NCBI GenBank assembly: GCA_018466975.1
Contig: CM031559.1
Location: 186,001-250,000, forward strand
DNA: 64,000 bases
Direction of reading: 5' to 3'
DNA from: Sparassis latifolia
Lineage: Eukaryota > Basidiomycota > Agaricomycetes > Polyporales > Sparassidaceae
Shown: positions 1-64,000 of the stretch, one piece after another
Numbering within the stretch: the first letter of the stretch is position 1
Layout: each line of letters starts with the position of its first letter
Notes under the pieces: generated by a model
Seen by the model: the letters and a program-made list of their open reading frames with translations, nothing else
Told to the model about the DNA's origin: nothing
Database searches by the model: none
Made by a program: the position numbers and the translations under genes

Positions 1-1676
1 TGAGGTCGAGAGATGTAAAATAATGAGCTCCCGCTAAATTCTGATATGAATCATCAATGTGCAACAAGGGATAACTATTTTGAATCGTCTTTTCATTCAG
101 TAGACGATAATCGGCACAGATCCGCATAGTTCCATCTTTCTTCCTTATCGGCATCAAGGGAGATGACCAGAGGGACTCACTTGGTTCAATGATGCCTTCT
201 GCTAGGCCTTCGTTAACGAAATCCCGAATAGCTTCGTGCTCAAGTGGCAAAAATGGTCATCCACAAGCTCGGATAGGCTGTTGATTTGGGTCCTTCAATT
301 CAACTGAATGCATCCATTGACACTTTGGCAGGAAGCCTATCTTTTTTCGAAATAGCTTAGGGAATTTCTTCTTTACGAAGTCCTTCAATTTTGTACCAAA
401 TGACTTCTTTTCCTCCGGTTTCATATTTAAATTATCCCTTTCTTCGGCCATAACATGCAGCGGTGACTCAGCTGTTACTAATGTGGGTGACATGTGAACA
501 GTGCCAGTCAATAAAGACTTAACTGGAGCCTGCTTACTCGGGTGAATCTCTGTGGTTCTCGTGTTACGATCATCTGTAAGCGTCCAAGAGTTCTTCGGCC
601 AGCAGGGTTGAGCGTTGTGTTGCTTCATACAATTCTGCCCAGTGACAAGACCATAACAAAGGTGGCTATTTGGATCAAGCACATATGCATACATTCCGTA
701 CTTGATACCACCTAACATAATACGGAATCGTGCAAAGGCAAATGTTGTAGTACTGCCGGCTCCTAATATAATGCGAGTGTCGATGGGAAAAACTTCTGCA
801 TGAATCTGTCGAATGAGTTCGAGCTTGATATAAGAGCACGCTGCTCCCGTGTTGAGGATAGCATCCGTTTCATGTCATTTACAGTAATCCCAATTGCCTA
901 GCTTGACGCTATAAGATGGTAATTTCGTATGACCACCATCAGTAAGTATAAGATTGTGCAGTTCCGGACAACTGAGCTGATCCTCAATGTCTGTCGACTT
1001 GGGCAGAGCATCCTTGAACAGCAGAGCATTCTCAAAGGCATGTAGATCTTGGCATGGACGAGAGCGCGAAGGTTGTAACTGTCGAGGCTTTCTTGATAAG
1101 CAACAATTGCGAGCAAAGTGACCAAATCCATTGCAGTTGAAACGACATACCCGGGAATCGGTTCTGGCCCCACTACTGTTCCTCAACATAGGCTGCATCA
1201 CATCAAGATACATCGGCACTGGCCTAGTGCTTGCCGTGGGTGATGTCGATATCGAGACCGGTGGTGTGAATGATTCAGGGATGGCAGGAGAATGCTGCGG
1301 GTTTTTGCGAAAGAAATTCTTGGCCTTCTTTGTTAGTGAGGAGCCATGATTCTGCGTGCCGCGATATAGATTCGAAAGTCAGTCGAGCTCATGGGCAGCA
1401 TGATACATCTCCTCCAGCTTGGTTGGCTTCTCGCGATGGAGATCCCTAGTGATATCGGGAGGGAGATGGCTAAGGAAATGGGAAAGCCGATCACCAAAAG
1501 TCATTTCCTGAGCAGGAATCTGGGACTCATATGTTCTAAAGTTCTCACTGTAACATGCAAGGTTTCCTTTATACGTTATTGTGTGAAGCTCATTACGGAG
1601 GCTTTCAATTCAGAGCGGTGAATCATACTTGCCTTTGAGCCATCGCTTCATTCTATCTAGTGTTGTTGGTGGCTTG
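1..1676 (-). pseudogene. Ty3/gypsy retroelement relic: gag C-terminus, zinc knuckle, protease and start of reverse transcriptase
   Basis: Read on the minus strand, this is the 3' part of gag running into pol of a Ty3/gypsy LTR retrotransposon. The distal gag (about 1676-1380) includes the stretch LDRMKRWLKGKYDSPL. A CCHC-like zinc knuckle (NCNGFGHFARNC) lies near 1100-1150. A retropepsin-like segment lies near 700-868, and the reverse transcriptase start near 1-175 includes MPIRKKDGTMRICADYRLLN, the usual Ty3 RT opening. The element leaves the window at its left edge. It is dead: the protease catalytic triplet reads NTG instead of DTG (about 850), gag has in-frame TGA codons (after DSPL, and after HELD), and an unrelated repeat interrupts it at 1677. 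The identification is firm. Exact domain borders are approximate because of the damage. Confidence 0.88.
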
Positions 1677-2305
1677 ACTTTTAAGCCCAAGCCAGGCCAA
1701 GCCAAGCTGTAGAAAGCCCGGCCAAGCCTGGCCAAAGCTGTCCGAAAGCCTTGCTGCTGGGCCTGGCTTGAGAATGCTCAAGCCCAAGCCGAGCCCGCGA
1801 GTCCGGGGCTTTCGGCGCTATGTGCAGCAAAAATACAGAACTGCCTAACCCAACATTCGGCCTCATTCACACCTCACTGCTACCTTTGCTGGCACTCCTG
1901 GGCATACCAGAAAATTCCTCACTTTCACTATGACAACCCCTTCTATGATATGCTCTTTTTTCCCCCAAAGGTGAGTATCTTCATGAAGGTATGATGATAT
2001 TGAAACCCTTATGAACATTCATAGACTGGCACAACTCACCTATAATGCTATCCTAGAGGCTGCCAGTCAAGTTGAGCTGTCAATTTCTTATTAATCAACT
2101 ATCTGAGTAGGTCACCTAGTAGCTACATACAAAATATTTTTTTTCTTCAGCAGGCCCTGGCTTGAGCCCAAGCCAAGCCTGAGCCAAGCCCAAGCCCTAC
2201 CATCAGGCCTAGTTTGGAGTTTGATGAAGCCCAAGCCTGCTAAAGCCAAGCCAAAGCCAGGGCTTTTAGGCCAAGCCAGGCCCTCAACAACACTAATTCC
2301 ATCCC
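1677..2305. repeat. AAGCC-rich repeat element inserted in the retroelement gag
   Basis: Both ends of this segment are full of imperfect AAGCCCAAGCC / GGCTTGGC repeats, and each end has a similar motif (TTTTAAGCCCAAGCCAGGCC near 1678, GCTTTTAGGCCAAGCCAGGC near 2258). The middle (about 1830-2150) is AT-richer and has no coding signal. It splits the retroelement gag, whose homology stops near 2305 and resumes near 1676. I see no clean target-site duplication, so the borders are within about 15 bp. The class is unknown. It could be a non-autonomous element or an expanded low-complexity repeat. Confidence 0.6.
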
Positions 2306-2776
2306 AGTCCAACACTTTCCCTTGCTCCTTCATCTCCTTTTTTGTGCAATGTAGCTGCACATTGTGTCATTGCGAAGTAAGATAGAAATTTGCATGACCC
2401 AGTCAACCGCTGAAATGTGCTGGGCTGTAAGGTAATCTTCGATAATCGAGATCCAGGTATTCACATCGTCTGAATTGCATCCTCGGAAAAGTGGGAGGTC
2501 AGCCTTGATACTCGCCGGTCGTGTAGCAGTCATTGTAGAGGGTGAAGCCGAGCTCTGTGGAGGTGCCTGCACAGTTATCTGCACTGTAGACAGAGCGTTC
2601 TGTAAAATGTACTGCATCTGAGCAGCACTCACGGTACTTGCCTGTGCCACGGCTGCTTCTGCAGATACCTGTGAAATCCTTTGGTCAAGCATGTCCAAAA
2701 TTGGCTGCAAGGCTTGAAAACTCTCAGGCGAAACTGCGGCAGCAAGCGCTGCGAGCAACGGATGAAGGTCGGCCAT
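2306..2776 (-). pseudogene. Ty3/gypsy gag N-terminal part, truncated
   Basis: The start of gag of the same retroelement, reading from ATG at 2776. The first 140 residues are open: an Ala/Gln-rich N-terminus, then a capsid-like stretch (ADLPLFRGCNSDDVNTWI, then a helix with DYLTAQHISAVDWVMQISIL), as in Ty3-type Gag proteins. A frameshift near 2340-2360 moves the homology into the frame reading GKVLDWDGISVV, after which the AAGCC-rich insertion cuts it. It would have encoded the particle-forming Gag. About 130 bp separate the ATG from the presumed LTR, a normal leader length. Confidence 0.82.
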
Positions 2777-2907
2777 AGCGCTAAATAGTCAATGAAGGGA
2801 TGAGGACGTACGTTGATTAAAAATCCAGATAGAACAAAGACTAGAGAATGATGTAGAATAGAGGCAAGACCAATAAACAGCTGTTGAAGTCGGCAACAGG
2901 GTAAGCA

Positions 2908-3100
2908 TGTCGGAATGAAGGAATCAATGACCCTTCATTTGCGCAAATGAAGATTTCGCTTACTATCGGAGTCTCGGAAAGCGGCGAGACCTACTAATAT
3001 TTTTGGGTATTTACTCCGACTTGATATGTATGTTAATCTTCTGTATTTGTACGATACGAGTCTCGATGTCAGCCTCGCATTAAGTGCGGTATCGTCCACA
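2908..3100 (-). repeat. LTR of the Ty3/gypsy relic
   Basis: On the minus strand this 193-bp stretch begins TGTGGACGAT and ends ATTCCGACA, so it has the TG...CA ends of an LTR and lies just upstream of gag. It contains a perfect 20-bp palindrome at 2933-2952 (CTTCATTTGCGCAAATGAAG). The other LTR is outside the window, so the boundaries are inferred from the termini and from the second, inverted fragment at 3122. Confidence 0.65.
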
Positions 3101-3121
3101 TATGTATTCATGAACTACATA

Positions 3122-3219
3122 TGTGGACGATAGCCAAGCACTTAATGCGAGTAATGACATCGAGACTCGTATCGTACAAATACAGAAGATTAACATACAT
3201 ATCAAGTCGGAGTAAATAC
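3122..3219 (+). repeat. Truncated LTR copy in inverted orientation, forming a near-palindrome with the LTR at 2908-3100
   Basis: This segment starts TGTGGACGAT and follows the reverse complement of 3100-3008 nearly base for base, up to AGTAAATA, where similarity stops. The two arms (3008-3100 and 3122-3219) are separated by 21 bp whose own ends are complementary (TATGTA...TACATA), so single-stranded DNA could form a hairpin of about 95 bp. The second half of the LTR is missing. Confidence 0.75.
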
Positions 3220-3261
3220 TGGCAAATATCCAAGTCCAACAAATCGGTCAAAGCGCGTGCG

Positions 3262-3560
3262 GCGGCGGGAGCCGAAGTTGCAGGGGGTGGTGTAAAACTG
3301 TGATGGAGCCCTCGTCCACCACAGGACTCTCTATCTGTTCGGACGTTCACGTATTAATATTCAGACCTGCTCAGTTAGAAGTACACCGTAGGTCGCCGAA
3401 CGAGCGCGCGAGCAAAATGAGTCCGCGCATTTGCACGATCTCCGGAGGGGCCAGTAGGGAACGGGCGAATTGTAGGTGCATCATTTCAGTACATGTTGGT
3501 GCTATAGGTCCATGTTCCATCGCTTGATATGGCGCTTCAAATGTTGTACTTGTGCCACTG
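3262..3560 (-). pseudogene. Decayed promoter/5' region of a seventh mini-protein gene copy
   Basis: Read on the minus strand, this matches the upstream region of the mini-protein gene at 4442-4604 through several blocks: GCGATGGAACATGGACCT, the CACCTACAATT block, a CCAAT-box remnant (CCCTACTGG where the others have CCTATTGG), GCAAAT followed by ATTTTGCT at 3411-3434, GAACGTCCG, and CGAGGGCTCCATCACAG. The TATA box is lost (ACAGATAGA where the intact copy has GTATAAAAGA). Similarity ends near 3262 before any ATG, next to the inverted LTR fragment. It faces away from copy A, so the two were once a divergent pair. Confidence 0.7.
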
Positions 3561-4180
3561 ACGTCCTTATCTGAGGACGCTTGGTTGTGATCGATGCGCA
3601 GTTGCCAGAAGCGAAGACACTGCAAGCTCCGAATGGACAGCTCATTTCGCGCGGGGTGATGGGGCTTAAGCTTGTTGGAATTCTGACGAATTTTTTCTTT
3701 GATAACAGTCCGAGTTTGCTGTCGACGCTGAGAGTACGGACTCCGAGTGGTACGCACAGATAAGAATCAGGCGGCATATTAGCACCTGACTTGTAATGGC
3801 GCGTACAACGTGCAGCCCCTTACGGTGGATGCAGGTTCTGGTACGTATACCACAGCGGGGCGTACATGCACCTCCCCAAGATATTTCGCGCAGATAGCGG
3901 CGCCGCACCCCCAGGTGGCCAGGGCCTACCTGGGATGCGATGATACCGCCTATAAGTGGCTCGGAATAGAATTTTAAATCCAGTGTTTCCGACGGGGCGG
4001 CCGGTAGTACCTCGGAAGTTGGAACGATGGACGATAGCTCAGGGAAGACAGAACTGAGAGGACCCTGGGCCCAGTGACACCAGGGTGCGCGGCCCTGAGG
4101 CGTGCCAGAATATCGAGCGATGGAACATGGACCTGTCGATCTTTGCAGGACTTGGAGAGGAACGACGCACCTACAATTTT
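3561..4180. other. Spacer between divergent mini-protein promoters, no gene recognised
   Basis: Open frames run on both strands (for example 191 codons on the minus strand from 4241) but carry no recognisable family and overlap promoter-like sequence. The right end contains the GCGATGGAACATGGACCT block shared with the relic promoter at 3262-3560. Confidence 0.4.
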
Positions 4181-4185
4181 CCAGA

Positions 4186-4346
4186 TCCCTATTGGCCCTT
4201 GGTGAGATCGTGTGGGTCATGCTGGACCGCGGCACGATCACGATCGTGCAAATGCGCGGGACTCGATTTGCTCGCCCGCTCCGCGACCTACGGTGCCCTA
4301 ACCCGGTAGGTCTGAGTACCTCTCGACTCTGAACGTCCGTATAAAA
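4186..4346 (+). promoter_or_regulatory. Promoter of mini-protein copy A
   Basis: An inverted CCAAT box (CCTATTGGCC, core 4191-4195) is followed by GCAAAT at 4248-4253 and ATTTGC at 4266-4271, an inverted repeat with a 12-bp spacer, and then TATAAAA at 4340-4346, about 100 bp before the ATG. The same three elements in the same order precede the other five copies. Confidence 0.72.
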
Positions 4347-4441
4347 GACCTACAGTCGTCGAGGGCTCCATCACCAGCCCACCCACTCACCAAACCACCA
4401 CAGTTTTAAAACACCCCCCCACAGCTTCAGCCAAACTTACT

Positions 4442-4604
4442 ATGGTACTGCTTCCACCGCTCTCAGAGTCAGAGCACTTTTTCTGATGCTTCGTTGGTGC
4501 AGCCCGAGCTGCCCCCTTCTAACGTCAAGTGTGCGTCTGCCGCTTCTGGCGTCGGGGCGTGTTCGTACCCGAACTGCGCGTGTGGCGAGGCTCCGAAAGC
4601 TTAG
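4442..4604 (+). CDS. 34-residue four-cysteine mini-protein, copy A
   Basis: Exons 4442-4444 (ATG only) and 4503-4604; the intron is 4445-4502 (58 bp, GTACTG...TGCAG, branch-like CTGAT). The product is 34 residues with Cys at 11, 21, 26 and 28 (C-x9-C-x4-C-x-C) and C-terminus SGVGACSYPNCACGEAPKA. It differs from the other copies by Leu for Gln at residue 4. Unspliced, the reading frame meets TGA inside the intron, so splicing is needed here. Compared with copy F, about 17 codons differ synonymously and only 2 change an amino acid, which is strong evidence that the peptide itself is under selection. There is no signal peptide, membrane segment or CaaX box. A metal-binding (metallothionein-like) role is possible from the CxC motif, but four cysteines are few for that family and I do not recognise the sequence. 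Confidence 0.8.
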
Positions 4605-6290
4605 GTGAACCCACCTCATTGATCTACATGTCGCTCGAGAGTATCGACGTTGGAGCAGGGAGTGTTTGCAAGGAGAGAGTCGGATGGCAGTTGACAGGAT
4701 GCAAGTTGTTTGTATGAAACGAGAAGTGAGATAATGCGCTTGACCCGAAATTGTCGTTGCGTATGCTAAGATGTCGGTGTCGTGGTGAGGTCAGAGGCCG
4801 GTGCCGTGTTGATTGGATGGATGCAGGGCTCCTTCTCCCCCGCGTGTGCTGCGACTATTCAATACATCGGGCCTCAGGAAGGGTCGAAGACTTGGAACGA
4901 GAGCTTGCGTGCTATGCGACCATACGACTGACCGAATCCAGGTCGTACCGACTTCAAGTTCTTCCTCTCTTTTCACTTCTATTTCTTTTCTTCGTTTCTT
5001 CGTTTCTTCTCCAGGGTGTGTGACATGCCCCTTCTGTCCCGCGCTCAGTGGCATACCTGCGAGTGACATATCAGCATTTAACGACGATATTATCGTGCTT
5101 GTGTAGAGGACACTCGTGCCACTGCTGGCCGATGGGGCTGCCCCCGAAGCTCTCTCTTGCAGACATTGCTGTTCCTAGTCGTCTGGATGATCGCGTGTCG
5201 ACAGCTAGAGCGGTTATGTCTGATGGGCATGAGCTAGTGGTAGCTCACAACTGTGGAAGACAGTGTGGATGAGAAGACAGAATCAAGCCCAGGTAACGAG
5301 ATGGCAGGGCTTAGCGGCAGTCCACTTGGCAAGAACAGCGCCGGACTGAAGCCTGCGATAGTGAGTTGGGACAGAGGATCGGGACGTACATTAATACGGA
5401 CCCTGTAAAGTGTGTCTATCAGCAGGAACCGTGCGTACCGACACATTATATATACATCATTTACTCTCGTTGTCGTGGCGAGGCGTCAAAGGCTTCGATG
5501 CATCCACCTTACGTGCGATGGGCAGGCACTAAATTCATAACAAAGTGCATTGAGAGACCCGAAGGCTAAAGGAAAGTCGGATGAGGTAGTTGCGCAGATA
5601 TACAAGAATTTGAACCGCTGCTCCAGGCATATGCTGGGCCGAACTGTCCGACAGTAGTGAAGTAATACGATTCTACACGGTGTCGTGCGAACGTAGTGCC
5701 ATGCCATAGTTTGATTGTGTGCGAGTCGCTTCAGTGGAATATGATGCTGCCCTATCGCTGGAGAATAGCGGTCCACGGAACTTAAAAGGGTGAGTCGATG
5801 TGACTGGAGTAAAGGTACACGATAATGAAACGCACGTTGCATAGCGAGATCCCTCATAATACTCCTCTTCCACGAAATCCGCCGCGAGAGGATTATGCGC
5901 GACCCGCGGAACCTCCAGAATCTCGTCATCGCTCAGCTCATCTGCGTCTCTATCCTCCAACCCGTCGCCCGGCAAATTGCGCTCCGCGACATTACCGCCA
6001 TCAACGGGTGATGCCCGACGTGTTTTTCTGCACCGTACAGGAAGCTCAGTCGCCTTCGCACCGCAGATGCAACATAACACCCCAGGGTCCTTCGCGATGA
6101 TCTGATGCTATCTTCAAACACATTCTCCGCGCCAACACCGACCCCGTTCGCAAGGGCGACTACCACATCGGCCTGACGCGCAGACGAGAAGACATGCGTG
6201 CGCAAGGTACGTCTGGGCGATCTCGACATTTACAGCCCGAAGCGCGCTACAGACTGGCGGACCAAGGTGAACGCTGAGTTTCGTCCGTTT
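4605..6290. other. Intergenic, no gene recognised
   Basis: Only short frames without recognisable domains. A CT/TTTC-rich stretch lies near 4960-5015. The segment GGCGAGGCGTCAAAGGCTT at about 5477 slightly resembles the end of the mini-protein exon, but not enough to call a relic. Confidence 0.4.
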
Positions 6291-6636
6291 CGATGCATCC
6301 ATTGTTCGGCGGGTGTATGTACATTGCACACTCTGAGTAGTACCATTTCTGAGCTGGGTCGATCCAGGGTAATGCTTCGTTCTGAAAGAAACTGTAAATC
6401 ATTATTCTTTCCTGCGTCGCCCGTTGAGAACGATTGTCAGTGCGCACGACTGAGGTACAGAATCCGATCCTAGGAACGTGTCGGCGTCGCACCTTTCACT
6501 TCTAATCAAATCAAGGCCTTGGGATATGTCTGCTCAGCCAGGCCATAACGGCAGCGAAGCTGGTCCATCTGAAGCTATAGCGCAGGGTAGAAGTACTGGG
6601 TGGAAAACGCAGCGTGCTCACCATTAGCCGACTTCC

Positions 6637-6820
6637 TATTGGGTCCCGACAGCAGCGCTCTGCCGGGACCGTCCTCGATCGTGTGCACAGCGTGACGCAC
6701 CCCGATAGCCCATGCAAATGCGCTGGACTCGATTTGCTCTCTCGTCCGCGGCCCTGGCATCCCAACATGGTTGATCGCCTTATCGTAGCAGGTCCTGCAG
6801 CACCAGAGGAGGTATAAAAG
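6637..6820 (+). promoter_or_regulatory. Promoter of mini-protein copy B
   Basis: CCAAT box (CTATTGGG, 6636-6643), GCAAAT at 6714-6719 and ATTTGC at 6732-6737 with a 12-bp spacer, and TATAAAAG at 6813-6820, 95 bp before the ATG. The whole upstream block from about 6290 is repeated before copies C and D. Confidence 0.78.
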
Positions 6821-6914
6821 ACCTTCAGTTTCGACGGAGGGTCTCCACCACCCACTCACCCAACCGAGCCACACACCTAGTCTTCTACCACCACCACCAG
6901 CTTCAAAGTTTACA

Positions 6915-7070
6915 ATGGTGAGCAATCCACTGCACGTGCCCCGTGCCTTACTGATTCTTCCGATGCAGCCCGAGCAGCCCCCGTCCAACGTCAAGTGCGC
7001 GTCCGCCGCTTCCGGTGTCGGAGCGTGTTCCTACCCCAGCTGCGCGTGCGGCGAGGCTCCGAAGGCTTAG
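6915..7070 (+). CDS. 34-residue four-cysteine mini-protein, copy B
   Basis: Exons 6915-6917 (ATG only) and 6969-7070; the intron is 6918-6968 (51 bp, GTGAGC...TGCAG, branch-like ACTGAT). The product is 34 residues, begins MPEQPPSNVKCASA and has Cys 11, 21, 26, 28. It is identical to copies C and D and differs from E and F by Ser/Ala at residue 13 and Ser/Asn at residue 25. The intron length is a multiple of three and has no stop, so unspliced mRNA would add 17 in-frame, partly hydrophobic residues after Met. Function unknown; a small metal- or redox-active peptide is one guess. Copy C follows in direct orientation 1.9 kb downstream, within a repeated unit. Confidence 0.82.
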   Translation: MVSNPLHVPRALLILPMQPEQPPSNVKCASAASGVGACSYPSCACGEAPKA

Positions 7071-7269
7071 TGTCCCATCATCCCTCTTCGCGTGCGTTGG
7101 AGAGGGCGTTCATTGAATGTGCGAGGCGATGCAGAGATGTGTATGAGGTCGGAAGCAGCAGCAGCCGAAGTTGTTGGCCGAAGGGCCGCGGAGGTCGATG
7201 TTTGTGTAAAGGAGAATCCAAGTTCGTCGATTCAATTTGCGAGACGAGGGAGAGTACAATACGCGGTTC

Positions 7270-7293
7270 GGATGCAGCAGCAGCAGCAGCAGG
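7270..7293. repeat. CAG trinucleotide run
   Basis: Six uninterrupted CAG units downstream of copy B. The homologous positions after copies C (about 9173) and D (about 32990) have only two or three units, so the run expanded locally. It is not in a supported coding frame. Confidence 0.8.
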
Positions 7294-8530
7294 AGTCATC
7301 TGTCAACGGGACGGAGTTTTGACGTTTGTGTACCAAGAGGGCTCGTGATCCTGCCCACTTAGTCTCGATTCCAGACGTTGACGCACGGAAGCAGTCGAAA
7401 AAACCATTCGCTGAGACCATGGCGCGTTGGCCTTCGCTGAGGAGATGTTCTTCTGGACTGCTGCTCGGGGCAGTCGCCCCATCGAATGTAGGTGACATTT
7501 CACATCCAGGATCTGAATACTGGCGGGCGCCTGACGAGCAGTGTTCCACGACGAGCCACCGAGCGCACAGCGAAAGTCGTACCTGGCATGTCTGCCCAAC
7601 GTTAACGAACCCACACTGATTGGACGCGGTCCTCCAATCGCCGCTCTTCTCTGCATAGCGTCTTCCTCCTGTCTGCGCTATGATACGTTCAGGAAGTCAG
7701 GTACACCGAAGACGTGGACTGCGCGCTAGGCAACCGCACCACGATTGCCCCTTTTCTCTCGACTTTCAATTCTTCTTTGGTGTGTGGCACTCTCTCTTCC
7801 GCACTTGTTCTGGCGGCCTATTTATATATAATATGACGACGTTGGATAGGTGTGCAGGGGTGGCGTACCTTTATCGAGGACGTTGGGGGTGGGGTCAGGC
7901 ACCGTTGGACCATGCATTTGCGGAGACCAGGCGGCTGTTCTGCGGTGGTGGTGTTGCTTTGAACCGCTGCTCGAGGCAGTCGTCGCATAAGAGGTGGACC
8001 ATTAAACACTGTGCGTACGCGATGGAGATTTGAGGGTGGTGGCTCGCGCGTTCGTCCCCGGTTTGCGATAGGTTTCAATTTGAACAGCCAGCAGCGTACG
8101 TAGATGTCCATACGTCAGACTACTACTGCGTGCTGTCTCGAGACTGCATGAATTCTAAAGTTATGCCGGCCTGCTCTTCACATGCTGCCATTGTTCGTCA
8201 GGCGTATGTACATTGCCCACTCCGAGTGGTATCATTTCTAAGCAGCGTCGATTCAGGGTAACGTTTCGTTCTCGAACAAAATGGAACATATTTCCTGCAT
8301 CGCACGTTGAGAACGATCGTCAGTGCGAGTGAGGACGCACCACGGTCAGGTGTAGAATCCAATCCTAGGAACGTGTCAGTGTCGCATCTTTCACTTCTGG
8401 TCGAATCAAGGCCTTGGGATATGTCTGCTCAGCCAGGCCATAACGACAGCGAAGCTGGTCCATCTGAAGTCATAGTGCAGCGTAGAAGTACTGAGCGGAA
8501 AACGCAGCGTGCTCACCATTAACCGACTTC

Positions 8531-8715
8531 CTATTGGGTCCCGACAGCAGCGCTCTGCCGGGACCGTACTCGATCGCGTGCACAGCATGACGCACCCCGA
8601 TAGCCCATGCAAATGCGCTGGACTCGATTTGCTCTCTCGTCCGCGGCCCCGGCGTCCTAACATGGTCGATCGCCTTATCGTAGCGGGTCCTGCAGCATCC
8701 AGTGAGGTATTAAAG
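8531..8715 (+). promoter_or_regulatory. Promoter of mini-protein copy C
   Basis: CCAAT box (CTATTGGG, 8531-8538), GCAAAT at 8609-8614 and ATTTGC at 8627-8632 with a 12-bp spacer. The TATA-like element is TATTAAAG at 8708-8715, one base longer than in copy B, which may lower basal transcription. It is otherwise nearly identical to the copy B promoter. Confidence 0.75.
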
Positions 8716-8809
8716 ACCTTCAATATCGACGGAGGGTCTCCATCACCCACTCACCCAACCGAGCCACACACCTAGTCTTCTACCACCACCACCAGCTTCA
8801 AAGTTTACA

Positions 8810-8965
8810 ATGGTGAGCAATCCACTGCACGTGCCCCGTGCCTTACTGACTCTTCCGATGCAGCCCGAGCAGCCCCCGTCCAACGTCAAGTGCGCGTCCG
8901 CCGCTTCCGGTGTCGGAGCGTGTTCCTATCCCAGCTGCGCGTGCGGCGAGGCCCCGAAGGCTTAG
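8810..8965 (+). CDS. 34-residue four-cysteine mini-protein, copy C
   Basis: Exons 8810-8812 (ATG only) and 8864-8965; the intron is 8813-8863 (51 bp, GTGAGC...TGCAG, branch-like CTGAC). The predicted peptide is identical to copies B and D. The exon-2 differences from copy B that I found (TAC/TAT, GCT/GCC) are synonymous. The intron is again a stop-free multiple of three. The gene sits about 0.7 kb upstream of the gene starting at 9661, and both belong to segmental block 1. Function unknown; see copy A for the cysteine pattern. Confidence 0.82.
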   Translation: MVSNPLHVPRALLTLPMQPEQPPSNVKCASAASGVGACSYPSCACGEAPKA

Positions 8966-9660
8966 TGCCCCACCCATCACCCTTCTTCGCGTGTCGTTGG
9001 AGCTGGCGTCGACAGAATGTGCGAGGCGAGACGAGGTGTGCAGAGTACGCGGATCGGAAGCAGCTGAAGTCGTTAATTGAAGGGATGCGGAGGTAGATGT
9101 TTGTGTAAAGGAGAATCCAAGTTCGTGGATTGAATTTGCGAGACGAGACAGAGTACAGGACGAGATTCGGATGCAGCAGCTGCTGGAGTCCTCGGTCACA
9201 GGGACGCGGAATTTTGAAGTTTGTGTGCAAGAGAATTCAGGAGGCCTCGTGAGGCTGTATGCCTGGATATCTTCGATCTCGCGGAGAGCTGGGATCTTCA
9301 TGTTTTGAACAAGTACTAGCAGGGCAGCTCGCGAGCTCCGCCCTGTTCTCCCTCCGCACCGCAAAGGAAAAAGTTATGTCCACGCGAAGAAGACGAAAGA
9401 GACGCGCACCGGCTGTACACCTGTGTAATCGAGCCAGGGAATTCGTTTATATCGGCCAGCACACCGCCAGAAAGAGGACCTTCATACCGCGTCGAACGCG
9501 GCGAACTCACTGAACCGTTGATCGGGAAGGAGATCTCAGTGCACGTGCCTTGATGCGACACTGAATGAGGTATGTTGCGTGAAACATAGAACTGCATGTT
9601 CAAGTTCGGAACGAGTCCTCACAACTTGAACCGAGATTCTCTTCGTTTTTCGTACTTACC

Positions 9661-11078
9661 ATGGTGACTCACCTATACGACTCCAGCACCGACTCTCCTG
9701 AGGTCCAAGACGCGCGTCTGCGGCCAGCTCGTGCGGTTACAGACGCACATATGCCTTGTTTGGTCTGGGCGGAGGATGCGCTCTCCTTTGTGCATTGTGT
9801 TCCAACAGTTCTATTTGCTCTTCAAATCCTAGTGCCTGACGAGTATGTAGAGGCCGCGGCAACGGCGATCGTGTCCCATCTGCCGTACAAGCAGATGACG
9901 GAGCCTGACTCCAGTTGGCTCGACTACAGGTTTGTATAGATGCCAGCGAGCCAAGCTGCTTCCCATGGTCTGTTTTCCTGCAGCACATATCCCCTCACGA
10001 AGGAGCGGAGGACGACCCGGAAAAAATTTTCGTACACCCGCAGTCCTACTTCTCAGTCGACGTCCGCGATCCTAGTCTGTCCGTGTCCCTGGTTCCCCCG
10101 CTACCGGCACACAACACATCCATTCGATTCCCCATTCTTGCTGCCTTCTTAGACTCCATGATCGCTACGCAGCTTGAACCGCCGATTGGATACCGACACT
10201 GGAGGTTCACCCAAAGACTGAAGGTGTACATCGGCTATCTCATGACATACAGCCCTGCCTTGCGTGCGGACCCTCGCGTACTTCCTAATGGTGAGCTCGA
10301 GCCTGGACACGCGAAGGTCATGAATAGTCTTAAAGCGGAAAATCGGCACTACCTTGACATGGCTTTGAGGGGGACGTCGAAGGGATGGCTTCCTGAGGTG
10401 CAAGAGCGCAGAGCGATATTAGAGAAGATAGGGTGTGTTTATTTTCAGTTAACATTATGTTTGTCTCATCGCTCTTCAGGCAATTTGCCGAGGCATCCAA
10501 GCCGCTACCGAAAGTCAAGCGCCATCCATCTGTGAGGTAAGCACATAAAGCCGTTCACAAGCATATCTGATTCGCATATCTGATTCGCTGTAGGCACTTT
10601 AGGACGCTCCACACCTCAGCGCGCACTCAACTAGGATCCTCCGACGAGATTGGTCTGCGAAGGTTAGTCCCCGTAACTTCCTCACGACTGTCTCTTACTT
10701 GGATAATGTGAGGGTGACTGACAATGATCTCGGCCAGGCATTGCTATACGTCCACAAGCTTTGCGATCGGTCCGGGCGCCAGGGAGACGATGCGATTCCG
10801 ACGGCGGGTACCATCCGTGATATCGTTAGGGATTCGTTAGCTCCGCTGACGCAGAAAGTTGATATGCTGATGGAGAAAGTTGGTACACTGCCCGAAATTT
10901 CGTCTAAGGTAAATTATCGTCAACTGTTCCAGTACCGCATGACGGTTATGGCTGGTTATAGGCCTACAACGCCAGTTGTGGATCAGACGAATGTCGCAAC
11001 TACAAAGTTATTCCATTCAGGATCGTCGACGGACAGGTGGAACAACCTGAAGAGATTTGTGGGAACCTTATTATCTGA
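9661..11078 (+). CDS. Hypothetical protein with a broken Mug135-like C-terminal part (probable fusion)
   Basis: My model joins 9661-9933, 9984-10432, 10480-10536, 10594-10662, 10713-10908 and 10962-11078 (386 residues); all junctions are GT-AG and phases agree. Residues 1 to about 263 (exons 1-4) match no family I know (includes HISPHEGAEDDPEK and PPIGYRHWRFTQRLKVYIG). Exons 5-6 are homologous to the Mug135-like gene at 34038-34813: VTDNDLGQALLYVHKLC, a segment ending in VDMLMEKV, then KVIPFRIVDGQVEQPEE. The last Mug135-like exon is lost: the intron donor seen in the paralog (GAG|GTTTGT) reads GAGATTTGT here, so translation stops at 11076, and the downstream exon also loses its similarity after STAI. 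Alternatively the first four exons form a separate gene ending at the TGA at 10708 and the rest is a pseudogene. The promoter (9440-9660) is homologous to 33380-33685. Confidence 0.5.
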
Positions 11079-12250
11079 TGCGCCGTGCTGACGAGTCCCC
11101 TCAGCACGATCTACCACTTTTGATAACTAGCACGGCGATCACATGTTTGTGCGATTTTCTCAACGATAAATCGGTACAGGGCAGTCAATCTTGAGGTGAG
11201 TTGCTCGGCATCGTGTGCATGTATTTCGCAATATCCGCGCTGTGAACGCTGTCACTGTTTACCAACCGCCCGTCGCATACCGCTTGGTTGGAAGTTGTGG
11301 GGTGACGCGCCTTCCCGAACTCGGAGGAAGATCGTGGAGTAAACATTAGCAATGCACTGTCGAGGACGGCGCAGGGGATGCACACGATGACGATGGGACA
11401 CCCGAAGTGGGATCTGCGAAGGTCGAGTTAGAACGGATCAAAGAGGACGAGTGCCCATCAATGAACCGTAGCAATATTATGGCCAATATATAGGAATGCA
11501 ATATGCACTCACCCGTATTCTAGCACGCAGGGGAGGGTGGCTCGGCACGGGTGCAAAATACGCGTGACATCTCGCGTCGGTCACGATCGAAGTGTGTCAA
11601 CGTCGGATTATGATACCTGCATGCCGAAATGCATCATACACCAATGAAAGTATGTCTTTCAGTTCCTTTCTCCACCATCAATTGATCGTCTACCACGCAC
11701 AAATTGAAGGCCAACCAGATATCTGAGGGGTCTCCAACCACTGCAGATACCGCTGCACCGCAGGAGGAAAGAGGAAGACTGAGAAATGATGTAGGTGCGC
11801 CCGCTGACGATCTCTACTCAAAATGTTATCTAACTACAACGGACTTAGCTCCTGTCGAGGAGCCCGAAAATACGCGTTCCACCTGTCGCCTCGACTCACC
11901 AGGTCATGCATGGCGTTCACCAGCACGACGCAATCTTGACGCCTCCGATGACACCATTTTCGAATCGCACCCGACGCCATTCGCTTTTCTTTTGCTTTTC
12001 GGCCCCTTGGACATCGTAGACACTCTGCCTCTCTCACGTTCGACATATAACCCATCCTCGCCTTTCCTCGTGTCGCCCATCTCGGTTCCTCCCTCTTCCG
12101 CTGTCTCTAGCTTCCAGGGTGCTTGCACACATGAAGCCACATCGTCTGTTTGCGCAATCCCCCATCAGCGTTCGTGCCCTTCCTCCACTTTCCCACCTCA
12201 AATTTCAACTGACCCGCGAGCACGAAGCCGGAATTTGTCTTTTGTCTAAA
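11079..12250. other. Intergenic, remnant of the last Mug135-like exon at its start
   Basis: The first 40 bases beyond the stop still resemble the paralog's last exon (SPQHDLPLLITSTAI in another frame), then similarity ends. A 181-codon frame at 11704-12249 has no recognisable domain and no clear splice or start context, so I do not call it. Confidence 0.45.
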
Positions 12251-12466
12251 CTAAACCCAAGATGGGTCTGAGTTCGCCACGCAGCATTAATGACAAATCT
12301 GGTCCTTGGGTCTCCTCTTTGCTTCTTACTCCCATCTTAAGGCAACTTTCCCACGGTTCCAGCCAATAGGAGTAGGCTGCGACACCGTGGATCCTAGCAT
12401 CTTAAGAAACTTTCCACCTGCGAAACAAAGTAGTACATAACCAGATAGCACTAGACAGTCTCGACG

Positions 12467-14158
12467 ATGTCGCCGCAGCCGCCTGGCACGGCAGACACAA
12501 CCACCAGTAAACGCAGTCTGAGGTCAACAACCCCAGCACCATCGACATCTAAGCCCGAGTCTCAGAACAAGCTTGAGCTTCCAACGATGGCAAAGGTACC
12601 GTCGACGGAAGCAGCTATACAGCTGTTACTCAAAAACAAGCTCATTGAAGACAAGCACCCGAACGTGAAGAGCCTGGTTCAGGGTCTTTCGTTAATCGCT
12701 AAGTCGGCCTCCAAGGCCTCAGCTATGGTTGACATCATCACCGCTTTCGCTCACTATGCTAGTAGACTAACGGTGGAAGAAGCAGCTGGAAAGCTTATAG
12801 AACACGTTGTCCACAAGACGAACAACTCGTGGGGCTACCTTGACGACACGGCTACAGACTTCACGCAACTGGAGTCCAAGTTCGAGCTCCACGTCAATCG
12901 AACGGAAGTACTACTCTAGAAGCTCGAGGTCGAGCACAAAAACTCGGCGGAAAGAGCCTCTAGACTCGAACAAGCTGTCACGAAGATGATACAAACATCC
13001 GAAGAGATAGCAAAAGAACATACCAATCCGGTAGGTGCCGTGCCGCAACCTTCTGGACTGACATATGCTGCAGCCGTAACCCAAGTACTCCCGACCTCCC
13101 ATGCATCCACCCTCGCCCGCGAAGACATCCTAGCCAGCCAGGTCCTCGTTGACGGAGCCCCGGCCAAGAACGCCTCCGGAGCTATGCTCACAGAAGAGGA
13201 GCTCCTAGCGAAAGCAGAAATGGCATACAGCTTGATGGGTATCAAGGCATCAGACGCTCCCCCCTCCTTCGCTTTCCGCTCGTGCAAGAAACTCCGAAAT
13301 GGCGGGGTAGTATACAACATGAACAGCCCGACGTCGGCCAAGTGGCTACGTTCTACTGATGTCATGAAGACCTTTCTTGACCACTTCGGTGGTGGTAACT
13401 GCCAACTGAAGACACATACGTATGCCGTTATTGCTGAATTTGTCCCGATAGCCTGTTGCCCCGACGAACCCCACTACCTTCGAATTATTGAATCACGCAA
13501 CAACTACGACCCAGGTGACATCGAAAGTGCGCAATGGATTAAGCCTCCGGAATGCCGATCCGAAGGCCAACGTAAAGCCCACCTCATTATCCGTTTCACT
13601 AACCCAAAATCAGCAAACTCTGCACTCAGACAGGGCCTGATTATTGCAGGAACTGACATTTCAGCACGGAGACTCATTCCAGAGCCCCGCGGATGCCTCA
13701 AATGTCAAAAGATAGGAGTCCCACACTTTAGTGCAGACTGCAAATCCATCCATGACACGTGTGGTAAGTGTGCCTCTGTCGGGCACAGAACAGCTGACTG
13801 CCAGGAACTTGACCCAACCAACTACGGCTGTGCTAATTGCCAAGCCACGCATCGCCCAGACTGGAAGGGGCATGCCGCTTGGGACCGTTTATGTCCCATC
13901 TTCCTAGAAGAGCGGAAGAAGATGATGGACCGCCTCCCAGAGAGCAAGTACCGTTTCTTCCCAACTGCTGACCCCACTTCATGGGAACAGATACACGAGG
14001 TTATGCCAGCTCATCCAATGGCCCACACAACTGCATTCCCAGCTCGTACAATGACTAGCACCCAACCTTCGCAGTCTCGAGCTAAGCAGAAGTATCCACA
14101 AAGCTGGGCAGACGATGAGCCCCCAGTTACCTTTCACTTTCAGAATGGCAACAAATAA
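12467..14158 (+). pseudogene. LINE ORF1 (nucleic-acid-binding, three zinc-knuckle motifs), one nonsense codon
   Basis: A single frame of 563 codons broken only by TAG at 12917 (codon 151; CAG to TAG would explain it). The N-terminus is Ser/Thr/Pro-rich, followed by a helical region, and after the stop KLEVEHKNSAERASRLEQAV continues as a coiled-coil-like helix. The C-terminal third has zinc-knuckle motifs: CLKCQKIGVPHFSADC (about residue 410), CGKCASVGHRTADC (C-x2-C-x4-H-x4-C, about residue 432), then CANC with downstream His and Cys. ORF1 proteins of this kind coat the LINE RNA. A restart at the next Met (12986) would leave the zinc part but lose the N-terminus. Confidence 0.87.
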
Positions 14159-14300
14159 CCCTCGCAAGCTCAGCGGAAGCAAGCGTACCAAGCATCCCAG
14201 GGTCATCACGATACTAACCAAACACTAATCTATGACTATCTCAACCAAGCTGGCTCCTCCGAAGCAGCACATGACGGCCGCTCCCAACAATCTCTAGACT

Positions 14301-17300
14301 ATGCCTGAGTCCCATACTAACCCATCTAACTTACGTATTTGCCAACTGAATCTTAATAAGTCTTTAGATGCGCAATCCGCATTTTTAAACACGGTATCAG
14401 TCTGCGACTTCGACATTCTCCTCCTCCAAGAACCCTACCTAGATCATGCTAATATGAGTCATGCCACTCCTCACTGGCGAGTTGTATACCCCCCACGACA
14501 CCCACGTCCAGACACACGCACTCGCTCTATCATCCTCGTCAGCTCCCGACTCCCGACTAGCACATGGCGGGACCTACAGGTTGACTCCCCTGACATCACT
14601 GCTATTACAGTCAACTCGGATATAGGCCCTCTGCACATATTTAATGTTTACAATGACCAAGGGCATCAACAGACTCTACACCTGCTAAGTCAAAGCACTC
14701 GCAGTCTTAGCTTAGACCACACTAACAACGATCAGCAGGGACATATCATCTGGGCGAGAGACTTCAACCGACACCATTCTATGTGGGACGAGGAGCACAA
14801 CCACCATCTTTTCACAGACCAAGCACTAACCCTTGCACAGCCGCTTCTAGATGCAATAGCATCATTTGGCCTGGAGATGCTGCTTCCTGCAGCCACCCCC
14901 ACGCTTCAAGCTTCAGGAACGAAGAATTTTACCCGCCCAGATAATGTCTTTGGATCAGATTCACTTGAGTGCAGGCTGACTTCCTGCGATGTAACTCCAG
15001 AGCTCCGTCCCCCCAAAACGGACCACTTTCCCATTTCCACATCCATCGATGTCTCCGTACATCATGAGGAGTCTGAGAGACGTCGCAACTTTCGTAATGT
15101 CGACTGGCCGGAATTTCGTCACACTTTGCAAGAACAGCTTGCCAGTGCCCATGCACTGACCAGAGAAATCCAGTCTGTGGAGGACTTCAACTCCATCCTG
15201 ACTTCGGTAATGCAAGCAGTGGAATACACCATTGACGTTCATGTCCCCGTGTCTACTCCTACTCCCTACACGAAATGATGGTGGTCCAGAGAGCTCAGCT
15301 CAATGCGGAAACAAGTAAGACACCTCACTAAATGTTCTTACAAAGCCAGGTCCAACCCTCATCACCTGATACACATGGAGTACCGTTCAGCTCGAAACCA
15401 TTACATGGACCGGATCAGGACCGCAAAGCGCGACCACTGAGAGGCCTGGCTGGAGTCGGCTGATAGCGACTCAGTCTGGACAATCAACAAGTTCACCCAA
15501 GCTGACCCTACAGATGGGGGCAGGACCCGGATCCCACCACTCATGCCGACAAATGGTGTTGGAGAGCTGATATCAGACAACTAAGGTAAAAGCGAAATTC
15601 TTTACGACGCTTTCTTTCCCCCTCCAGGCATGACCGCGACTCCACCAACCGATGTCACCTACCCACCTCCTGCATTCCTCTTCACTCCACCAACAGATGC
15701 CCAAATAGAAGCTGTAGTTAAACGGCTCAAAGACTTCAGGGCGCTGAGTCCGGACAAGACCCCGAATGAGGTATACAAGCGGTGCATCGACATCTTACTC
15801 CCTTACTTAGGACCACTATTCCGAGCGACCTTCTCTTTGAAGATATACCCCAGCAGTTGGAAGATCTCCGACACAGTCATGCTCCGCAAGCCAGGTCGGC
15901 CTGACTACATGGCAGCAAAAGCATACAGACCCATCGCTCTCCTAAACTGTGTTGGCAAGATTCTTTCCGCCTGTGTCACAGAGACACTGGTACACGAAGC
16001 AGAGTTGAATGACTTACTAGCAAATGGACACATTGGAGGCAGACCAGGCCGTACCACTACGGATTCCCTACACCTTCTGGTAAAGACGGTGAAAGATGCA
16101 TGGCGCCATCATAAAGTCGCATCTATCCTTTTCCTGGACATTAAAGCAGCTTTTCTGAGTGCTCTCCCAGAACGTCTTCTCCACAATATGCGCATGCAAG
16201 GGGTCCCAGTGGAGATTGTAGACTGGATCCGGCATCGCCTAGAAGGACGCCACACCCACTTAATTTTTGACGACTTCACCTCAGCTATCTTCGAGATTCT
16301 CAGTGGCATAGATCAAGGCTGCCCCCTCTCCGTCATCCTGTACCAGTTCTACAATTCGGACCTACTGGACTCAGCCAAGCTCGCACTCGCACTGGGACAC
16401 ATTGATGACGTGGCCCTCATAGCGACAGGTTCGAATTTCGAAGAAACACATGACAACCTACGGCATTGTATGGATCACTCGGACGGAGCCATGATGTGGT
16501 CGGCAGACCACCAATCTGAATTCTCGCTAGACAAATTCGGCCTGCTGAACCTCTCAGCGAGGCTTCCATCACTAGGCCCAGCCCTCCAGTTACGTTCCTG
16601 CACAGTACAGCCCACGTCAACATACAAGTTTCTCGGTGTTCTTCTCGATCACCACCTTTACTTCCACAAACACACAGCATACGCGCTCACTAAAGGTATG
16701 ACATGGGTACAGCAGTTCCGCCGCCTCGCCAAGGCAAAGTCAGGCATCCCCTACTCATACATGCGATGCCTGTTCATCAGTGTCACTGTACCCCACATGC
16801 TGTATGCAGCGGATGTCTTTCTAACACCCATGCGCACCCTTCCCAGACAGTTGAAGACACACAGATCTGTATCAGCGATCAAGTCTCTCGCTCGCGTTCA
16901 GCGACAAGCAGCTCTGCTCATCACGGGAGCACTTTCATCCACAGCCACAGACACTCTTAATGCACATGCCTCCCTTCTTCTGTTCCGCCTTCTCGTTGAC
17001 AAGGTCTGCCACAGAGCGGCTGCCTGACTCTGCACTCTTCCCCCGTCACACCCCCTACACGACCAAGTCGCACAAGCTAGCACCCGCTATGTCAAGAGCC
17101 ACTGCTCCCCCCTACATGAGCTCCTCCATGCATACCAGATCTTCCCAGGGAACATGGAGAAGATACAGCCAGTATGCTTACACCCTACTTGGACACTGAG
17201 ATTTTAAGTCGAGGTTGCTCCCAGCAAAGCAGAGGCATTAGACAGCGAGTTGAAATGGGCTGATGCAGGAGGGATCCGAGTATACACCGACGGATCAGAC

Positions 17301-18239
17301 ATTGATGCGGGAGTTGGAGCCTCTGCGGTCCTATACCATCCTGGGTCCAGCACTGTCAAGGTACTTAGATACCATCTGGGCCCATCGTCAGAGCACTCGG
17401 TCTACAAGGCCGAAGTAGTCGGCCTTGTCCTGGCCATCCACTTATTGAAACGAGAAATCAGTGTACAGTCGGCCTCCTGTGCTGCCGACAACAAAGCATC
17501 CATCCTCGCTACGAAGCTGCAAAAACCAGCACCAGGCCACTACCTGATCGACATGCTCCATCATGATGTTGACGCACTCTACCGCACGCATGCCATCGAT
17601 CGCTGCAACCTAACCTTCCATTGGGTACCAGGTCACAAGGACGTCGAAGGAAACGAACGAGCAGACAAGGAAGCCAAAGTGGCCACGCGAGGCAACTCCA
17701 GTCCATGAAATTGCCTCCCGCAGTCCCTGCACAGCCATCTCCCAACCAGTGTTTCAAAAGTATGCCAATATCACATGACACGGCTGAAAGAGACTGCACA
17801 GATGCACTGGAGGGAATCCGAATGGGGACAGAAGTTTGCATGCATCGATGCCTCTCTCCCATCCAAGAACTACAGGAAGCTCATAGTGAATCTCCCCCGA
17901 TGACATGCCAGCCTCCTCATGCAACTCCGAACAGGTCACGTTGGCCTGAACCAACACCTACATCGCATCCGCAAGACTCCGAGTCTGATATGCCCACCCT
18001 GTCATCTCGCCTCCGAGACCGTTCAGCACTTCCTTCTCACTTGCACAGCATACACCGGCCAATGACATGCACTCCACCTGGTGCTCGGCTGTGCTGCGGG
18101 ATCCTTGTCGCGACTACTCACCAATCCGAAGGCTATGAAACCGCTTTTTTGCTACATCCACGCCACCGGTAGATTCCTAGGCATATTTGGCCCTCTCGAC
18201 AGTTCAGACAAACGGTCCAACGACCTACCAGAGAAGTGA
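14301..18239 (+). pseudogene. LINE ORF2 (endonuclease, reverse transcriptase, RNase H, zinc C-terminus), eight nonsense codons
   Basis: One frame of 1312 codons. Domains in order: an exonuclease-endonuclease-phosphatase fold (residues about 5-260: LRICQLNLNKS, LLLQEPY, RDFNRHH in place of the usual GDFN, TDHFPI); reverse transcriptase (about 460-800: YRPIALLN, LFLDIKAAF, GIDQGCPLS, and HIDDVAL at about 700-706 with both catalytic Asp residues); RNase H (about 990-1130: YTDGSD, YKAE, AADNKA, WVPGHKDVEGNERAD); and a C-terminal zinc motif (CPPC...HFLLTC, about 1231). Premature stops are at 15276, 15438, 15582, 17025, 17205, 17706, 17901 and 18063; the natural stop is at 18237. The reading frame is never shifted, so point changes alone inactivated it. 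Confidence 0.9.
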
Positions 18240-18300
18240 CCCTGTTCCTCTGCCATCTACTCCTGACAAGCCTCTTTGACAGACCCACCAGACGAACGAC

Positions 18301-20378
18301 TCATGCTGTACATGCATTACTTACTACCTACATCATTTTTCCCCTTTATGCCCCAGAGGTCGGAGGAGTTTCGACGGCCAGTGCATCAGCAAACTCGCAC
18401 AAGTCTGGCACATCTGGCACCAGATCAACCATACACTGCCAGATGCCACCACGCTGCCATAAATTTGTCTGGCATTATATTTGACCTACGTATTACCATA
18501 AACCAATCTGTGGCACCATACGCCAGCCACAACTAAACCAGAACTGCCATACAAGTGCTCTGGCTCCATGCTCATCATTGTAGCTCACACCAAATTCTAG
18601 GTAGTTCAAACAATTAGATATATTGGGCCAATGCTAACTACAGTACAACACTATCCAGCACAGCACACTGCGAGTGATGATAATCCGACAGCACCCAGAT
18701 CACAGTCCCCCACTGAACTAACGGCAAGGCCCATCAGCGAAGGCAAACCCTTCAGCTACAACAGCAGAACAGTGCCGGTGTGCACAGGGTAGGAGATAGT
18801 AATGGCTCTGTAGAATGTGACATCAGATATCGAGACTAAAGAAAACAAGAAGACCAATAACTTACTGCCTTGAAGGGATGTAAAGGGAGAACTGGGCTCC
18901 AGGCGAGCAGCACCGCACCCCAGCATCGCCAATAAATCACTCACACAAGCAAGCCCAGGATCTCAGCTGCAGCACGTGATGCGAAGCCACCCCGGCCGGC
19001 GATGGGCCAGCGGCACCTGTCTCGAGAAGACGAGCGTGCGCACTATCGCAGAGAAGTCCTCAGCATGCCAGGGCCTGTCGACACATGGATCCTGGTGAAC
19101 ACAACAGGTGGCTGCACATGCCCACATTCAAACTCGGGTCTGTGCTGCCCGTTTATGGCCTATGAGGTCTGATGCATGCTGCAGATGCAGCGCACGAGGG
19201 TGTGTGAACGCGACTCACCGTCCTATGCATGGCGTGTATTAGGGGCCAAGAATCATCTAGCAAAATACATTAGGAAATATATCTGTTCATACCACATAGG
19301 ACTTACTTGTTTCGCGATGTTGTCGTAGTATATTAAAAGGGCGGGTATTCGTAGCACTTGCACACACTCACAGCGTACCCGAGTTCCACCGCTAGGGCCA
19401 GTGACTCCACTGCATGATCTTGGTCAATGAAGAAGATGGCATTGAGAATGTCCTCATTGTCCATCATGATGTTATGCTCATGGAACAGGGTGAGCTCATG
19501 CAGGGCAAATCAAGAGACATACGATTTGTCAGGCTTTTGTGTCACTTCAAATACATCTCTTTTTAAGCCCTACCGGATGTTACAATCTACAAATGCTCAC
19601 CAATGGAAATGTCTGCATAGATCTGCAGAAAAGGCGATGTGTTGGTGGGCGCATACAGGAAGTTGTCCGGGCCAATATTTAGCACAATCATTCATAAAAT
19701 GCTGGAGATGCTCACCCACAGTCATTATGGAATCTCGCCTCCCTCATAGAGATCGTAAGTATGCAAGGGTTGAAGAGACCGGAGGAGAAACCAGAGATCT
19801 TCGATGGGAGCATACTGATGTGCCATGTTTGGTCAATTCAACGAAGTCACGTGCCATGGAACTTCACATTTCTTCCGAATCTTTGCCTTTGGAGAATCTC
19901 TGTGCCTCGTATAATCTGTGTCACCTTATTCTTATGTACCTGATTGGGCTCACACACAGAAACTATCCACTGTGTAGTACCACTGAAATATATTTTCCAT
20001 TGTGGCACTGTATGGCTGAGTGTCTGGATTTATGGCGGAGTATGGCTTGGTATGGTGCCACGAGAACCACGGCCACCATACACACCAGAGCCCACCAGAC
20101 TTGTGCTAGTTTGCTGATGTGGGGGACCACTGGACGGATCCCTGTACGCAGCAAGAGACACTGTCCGGGACAGTAAGCTGTCACCCAAAAGTGCGACAGG
20201 TTTAGATCCCAGTCTCTAGTGTTCAATCGCCAAGGGCAGCCCATCAGCCTTTATCTTCCTCCTCTCTTACTTCTAACTATACTCACCCACTCTATACCAT
20301 CTTACAGCGCCTCTCAAGCTTTGCGGAGCACTATGTTTACACTGAATTCCCTTTAGGTATTCTCGTCCCTACATACAC
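18301..20378. other. Repeat-like DNA without a recognised gene
   Basis: A CTGGCA/GCCAGA-rich stretch lies at 18410-18560. The longest frame (19427-20176, 249 codons) has no domain I recognise; a second frame near 19425-19530 is also protein-like but broken. This looks like decayed transposon sequence rather than a host gene. Confidence 0.4.
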
Positions 20379-20380
20379 TA

Positions 20381-20645
20381 CTGTACTATTTCGACCAACT
20401 GTTCAGGCATTGTGATGCGTGACGCTCAGTTCGGCCAGTTCAATAGTTCAGAGGTCGCTGTGACTTGTGACAAATGGTTCAGTCCAGGTCGTAGTGGGTG
20501 CTTACTAGCTTCATAAGGCATGGGAAAGCAGTGAACTGACCTTAGGTTGAGTTCGGAGACGTGTGTGATGCGTGACTTCTGAACTCGGAGCCCAGTTCAG
20601 AGGGTTGCGTGATGCGTGACTGAACAGTTGGTCGAAATAGTACAG
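20381..20645. mobile_element. 265-bp MITE with 26-bp terminal inverted repeats and TA target duplication
   Basis: The left end at 20381-20406 starts CTGTACTATTTCGACC and the right end at 20620-20645 is its exact reverse complement. TA flanks both sides (20379-20380 and 20646-20647). The interior has no coding frame but has three GATGCGTGAC motifs (about 20415, 20568, 20611). TA duplications suggest mobilisation by a Tc1/mariner-type transposase, which is not encoded here. The perfect terminal repeats suggest a recent insertion. Confidence 0.85.
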
Positions 20646-20677
20646 TAGTACTATGTCTCACCAGTGGTGGCCAGTAT

Positions 20678-21496
20678 TGTATAACAATACTGCAGGTAGC
20701 TGGGCAAGGTGTTGTTCACTACTCACCAGTTCTTGTCAATTGTCAAAGTTATTGTTAATAACAGTCTGAGAGGATTGTAATACAATAACAACTTGTACAA
20801 AACAACTTGCACTCAGCCAGACTTAAACCCTGATCTTTCAGTCACCTGATTACATAAGCACATGCACACACAATCTACCAACTGCTCCATTGGGCCATAC
20901 ATTTCTTTCAGCCTCAATTCTATATAAGGCTACTGCCTTCTCTAATATACATATTAGAATCTCTTGTAATAACTACTATATCCTGTTGTTACTGTGGCTT
21001 CTAATAGTTATTTGCCTACATTTTTCTATTTATTTCACTCTAATAGCTTTATTACATCTATAAATTTTGATATTACAGTTTTAATCTTATTTGAATATTT
21101 ACTGAACTAAAAAGGAAATGCTTAATATTAGGCACTCAAAGACTTATTAACAGGGACATCAATCACTGTTAGAAGCTACAGTAACAACAGGATATAGTAG
21201 TTATTACAAGAGATTCTAATATGTATATTAGAGAAGGCAGTAGCCTTATATAGAATTGAGGCTGAGAGAAATGCATGGTCCAATGGAGCAGTTGGTAGAT
21301 TGTGTGTGCATGTGCTTATGTAATCAGGTGACTGAAAGATCAGGGTTTAAGTCTGGCTGAGTGCAAGTTGTTTTGTACAAGTTGTTATTGTATTACAATC
21401 CTCTCAGACTGTTATTAACAATAACTTTGACAATTGACAAGAACTGGTGAGTAGTGAACAACACCTTGCCCAGCTACCTGGGCCATTGTTATACAA
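20678..21496. repeat. Large inverted repeat of two tRNA-related repeat copies
   Basis: Arms of about 330 bp (20678-21008 and 21165-21496) are highly similar in inverted orientation around a 156-bp AT-rich loop. Each arm contains a tRNA-like segment: in the right arm, A-box-like TGGAGCAGTTGG (21284-21295) and B-box-like GGGTTTAAGTC (21343-21353), 59 bp apart; the left arm carries the reverse complement (A-box at 20878-20889). This fits a tRNA-derived SINE family. The similarity continues about 110 bp beyond the A-box on the loop side, so the element is more than a simple SINE, or an older sequence was duplicated with it. Confidence 0.7.
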
Positions 21497-21499
21497 AAG

Positions 21500-22396
21500 T
21501 GGGAACCACAGCTGTATGTCTACTATAGGGCTTCGCCCTCGCGGACAATAAACACATGAGGCCAAAAAAAGAAAAAAAAAATCTGGTCCTTTCGTAGATG
21601 TCGAGCGGGTAACGGGTGTCTCCAGCCGATATGACATTACTGGAATTTGCACGTCTCTAGATGGTGGATATTCTTATGTCCTAAAACATGATATGCTTAA
21701 GCCGGGGCAAGATCATCTCCAGACTTGTTTGTTGGATATGATCTCAGCCACGCTCCTGAACTTGCCGATGCGATCCTCGGGAACGGGATGTCCACCCGCT
21801 ACAACAATCCCAAAGATACCAACATTTGCAAAAGGGCCGAGCTACTGCAACGGTGCGTGGTTTTCGCTGTCGTTGGTGGTTTTCGTTCATGTAATTCTCT
21901 GCAGATTATCAAGCATCACGAAGACGTGGCGGCTATTAAACAGGTGATTGTGCATGCCAGCGCATTCCACGTTGACTTAAGTGTATGCCGTGTCTCTTAA
22001 AACTGTGTTGCTGAGTTGCGTTACTCAGCGGTCGCCCGACTGCTGAACATGTATGGAAGAAATGCTTCATATTATCTTGACAAAGTTGTCGTTCAGATAG
22101 CTTAGAAGTCTGGCATCCTTGGCCAGATCAAGCTTGATAAGACGCTCTAAAATTTTAAGTTATTCCAAGGGATGCTTTTTGGAACGATTCTTGCGGACAC
22201 TATCCTCGACAGGAGTTTGTTACTACCTCGGTTCCATCGTCGACGTGAACATCTGGGTCAAAGAATAACATGGTCACTTCGGTCATGTTGTGAGAGGCAG
22301 CAGCGACTTGTTGGGCCGTGATAATACCGCATGTGAGCCGTATATAGAAGGAGATAAGTATACGCTATGCGCACTTTGCACACCACCATTCAAACA
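21500..22396. other. Possible gene fragment on the plus strand, not recognised
   Basis: At 21725-21855 a protein-like frame (MFVGYDLSHAPELADAIL...) runs to a plausible intron 21855-21904 (GTGCGT...TGCAG) and continues as IIKHHEDVAAIKQ. No complete gene can be built and I recognise no family. It may be a relic. Confidence 0.25.
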
Positions 22397-22777
22397 TCAG
22401 ATGACAGGCAGTCTGATGCAAGAGTTTGAATGAATCATCATTTTGTTGCTGTCTCTGGTTAACCCAGTAAATGACAGGTTCTCTGCTGCTACAAAACCCA
22501 GAAAGATCATGTCTTGAGTGGAGAGACGCTGCAGCCCATTCGAATTTCTGATGCCGGTATCTGGCGTGTGACCAGGAGCAGCCCAAGGAGCGCTTATGCT
22601 AACAGCTTCCAGGCTCACCCCCAAGCACTCACTAAGAAAAGATCTATCATGCTGATGCATATTCAGTGTCGACAGGTCTGTGAAAACATTCTGCAGTTCA
22701 GACATCAGCTTGGAGGTTTCGTTTCCGAAATTTGTTTGCAGTTGTTTGATTCGGAGGGCAATAGCTTTGATGCCCAT
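22397..22777 (-). CDS. Hypothetical protein fragment, minus strand
   Basis: A 126-codon frame with a helical, coding-like N-terminal part (RIKQLQTNFGNETSKLMSEL) but no family I recognise. Its upstream side is cut by the long-TIR element at 22795; protein-like minus-strand sequence on the far side (23476-23586, KKTVVDLHTF) is in a different frame after joining. It could be part of a gene split by the element, or noise. Confidence 0.22.
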   Translation of the reverse strand: MGIKAIALRIKQLQTNFGNETSKLMSELQNVFTDLSTLNMHQHDRSFLSECLGVSLEAVSISAPWAAPGHTPDTGIRNSNGLQRLSTQDMIFLGFVAAENLSFTGLTRDSNKMMIHSNSCIRLPVI

Positions 22778-22794
22778 CTCCTTTCGCTGGTCGC

Positions 22795-23467
22795 TGGTCT
22801 CGTACCCAGACGGTTGTCAAATCGCACCCTACCACCGCTGACAACACGTCTGGGGCATTTTGATAGAGGCCTCCTACATTACAGTTAGCGCCCATTAGCC
22901 GCCCGAGAAGCCTCGCTTACCGGCTTCTTTAATTACGGACTTGCCTATTTTGTAGTGCTCACTTCGCGGACTCCTGCACGAGTTTTGCACTTTCTGCCCA
23001 ATGACAATGTTCTGCGTACAGTGGTTATCTTGTCATGGACTTTTTTGGATAGTGGAAACCTTGTAAAACATTTATAGATGACTTCCAACTCACTCTGACC
23101 TTGGAACAACCCCGGGAGCACTCACAGTCAGCCAACTTGAGTGAAAATATCCAGAAATCTGGTAACTGATGCACTCAGGCTGATTCATTTCTTACTGTAA
23201 TATTTATATTGACTACTCTAACGCAACTCCCTGCTGTTCACACTTATTTCGGAGCCAAGGTGCTCGCAGCAACTCAATCTTCGACAGAGGAAGATATTAG
23301 AGCGTCACAGCAGCTGCCTATTCCGGAAGAGACCTGGTCCACGGTCTGTCGCTTATCCAGCGCTTAACGGGCGCTAACTGTAATGTAGGAGGCCTCTATC
23401 AAAATGCCCCAGACGTGTTGTCAGCGGTGGTAGGGTGCGATTTGACAACCGTCTGGGTACGAGACCA
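22795..23467. mobile_element. Long-TIR non-autonomous DNA transposon, member 1 (673 bp, 8-bp TSD)
   Basis: Terminal inverted repeats of about 103 bp (22795-22897 and 23365-23467) begin TGGTCTCGTACC and contain CACCCTACCACCGC and CTGGGGCATTTTGA. The flanks carry a perfect 8-bp target duplication, CTGGTCGC (22787-22794 and 23468-23475). The interior has no transposase. It is the same family as 36407-37053. Eight-bp duplications fit hAT-type or some Mutator-like transposases; the long TIRs favour the latter, but the family is not assigned. Confidence 0.9.
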
Positions 23468-23475
23468 CTGGTCGC

Positions 23476-24243
23476 AAACGTGTGCAAGTCGACCACAGTC
23501 TTCTTATTTTGCTTCAACAGACGAAGGCTTGGCCGTCCGACCTGCGTGAGTGGTTTATCTTCTACTATACGTATATAGTTAAGCACTATCGCACGACTAG
23601 CACCGTGGGCTTAGCGCTGATACTGCCAGCAGAAGTGCCCGCTGAGTCGGCAGAAAAGTCGCAGACTCCAAAAGCCAGATATGTGAAGAGATAGCATGGC
23701 CTTGTTTCACCTCAAACTAGATATACCCAGTGCTCTCCTTGGTGCACATTCGCAGCGACTACGGTTATCTGTTCACTCCTTTACCGCAACACTGAGGAAA
23801 TTCACATACTGTATTCCGATATTGCTTCCCGCGCACTCAACTTTCGATTCCAGGTCCTTCCTTCGAATGGGTGGGGAACGTAATTCTGCTGTGTGTATCT
23901 ATCATCTGAGTGAGACAAAGTTTGAACAGGTCCCGGAGATGTGGATCACGAGTAAGTTTTCTCTACACATCTCTACTTTCAGGCTATTGTACTGTACGTT
24001 GCTCAGATGAGAAATCTTATGGATTGCATGCGCCGGTATTTCGTCTTGTTATCTCACCGTGCTGATATGAGCATTCTTTTCAGTTGTTGCGTGATACGCA
24101 AAGAGACAATGCAGTTGTGGCTCATAGAGTCACTGCCATGTGACCGAGCTCGTTCATCGCCACTCACTTGGCCACTGCTGGTTCACTAGTCACTCCTTTA
24201 CGTCCATCATCTCGCGGGTCAACCAACGCCAAGCAATCAAGAG
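23476..24243. other. Intergenic region upstream of kinase gene 1
   Basis: Short frames only (for example 23482-23694, 70 codons), with no recognisable family. The last 100 bp probably contain the kinase promoter and leader. No clear TATA box is seen. Confidence 0.4.
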
Positions 24244-27128
24244 ATGGCGACTCCCTCCCCACCCAGTTCCAAGGAATTTCTCCCCGAACCCGTTACGCCT
24301 CATCGTCCGTCGCGGAAGGTAGTCGTGGCGGCCACACCGACCACTCGGAACGAGAATGGCGTTCAGCAATGGGGTTTCGGGTCAAAACTCGCCAATGACC
24401 GATACGAACGATATTCCCAGGAAGCAGAGCGTTATATTTTAGGCCCCATGCCTGTAGAGGACTTTTTGGATTTCTTGCCAGAGGCACCCACAAAACGGCC
24501 GAATGCTAGGAACGCATTCATTGATGTTCCAGAACGGGCAGAAAAGGAGAAGGATATCTATACACCTCTGGTATGTTTACTTGACTCCGATAGAATGGCA
24601 CCGCTGAGTGAAGCTCCAGATTGCGGCGCTCAACGCCGAATTGAATGGCCGGAAACGCTGTCCTGGGTTTGTTTTCCTGGATACCTCGTCACGAGGCACC
24701 AATCATGGAAAACCTGGGTCGGTGAAGCCTGATGTGGTTTGTTATTCCACGGAGATTGTCGACTCGGTTGACACTAACAAGACGACGGACGAGCCCATCG
24801 GCGATCTTAGTTTCGCAGACTTGTATATTGAGGTAAAGGGACGACCTGAACAGGATTGTTTTACAGATCCATCACCCAACAGCGATCGCGCTGCACACAA
24901 GTTCGTCCTGAACATTACTGGTGAAAGAAAGCTCGAGCAGGCCAGGCACGATCTCGGACAGAATATCGCATACGCAGTTGATGCGTTTGCACGCCAGTAC
25001 CGCACGCGGTACTTTTCGGTGTCATTATCCGGGACATTAGCTCGTCTCATCCGGTGGGACCGTGGGGGCGTGATGGTATCGGAATCGTTTGATTTGCGCA
25101 AACGACCAGAGGCACTCTGCGAGTTCTTGTGGCGATATGCGCATGCGTCGGGAGCGAAGCGCGGGTACGACTGTACCGTCGAATGTGCGACAAAAGAGGA
25201 GGAAGCGTTGTTTGAGGAGTCCATCACGCGCCACGTCAAATTACAGCTGGACCTCGAAGATATGGCGCAACTAGTTGGGAAGCAAAAGAAAGCTGCTGAA
25301 AAGGAACTGGCCGCCGGAGTGGATGAGCATTTTGAGCGAGGCACTGTGGCTGCGATCACCGTCGTTGACCAGAATTCGAGAAGGCGCCGACTGCTGGTAT
25401 CTCGGCCAGTAGTCTCACCTCTTACATTGGCCAGTCGTGCCACTCGCGGGTACTGGGCGGTGGCGGCCGACGAAGAACGAGGAAGGGTTGTCTTCCTGAA
25501 GGACACATGGAGGTACACTGCGGACGGCATACGAAAAGAGGGTGATATATTGGCAGAGCTACAGGATGCTGAGGTACCGCAAACCCCGCAATTGGTCCAT
25601 CATGGAGACGTCCCAGAGCAATGCCCCATCTCGGATGGCACAGATATAGAAGGAAAGCTACGTGAACAGACAGGTATGTTTTCAGAATTGCCATCTTGAA
25701 TCTCCATCTAATCTACGTACAGCTTTTCAGTGCACCTTTACTCCGAGATACCAAGATGCAAAGTGGGTGTGCAAGAATGGGAAAGCTAAGATTCCAGTAT
25801 TTGCTCAGGTACATTACAGGCTAGTATTAGGCACTGTGGGTTATGGTCTGCAGAGATTCAAGGGGACAAGAGAACTTCTTAGCGGTACCTACGATGCGTA
25901 TCAAGGTATGTGGCCTCATTCCTATGTGTCACTGCTATTCTCTCATTTCCTTCTGCATTATTATTCAAGCTATGCTGGGCGCGTTCTACATGGACGACCA
26001 AACAAAGAGTAGGCTTCATCGCGATATCAGCCTAAGTAATATTATCCTCGTTATGGATCCGATGACGCGGATAAGGCGCGGCTACTTGATTGATTGGGAA
26101 CTGTCCTGTCTTATTAACAACACAGGAGGGACTCGGGATTACAGAAGGACGGTGAGCTAACACAGTGTGTTCTAATCATGCAAGTACTCATCGACGGATC
26201 TCTGCAGGGAACATTTCAGTTCATATCACAACGCATGCTGCGCTACGAGAATGTTGCTCACACGATCCAGGACGACATGGAGTCAATCCTCTGGGTCGTA
26301 CTCTATTGCAGCTTGCTGTGGTTGGATCACGATCTGCCAGTGAAAAAACTGGTCACAACGATGTCCACTATTTTCGACCAATGCAATTCATTCGAGGACG
26401 GTGAAACTACGGCTGGTGATGGCAAGGTCAGCAATCAAGTCTCCCGATTGTACACAAGCAAGATCCATTTCTCGAACCCGAAGATTCAAGAGTGGTTGAA
26501 TGCAGTCATGAATTTCAACTCATCCTATGTGTTTAATTGGCCGCTGAACGCGACATTTTTCAAAGCCTGGGAGGATCCTCGAACACTCGATAGATACTGG
26601 AAGGCTTTCCTGGGCGACAACGAACTGCTTACTGCGGACAGGATATCTCGTGTATTGCCTCTGAAGCAAGCACCTCGGAACGACCCAGGCAGAGCGACGC
26701 CGCACCCCGCGACTAGGACAATGTCTACCCTTCCTATCCATGACTTTACCATGCCCCGGATGTCAGCATTGCAATTGGGATCAATTCGATCTGGGGTGAA
26801 GCGAAAGGCAGAAGGCATACCCTCCGATGCTGGCCTCCCAGAGCTGAAGCGCAGCTTTGTGTCAGGATTTAGCGGCTTCAACGCGGGCCCTGTGACCCGA
26901 GGAGCCGCGGCAAGGGCCCAAGCACAGTCATTCGCACCTAACGGACTTGTGGCACGAGCGAGGGCAAGACGAATGCTCAGCAACGTAGAGTCAAGCAGCT
27001 CTAGTATGCAGAGACAGCATGCTGGCGCTGCCTCTTCGAGCCGGCGTGCAGGCTCTACGCAAACACTGGAGAGGGGCGCTCATTTCAAGCAAAGTTTCGG
27101 AGCAGGTGGCGCGAGAACAAGGAAGTGA
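24244..27128 (+). CDS. FunK1-type fungal protein kinase, gene 1
   Basis: Five exons: 24244-24570, 24620-25673, 25723-25905, 25970-26151, 26208-27128 (888 codons). All introns are GT-AG, 48-64 bp, and phases agree. Intron positions match gene 2 exactly. The middle and C-terminal halves resemble the FunK1 family of agaricomycete protein kinases: an ATP-lobe-like stretch (GYWAVAADEERGRVVFLKDTWR), QVHYRLVLGTVGYGLQRF before the catalytic loop, the catalytic loop LHRDISLSNIILV with its Asp and Asn, and LIDWELSC where other kinases have DFG. After AHTIQDDMESILWVVLYC, typical of FunK1 C-lobes, comes a basic Ser/Arg-rich tail of about 130 residues. No membrane segment is visible. The first acceptor could be 6 bp earlier (exon 2 from 24614). 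Family substrates are unknown. Confidence 0.88.
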
Positions 27129-27880
27129 CTTATGTCTTGGTAATGCATGTTCTACGGAGTCGCACCTTCCAAACTGTATGCATAATCCATATGTATGATT
27201 GTAGCGTGAATCAGAATTTATATTATTGCTATATGCACAAGGCGCGATTTGTCGCATTACTTGAAGCTTGAAGCCTGAGCGCTGAGCTAATGCGTTACAA
27301 GTATGAAGTTCGCTCAACTGTCAGAGGATTTGCGCTATGTAGGACCGAACTAACCCAAACGCCTGAACAATACGTAATCCGGTGGCGACTCATCTATCGT
27401 GTGTGGGCCTGAAGTCGGCGAGGAACCGCGAATTATGCGAAGGTGACGGTGGGCAGCTGGAGCCTGTAATACCAGATTTCACGCAGCGATCAACAGGTGA
27501 GCATACTACTAGTAATAAGCCGTGGTTGTCCCGCTCCGAGAGCATTGTATAGTAGGTCGCCACAAGAAATCAAATGTTATGGGGGTGATGTTCTTACAAC
27601 GAATATAAATACGGGTGGCCAAAAGCTAGTTGACAGGACAGAGCTTCGATGATACATTACCGAAACACAACTTTTCCGAGAATTTCGGTCACGCACGGTG
27701 GGCACGTGACCGTGGCGCGGTGACAGTGGCACAGTGACCATGGCGCGGTGACAACGGTGGCGGCGGTTGAAAGACCACAACAACATCGCTTCTCCTTCAA
27801 CCGACTACTTCATCCTCGCTGGCTCTTCAAATCTAACCCTTCTCGGTTATACTACCTGCCGTTTCGCGAATATTTCCATT
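27129..27880. promoter_or_regulatory. Intergenic region and promoter of kinase gene 2, with a four-unit 14-bp repeat
   Basis: Mostly unremarkable spacer. Near the gene, four units of a 14-bp repeat start with GTGAC at 27706, 27720, 27734 and 27748 (consensus GTGACCATGGCGCG); the first overlaps a CACGTGAC E-box-like site. The run ends about 120 bp before the ATG, so it may be a transcription-factor array. Confidence 0.55.
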
Positions 27881-30582
27881 ATGGCCACACCGCTCGCCAG
27901 GAACGACCCGGAATACGAAGTGTGGCAACAGCAGCATGAGGACTTCGACTCCAAGGATGCCAAAAGGCGCTACCACCAGTATGCAAATTCCGCCAAGACA
28001 CACATTCTTGGCCCAATGCCTGTCGACGAATTTCTGGAGTTCTTACCTGAGACAGATACCTCCATGATGCCGCGTACCACCGATGCTTTCAAAAGGGTCC
28101 CGACAGAGGCGAGAACAGAACAACAAATCTATAAACCACTGGTCAGTTGACTGTTCTGCTAAGTACAACTTGGTTTTCTGATAGACCAGCAGATTAATGC
28201 ATTGAATGGCACGAAAGCGGGCGCTAGGAAATCTCGGCCTCGGTGTCCTGGATTCACGTTCAAGGAGACTTCTATGTCTAGCGTTGATCGCGGGGAGATT
28301 GGGTCAACGAACGCCCATGTCTGCTGTTATTCCGAAGACGTTAACGATGCTCACTTGGCGTTGGTAGCCTCTCTTGGTTGCGCTGATTTGCACATCGAAG
28401 TACAGCGACATCCCACTTTCGACCCCTTCACGGATCCAGCTCCCGATGCTGATCGCTCCTCACACAACTTCACTCTCAACACTGTTGACGACCGTACTCA
28501 CAAGCACGCCGAAGAAGCACTGGGTAGGAACGTTGTATGCGTAATCGAAGCGTGTGCTCGTCAACACCGCGCTTTCTACTTCTCGATTTCGTTGGCCGGG
28601 TCTCGTGCTCGCCTCATACGGTGGGACCGCTGCGGAGCCATCGTTTCAGAATCATTCGACATTCGTGCTCAGCCCGAACCGCTTTGCGAGTTCTTGTGGC
28701 GATATGCCCACGCTTCAAAATCGCAGCGCGGCTACGATGTGTCCGTCGAACCTGCGACTCGAGACGAGGAGGAACTCTTCAGAGAGTCCATCAAATGCCA
28801 CGTCAAACTCCAGCTGGATCTCGACGGGGAAGACTTGGTCGCTGCGATGGAGGAGCACTACCAGCCTGGCGTCGTTGTTGCGGTCAACATGGTCGACGAG
28901 GGCTCTCCGGGGCATGTGGCGCGCCGACTACTCATCTCTCGGCCGGTGGTGTCACCCCTCTCACTGACAGGCCGAGGAACGAGGGGTTACTGGGCGGTCA
29001 CCGCCGATGGCCCAAGAGGTGAGATGGTGTTCTTGAAGGATACGTGGCGATACAACGGCGGTGGACAACAAAAGGAGGGTGATATCTTGGCGGATTTGCA
29101 GGGTGCTAGGGTGCCGAATATTCCGCGGTTAATCTCTCACGGAGATGTCCTAGAGCGGTTGCCCATCGTGAATGGGATGGACGAAGACATGGAGGACGGC
29201 GACGTCGAAGAGCTATGTGAGTTTTCACATATTGTTGACCTCTATTCGTGTGTGATACGCTGACGACCAACATACAGCTCTGCAGCGCACGCTGACCGAT
29301 CGCTTTCAGCAAGCGCACTGGGTTTGCAAGCGTGAACAAATTCCGCAGCTTCCGCTCGTACATTACCGATTAGTGTTGGGCACCGTTGGTTATGGGCTGC
29401 AGCGCTTCCAAGGCACGCAAGAGCTTCTTCGGGGGACGTTCGACGCGTACCAAGGTGTGCATAATAATCACCTTGACTGCTATGCAACTCCTCACTTTCT
29501 TCTCCATGTCCGAAGCTATTTTGGGAGCTTTCAACCTGGAGGATGTCACGAAACGTAGGTTGCACCGTGACGTCAGTCTAGGCAACATCATCCTCTTCAG
29601 GGATCCGAAAGCAACGGATACGAAGAGGTATGGCTATCTGATTGATTGGGAGCTGTCGTGTTTGGTGACAGATGAGGGTGAGGCTTGCGAACACACAAAA
29701 GCGGTGAGATTTATGCTGATCTGAATCACCATATGAACGCCTGCTAACGAGCATTGGTAGGGCACCTTGCAATTTATGTCGCAACGCATACTGAGCCATG
29801 ATAATGTGGCTCACACGATCCAGGACGACATGGAGTCTATCCTCTGGGTCGTACTGTACTGCAGTTTGCGATGGTTGGATCACGATTTGCCTTTGGAAAA
29901 GTTGGCCAAGAAGATGGTCTACATTTTTGACCAATGCGTTGTCTACGACCATGGCAATTTCGTGGGTGGCGATGCCAAGCTCCGCAATCAGTTGGATCGG
30001 GGTTACACGAGCAACATTCATTTTTCAAATCCGGCGATTCAGCAATGGCTCGACGAAGTCATGAAATTTAACTCGTCCGCCGCGTTTCCTCACCTTTGGG
30101 ACGAAGCGTGTGCGGAGGTCTGGAAGGATCCCACGAAGTTTAACGCATTTTGGCGGGACTTCCTCAGAGATCATGCGATTTCCGACAGCGATAGAGTCTC
30201 GCGAAAGTTAACTCGACCTGACGACAAAAGGTACCATTGGTCATCATCAACCATTTCGTCTACCTCTGCAACCGAGCATCCCGCACCTGCGGCATTGCCT
30301 TCACGGAAGAGAAAGGCGGTCGACGAGCCCCTTGGTGCGGAACCAGAGAAGACGGCCAGCTCCCGAGTACCCACAGTGCCTCGTGGAGCTTACACAGGAC
30401 CTATCACGCGCTCGATGGCGAAGCGGAGACAGATCGAAGGCCAAGGACAGGGCGTCGCAGTGGGTGGCTCGGATCTGCCGATACAGCCTCAGTGGAGCCC
30501 TCGACGTTTGAGGCCTCGTCCAGCGAAGGTCGACAATACGAGCCTTGCGCGACATGGTCGCAAGGTTCGCCGGTCGAAATGA
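27881..30582 (+). CDS. FunK1-type fungal protein kinase, gene 2
   Basis: Five exons: 27881-28141, 28193-29216, 29278-29454, 29516-29703, 29761-30582 (823 residues), a direct paralog of gene 1. The N-terminal motif ILGPMPVDEFLEFLPE is shared with gene 1 (ILGPMPVEDFLDFLPE). It keeps the nucleotide-lobe segment (GYWAVTADGPRGEMVFLKDT), the catalytic loop LHRDVSLGNIILF and LIDWELSC, then AHTIQDDMESILWVVLYC. Relative to gene 1, the segment before the third exon lacks about ten residues present in gene 1 (around KKAAEKELA). The tail is basic and ends GRKVRRSK, possibly a nuclear localisation signal. The ATG at 27881 aligns with the paralog structure; an upstream in-frame start at 27767 is less likely because it lies in the promoter repeat. 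Confidence 0.88.
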
Positions 30583-31230
30583 GCATTTGTGTCCTTGCAG
30601 GTCATTCCATTATTTTCCGCACTACTGTGTCGCGTTACTTTCTCGTACTCTCCATGCTGCATCAGAGGACTGCTCCACTATCTACGAGTCCCCAGCAATC
30701 TCTACATTATATATATTCAATAACTTATATTGTCGTTCCTGATCGCCTTGTCTTCTTTTCTTTTCAATTTCAACGAGTAATATCCTACGCGTATATAGTC
30801 AATTCTCCATAAAATGTGCATTTTGTGACTACTACTAGCATTCATGCATACGAGGGCAGTACGCCTTGAGACTAACGGCCTCCTACCGAACGCGGTGTTT
30901 TACTCGAGCGACGAGCAGCCCCTTTGAGTCGGATCAAGTGCAGAGGAAGGTGGAAAGTCGGACCCAGTGTACGTACATATCTGTGCGCCTCGGCTGGCCA
31001 ATGAACCCACACAGATTGGACTCGCAGTGCTTCGTCCTAACGTCATCAACCCGAAGTCAGGTACGCCGAAGACGGGGACCGAGACAGCTTGCGCAACCAT
31101 AAGTACCACGACCACTTCCATTTATTCTCCGGCATGTGACGCTTCCTCTTCGGCTCTCGCCGTGGCATATCAGATATTGTACGACGTTCGATGCGCCCGG
31201 GGCACGCGTGCCTCTATCGAGGACATTGGG
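30583..31230. other. Downstream region of kinase gene 2, no gene recognised
   Basis: AT-rich 3' flank to about 30830. From 31030 the sequence GAAGTCAGGTACGCCGAAGACG repeats part of the segmental-duplication block in degraded form; the proper block 2 begins near 31230. Confidence 0.45.
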
Positions 31231-32403
31231 GTGGTCTGTCGAGTACCATTCGACCACCGTTCACGGAGACCATGCCGCTTTCACTGCGAAGCTTTTGAAG
31301 AGGTGATGTTTCTCTGGACCGCTGCGCTTGAGGCAATCACCACACCAAAGGTAGGTGACATTTCAACATCCAGAATCAGAATACTGGCGAGCACCATCAT
31401 GGCCTGAAGTGGATACGAGGGCAGTGTTTTACGACGATCCACCGAAAGCGGAAGTCGTATTGGTATATCTGCCCAACGTTAATGAACCCACGCTTATTGG
31501 ACGCGGTCCTCCAATCGCAGCTCTTCTCTCTCTGCATAGCGTCTTCCTCCATTCTGCTTGGGCTATAATACATTCAAGAAGTCAGGTACACCGAAGACGT
31601 AGAATGCGCGCTAGGTAAACATACCACGACCGACTCCCTCTCTGTTGGCTTATCTCTAGGACTGCCCCTTTTCTCTCAACTTTCAATTCTTCCATGCTCG
31701 TCGATGTGGTCTATCTATATCTATAATATAACAACGTCGGATAGACGCGCAGGGGCGACGCACCTTTATTGAAGACGTTGGGGGTGGGTTCAGGCACCGT
31801 TAGACACGCATTCGCAGAGACAAAGCAGCTATTATGCAGTGGTAGTGTTCCTCCAGGCTGCTGCTCGAGGCAGTTATCGCTCCAGAGGGGTCATGAAGCA
31901 CTGGCAGTCGAGCGTGCGGGATGGAGATTCGAGGCCGGTGGTTCATGGTAGGTTTGAATTTGAACAACCAGCAGCATATGTAGATGTCCACATTTCGAAC
32001 TGCTGCTGCGTGCCGCCTCGAGACCTCATGAATTGTGAATTGTGCCAGTCCGTTCTTGACATGCAACCATTGTTCGTCGGGCGTATGTACATCGCCCACG
32101 CCGAGCAGTACCATTTCTGAGGAGAGTCAATTCAGGGTAACGTTTCGTTCTGGAATAAACTGGAAATTATTTCCTGCGTCGCACGTTGAGAACGATCGTC
32201 AGTGCGAGTTCGGACGCGCCACAGTCAGGTACAGAATCCAATCTTAGGAACGCGTCGGCGTCGCATCTTTCACTTCTGGTCAAATCAAGGCCTTGGGATA
32301 TGTCTGCTCAGCCAGGCCATTACGGCAGCAAAGCTGGTCCAGTCTAAAGCTAGTACAGGGGAGGCTGGGTAGAAAACGCAGCGGGCTCACCATTAGCCAA
32401 CTT

Positions 32404-32560
32404 CCCATTGGATCCCGACAGCAGCGCTCTGGCGGAACCGTCTTCGATCGTGCCCGCGCAAACGCGCTGGACTCAATTTTTCTCATCCGTGGCCCTGGGG
32501 TACTAACATGGTCGATCGCCCTATCGTAGCGGGTCCTGCAGCATCCAGTGAGATATAAAA
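32404..32560 (+). promoter_or_regulatory. Promoter of mini-protein copy D
   Basis: CCAAT-type element (CCCATTGG, 32404-32411). The inverted repeat is degenerate: GCAAAC at 32458-32463, and the second half reads AATTTTTC instead of ATTTGC. TATAAAA is at 32554-32560, 95 bp before the ATG. This copy may be regulated differently from the others. Confidence 0.7.
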
Positions 32561-32654
32561 CACCTCCAGCATCGTCGGAGGCTCTCCATCACCCACTCAC
32601 CCAACCGAGCCACACACCTAGTCTTCTACTACCACCACCAGCTTCAAGTTTACC

Positions 32655-32810
32655 ATGGTGAGCAAGCCACTGCACGCGCCCCGTACCTTACTGACTATTC
32701 CGATGCAGCCCGAGCAGCCCCCTTCCAACGTCAAGTGTGCGTCCGCCGCCTCTGGCGTCGGAGCATGTTCCTACCCGAGCTGCGCGTGCGGCGAGGCCCC
32801 GAAGGCTTAG
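32655..32810 (+). CDS. 34-residue four-cysteine mini-protein, copy D
   Basis: Exons 32655-32657 (ATG only) and 32709-32810; the intron is 32658-32708 (51 bp, GTGAGC...TGCAG, branch-like CTGAC). The peptide is identical to copies B and C although the DNA differs at several third positions (for example CCT/CCG, TGT/TGC, GCC/GCT). The intron is stop-free and a multiple of three, as in B and C. Function unknown; the Cys 11/21/26/28 pattern is kept. Confidence 0.82.
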   Translation: MVSKPLHAPRTLLTIPMQPEQPPSNVKCASAASGVGACSYPSCACGEAPKA

Positions 32811-33685
32811 TGCCCCATCACCCTTCTTCGCGTGTCGCTGGAGTGGGCATTCATTAAATGTGCGAAGCGAAGGTATGAGGTCGGAAGCAGCAGTTGAAGT
32901 CGTTGAGCGAAGGGACATCGAGATTGATGTTTGTGTAAAGGAGAATCCAAGTTCATCGATTTAATTTGCGAACAAGGCAGAGTTCGGATGCAGCAGTCGT
33001 CGGTTAAAGGGCCGCCGAGTTTTGATGTTTGTGTACAAGAGAATCCAGGAGGCCTCGTGACGCTGTGGACTTGGATATGTTCGAGCCGGTGGAAAGCTGG
33101 GATATCCACGTTTTGAGAAAGTACTAGTTGGCCAGCTCGCAAGCTTCACCCTGTTCCCCCTCCGCACCTCTGGTATTTCCGCAGAGCTCGAACAGGAACG
33201 TCAGCGGGAGACCGCGCTCGCGACCGCTGTGCGCCGCGCACGTAGTATCCGAGGGAGCCCAAGCGTGGAACTCAAGTTTCACCCACTAAGAAAAAGAACA
33301 GGAAAAGGAAAAAGCTATGTCCACGCGAAGGAGACGAGAGCCTGAGATGTGCACTGGCTGTACACCATGAGCGAGGGAAACTCGTTTATATCGGCGAGCA
33401 CACCGCCAGAAGGAGGAAATAGGAGGGACGTCTCTGCCCCGCTCGCACCCTCATACCGAGTCAAACGCGAGCTCAGACACAGGACACAGGAAATCGGAAA
33501 CTGAGACGGGGAAATGAGGTTGATCGAATCGGGAAGGAGATCTCAGTGCACGTGCTCTGATGCGCCACAGAATCAGGTACGTCGCGTAAAACACAGCAGA
33601 CTCAAGACTCCTATGTACATTCTATCTCAAACGAGTCGCCTTGCCACTCACGAGCAAGACTCAGTGCCTTTTTCCTTTCACTATC

Positions 33686-33820
33686 ATGCCCAAGCCTCAA
33701 CTTCCTCCAGCACCGCCTACCGATGAATTTGGACCGACACTATATCTTTATCCCAAAGCGGACAGGCCCTTATTGTTCCTTGCGCGTGTAGTTAATCGAT
33801 TGTGGAACGGGAGCTTTTGA
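33686..33820 (+). CDS. Short reading frame (44 residues) downstream of a promoter shared with the gene at 9661
   Basis: ATG at 33686, stop at 33818, Pro-rich N-terminus (MPKPQLPPAPPTDEFG). The DNA before it (33380-33685) is homologous to the promoter of the gene at 9661, but the proteins do not align. It may be a truncated first exon left after a deletion, or a real small gene. I do not recognise it. Confidence 0.3.
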   Translation: MPKPQLPPAPPTDEFGPTLYLYPKADRPLLFLARVVNRLWNGSF

Positions 33821-34037
33821 CACGGTTTTGTCTCATTTATCAGTGTAGCTGTAGTGTAAGCACTGGTAATGTTTATTCAGTGTCATTAACGCGGACAATG
33901 TGTACCCGTCGGCACGCGACAGGCGCTTATTGGTCCGTCACGAATGCATGTGCGTGTGACGTTCGTGTCATTTCCGCGCTACAGCCTAGTCACGGTGCAG
34001 GTAAGTACTTGGAGGGCAGCACTGACTGTGTATGGTC

Positions 34038-34813
34038 ATGGCTCCCGTCCACTTGCCACCTCCGAATGCCGCTCACATCTCACTACCAGCACAAGCTTCC
34101 GACCCTCCTACTCTGGCAGATCTCACGAACGCCTCTCGCTATTATGATAAACTGTCGGAGAATAAACGTGCGTGGCTGGTTTCACCGGCAAGGCATCCTC
34201 TGAGGTTGTTGATCTAATGCGCGAACACACGTAGGAATGAGCACGAGCTCTCGTAGGGTGACTGACAATGATCTCGGCCAGGCGTTGCTATATGTCCACA
34301 AGCTTTGCGATCGATCCGGGCGCCAGGGAGATGATGCGATTCCGACGGCGGGTACAATCCGAGATATTATCAGGGACTCATTAGCTCCTCTGAGGGAGAG
34401 AGTTGATATGCTGATGGAGAAAGTTGATACACTGCTCGAAATTTCGTCTCAGGTAAGTTATCGTCAACCGTTCCAGTATCGCGTGACGGTTATGGTATGT
34501 CGTAGGCCTACAACGCCGGTTGTGGATCGGGCGAATATCGCAACTACAAAGTCATCCCTTTCAGGAACGTCGATGGAGAGGTGGAACAGCCTGAGGAGGT
34601 TTGTGGGATCCTTCTTCTCTGACGCGCAGTGCTGACGAGCCCCCTCAGCACGATCTACCACTTTTGATAACGAGCACGGCGATCAATGATCTCAGCAACG
34701 ATCAGCTGAATGAATATATGGACCGCTACCGTATCCAGCGTGCGGCAAATCTCTCGCGAGAGTCGAAGCTCAGGCGCCTCAGAGCATTTGTTGGTTGTAC
34801 TGTGGACGTATGA
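34038..34813 (+). CDS. Mug135-like protein
   Basis: Exons 34038-34167, 34235-34452, 34506-34598, 34640-34813 (204 residues); phases agree. The sequence reads like the basidiomycete proteins with a Mug135-like C-terminal domain, as I remember that family: a Pro-rich start, PPTLADLTNASRYYDKL, VTDNDLGQALLYVHKLC, a short coiled coil (VDMLMEKVDTLLE), YNAGCG, KVIPF, then HDLPLLITSTAINDLSNDQL and a C-terminal GCTVDV. Its molecular role is not established; the fission-yeast namesake is meiotically up-regulated. The third intron is only 41 bp (GTTTGT...ACGAG) with a branch-like CTGAC and is needed to join the domain's two halves, so it is the weakest part. An in-frame ATG 6 bp upstream (34032) is an alternative start. 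Confidence 0.7.
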
Positions 34814-36180
34814 GCCTGGTTGGGTATGGGAGGCTGTGTCTTGTAAGTTAGGAAATGTAAGTTGCCTGTGCATTGGAATGCTGTACTAGACCATGGGATT
34901 CTCATTTGTTGTTCGCTCGTCGCTCACTTTTCAATATGCACCTGCATTTGCTTTCGTACCAAACTTTGGTACACCACTTGAGTCGTGATCTCGTCCGTTG
35001 GTGACTGGGACCATACAGCCTTTTTTCTAACCACTCTCTGCGCACGTGTCAGCTGGCGAAGCCACTCGCGGGGTATGGAGCTTGAAACCTTGTGATGGCA
35101 CAATTGAGATGGTATGTTCTGTGCTGCGTCCGTCCAAATCTGACTCCTAGCTGGCCATCTCTCCTTCTACGCGTCTTTCCTCGTTCTCTGATCGGCTGCC
35201 CAATTTGCTGCAGCCACTGAACCAACTTGGACTCGATTGTTGCCATCGAAGGCTATTGACGGGTTCGTCTCTTCTCGTCCGAGAGCCCTTGGAAAAATTC
35301 ACATTAACGATGGTGTAAGTGTGCGTGATTATCACGGTGAGCAATCCCAGTACCCTCTTTGTTCCCCTCAACCCCATCCAACTCTATACGGCACACCTGC
35401 AGAGTCTCTGTCGTGCGAGCCCCCACCCTCTCATCGACGTGCACTGCTTACTGATGCACCTGCGAGCATCTGGAAGGCACTTCTTCAATGGTTGTCTGAG
35501 GAGAACGCTTGAATTCCAATCGCGCAGGATACTTGATATATTGCTTGGAATCAGAGGATCTGTGATGAGGAGAGCGAAGTGTGTTTTTCCGCTCCACAAG
35601 CCTCTTTCCTCTCATTGCTGTGGCAAAATTTTGACAGTCATGTAGAGTCTTAGGTGCGTGTTGAGAAATATTGGATGAGATATCTCTATGGTCTGAGGTG
35701 GACCGTACAGGTAATTTAACTTCCACGCTATGCCTGATTTTCAAAGGTCGTCTGTGGATCTGAAGGTTCGGGAATTGTGAGTAGATTTGCTTCCGCGTTC
35801 GATCTTGCTAAATCTTACGCGCCCTATGCCACTGCTCTCTGGATGTGCGTGGAGCTAGCTGGGCACTTTATGTTCTCTACATTTTCGTACGCATTACTAA
35901 GTGCCCTGCTTTCCCCGTTCTCCAGACAGGAATTCGTGTCAACTTTTTATATGTAATGGGTTGCTTTGCAATAGACTACGTCTCTTTCGCTCTGCAGTAC
36001 GTGCGACGATTTTTTTTTCTAATAGTCTCTCTACGCATTTATGTAGCTGACGGTCCTTGTTTATTAAGGAGTCAACCAGAATAACCACCAGATAGCGCCA
36101 CTGGATGACCAAAAGCCTGAATGGATTGAGCGGCATTATGGTGCACGGAGACACGATAAAGACTAGGTTACATTCCTTGA
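34814..36180. other. Intergenic, possible small gene not recognised
   Basis: Overlapping frames at 35237-35512 and 35319-35645 contain protein-like stretches and possible splice sites (GTGAGC at about 35338, TGCAG at about 35401), but no family is evident and no full model can be justified. Confidence 0.3.
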
Positions 36181-36406
36181 ATTTTGCTATCTGCGATGTC
36201 TCCAGCTCGTCCTGGACACGCTTGGTATCTGGGACGCTCTTTCGCTGACACGTCTCTGGCCATCTTCGCTGCGCTCACTCTGGAATTAGTGTTACTATCC
36301 CTGCAACGTTTCGAACCCACATTCATTTCGCAGACCATTCAAAGCGCAAAGACTCTCGGGCTATCCTCGCTGCGCTCACCCTTGAGATCGTGTCACTATC
36401 CGTCGC
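36181..36406 (+). repeat. Degenerate ~101-bp tandem repeat / disrupted reading frame, left of the long-TIR element
   Basis: ATCTTCGCTGCGCTCAC at 36262 and ATCCTCGCTGCGCTCACC at 36363 start two similar units, each followed by a TTTCG...TTTCGC block; the second unit's continuation lies beyond the element (from 37062). A frame reading RAILAALTLEIVSLSV before the element continues as AAFRIQLRFADISNL after it, once one target copy is discounted. Whether this is a real gene is unclear. Confidence 0.5.
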
Positions 36407-37053
36407 TGGTCTCGTACCCCGACGTGAGCGAGTAACGCACCCCACCACCGCCCTCGCTCTGACGTCTGGGGCATTTCAACCGTGACACCCCCCCTTGCTC
36501 TTATCAGCCCTAAGCGAGATTATCTGAGCCCGCGCCATCAATCATCCTGCCTAAATCGGCAATTCCTCTACGCTTCCTCTGACTTTCGAGCCATGATATC
36601 ACCGCGTGCACATACTGTTGTAGCAGTCATTCTTTGTAATTAGCATAGAAATACTATCTTGACAATGTACATGTAGTTTAATGAATTATATGAGGGATTG
36701 CGGCCACAGAAAACATGAACTAACTGCAGACTCTACTTACTTTCCTTGGTTTCTCACAGAGGTGTCTCAATCCTACTTATTCCTCTCGCGAGGAAGCTCA
36801 TATTGCATCACTTTTATATTTCTGCATGATTACATGGCCTCCTCGCGGGCAATGCCTCCAAAAGTTGAGTATGAATCTCGACATCGAGTCTCTGTGCCTT
36901 CCCGAAAAGGCAGGATGATTGATGGCGCGGGCTCAGATAATCTCGCTTAGGGCTGATAAGAGCAAGGGGGGGTGTCACGGTTGAAATGCCCCAGACGTCA
37001 GAGCGAGGGCGGTGGTGGGGTGCGTTACTCGCTCACGTCGGGGTACGAGACCA
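36407..37053. mobile_element. Long-TIR non-autonomous DNA transposon, member 2 (647 bp, 8-bp TSD)
   Basis: Terminal inverted repeats of about 145 bp (36407-36551 and 36909-37053), nearly perfect, begin TGGTCTCGTACC like member 1 and share CACCCCACCACCGC and GTCTGGGGCATTTC. A perfect 8-bp duplication TCCGTCGC flanks it (36399-36406 and 37054-37061). The 357-bp interior has no transposase and little visible similarity to member 1. The better-preserved TIRs suggest it inserted more recently than member 1. Confidence 0.9.
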
Positions 37054-37061
37054 TCCGTCGC

Positions 37062-37243
37062 AGCGTTTCGGATCCAGCTCCGTTTCGCTGACATTTCAAA
37101 TCTGAACGACTTGAGGGTTGGGATCGGCTCGATCATGGGTACACTCTTCGACGATGTAGGCCCATTGCCCGAGCTCTTACACACGGTGCCGCAGCCGCTC
37201 CTGGAGAAGGGGGAGCTGGCCGCTCTCCGCACCCGGCAGGAAT
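37062..37243 (+). pseudogene. Right half of the reading frame split by the long-TIR element
   Basis: Continues the frame from 36360-36406 and ends at a TAA at 37243 (ELAALRTRQE). It includes GIGSIMGTLFDDVGPLPELL. No family recognised. Confidence 0.35.
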
Positions 37244-37480
37244 AAGCACACTGACCTGGAGATCGACAGATTTTTCCAAGTGCGCGCAGATCACAACGTA
37301 GCTCGACCTCTCGATCATGAAACTCTGATTTTCTTTTATACAAACAACAAATCTCCGCGCTCCTTCAACGACTGCAGCCACATCCGAACTTCCTCCGAAT
37401 ATCATACATCCTGCAAATCTCTCCTCGCACGCGACTCACTCAACACGTACTCCTCCACGGACGTCACGACGCGAAGGCAT

Positions 37481-37648
37481 CTAAGCCTTGGGGGCCTCGC
37501 CGCAGGCGCAGTTGGGGTAGGAGCAAGCTCCGACGCCGGAGGCGGCAGCGGCGCACTTGACGTTGGAGGGGGGCTGCTCGGGCTGTAAGAAAAGTTCGCA
37601 AAAATCAGATAATGTGTCTATGAGCCGCCGTAGATAGCTGCGCACCAT
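37481..37648 (-). CDS. 34-residue four-cysteine mini-protein, copy E
   Basis: Minus strand: exon 1 is the ATG at 37648-37646, intron 37645-37583 (63 bp, GTGCGC...TTACAG, branch-like CTGAT), exon 2 37582-37481. The peptide is identical to copy F: Ala at residue 13 and Asn at residue 25, Cys 11, 21, 26, 28. The intron is a stop-free multiple of three, so a 96-codon open frame (37771-37481) runs through it; that longer frame is less likely to be the protein because copies A and F have stops in the same intron. It is the only intact copy on the minus strand. Confidence 0.82.
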   Translation of the reverse strand: MVRSYLRRLIDTLSDFCELFLQPEQPPSNVKCAAAASGVGACSYPNCACGEAPKA

Positions 37649-37744
37649 GGTAAGTTTTGGTTGAAGCTGGGTGTGGTATGAAAGGGGTGTAGTGGTTGGC
37701 TGGCTCGGTGAGTTGGTGATGGAGAGTCTGAGGCGAGTCTGCAG

Positions 37745-37964
37745 GCCTTTTATCTCTGGATTGACGATCACGGCGATGTCCGATGAGCTTCCGGCCCGTC
37801 CCTGTTATCTACCCGTTATCTTGCGCCGCGGAAGGAGATAGCGAATCCAGTTCAGCGCATTTGCTCAAACATGATCGTGCCGCCGAATCTGCAAACGATC
37901 TCAGGATACGGTCAGGACCTCCACGTTCAGAGCATTGGAGTTTCTATCGTCAGAACCCAATAGG
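37745..37964 (-). promoter_or_regulatory. Promoter of mini-protein copy E
   Basis: On the minus strand: CCAAT box (CCTATTGGG, about 37963-37955), GCAAAT at 37864-37859 and ATTCGC at 37846-37841 (one mismatch in the inverted repeat), and the TATA-like GATAAAAG at 37754-37747, about 100 bp before the ATG. The block ACCATTAGCTGACTTCCTAT before the CCAAT box is shared with copies B and C. Confidence 0.75.
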
Positions 37965-38049
37965 AAGTCAGCTAATGGTGGTCACGCTGCGTTCATCGCA
38001 CGTAGGGTCCACGCATCTTCACGCCTAACGCAACTGGAGGTATTCTGAA

Positions 38050-39880
38050 TGCACGGACAGTGCTACTAGCGTTAGAAGGCCCAGCTTCTGTGACGTTATC
38101 CCCTTGGCAGACATATACCAAGCACTCTATTCGACAGGTCATGTGGTGGTACGATTGAGGCCTACTGAGTACTGAGTGCCGAATATTGAATACTGAGCAC
38201 TATAGTCCCATCGAGAGGCTCGGCGGTAGCATGAGTGAACGAAATAATATAATGTTTCCATCAGACTCCGCAGCTGACCGTGGCGCGTTCGAGCTGACAA
38301 TCCTTCTTGCCTAGAAGACCCAAGTGTGACACAGACGGAAAGAGTTGCATAGGCTGAAATCAAAAAGATCAACGCTGCCCGAAAATGGTCAAATAGCTAG
38401 TAGAGCTGTACGAATGATGAGCGCTGAGCATGAAATAGAAAGACTGATAACGATGGTTTTCACGCAGACTCAAGGCTCACCTCAGAGAAGTGGTGACAGC
38501 TGGTCGACAGCTGCCTCCTCTAGCCTGACACTAGCCTGATACCCCAGAGCGACTGACGAATGATCAAGCGCCAGTCTGTCCTCACTATTCATTTTGGGCG
38601 GGGACAACGCTCTCAGCTTTCTCAACGGCATTGTTCCAGAATCAGCGAGGCTTGTCACGCGTAGAAGGTTCTTGAGGAGCACCGCCTCCAGCCTTTGTTC
38701 CAAACCGGCCCAGACAACAGTCGCGCATAGCCTGAACCAACTGCAAAGACGAGGCACTGGTCGACCGCCTGATGTCGCCCATGCGCACTCACCGCTGCCA
38801 CATGGCATGTCTAACGTCGCCCGGTGTCACTAGGTACGAGGATGAGCGCAGATGGGATGCCAGTGGTCGTCAAATGCCGAGGGAGATAAGATAAGTCGAG
38901 ACAGGTGGACATAGTCAGGGGTACGCACTGCCTGGCGCCCAAGTTATCTTACACATTCGAATTCTTCTGCGGGCCTGACTTCACGTTGAATATAGTCGGC
39001 CGGTCAGCAAGACCATGCCAAGAGGAACAACTACTCAACTGTGCAATGCCCAATCAATACGGATTCATTCCACAGATAAGCTGGTCCTGACTTCAGTTTC
39101 AGGCGGTCCTTTCGCGCGAAGTAAAATGAGACCATTCCGCTGGATACCGACTGCTCCCGTCGTACTCGCTAGCATTCCTGTTCTTCTGGATCATGAGGTA
39201 TTGCCATCTTCTTCTGGGGTCAATTCGACAGCATCTTCTAGCTAAAGGATGGTGTTCGACTGAGGCTGGAGCATCGGCATTTCGTCATGAAATTGTCAAG
39301 TCTCAGAAAACCTGCGCGCTGATCAGTGAGGTGACGATATCAGATAGCACAGGCAACACATAGACAGAGATAACATGACGAAGAATGGAAGAGTAAGCAG
39401 CATCATGATCAAGAACCTTGCGAACAGCGAACCCTGACGAACCTTGGAGTTTGAATTTTGGACATGCGACATCCAGGAAGCTCTTCCAATAGAATAAAAC
39501 AGAGGTCAGGTGCCGCAGCTCGGACGCTGTAATGACGGTCTATTTCTCAGGCTAGATTCGCCAGACCCACCAGTAAGTAACCGACAGAAGCTGCGATAGC
39601 GACGGCCCAATACCAAGTTCATTCTGTGCACGTCGCTTCAAGAATACCTGCACTCGGTTCAAATGCGGTCTCAATTCGACCGCTGGAGGAATGAGTGGAG
39701 GAGTTGGGTGAAGCGCAAGGACACGATGCACCGTGACGATTGTCGTGGTGTGGGGCTGAATTCCTCTGCAGCGAAGAAGACAGACTCCAAGAGAAGAAAA
39801 ATCACAATGTGCGTGTAAGGCTCCAGCGTGACACACTTGGCCCACGCTGCCCTAGAACATCTCAGCGAGACCATTAGCTG
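38050..39880. other. Intergenic, no gene recognised
   Basis: Only short frames on both strands (up to 108 codons) without domains. The left end has short ACTGAGTACTGAGTGC-like repeats at 38163-38200. Confidence 0.4.
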
Positions 39881-39885
39881 ACAGC

Positions 39886-40130
39886 TTATTGGGCCCTTAC
39901 AAGACCCATTATGAACGTAGAGGCACCGACCTTCCGCGAGATCGTTTGCAGATTTCAGCACAGCTTGATGCGTTACGATCACGATTGTGCAAATGCGCTG
40001 GACTCGATTTGCTATCTCGAAGTGCGGCCCAACGTCTCCTAACGTGGTAGATCGCCGCATGATAACGGGTACCCCGGCTGGAGGCTCATCGGATATCGCC
40101 TACGGCACGCAGCTTCCAGCAGGTATAAAA
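39886..40130 (+). promoter_or_regulatory. Promoter of mini-protein copy F
   Basis: CCAAT box (CTTATTGGGC, core 39888-39892), GCAAAT at 39989-39994 and ATTTGC at 40007-40012 with a 12-bp spacer, and TATAAAA at 40124-40130. The gap between the inverted repeat and the TATA box is about 35 bp longer than in copies B and C. Confidence 0.76.
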
Positions 40131-40221
40131 GACCTGCGAATCGACTGAGGCTCTCCATCACCAGCCTACACAACCAGCCAAACCCCACAGCCTTCTATCA
40201 CCCCCTCGAATAAAACCTATC

Positions 40222-40387
40222 ATGGTGCGCGGCGGTTAACAGTGGCTGAGACGGATTTTAGCTGACGTTCTGATTTTTCTTACAGCCCGAGCAGCCCCCC
40301 TCCAACGTTAAGTGCGCTGCCGCCGCCTCCGGCGTCGGAGCTTGCTCCTACCCCAACTGCGCCTGCGGCGAGGCCCCCAAGGCTTAG
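40222..40387 (+). CDS. 34-residue four-cysteine mini-protein, copy F
   Basis: Exons 40222-40224 (ATG only) and 40286-40387; the intron is 40225-40285 (61 bp, GTGCGC...TTACAG, branch-like CTGAC). The unspliced frame stops at once (TAA after five codons), so splicing is required. The peptide equals copy E. Codon third positions are C/G-biased (GCC, TCC, CCC, TGC), suggesting high expression. No signal peptide, no transmembrane segment, no prenylation motif. Confidence 0.82.
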
Positions 40388-42011
40388 ACGCCTATCATCC
40401 CTTTTCGCGTCGCCGAAGCTGTGCCAGTGTGGAAGGTTTGCGCGTTGACGGAGTTGTTCGTGAGGCGAGCTTTGCAGGATGTACGCTGATCGGATGCAGT
40501 TGAAGTTAGAGTTGTTGGAGGATCGCGAAGTTTTGTGTTTTTATAAAAATTGAAAATCCAAGTTGTTGTATGAGGAAGCTACGTGATTTGGCGCAGCGAT
40601 CGGCAAAGAGAAATGCGAAAAGCGATATTGTTTCTATCTGCGCTCTCGAGGGGTAGAGGACATTTCAAATGTTAAAAGCGGAGAGCGAACCTTCAGACGC
40701 GCCAGCTGCCCCATCTACAGGGAAGGCCTCGGCATCGCCGTCCTGATTTTGAGGAGCTTGAGCGGCAGGGACCGCATCACTGAGGGCAGTATGTAGATGG
40801 TTGACCTCTTCGCGGCGGATTGCGAACCGCAGATCATTCAGCCTGGACTTGGTCGGACGGTGATGATGGACCTGAGATGCTGGCGGAATTCGCGCACGAG
40901 TACAACGTGAGTTTCAGAATCCCCTAGAACAAGGTGACTGGAGACTCCTTCTCGGAATGGGCTGCGTATCCTGCGTGAGGTGGACATGCCACAGACAGGA
41001 ATATCCATAGGGTATTGTAGTAACTTAGAGGTCTTTAGGCATAACGCAAAACCAGGCCCACGTCGGAGGCCGCAGAGTCGCAAGCATACATATGGCGGGG
41101 GGCCACAAATTACAGAGCTAAATTCTGGTGGATACCTGGGTAAGTATCTTGTTTCCCAACAAACGGAAGGGAAGCATTGTTCCACCACAACTGTCGAGTC
41201 AAGTGTTTAGCATATGTCTGCTCAGTCACGGCACCGAAGCCGCACCTTCTAGTGGCACAGGGCATCTCGAACATCTCCGACGCGCGGCTGAGGCACGAAG
41301 AAGAATGGAACTTTCAGGGTCGATAAGGGTCCGTGCGTCTACTCTTGCGGCATCGAAGATAGTTCTGAAACAAAGAATGACGGCAGGGAACGTACAGTGT
41401 TAGATACAATTTGAACTCGTGACATACGCACATGCGGTTTGTACCTCCGCACAGGTACCTCGCGGATGGCAGGATGGCCGATCATGACTGGTGCTGATCA
41501 TAAGCAAGTCCGCACCTGCGTCCATGCGTTCTGAGTGGTAGAGGAGGGGAGAAGTAACACCGTACGACCTAGCAGCAGTTGGTCTCAGGTTGCAGAGCGC
41601 TCTTCGCCATGGGTCTCAGTCGGATTCCCTAGGCATGCGCATTCATTTCATAACCTGATTCGTGCGTTACGTATGATTCCATGAACATCGCATGAACATC
41701 CTTACCGTCGGCGACCACGCAGCGAACTCGACGTCAGGAGCCAGTCTGCTGCTGTTCCTACGTTATTAATTTGCTCAGCCAGGCCTCTTCGAGTCGCGGA
41801 CGGGTATCCTATCTGGTCACGGTACGGGAGGCTCTCCAACGGTCGCAATAGTTCGTACGTGAAGTAGTTTTGTCCCGTGCAGGCGCAGCCCTGCGGAGGT
41901 GAGACGAGTCAGCCGTTGGTTGCTGCCACCCGATCGGATGCAATAGGTTTACTTCAAGCCAACCTTCGAGATTTGTTCGCTATTCTTATCCGTGTTAGCT
42001 GCAGACTTGCG
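40388..42011. other. Intergenic, faint trace of the mini-protein upstream block
   Basis: No gene recognised. At 41205-41290, AGCATATGTCTGCTCAGTCA and nearby bases resemble the distal upstream block of copies B-D (GGATATGTCTGCTCAGCCAG), so a further decayed copy may lie here. Confidence 0.4.
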
Positions 42012-42371
42012 TTACGCCACTAGACGATGCACGCTGTCAGATCCTGGAAATTCAAGAAAGAGGGACGACTTAGCCAGGAGAAGCAGGCCATCTTGCCTCG
42101 AAATTTCGTCTATGGCCTGCGACAAAGTCAGGCGAAGTCGGCCTTGTAGCGGTGCGGTATTACTGCCCTGACCTCGTCTATTGATCTGTCGTTGGTACAA
42201 TAACATATTCTCGCATAAGTTTGTCCAGCGCTCGATTAGATTAGTCGCAGTATTCGTGCAGTGTTGTTGATGCCGGCATGCTGAGGCGCTCGTCTCAAAG
42301 ATCAGAGTGGGTGAATCAAGGACGAAATATGAATTTCTCACCGCACTGTACGGGCAGCTACAGTAAGCCAA
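42012..42371 (-). pseudogene. Fragment resembling the N-terminal helical domain of fungal MLKL-like/STAND proteins
   Basis: The minus-strand frame contains NLIERWTNLCENMLLYQRQI and LTLSQAIDEISRQDGLLL, then LFLEFPGSDSVHRLVA before a stop. The amphipathic helices and wording resemble helical N-terminal domains I remember from large agaricomycete proteins, but I cannot confirm the family. No start exon or downstream domain is found, so it looks like a relic. Confidence 0.35.
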
Positions 42372-43356
42372 ACACTTCGGCCCTCACTTCTCCGCATATT
42401 CCTCATGTAATCTTCTCTAAAAGCACATCCTCCTCGTCGCCATCCGGCATCCGTCATCGAGAAAATGTGGTGGTGTCCACCGGTGATGGCATTGAGCTGT
42501 GGCGCTATTGAAAAGGCTTTGGGCTCTGGGCACCAGCGGTATATGCACATGATCCAGAGGGGTTGGTGTCATAGCACTATTATTGAAAGGACGTCCCAGG
42601 CCGACAAGCGTTTCAGGTAAAATGTGGAGAGTTGAATGTTCAAGTTGAAGGTTGAGATCTTGAGAGGTCAGCTCTAGCCGAGCGCAGGAGGACAGCCAAA
42701 AAATCAGCGCGACGGAGAATGTCCTAGACATGACCTTGAATGAATAAAGTGCAGTCAAGTCAGTGCGTGCTGGCGATCGCTGAGGAAGTCAAGTTGTGGG
42801 CACTAAGTTCGGAAGGTGGAAAATCACGTGGGCGCGCTGGGGCGCTTGTTTGATCCCGGGCCAACTCAGCCACGGTGAACTTTCGCTCAGCCTTAAGTTC
42901 ACATCTCTACAAGAGCTGTCTCAAATCTTCGTGATAGCTTCTTGTCTTCTGTCAGTAACTTGAACTATATCCTCTTTGCTTCGCATTTGAGTCTATTCCA
43001 ATTAACGGCACCTGCAGCAGGTTGTATATCTGTCCGCTTCCTCGTGCATTTCTGAATGAATCTCTCGCATCTGGATAACTTGGATGAATAATGTCTATGT
43101 CAAGGCCTCCGCTTTGGTCCTGGGCGACGGCATAAACAGATTTTTGGCCGCTTCTTTCTCCCAACGTGGTGCCAATGTCATCCATTGTGCTTGCACTGCA
43201 TTGTCGCTCGTCCGTCCTTTGACAACGCCTCGTGTTTACCTCGAGCTCTACAAAGTAAGCAACGGTACATATAACGTGCAATGTCGGTGCAATTTCCAGT
43301 CCAACATCCCACTTTTCTCGACCGTCCTCTGCCCATACAGCAGGCTTCCTCTTTCC
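42372..43356. other. Intergenic upstream of the first F-box gene
   Basis: No recognised gene. The frame of the F-box exon extends upstream to 43084, but its extra residues look unlike the paralog's N-terminus, so I start at 43357. Confidence 0.4.
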
Positions 43357-45228
43357 ATGCCGTGCAATAACACTATAGTGACCTTGCGATCTGCTGGTGA
43401 CACAAGCACTGCTAACTCCCCCAGCGCAGATAAACGGTCACAATCCCCGGCAGAGCGGTGTCTTGGAATCTCTGAGCTGCTGCTATTGGTCGCCAGATAT
43501 TCTGTGGCCACTGACTTATCTCCAAGCTTGAGCAGAAGCACCCTGGCCAGCCTCGCTCGGACTTGCAGGGCCGCCTTGGATCCTGCTTTGGACGTTCTGT
43601 GGGAGACAATGTACACGTTGGTGCCTCTGTTCAAGACGCTTCCGCCGGACACATGGTACGACATCCCTGTCAAGGATGGCCCCTACAGTCGATTCGTGAG
43701 TGAAATGCTTTGTGATGACTCTAGTTAGTTGGTAACATTTTTGTGGCAGCAACTGGTAGGGTTTCCCGACGTTGACGCTCGTCGACTTGCACAGTTAGAG
43801 AGCAGTCAGATGCACCTCACTCGATTTCTGGATAAGATGACGACTGTCGATGTAGACATCAAACAGTTCGCCCATTACTCGGCGCGGATTAAGAACCTCC
43901 ACTGGACCACCTTGGATGATATCGCCATTCCGACGCTGCTGCATGTTATTGGGAAGTGGTCATCTCCCGGTGGTTGTCTTCCTAACCTGCGTTCGCTCAA
44001 GTGGACATTATACAATCACGAGGCTAACTCCTTGGTTCTCAAACTGCCTGGTCCCGCGATGCGCGCAATTGAATTGTCCCACATAGATTCCAAAATGTCT
44101 TCACGTGCGCTCGCAGGGACGAACATATTTCTCGATCACGCGCAACTCGACCAACTGGTACTTAATGATTCTTCCAGAAATCCAACAGCGGAAGACACAA
44201 TCATAAAGCTCGTGCGAGCCACGAGCGTGCTTCAGAAGGTGTCTTTTGCGAATATATCAATGACAGTCACTGCTATATGTGCTCTCGCTGTGTTGCCGTC
44301 TCTGACGTGGGCTCGGTTCTGCGTGCGCTCTGAGGACCTCAGGACTGCTGTGATACCTCTTGGATTTTCCCATCTACAGCATCTCTACATCACGCCGGAC
44401 ACGCTAGGGATCGGGACACTCAATTTGCTCAAGAGTCTCCAATCACCATTACAGCGGCTCGTTCTAGAACCGGTGTCTTGTCCATTCGCGAGCGCATTCC
44501 ACGAGCACCTCAAGTTCCTCGCTCTGTCGCCATTCATGTACACCCTGCTTGAACTTTGGTTCAAGGTTCGCTGCAAAGGGCTTAATCACGAACACCCCGT
44601 CGTCGACAACGTGAAACCATCGCTCGCCTTCTTCAATATAACACCTGTGGAGCTGATGCCGCTGCTGAACATGGGACAGCTAACGCGCTTGTCAATCCGT
44701 TCACCTCATCTCGCAGTGGACGCGCCCTTCCTGGCTCGCCTTGCAGTCGCGCTCCCAGTGATCGAGAGGGTGCACATCGGGCATAGTAACAGTTTCTCCT
44801 CGGAGAACCGGCCCCCCGTTAACCCACGGGCGGACAGAAGCACGTTCATCCCGCTTTCAAGCCTGCTGCCCTTTGCGGAACACTGCCTTCACCTGCGCGA
44901 AGTGGGCTGCGACATCAATGCGGATGAGCAGGCTGTCGATGCCGCTGCGATGCCCGGGGACGCGTGGCAGTCGCGCTCCAAGGTGCGCCAGCTGTGCGTG
45001 TACAGGGGACACATTACCGACGCGACATTCGCCCTGCGGTACTTGCGGCACTTGTTCCCCCAACTTCGGGCGTTGAGTCACACCTGGAACGAGTGGCCAC
45101 GGATTCCGTTGTTGCTTCGGGGTAAGCAGACGAAACGTTGGTCGGAAGTCTCGCGTGCGTTATCTGCTGGACAAAGCGCTTCCGCCACCAGTGTCTGCGC
45201 CACCGAGGGCGAAGTAGTGTGGAACTAG
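43357..45228 (+). CDS. F-box/leucine-rich-repeat-like protein 1
   Basis: Exons 43357-43695 and 43750-45228 (605 residues; intron 43696-43749, GTGAGT...GGCAG, phase 0). The N-terminal 30-100 residues have the divergent F-box pattern common in agaricomycetes: CLGISELLLLVARY, then LASLARTCRAALDPALDVLW. After the intron the protein is built of irregular leucine-rich segments (LPNLRSLKWTLYNHE, LVLKLPGPAMRAIELSHI, LPSLTWARFCV, LQHLYI). Such proteins are expected to be substrate adaptors of SCF ubiquitin ligases; the target is unknown. It is paralogous to the gene at 51475. Compared with that gene it lacks a middle exon of 36 codons. An upstream in-frame ATG (43084) is possible but unsupported. Confidence 0.8.
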
Positions 45229-46754
45229 TACGTCCGAACGTTGTCGTGTGACACATATATAGGACAATTTCGGTCCGGACACTGAGACAGTAGAAATTCC
45301 TAAGTACGATGCAGGTCATCACAACAAATATTGTTACAAGCCCTTCTCGCCCGCAGCAACCATGCTAAGCTGCTTTCCCGCTTGTGGAATACCATCGACA
45401 TGAGTATAGCGAAGGCTTCTGAATCATGTTGAAGAGAAGCGTAAAAGTAATAACTTAGGAACCACTACACGACCAGGAAAGACGAACCATGACAGTTGGT
45501 CGATAAAGAAGGCGAGAGGGCATCAGACCGGGATGTTTCGGGGGGATGAGTATGAGGGCGGGAGTAGCGGAGACGGACAGGATGACGAGCAGAAGATTGG
45601 CAGGTCTTGAGCTTGGTAAAGCCGCAGCATAAATAGAGTGTAATTGTTGACATTGCGAGACATGTCCACGGCGACGATACGGTGGAGAAGCGGGAGCGAC
45701 CAAGGCGAACGAGTGCAACTCACGGGAATATGACCGGGTCGTGCGACGTGGAGGTTGGACGTATGACAGCCAGAGTTAATGGTGGTCCAAGGGCAGAAGG
45801 GAGTGGCCTGTCGATTGCGCGGACTAGCAGCCATCGAGATCACCCAGTGCGGGAGAGGCAGAGAGACGCTAATGGATGCATAGCTGAGACCTTGCTGCCG
45901 ACAGAGCATGCGTAGCGTTTCTTCCATTCGCAATAAGGGTCGGGGGTATTGACACCGTTATTAGGAGGGCCAAACGAGACGCGTGATCTGAAAATCCAAA
46001 TCCGACCCTCTGCATAAATTCGTGAACTGCGGAGACAAAGGTCGAACATCGGATAAATAACGCAGGTGAGCGGACCCGTATGAATGACTTCTCATGACTT
46101 GAAGGCGCTTTGTTAAAAAGAGCGCCTCACGACTTGGAGCACGTGGCGTATGGTGCTGAGTGACGAAGAGAACGCACACTTCGTATTCTCCGCAGCAGAA
46201 CATGAATTCATGTTCGCGTTCTCCTTGACACCAAACATTAACTCGCGTGTTTCCGCTACTTGTGCATGCATTTCATTCCTGCTCACCGTTGTCGTTAGGC
46301 ACTCTAGGAGGACGACTGATGACTCACGGCTGACGTCGGGCTCGTCGCCAGAGGCCGATAATTTCTTCTGCGGCCATACGTGAATCAGCGAAATCAGAAA
46401 CGAGAGAACCCACGTCTATGTAATTCGCTTTCCATAGCGTGGGTGAGACCATTATTGCGGGCAAAACCACGCTATCCGCTGCACCACTTGTGGAGATGAC
46501 GTTCGCTCCGGATACGAGACGTAGTGCACCGCGCGTTCATTTCCAAGTTGTTGGATGGGATCGTTCTGGTCATAGTAGCAAGGAAAGAATCCTCAATAGG
46601 CATTTCGCGACCGCTCCGCACAGGCATGCCAGAGATGATTAAATAAGTATGAGCCACATATGTATCTGCAGAAGTACGGTCGTGGCTCGTGACACAGGCG
46701 AGCGCCTGATTACGGTAAGATACATGATCGATTCCGCCACTTCTCGTTCTGTAC
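45229..46754. other. Intergenic, no gene recognised
   Basis: Frames of up to 136 codons on the minus strand (45523-45933) show no domain or coding-like composition. Confidence 0.4.
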
Positions 46755-48545
46755 CCCTACGTTGACTGACCATTGTAGTCTTCCCCAACTTTGTACTGAC
46801 TCGGACCTCTTCACTACACTCTGCATGCGATCCAGCTCACTGAACTCCAGACCATGTTAGAATCGCGGATTCATTGCGGACGACGCTGGCTTCGAGGTAT
46901 GTCCCTGACTGGAAGTACTTCAGAGGCGGACTGAAGCCTACCGTAGTAGAAATGATATCGTGAAACGTTCGCGTGAGACACCGCTATACTATTTAGTATG
47001 CATCTGTTGACTAACCAGCACTCCCAGGTAACCATGATTGGCTAGTGCCGGTCAATGCAGTGAGCTCATTTGCTATGGGTAAATAGTTAATATGAGCATC
47101 AGCTATATACTCCCAGCAAATTGGCTCCATTCGTGGCGGTCTGAGACGGCTCAGCATCAAATCAAGTCTATTCGGACTAGCTCCATTTCCATGAATTTTT
47201 GCACGGTTTGTGTGGAATGCCCGGTCCACTCATTGAACTTTCTCACCGTCCTACTAGAGACAACAAACGATCGGGGCGGATTCCTGGCGCCCGAAGTTGG
47301 GACTACTTCGTACGGTTTGCGGCTCGAGGAGAATTGACGTGTAGTACACTCGTGGGCATGCTACCAGTAAGATCACTCTAATACTGTATTGTACGGGGTA
47401 CGACCATCGCACGACTCATCCGCAGAAGATGAGAATGGCAAAGACTGGTCGAAAGTAGAAGCACATTCCGCGTAGGTAAACCAGAAAGAAATATAGCGGT
47501 TCAACGTTCATTCAACGCAGAAGTCGCATATCTGTGTGGATGTGCAGCCAAGAGGGTGTGCTCAGCGCCGCGCACGGAAGATCCCTGATAAGATAATCGA
47601 TGGAGGAACCCGGGGGTCAATCGATAAGTCGAGCTTTCCAACTCTTCGTCTTGTCTTCTACGTTGACTGCCCATCGTAGTCTTCCGTAAATTTACTGGCT
47701 CATATCCCTTCACCGTACAATGGTACCATCCGCTTACTAGACGCCAGGCAAGCTTCGGTTTACTGATTCTGAGTTGGTAGCGACGCAGCATTCGAAGTAT
47801 GCATACACGTCCTCAGTAAGTACCTCAGTTGCGGCTGGCTGAAGCTTCGTAGTAAAAATATTCTTGTGGAAGACTGTCCCTGTGAGATCCCGCAGTTGTA
47901 TCATGCTCTCCGTCTATTAACTCCAGCACTCCGCTGGTAACCGTGACTGTTCGCGGGCTACTAGTCCGGAAGCCTGATATGGTCCATTGTGCAATTGAGT
48001 CCATTCAGAGTCCTCCCATTCCTGTGGAATCTCGTGGTCGAAGGCAGCCCAGCACATCGGATCGGATCGGTATTTGCTTCCCACTTGTTCCGTGCTTCTA
48101 CGTTGACTGACCATCAGATATAGACTGGCTCAGACCTCTGCAGCGCACGATGCATGCCATCCTGCTTACTAAATTCCAAGCAACGTTTGAATCGCAAATT
48201 CATTGGGAGTAATGCAGACTTCGAGGTATGCATACACGTCCCTGGCTTGAGATACTTCAGAAGGCAGACTGAAAATTATCATAGGAGAAATAGTATTGTG
48301 AAAGATCATCCGTGTGAGACGTTGCTGTACTATCTAGTGTGTGTCTGTTGCCTACTCACCACTGTACAGGTATCCATAGTTGCCTGCTGTTGCGAGTTAG
48401 TGCAGTGAACCTGTTTGCTATGGGTAAACAACTGGTGCAAGCATCAGTTGTATACTCATAGCAAATTGGCTCCATATGTGGATGTCTGAGTCGGTTCAAC
48501 ATCAGATCAGTTCTATTTGAGTTACCTCCAATTCCATGAATTCTT
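46755..48545. repeat. Three degenerate tandem copies of an unknown repeat (~330-450 bp each)
   Basis: Copies start with CTACGTTGACTG at about 46759, 47659 and 48097 and share in order: GACTGRCTCRGACCTCT, ...TTCGAGGTATGCATACACGTCC, ...GTGAAACG/GTGAAAGATC...GTGAGAC, ...TGCTATGGGTAAA (copies 1 and 3), and CAAATTGGCTCCAT (copies 1 and 3). Copy 2 ends earlier (about 47985). They are diverged and have no common open frame. Unit spacing is about 900 and 440 bp. Confidence 0.7.
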
Positions 48546-51474
48546 GTGAATGGTTCCTCATTACTCCAAGTTTGTGACACATTTTAACCAAAAACTGAAC
48601 CCTGTATTGATCACGGTCTTCTAGGATTAGATGCTGCTGCTGTCTATTGGACTGCTATTATCATTGCTTCTCATGTTCATGCATATGTTCTCATTACTTT
48701 ACTGGCCTGAATAAATATCATCCACATATGTATAGCTGAGTAGCTTTTCAGATAATTTTGTAATGCATACACTTGGAAGCTCACTGTAGCATTACAGTTT
48801 GCTTTCCCCTTTGTTGAATCCTTATCTCATATCTGATGCAATGCTTGTCCCTGTTCTGTTGTTGTCTATCATTAGAACCTAGCGTTCTCCACTATGGTCA
48901 AATTTCAACACTGTAGATTTATGATATAATCACTGTAGAGGAATTTACATTCAGGACTGAATAAATATCACATCCATCTATAAAACAGACTTTAAAAGTT
49001 ATATGTCAGACAGTCAGGTAGAAACTACATATAAGGGTATACCTGATAACATTGCAGAATATTATCAGTCACAGGTTCTGATATGGGTAAACACTGGTAC
49101 GGGAGCTATCGGGGGAATCACTTATGGTACTGATGTATCTGGTATGCTCGGGGAGGCCCATCAGACCCAGACCAATCAGTGGGATATCCTCATTCTCCTC
49201 AAACAATGAAGCTAGATATCGTATACATCAGTTACAATTCAATATATGATTGAAATATAATAGACTTACCGTGCATCATGTCACAAGACATGTCCGCCAG
49301 TTGCATTCTCTCAAAATGTGCTGAACATGACAATGAAATGTCAGAACAGAGCTAACAATGTGGCAGTATCACCTACGTGTACAAGGACAAGGGGAGTTCA
49401 TTGCAAGGTCCGGCGCTGACCCGTCGCTGATGACAACTGGAGAGTTCACTGCGAAATCCAAACACAATGGTGAGTTGGTATAAGTCACATCGCAGAGTTC
49501 CGATTACATACCCTGCTCACTCTCGTGGATCCCTTCAGCCATCCCTGGATGTTCCGCAATCTCATCGGCCGCGTCATGCGGAGGGTCCTCGTCCTCTATC
49601 AGCGCATCCCGCCCAATTTCTGCGACACCCACCAACGTGTTCGTCTCAGGTTCTGTGACCCCTGTATTGCCCTCGTCGTCAAACGGCAGCGCGGTGATCG
49701 GCCTTGCGCCGAAGATGCGGCCAAAAATGTAGAGTTTTAAGGATGTTAATACTAAGTGGAAATTGGTCTTTCAGTCATCTCAGCACCAGAAAACAATGAA
49801 ATCTGACGTTTGTAAGATGACATTCTCCACGCGCAATGCAGGATATACTGTAGTGGGAGGTACAAAGATTCGTGGTTGAAAGACAACTGCGGCGCGATCA
49901 CCTTCCCGTCTTTAAACGCCAAATGCTTCTCCGAAACAGACTCCGAACGTGCTGTTCACACGAGTACACAGTCAGAAGATCAGTCCTGCCATGCGAATCG
50001 AGCCGCAACGCACTGCATCAAACACGGGTTTCCCGCACGGAGGACCCTCCCATACGAGCGTAAGACGTTCTTACAGCCAGTTTCTGTACTTGGAATGAGT
50101 GAGACAGCCCTCAGCTTGGTGAACGGGCAGCGACGAGGTGAATCCACCAGCCTTTCTGCGCATGTGGGTATCGGCTTCCGCGAAGAGCGGCTCATCTGGG
50201 CATCGGCTTCGCCTAGTCCTTGTGCCGTACATAGTATTAGCATGATGCGTCGGTCGCAATCGCAGAACAAGGAATTGAACAAAACGGGATTAGCTGGAAG
50301 GCCTCGCGGCGGCTAAACTCAGAGTGTACGAAATGATTTGAATAAAATCGCAGGTGGAACTGGCGAAGAGATTCTCCGAAATGTCAAGGAATCTCACCTC
50401 AGCATTAAGGCAGGCACACCGCCGTGACAGCGACAAGCCAAAACAGTGGAGGATCATACTGTCAGTAGTCCTCATTGATCTGAGGGAGTAGGACATAATC
50501 GGACAGGTCCCACAGGCAAGGCTGACATTAAGACAGCAGTCAAAGATAATATTCCGTTAGAAAACCAGAATAACGGAATACGCAACCACGCTTTTACCAG
50601 TCAAATGCTTTGGAAGAGGAAACCCGCGCTGATGAGGAAAGCCTCGGGAAAGCTGGCCAGCCTCAGAAAAGACCACTGCTCCACGGGTAGGCATAGCAGT
50701 ACAAAAGTTTTTCATATTTCTCCACATACATTCGGGAGACGGTTGATCAGCAATGATTCTCGTCGACATCTGAAGCTCAAGCAGAAACGATCATGAGTGC
50801 AGCGTAGGGGCGAGGAGTCATCCCGATGTGGTTAGGGTTCCAGCGCTGTGGCAGCGCTGCAGGCTCGGTGACCCTTCCTGTCGTATTCCGATTCAGTACA
50901 ACTCGAAATGGATCAAGGTTAGTGGGCATCTATGATATATACATATCTTGAATCTGCATATTTCTTACAGGCTATATTAGCGACCGTCCTTTGCTGAATC
51001 TGAAACCTCAGAGTTCAAGCAAACCGCAATGGTGAAACCAGCTCTTGGGCACGGTCGATGAGTTCTCCTCTGTTACCTTTGTTGTATGCATGCAAGTCTA
51101 GGAAGCTTTGCGGTAGCAACACGTACGGTGAATCTGGCGATAGATAAAGCTGTGACAATACAAATCGACCGTCAACATCTGCTTTAATTCTGTACGACGC
51201 CACGTCGATTTCATTCCTCGGTAATCTTTGAGTTTGCGATGTTGTGGCGGTGTTTCGGACTCAAAGCGATTCGAGGACTGCGTCAACGATAGGCGTTCAA
51301 TGCTTGTTTCGTTGTCATCGAGCCCATGTTCGAATCTGGTTTTCAAGCAATTGTTATCTCTATTGTTCTGGTTGCACAGCATCGAATACTCTCAAGTATA
51401 TAGGCGCGTCTTTCTTGGTTCTTCTGTTTGCTTCTTCCCCCCACAGACAGCATCAGTCGTCCTCTCCGTCTACC
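48546..51474. other. AT-rich intergenic DNA with short repeats, no gene recognised
   Basis: CTGAATAAATATCA occurs twice (48709 and 48957). A 68-codon frame (49003-49209) and a 146-codon frame (49876-50316) have no family. Codon-like structure is weak throughout. Confidence 0.4.
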
Positions 51475-53128
51475 ATGCTGACCCTTCAGAACTTCGTCTC
51501 GCGTGTTCGTCACGGTAGATCTAAAGAACTACAACTCTCCCCGATGGCAAGATGCCTGCAGATTGACGAACTCGTACGGCCCATCATCTACATGATTTAC
51601 GAAACAAGTGGAAAGCGCGAGGTGGCACGGATAGCCAGGACCTGCAGAGCGATCTGTGCGCCATCGTTAGACATCATCTGGGAGGACATGGACAAGTTGT
51701 TGCCCCTGTTTAAGCTGCTTCCTCCTTACTCATGGGAACTAGTGGATGCTGGCAGAGGCAAAACTGTAAGTCTTTCCTTCAACCACGTCGCCTTGTTATC
51801 ATCAACTCTTTGGTTTGATTACTGCAGTACTCGAGGGATTTGAGCAAACTTGCATGGCGTGCGATCAGTTCGAGGTGGGCGAGGTGGCACCACAAGGCAG
51901 CATCGGAGAAGCCTCCTACATCGACTCAGACGTTCGTAAGTAAATAATTTCAATAAAGTGAGGTCCGGCTATTAATCGTAAGGCATTTCAGCGGTGGCTA
52001 GGCTTCCCCTCCAACGTCGAATGGTCTTCGCGCGAAATCGATTTGAAACCCTTCCAAGACTACGCCTCACGCATCAAGACATTTACATGGAAGTCCGGGA
52101 CGCAGAATAACTTGACGGTTTCTACGATACAGTCAGTCTTTCGTGAACTTGGGTCTACAGCGGTCCTTCTCCCAAAATTGCGCGTGTTACACTGGAAGAT
52201 GCCGCGAGACGACCTTTTACCCCTCGCGACACGCCTACCGGGAGAAAACTTGGAGAAGTTGGTGTTGTATCACAATGCCACTCCTGTCGTAGTGAAGACT
52301 CTGAAGGAGCTGCGGCTCAGTTCACGCCTGTGTAACCTCGAGTCCTTGCAAATAGGCGTGCCTATGTCGAAGGAACTAGGTGATGAAATGGCGCAGGTCC
52401 TGCAAGGCACAAAGAGTCTCCATCGACTGTATTATGTGTTCAGTTCTATCCCACTTCTCGTAGTTCAAGCTCTAGCGGAAAGACAAACCTTAACGCATGC
52501 CGAGTTCGGCGTGGTGGCGAAGGACCTCTTGGAATTGCAAGCGCTCGCCATAGGGAACGCGTTTTCTAACTTAATAACTCTCACTCTGCGTCTGGATACA
52601 CTCGCGGAAGGGACACTTGCGCTTCTTGGTAACATCTCCTCACCGCGCCTGAAGGCACTTTCCGTCGAGGTAGAAGACTGTCCTACAGCCGACACCGTCC
52701 GACGCCACCTGGAATGCCTCGTCAAAACGCGCTTTATTCGCGAATTAGTCGAGCTGAAATGGGTCATGGGACAGTTCGCGTGCTCGCGTGACCAGATGCA
52801 CACTCCTCAGAAACGTCGGGAGCTCTTGATCACCCCATGTACTCTGGAACCGCTGCTTCACATGGGCAGGCTCAAGCATCTGGTCGTCAAAGGCCGACAT
52901 CTGGCATTGGACATGCCCTTCCTCGAATGTCTCTCCGTGGCCGTCCCAGATATCATTGAGCTTCACTTCAAGCACTTTTCGTTGTATGCCCGGCACGGTG
53001 AAACTGCCTGCACCTTCTTTAAGCTATCTGATGTGCAGTTCCTCCGCGACCGTTGCCACCATCTCCGTGTGGTTGGACTCAACCTGGTCGACTACGAGGG
53101 TTGGCGCGAAGTCCGCGTAAGAAATTGA
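51475..53128 (+). CDS. F-box/leucine-rich-repeat-like protein 2
   Basis: Exons 51475-51765, 51828-51935, 51992-53128 (511 residues); both introns GT-AG, phase 0. The N-terminal F-box-like region reads CLQIDELVRPIIYMIYE then VARIARTCRAICAPSLDIIW, parallel to CLGISELLLLVARY...LARTCRAALDPALDVLW in the paralog. The leucine-rich part follows (LPKLRVLHWKM, LEKLVLYHNATP, LCNLESLQIGV, LKHLVVKGRHLALDMPFLE). The last intron lies at the same place as in the paralog (QLVGFP / RWLGFP after it). Probable SCF adaptor, target unknown. It is about 95 residues shorter, with a C-terminus ending earlier than in protein 1. Confidence 0.8.
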
Positions 53129-54631
53129 TATTACAACCCCTCAGAGCGTATCATCCTCGTCCTGCGAGAGAATTGTGGGTTTTCCTTTGGTACCATAAAT
53201 ATATTTTCGAGACACAATAATTATACTTTGAACTTCATGATGGAGAGGAACTCGTTATGCAATGGTATATCGCCTAGTCGAGGTAACTTACTGCGATTGG
53301 AGGAGACGCTGGCGGACTGCTATCTTCGCACGCCGATCCGCATGCATTGGGGCTATCGCGCTGCCACGAAGGCTATCGCTCGAGCAGAGCACTGAAATCG
53401 CACTGCGTTCCGCCGCTTTCCAGTATGAGGAAATTCAAAGCCCCACGCGCCCTGCATTTATGTATGAGTACGTTGTACAAGCACCGCCACAGCGGGGCAT
53501 TGAACTCACCACTAAGGAGGATGGCTACCGATGTCTGGAATCGAGAAGTTCGCAGCAGAATGACGAGTGCAGCAATTAGCTCGTACCTGGTGCGCACACT
53601 GCAGCGCCAGACAGATCATGTCCCGTCTTCGATAGCAGCAGCCACCGTGTGCTACCGCATTGTCTTCTTGTGGTCGAGAGGCCAGGGCACACGGAGGTCA
53701 CCTGAGATACGAAAGATGCAGTGGCCGACCCGAGCAAGAACGGGCTTTGAGGATATTGGGGCGTATGAAACAGTTGATGACGCGAGTGCTTCCTGGTTGA
53801 CCGATTTTCGTCTGTTCGGTATTGCCTTTCAAGGGGGTACGCATGAGCCAGAGCGCACGTCTAGCAGAAAGACCGATGATAACCATCCTCATAAAGAGAG
53901 TGCCAGGCTGCCCACATACCGTCTTCTGCCCCAAACACTGTGCGTAATCCACGCTAAGGAGGTCAGTCCTGTGTTCGGGATCGCTTTCGCAGGTTGACTG
54001 CTTCGTGCTCCGTGTTTATTGACGACCTGTGACTCCGCGGGTTCCATGATAACTCAGCCCACAACTATCAAGCCACGATTTGCAACATAAATCCGAGGAG
54101 CGCGCATCTGCATGCAACTCGACATGGACAAGACTAGGAACCAGTGAAGGCGCACGAATAATCACGAGAAATGCATTGCAGAAAACGCGGTCGATCGGCT
54201 CGCAGAGGCAGCGCACGATCTCCATATCGAACGCGGCACCCATGCAAGCTGCCAGGGACACCCGGTGGTGCGTGCAACTCGCAAGCGCATCGTCCCTGTC
54301 CGATTCTCCGAACCAACGCCATCTGAGACGCTTTGTACAGGGAGTCTACGCCGAGTCGCGTTCATATGCCAAAGTCCTACGGGCATAACGCTACTTCCTC
54401 TGACTTTCATAATCCAGGCCTGCGAGATGGACTCTGTCCGAGTTGCGTGGGCCAGACGTCAGAGTAGGCTGTTAAGAAGTAGCAGAGATGGACGGACGGC
54501 GTGACAAGGTGGACACGGCGCGGCAAGGAGACGGCGGACATAAATATCGTGATCGTCAACCGGGCGAGACAGCGAATTGCGGCAGAATAGGATGAAGAGC
54601 TTATGGAGGGAAAAGGGCAGACGCGCGAGCG
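53129..54631. other. Intergenic, no gene recognised
   Basis: AT-rich 3' flank of the F-box gene (AATAAATATA-like near 53195), then frames up to 216 codons (53347-53997) with composition like random DNA and no domain. Confidence 0.4.
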
Positions 54632-54979
54632 TCACTGGTCCACGGGCAACATAGCCAAGTTGTGCCACACGCGTATACTCCGAGTATCGCGTCTCTTACT
54701 GCCAGCATTATCTTTACTACTTTCACTGATTATTGACAACGTCAGTGCTTCCTGTATCAATTGGCTCTTAAGCTGATGCGAATTTTCAGCACCGTTGTCA
54801 CGGTCCTCAGAGTCAGGATCGCCGGTTGGATGTCGACTCACGACCAAGTTCGCCAGTAGTTGCGGGTAGGCAGCCCAAGGATCCGGAGCCAGACCTTTGA
54901 GCTCAGCGGAGAACTCAACGAGTAGTTTCCGGAGAGGCAGGTTAGAAAGATTACTCCCATCCCAACTGATTATCCTCAC
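54632..54979 (-). CDS. Hypothetical protein or gene fragment
   Basis: A 115-codon minus-strand frame with protein-like composition: LRKLLVEFSAELKGLAPDPW near the start and LIQEALTLSIISESS later, an acidic middle, and a stop at 54632. No family recognised and no upstream exon could be defined. It may be the last exon of a decayed gene. Confidence 0.3.
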   Translation of the reverse strand: MRIISWDGSNLSNLPLRKLLVEFSAELKGLAPDPWAAYPQLLANLVVSRHPTGDPDSEDRDNGAENSHQLKSQLIQEALTLSIISESSKDNAGSKRRDTRSIRVWHNLAMLPVDQ

Positions 54980-57900
54980 GGGAGCGAGCAGTCAGTCGAG
55001 TCATTTAACTAGCTACGAGATGCCATCAAGATCCCATTGCAACGGTGGCACGCTGGGCGTGCTCCAAGATGTTGACCGTGAATTGAAGCAACAGGTGTTG
55101 GAGGAGACCAGGTTCAAGGATGACGACTTAGGCTTGGTCACTGTTTGCGACCCATACTTTGGAGCCAGGAAAACGGTGAAGTAAATGGACGCCACCCAAT
55201 GATTGGTTGTGATGTTATGTTTTTTCCAGCGTTGAGTTTATCGCGTCTCGATGTTGATTCGTATTGATGGCACTTCCAGCTAGTACATATTCCTTTTTCC
55301 GAATGCGAGAAACACAACGGTGTTGATGAACGACAGAGGTTTCCATATCCAGCACTGTGGTGTCTAGTCCGAGTCTGACGGTGCGTCGACAGGCCAGGAT
55401 TCCGGCCGTGGATTCAACAGCTAATGCCACATCTCCTCCCATCAATCAAGGACGTTAGACTGGGACTATGGCGCGTCGTAGCAGGCCTGATGCCAATTTT
55501 CCAGCTCGAACAATTTCACACTACGTTGTCTCAATCCACAGACAAGCACATTCGCGATGCCAGTGGCCGCCTTAACTCATTCTGCGCAAACAAAGACACG
55601 AAGTAGGTATGGTCTGTCTTTCCAAATTGTCCTCGTCAGAAAGCACCTGTTCCAACCCAGTCCCTCCTGCCGATGCTAAGGATGGATTACTCGCATTCCT
55701 GCGATCTTTTCAATGCACACAAATATATGCACGCTTATCTCTTCGTCGACTGTGAGTCTGTTGCAGTTGGATCATGTGCGCGTTTGTGTTGATTGCGTGT
55801 GTTGTAGCCTTCGAGGCCAGAACGTGGCCTAAGACTATGTCAGAAGTTAAATCGTCTACACCACAACGCACTCAGCTACTTTCATCCTAATATCATGCGT
55901 CCCTCTCATCTGTGACCTTTAGGCCCTTTTCTTACTGACGAAGTTTGATTTTGCAGCCTATCACACTGGGTTGGAGGAACAGACAAACGACAGTGGTCTA
56001 AGGGAAATTTTCTTCTTACAGGCCAGTCTTTCAAACAATATATTTAATCGTTCAAGCCAGTTGGTTTGTAAGGTGAACATCTCCCGGATTGTCATTCCGC
56101 CCACCATATTTCGTGAGCTTCATAAAACTTGAACCAGCTCCTGACCTTGGTCCTTGATGATCACCATAGCCATTACGATTCTGCGCTTATCTTTAGTGAC
56201 GCTTCATCTTACGAGCACGCTACGGAAACATTGTATCGTCATCTCACATAGAACCATTGGATTCATAGAGCAGTCATGTAATACATACAACATGCGCGAA
56301 TACATCTACCTCTCCCTGCGTCAATTGATAACGAAAGCGCCGATCTCCCGACCGAAGTTACTCACAACACAACGACCGCCGCACCCCATCCAGAAGAAAT
56401 CGAAGAGCACCCAGCGCCGAACGGGCGCGTCAAGTCAGACAAAGGGAAGCGTAGAGTATGCTGAGCGTCATTCCAGAGGTCGCGCGAACATACAACTATT
56501 GGTGGGCGCTGAACAGGATGGGAGCGGGGACGGGAACAGGGAACAGAGGACAAGACCGGGCGGAGACGTCAACGCCGTAGGCATCACTGCGATCACGATA
56601 CGCGCGAGAACAGCACGAGAGTGCGCAAGACCAGTGTATCGGGAAGGAATTGTAAGAGCATATAGATGAAGCTGGCGCGGCGGTGGTACCGGACGCAGGA
56701 AGAGGCCAGCTGGAGTAGGGAGTAGGAGTGCCTGTGGAGGACATCGGACAAAGCTGGGAGCACACAGCGCGGCCGAACGGGCGGCGGCGACGGACTGAGG
56801 CGGTTATGGATGGCAAGAGAGGTTGCATGGAATGGCAATGCTGAGATCCCAAAGGACGCCGTATGCTGGCACCATACAACATGACACTGGCACCAAATAT
56901 CAAGAGTGTCAGTCATTTTGATCACCAAGCACGGGCGAGAGGTGCGGGTCACAGGCAAGGGCGAGGACGAGCGAGCCGGAATGGGGGAAAGGACATCAAC
57001 CGCAGTGGGTCCGAGGGTTGGTCTGAGAGTGACGGAGAAGTCCTCGAGGGCAATGGGGGATTGTTGTCTGTGTCGTGGTAATCATCTGCATCACCATGGT
57101 GGTGGTCTGAGGTGCTGAGGGACGGGAAGTACGTGGAGTGGATCCGACCGCCGAGACGGGAGGGGCTGCCGAGGAAGGAATCGTATCCATCGTCCAGGAA
57201 CGTATCCCCGACCAATGGGCGCCCCCGCGGAGAGATGCGTATGACGTGCATACGCATCTACGACCACATCCCCCGCGTCAGACTCCACCGCTTTGCTGGT
57301 TCGCCTAGGCTTGCGTCCCGTTGGTGCACGACTCGCACAGAAGTTGCCTTGCACGAGCTCTCCACATCGGCATCAATCCACGTGCACACACATGGAAGGC
57401 TCGAGACGGGAATCAGATGGCGTAAAGTTCCGTAGCAGAACGAATAACCAACGGCCGGAGGGTCTACCGCAGGTACAGACGCAGTGCGCGCGCAATTCGC
57501 GACCAGTTTGCTGTAGAGTACCAGTCCGTCTGATGAATTTCTCGACATGTCTGCCCTGGACTTATGCACTGATGTCAATGGACGCGGTTCTCTCTCCTCC
57601 CACTATTACTGCCGGATAACAGTGGATGCCCTCGTGGGGCTGCAATGGCCGGCATTACGTCCATTGATGCGCAAGGAAGGACTTGGGGCAAACTGGGAAT
57701 TGTTTGGCGGTGTGGACGCCGGATATCGCAAGACAATACCGGTGGGTATTGCCCGAGGTAAGCGTTCTGTAAGAAGTGGTTCAACAAGCTCGCAGACGTC
57801 TACGCTTGAGTGCGCGCTTCTACTGCTGCGAGCGCTTATCCAAGGAGGAGATGGTCGACGAGGATATGAGAACCCTGGACGGGGCGTGATCGACCACGAC

Positions 57901-58849
57901 GACATCTGAGGAGGTGTCAGGAAGAGTTGAATCCGGCCAACACCTCCGGGGATCACGGCACACGAAGCGAACCCACAAGCTCCGGGCAGGCACTCTGGCA
58001 CGAGTGGCACCAAAAGCCGTCTCCCATCCTTGCCTGTGCTGACGGAAAGAAAAGAGCGAGGGATTGTGAACAGGCTGTAGACGATACGGTCGCGCGCACT
58101 TCCGCGGCGAGCGCGTATACTGCTTCTACAGCTAACGCAGAGGATCGGTGCCGAGCCGCGGATCGACCAAAGCAGGGAAGCTCCGGGATCACACAGATGC
58201 ATCTAAAATCAACCAGAAATCAACGGAGTTCTCGACAACGCAGCAATGGAACGTACCATCTCAGATGTGCATCACGCGGCTCAAGGCACGTTCGGCTCTG
58301 CGCGAGGACGTCTTCGCCGGACGATGCGCGCGCGAAGACGGAAAGGGTTAGAAGACACCAAAAGACCCTGGAGGGGCCAAGATCTCTTGGATAGGATCGG
58401 GGACCGCTGTGCGGGAAGCGCGTCCCTGGTGCTCGAGGTGAGCTTTTCGGTGGCAACGACAGCACCAGAGGCCATCTATATCCATGCCGGGACGAACGAG
58501 GGGGCGGGGGTGGAACGAGCGCGAGGGTGCACGAGCGCAGCTGGAGCGAATGGGAGGGGGCGGAGCGGAGTCTGACCGGGCTCGCGCGAGGAACCGGCGC
58601 GGCTGGGGAGCCATCCTGGCCTCCGACTGAACCAGGAGGGCGCATCGACCGACACGTCACGCATCATGTTGGATGTGCACTGTGACATCCACGGCACCAC
58701 AGCACAGCTTGAGGTTGCAGGCTAGCTGCATCTAGAATAAAAAGGTGAAAGGGTCATTAAAATGGAGGTGAGAAGGAAATGTCAAGAAGTATAATAGGAA
58801 GACCCGGCCTGGGGCTTGGACTGCCAGAAAGTTTTAAAAAAATAACATG
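54980..58849. other. Long stretch without a recognised gene
   Basis: Several frames exceed 100 codons on both strands in the GC-rich part (56.9-58.7 kb, for example 57547-57909 and 57927-58394), but overlapping frames on both strands are expected in such composition and none shows a domain, intron pattern or start context I trust. A short frame at 55021-55184 (LGVLQDVDRELKQQVLEE) is somewhat protein-like. Confidence 0.4.
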
Positions 58850-59043
58850 AGAAGGGAACATTAAGCATAAAAATTAAACGGGGGTAGTGAGAAGGGAACG
58901 TTAAGAATAAAGATTAAAAGGGGGCGGTGAGAAGGGAACGTTAAGAATAAAATTAAAGAGGGGTGGTGAGAAGGGAACGTTAAGAATAAATGTTAAAAAA
59001 GGGCAGTGAGAAGGTAACGTTAAGAATAAAAAGAAAAAGGGCT
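58850..59043. repeat. 40-bp minisatellite, five units
   Basis: Units start AGAAGGGAACRTTAAGMATA at 58850, 58890, 58930, 58969 and 59009, each ending in a purine-rich GGGG-G/T-TGGTG-like segment. The strand is strongly purine-biased (AG-rich) over about 200 bp, which could favour triplex or slipped structures. Confidence 0.9.
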
Positions 59044-59320
59044 TGTAAAATAACAAATAACGGAGAAAAAGACAAAAAGAAAAGAAAAACCCTCGGGTCT
59101 ACATTGAATGCAAACCTCGAGGTCCTCAAATCGGCGCGTCAAGCGTCGGTGCGAACACCGCTGGCAAGGCCCACCGTGAGATAGGCTGCTCTAGGCAGCT
59201 ATAAGACGGCGGTACACGCGCTGTACACAGCGGTGATTGCCGCCTCCGGCATGACTAACAGTTCCCATGAACGAGGGACGGCTACTCCGTCCGGGCCCAT
59301 GTAACCCAGGTACGGCGGAT

Positions 59321-59452
59321 CTAAGTAGTCGGTCGACGTCAGTGAATGGTCGATACCGGCTCTTGCATGCTTCGGTTACAACAGGGCTAAGTAGTCGGTC
59401 GACGTCGGTGAATGGCCGACACCGGCTCTCGCGCGCCTCTGGAGGGAGGTAC
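59321..59452. repeat. Direct duplication, 66-bp period
   Basis: CTAAGTAGTCGGTCGACGTC occurs at 59321 and 59387, each followed by a similar GTGAATGGYCGAYACCGGCTCT stretch. A simple tandem duplication with little divergence. Confidence 0.85.
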
Positions 59453-62400
59453 GCGTGGTTACATGGGAATGAAGAGCAGGGACTGAGTCGTTTAATGTGT
59501 CGATGGCGGGTATCTCCCAGGATCGGTGAGATAGACATGGCGCGCGCAGTAAAGGCTGGAGAGAAAGAGGGATCAATGAGTGACGTGGATAGCTCGTAAA
59601 GGTGAAACATGTGCACACCGAGCTGGTCGCACAGAATGGGATTGACAATTTTTGATGCGTGGAAGTCGTCTTGTAGGTGAAGAAAGGTTGGTAAACGGGG
59701 GTAAACGGGAGAAAGGCCTGATCTTTATACTTACCCAACCAATCGAAGGCCTCGTGGCACAGTTCGCATCGAGGCCATATTCCTGTGTTATGATAGAACG
59801 GCTCGATAGTATATTAGAAGATGGCAATCAGAGACGGCCAGATGAGCCTGACCAAACTGTCCCAGAGCGAGCACCGTTCACAAATCGAATTTCACTGATA
59901 GTCCAGTTCAAGAATCTGGGGTTCGAACGCTCGGGCTCAGCGCTCCTCGTTCTGCCTTCATGAAGCTTGAAACAGTACTTGTTGCCCGACGATCATGTGT
60001 GATAGTAGGACACGATACGTCGTCTTGAGTCATCTTATTTATGCAGCGAGAGACGACTCAATATATCTAGAAATCGTGAGCAGAATGATGTACAGCGGCT
60101 GGATACAAGCTCTGGTTATATTGGAACGATTCAGAGGTCAGCGCCAATTCACTGGCCCGACATGGAGAATACTGTAGGGTTTCGACCAATCCGGACAGGT
60201 TTTGCCTTTTTTGGATGGTTCGATAAATCTCAATAAATCTCATAAATCGAGAAAAAATTATTGGCGGGGTCGTTGAAAATCCGTGTGACCTGTGACCGGA
60301 TTGGTCGTAAACCTACAGTAAGCGCTCTCTGTCAGTTCTGTTGCTGCCTCTTCCATCGAGCTCGTCGTCGACAGACCAAATATTGGTTCTCGCCACAGGG
60401 CGATTCTCCGACCGCCGCTCAAGCTAGTACGACTAGTCTGGACCATCTCTGCCAGGATTCCATCGCTGCGTCTGATGAGTGGCACGCCTCGCTGCAGCCA
60501 CGGGGCCCATCGCCATCGATGCTGGGCTCAGGGCTCTTTACACGTTTGTTCCAACGCCCCTCGCAAATCCCCGAACCACCCCCCCATGTGAGTGGAATTG
60601 ATTATCGCAGAGGCTAAGTAATCGTAACGTGTCAAGATCGAGACTCCTTCCCTCAGCTACGGCCACCAGCATGAATATCCAAGGTCTCTCCTACTCAGCT
60701 GTCTTGTCTACATGTGAGCCGTGACTCGGGAGACATTCAAGAACCAGCATTCATATCAACACAGGGACTAGGGACTCGAGTCTTCCCATCGTGTCGCACT
60801 GATTATCATGCTTTGTAAGAGACGGTTCAACGGAACTTACGTAGGCCTCGCATGCCGCCCTGACCGCAATTCACACGCAATTTACAAGGCACGCAAGGCT
60901 CCTTCACGGTCCCAACCATCGGGTTTTGGGCTGTCAAAAACGTGTGCGGTGAGAAACCCCGTTCTTCAGCTGCGCATGCCGTGCGTTCCCTGTACTACTA
61001 ACCAATGCAATTTAAGGCGAATCGAACGATGAGGCGAAATTCGAAACACTCGAGGTAAGTGACATTGAGTAATCGTAGCATTTCGACGTATGAATATTCC
61101 GACCTATGGGGTGCAGACGGGAAAGTTGGGAGGCATGGATAAATTCAGACCATACGGGAGCTTCAGGTTCCGACTCTGGCCGCCACTTAAATGCCTTTCA
61201 CTGCACCTCACTGGCGAACGAGACCTCGTCTTCCGGCGACAGCTCCTATGCAGTATGGACGTAGAGCTTGTCAATGCGAGGACGAGACTCCATCTCTTCT
61301 CAGTGAAAATGTGACATATTGGTAGAGGGACACAATTTGACAGCGAGGAATGTTTGCAAGTTCGAATATGCCGCTTCACGAAATTGATCCTCAGAATTTC
61401 CTAAGGGACGATGAGGATGTCTCACCGCATACATTTCTGGAGGTAGATCTTCCCAGGGATCTATACGGTGAGACGTCCGCCCAAAGTAATCTTAGACGGC
61501 ATGCAGTTTCTGCCCGTACCAGTTTCATGAATGCATCCAAAACTTCCGGCTGCAGATCTCGAGACAGACCACACCTGTAACACGGCTCGACATTCATCGA
61601 CTAAAGTGATAATGTACGACTCGATCCTTCCGATACCACAGGAGGTATCTTATGACCTCGTCCTCGAGTATTTCAGCGCGACCCTTCTTCGTCGTTCATA
61701 TATACTGCAGGGAATGAAAAATTTTCGTTATTCCATCCGGCTTCAACACACTCTCGTAGAAAGGTATCTGAACAGGTGCCTGCTGCACCGATACGTCAGC
61801 CCCTCAACGATCTGCGTCGTTCGCTCGACCCCGAGATTCGGAAGCCGTAAATCATGGAGGTTCAACGGCCATTACACAAGCCCTATCATGAGCCTATCGT
61901 GAGTTTATTGTTATCTTTGTAGGAACGACGATACTTCGAGTTGACAAGCCTATGACGTCTGCGTTTCGGAGTGGAATATTTAGGCGTTACGAGGGTCCTT
62001 CCAGGGTGCCCTTAGTAGTAAACTGCGCACATGTACGACAACAGTGATAAGACCAGACGACGAGCGATCCATTGTGTATCGCAAGTCTCAGATGACGAGT
62101 TGAGCCGGGCATGATAACAAGAATCATGTCGTGACGCTCAGCCTTGGGACTGGGGGCGAGGTAATCTTCCCTTCATGGCCCGGCGGCTAGTCAACGGCGG
62201 TAGTACACAGACAGTAGATCATGAAATATACCATGCATCGGGGAACAAATGCCAAGTACCGTCTTGGTAGAAGAACCTCAACTCACTGCGGAGAGTATTT
62301 TAACAGATACTGGGATCAAGGCATGTACTACGTACCTCTTTCGGAGGGTGAAGATACCACTGCATGACGATCAGAGGGATGTCGAACAGAGAGTGGCCGT

Positions 62401-63589
62401 GCACATAATTTACCGAAGTATAAGGCTTAACACGATTGGGATGTGCCTGGTTAGGGAATATATGAAGTCCTGTCCGGCGAAATATCATGGCATCGAACCT
62501 GAGCATATACCAGTGAAAGCGAAGATCCCTACAGAAAGATCGCTGTGAGCATAACACAACTTTAAGAACGTAACGGCGTGTTTACCCAGGAGCTTCCGAA
62601 AACGTGCCATTTGTCGATATTGAGTAGCTCGCGAATTCTTTCAATGTCCTTGACAAGGTCCCATGTGGTGTTCTCCTCCGTGACAGCAGATCTTGATTGC
62701 ATCACATCATCACGTTGAGGAGAGCCAACCTTGGGTCAACGGCTGCTTGTTATCAGATACTCACGGTGTGGACATTCCTGCGCCTCTTTGGTCAAGGAGA
62801 ACAATCTGCAGACACAACGCGTTGTTGCCAGTGGCCAATGCAGAGAAAAATATGGTTCATTCATCATCGCACCTTGTATTTTGCTGGGTTGAAGAATGAA
62901 CGATCCTTGGCGTCCGACCCAGAGCCGGGACCACCTAACAGAAAAGAATCGAAGTTGGATCAAGCTTCCTACTCACCCTGGCAGGCGCACCGTGAACGAA
63001 GACGACTGAGGAGCATATTAATATTTACGAACAATCTGCCGCATGACTCAGCCTACCTGGAGATCCCTCCTTGTTTCCGCTCACTTCGTAGCTAGATCCA
63101 ATATCATCATGATGCAAGCAGTGCAATACGCTAAGCGAGAGGACGCACTGGCTGAGAGGATATGTATCTCTGACACTTTGAGCCTCCCGGTCTCATATGG
63201 CTCTCTAGGAGGATACATCTTGCAGGTTGCTGGGCTCTCAGATAGCTGGTGGGATATGTAGCAACAGAAAACAAGGCAGAGACTTGAATGTGGAAGATCG
63301 TATGCAATCTATACCTTCCGAGTCCTTACTAGAACGCCAGCGGATCTGTGGGACACATCTCATCTTGACGCGAGGTCGATGGAGATCGCCTTATCGCTAA
63401 GAGACTCGGAAGTTGTAGTACGTGATATATCATGCATCATACTTACTCCGCAGATTGCTAGTGACCGAAAATAAAAGTACCCATTCGGAAATTCCCAGTC
63501 ATCACAGCTTTCAGTTGTACAAGTATTGTCGTAAAGCGTTTACAAAAGCGCGTATCTGCACGGTGGTCGTCATGTCATCATGCCTTCAC
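59453..63589. other. Long stretch without a recognised gene
   Basis: Frames are mostly below 125 codons and none resembles a known family. GATTGGTC / GACCAATC and AAATCTCAATAAATCTCATAAATC short repeats lie at 60187-60250. This may be the non-transcribed flank of the transporter gene plus decayed repeats. Confidence 0.4.
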
Positions 63590-64000
63590 CTACTGCGCTT
63601 CCTCCTCCTCAAGATTTATTGACTGGAAATGACGCGCAGAGATGCCACGTTCGAAGAGTGTATCGATCCTGTGATGCGCGGTTCACCGCGTTCGACGGAG
63701 GTCGGATAGCGAAGTGTACTCACTGATCTACGGTGAGGCCCTTGGTCTCAGGGATATAGAACCACGCCCAAATCGTGCCGATTGCAGCGAGACCCCCGAA
63801 AATGAAACCGACCTTGCCACCCAAGTTGGCCTCGTCGGGGTTCACGCTGTCGGAGGTCAGTATCGTGAGAGATAAATGCTACTAAACTGCAGTCACTAAC
63901 AGGTAGGGGATGACAATGTTGGCCACCATGCCGCACAATGAATTGGTCAAAATACCAAGACCAATGGTCTTAGACCTAAGTTTCGCACTAGAGACTTCAG
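63590..64000 (-). CDS. MFS sugar transporter (hexose/maltose permease type), C-terminal end, partial
   Basis: Minus-strand exons >64000-63901, 63846-63724 and 63668-63590; the gene continues beyond the right edge. The visible part begins EVSSAKLRSKTIGLGILTNS, the loop and transmembrane segment 10-11 region typical of fungal sugar porters. A further transmembrane segment (VGFIFGGLAAIGTIWAWFYI) follows, then the family signature PETKGLT, then FERGISARHF, common at the C-terminus of maltose/alpha-glucoside permeases. The tail is acidic (NLEEEEAQ). Introns of 54 and 55 bp are GT-AG with agreeing phases. It is expected to import sugars by proton symport at the plasma membrane; the substrate cannot be told from this part. 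Confidence 0.9.

Follow-up and report, generated by a model that had tools for sequence, protein, structure and literature searches.

Small genes encoding nearly the same 34-residue peptide, with four cysteines, form a multi-copy family in Sparassis latifolia. In every intact-looking copy the first coding exon is predicted to be an ATG alone. Comparison of the copies strongly supports both this gene model and selection on the peptide.

Copy number and genomic setting

The window is the whole stretch of DNA analysed, 64,000 nucleotides of contig C8 (C8:186001-250000). The original prediction placed six copies here, each with an intron immediately behind the start codon and a second exon of 102 bp. 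All six were found exactly where they had been placed (Table 1). Each has a GT-AG intron straight after the ATG, followed by a 102-bp exon 2 that ends with TAG. We then searched the 41.4-Mb genome, comprising 22 contigs, with the exon. At least 16 copies were identified, genome-wide copy counts being lower bounds for large families. The E-values of the 16 matches ranged from 5.4e-16 to 1.1e-4, so that the similarity is far above chance. Contig C8 carries fifteen of the copies, from 118482 to 226384, and the remaining copy is at C5:2594517. The C8 array is spread over 108 kb and contains genes in both orientations. Among the 16 copies listed, 12 look intact and four look decayed. The window holds six of the 16, all intact-looking, and at least 10 more are outside it. 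Hence, the initial observation was correct and the family is larger than first described.

Table 1. Positions in the window of the six gene copies and their promoter elements
Copy	Span	Strand	ATG	Intron	Exon 2	TATA-type box	23-bp element
A	4442..4604	+	4442-4444	4445-4502 (58 nt)	4503-4604 (with TAG)	TATA 4340-4346	4248-4270
B	6915..7070	+	6915-6917	6918-6968 (51 nt)	6969-7070	TATA 6813-6819	6714-6736
C	8810..8965	+	8810-8812	8813-8863 (51 nt)	8864-8965	TATTAAA 8708-8714	8609-8631
D	32655..32810	+	32655-32657	32658-32708 (51 nt)	32709-32810	TATA 32554-32560	32458-32480 (one mismatch)
E	37481..37648	-	37646-37648	37583-37645 (63 nt)	37481-37582	GATAAAA 37748-37754	37842-37864
F	40222..40387	+	40222-40224	40225-40285 (61 nt)	40286-40387	TATA 40124-40130	39989-40011

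Other features of the window were also recorded. Remains of a non-LTR (LINE-like) retroelement occupy 12455-17708 (+), with endonuclease (PF14529) and reverse transcriptase (PF00078) frames. By eye, the element also includes a CCHC-like gag frame, with no Pfam match, and an RNase H-like frame. Adjoining genes at 24190-27128 and 27752-30582 (+) contain Pkinase_fungal (PF17667) in frames 24608-25696 and 28163-29260, respectively. Two long leucine-rich frames, at 43060-45228 and 51232-53128 (+), look related to each other and F-box-like by eye; Pfam gave no match for the parts searched (43729-45225 and 51962-53125). Elsewhere in the genome, the laccase gene stretches at C1:583466 and C1:730545, separated by 147 kb, agree at 3193 of 3198 positions. 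This reflects either a recent duplication or an effect of assembly. A laccase exon resembles solved fungal laccases, such as the Trametes entries 1kya and 1gyc. Together with the two Pkinase_fungal frames, this is in keeping with an agaricomycete, though no proof of one.

Gene model and promoter

The 12 intact-looking copies share one arrangement. The ATG is directly followed by an intron of 50-63 nt, of the form GT...CTGAY...AG, and then by 33 codons and TAG. The CTGAT or CTGAC site is 13-24 nt before the intron end in all 12. In five of them, the length of the intron cannot be divided by three. Alternatively, the peptide could be made from unspliced RNA. Read in this way, the first ATG is in frame with the peptide, and the path to it free of stops, in five of the 12 copies. 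An in-frame ATG within the intron could reach the peptide in six, of which three overlap the first set. Neither route is available in four copies. Hence, splicing is required for these four, and for seven if only the first ATG is considered. For the other eight, an unspliced peptide with extra N-terminal residues is possible, so the ATG-only exon there rests on the shared splice signals. Since it is unable to yield the peptide in four of 12 copies, we rejected unspliced translation as a general model.

Upstream of the ATG, by 95-104 nt, is an exact TATA[AT]A in 10 of the 12 intact copies; the other two have TATTAAA and GATAAAA. All 12 are free of ATG in the 80 nt leading up to the start. An inverted CCAAT (ATTGG) is aligned in 11, and is lacking only from the C5 copy. 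Further upstream, at 194-233 nt in the six window copies, sits a 23-bp block, GCAAAYRCGCKGRACTSRATTYG. In several copies this starts with GCAAAT and ends with ATTTGC, which by eye is an inverted repeat. Allowing up to three mismatches, the element occurs at 16 places in the genome; 14 of these precede a family copy (12 intact and two decayed). Since the family supplied the pattern, it matches the family by construction; the result is its rarity elsewhere. A control using the backward pattern gave no match in the whole genome.

The two places outside the family, on C9 and C13, both have three mismatches. No similar gene was found in three frames of the 1.3 kb downstream of either, nor did C-x9-C-x4-C-x-C occur in any of the six frames of the two 3-kb loci. 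With only these two outside places, and no similar or co-regulated gene found at them, we rejected the idea that the element controls a wider regulon. Counting inside the element only, GCTG is present in eight of 12 intact copies and GCGG in four. The sequence GCTG is the core of Ace1/Cuf1-type copper sites.

The decayed copies bear on the gene model. In those at 118482 and 182860 (C8, outside the window), ATA replaces ATG. Otherwise, their peptide is well kept, with all four cysteines. These two copies may be decayed or may be started by other means. The copy at 143345 has indels and is without an ATG at the start site, and that at 150909 has GG at the acceptor in place of AG. Thus the ATG is lost in three of the four and the AG acceptor in one. 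A box of the form [TG]AT[AT]AAA, a pattern widened to fit two of the intact copies, is near the leader in 12 of 12 intact copies and absent in three of the four decayed ones. However, the copy at 182860 has CATAAAA at about the usual place and may therefore retain a box. The 23-bp element, again at up to three mismatches, is missing from 150909 and 182860 and present in the other two. Start codon, splice site and promoter hence tend to fail together, which supports the gene model, with four cases only. It may be that these four copies are translated from another start.

Selection on the peptide

The 12 intact copies encode M-PE(Q/L)PPSNVKCA(S/A)AASGVGACSYP(S/N)CACGEAPKA, a peptide with a mass of 3.3 kDa that has four cysteines in 34 residues, one C-x-C and one fixed tyrosine. 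The near-constant peptide and its C-x9-C-x4-C-x-C spacing, first described for the window copies, extend to all 12. Exon 2 residues vary only at positions 4 (L/Q), 13 (A/S) and 25 (N/S). The 30 fixed residues of 33 include proline, tyrosine, lysine and glutamate in addition to the four cysteines.

A comparison of nonsynonymous and synonymous change across copies had been proposed with the original prediction. We compared the 12 intact copies in 66 pairs, which are not independent of each other; pS was 0.402 and pN 0.020, indicating strong constraint on the peptide. Copies A and F had been said to differ by about 17 silent codons and two replacements, and our count by hand agrees. By the Nei-Gojobori method, this pair has 18.0 synonymous differences over 25.5 sites and 2.0 nonsynonymous differences over 73.5 sites. 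The resulting dS is 2.1; between some copies, synonymous change approaches saturation, with the protein almost fixed. Third codon positions account for 23 of the 26 variable columns. Mapped by parsimony onto a tree built from the flanks, the changes comprise five nonsynonymous and 53 synonymous steps (binomial test, expected nonsynonymous fraction 0.71-0.75, P < 1e-22); although the flanks align poorly in places and the tree is approximate, the synonymous excess is not in doubt. Judged from these codon patterns, selection on the peptide is strong. Together with the GT, CTGAY and AG signals of all 12 copies, the constraint at codon level bears out the prediction of a selected peptide behind an ATG-only first coding exon.

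Two other explanations for the conserved exon were considered. A non-coding RNA was rejected; no Rfam family reached its gathering score in the window, and the distribution of changes over codon positions points to a protein. Alternatively, the copies could be recent products of gene conversion, or duplicates carried by transposons, with the peptide incidental. The retroelement remains lie between window copies, and for some pairs a similarity of about 80-89% extends over 1-1.6 kb of surrounding sequence, as such an origin would have it. However, the almost fixed protein at an A-F dS as high as that above, and the concentration of variable columns at third positions, count against it. Moreover, sequence drift sets in within tens of bases of the exon, in introns and flanks alike, and this speaks against recent conversion. 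We regard incidental duplication as highly improbable.

Possible function and relation to metallothioneins

Database searches placed the peptide in no known family. A Pfam scan of two of the four intact peptide variants found no family up to an E-value of 10, using models that may not cover agaricomycete metallothioneins. A search of the PDB gave no significant match; two IscU/NifU chains at an E-value of 1.1 were taken as chance. The degenerate DNA for VGACSYPxCAC had no occurrence in viral contigs. In the literature, searched by title and abstract with most subscription journals outside scope, we recognised no such four-cysteine family. Twin CX9C mitochondrial proteins carry two CX9C motifs. 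This class was rejected, the peptide having only one C-x9-C.

Metallothioneins are the obvious comparison. Briefly, PMC12508003 gives metallothioneins in general a cysteine content of 13-35 mol%, defines the AcMT orthologs of agaricomycetes by a heptaCys motif, C-x4-C-x-C-x2,3-C-x-C-x4-C-x-C, and describes a short class of up to 35 residues. At 34 residues, the peptide is within the length of that short class (PMC12508003). Its cysteine content, 11.8%, is under the general range given there, and the heptaCys motif is absent, C-x9-C-x4-C-x-C taking its place in all 12 intact copies. In the same source, short agaricomycete metallothioneins (AcMT2, PiMT1, AsMT2 and kin) are alike in having about 32-35 residues, a C-terminal C-x4-C-x-C, introns of about 50 bp and genes duplicated in several species. 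In contrast, they have seven cysteines rather than four, and AcMT genes have three or four exons whereas the genes here have two coding exons (PMC12508003). As motif, cysteine content and exon number differ, the peptide is not to be filed as a metallothionein. It may nevertheless work like one. The metallothionein-like metal binding originally suggested from the cysteines is thus upheld in part: the four invariant cysteines, the C-x4-C-x-C and the size fit, but the lack of a heptaCys motif and the low cysteine content do not, and neither of the two variants scanned matched a Pfam model.

Could the peptide be a true metallothionein that has diverged and lost three of the seven heptaCys positions? 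Its C-terminal C-x4-C-x-C coincides with the final three cysteines of the motif, and its short length and introns of about 50 bp are as in AcMT genes (PMC12508003). However, on our own reading of the motif, C-x9-C fits no subset of it without an indel, and the exon number given for AcMT genes in that source is against it. In addition, no intermediate was found in the genome using three metallothionein Pfam models, which may not cover agaricomycete metallothioneins: PF12749 and PF00131 each gave one match below the cut-off, at loci that were unconvincing as metallothioneins on inspection, and PF12809 gave none. A query with the copper metallothionein of Agaricus bisporus had no match in the genome, a result that carries no weight. 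No heptaCys motif turned up in 190 kb of contig C8, where introns could hide some; eight looser C-x-C...C-x-C stretches in the same 190 kb were judged by eye to be chance. Descent from a heptaCys metallothionein is therefore unlikely.

We tentatively favour a dosage-amplified family that encodes a probably cytosolic peptide with a small metal- or thiol-buffering role. A spliced mRNA with the ATG-alone first coding exon is predicted to give the 34-residue product. By inspection of its start, MPEQPPSNVKC..., there is no hydrophobic stretch that would serve as a signal peptide, as secreted small cysteine-rich proteins have, so that a cytosolic location is likely. The fixed cysteines of the C-x4-C-x-C favour thiolate metal binding. 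Hence, the four invariant cysteines, three of them in this motif, would bind a single ion of Cu(I), Zn or Cd through their thiolates. TATA promoter and copy number favour high output, and the 12 intact copies would supply the amount of peptide. The CUP1 metallothionein arrays of budding yeast are alike in being multi-copy arrays of a small cysteine-peptide gene. They differ in that the array here extends over 108 kb, its copies are old, diverged and of either orientation, and its peptide has few cysteines.

The spacer residues are under constraint equal to that on the cysteines. This is unusual for a chelator, and the one fixed tyrosine likewise counts against metal binding. The strict spacers would suit a fixed fold or a partner, not a floppy chelator. 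Consequently, the odds of a structured microprotein with a different partner come close to those of a metal buffer. Here, the peptide would be a sequence-specific cytosolic regulator or complex subunit, with cysteines that hold structural zinc or form a redox disulfide, and amplification would serve dosage rather than the buffering of metal. That 30 of 33 exon 2 residues, including proline, tyrosine, lysine and glutamate, are fixed despite the synonymous divergence is consistent with this. So is the 23-bp element, with just two three-mismatch places outside the family, so that no metal regulon shows. Conversely, no partner, fold or domain match was found, and a dozen intact copies would be unusual for a stoichiometric regulator. 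We hold this to be a realistic possibility, short of probable.

Returning to metal binding, the genes could, more speculatively, represent a new family of fungal metal-thiolate mini-proteins distinct from the heptaCys metallothioneins. Such proteins would combine a one-metal, four-cysteine site and a fixed fold with their own promoter operator, and draw dosage from an expandable array. Annotation easily overlooks genes whose first coding exon has 3 nt and whose second has 102 bp. The 12 intact-looking copies, under strong constraint at codon level, indicate that a family of this kind can be real and numerous. If it is true that the four cysteines buffer metal, the scope of fungal metallothionein-like peptides widens. 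If they do not, the genes encode a highly constrained microprotein whose role is directly testable.
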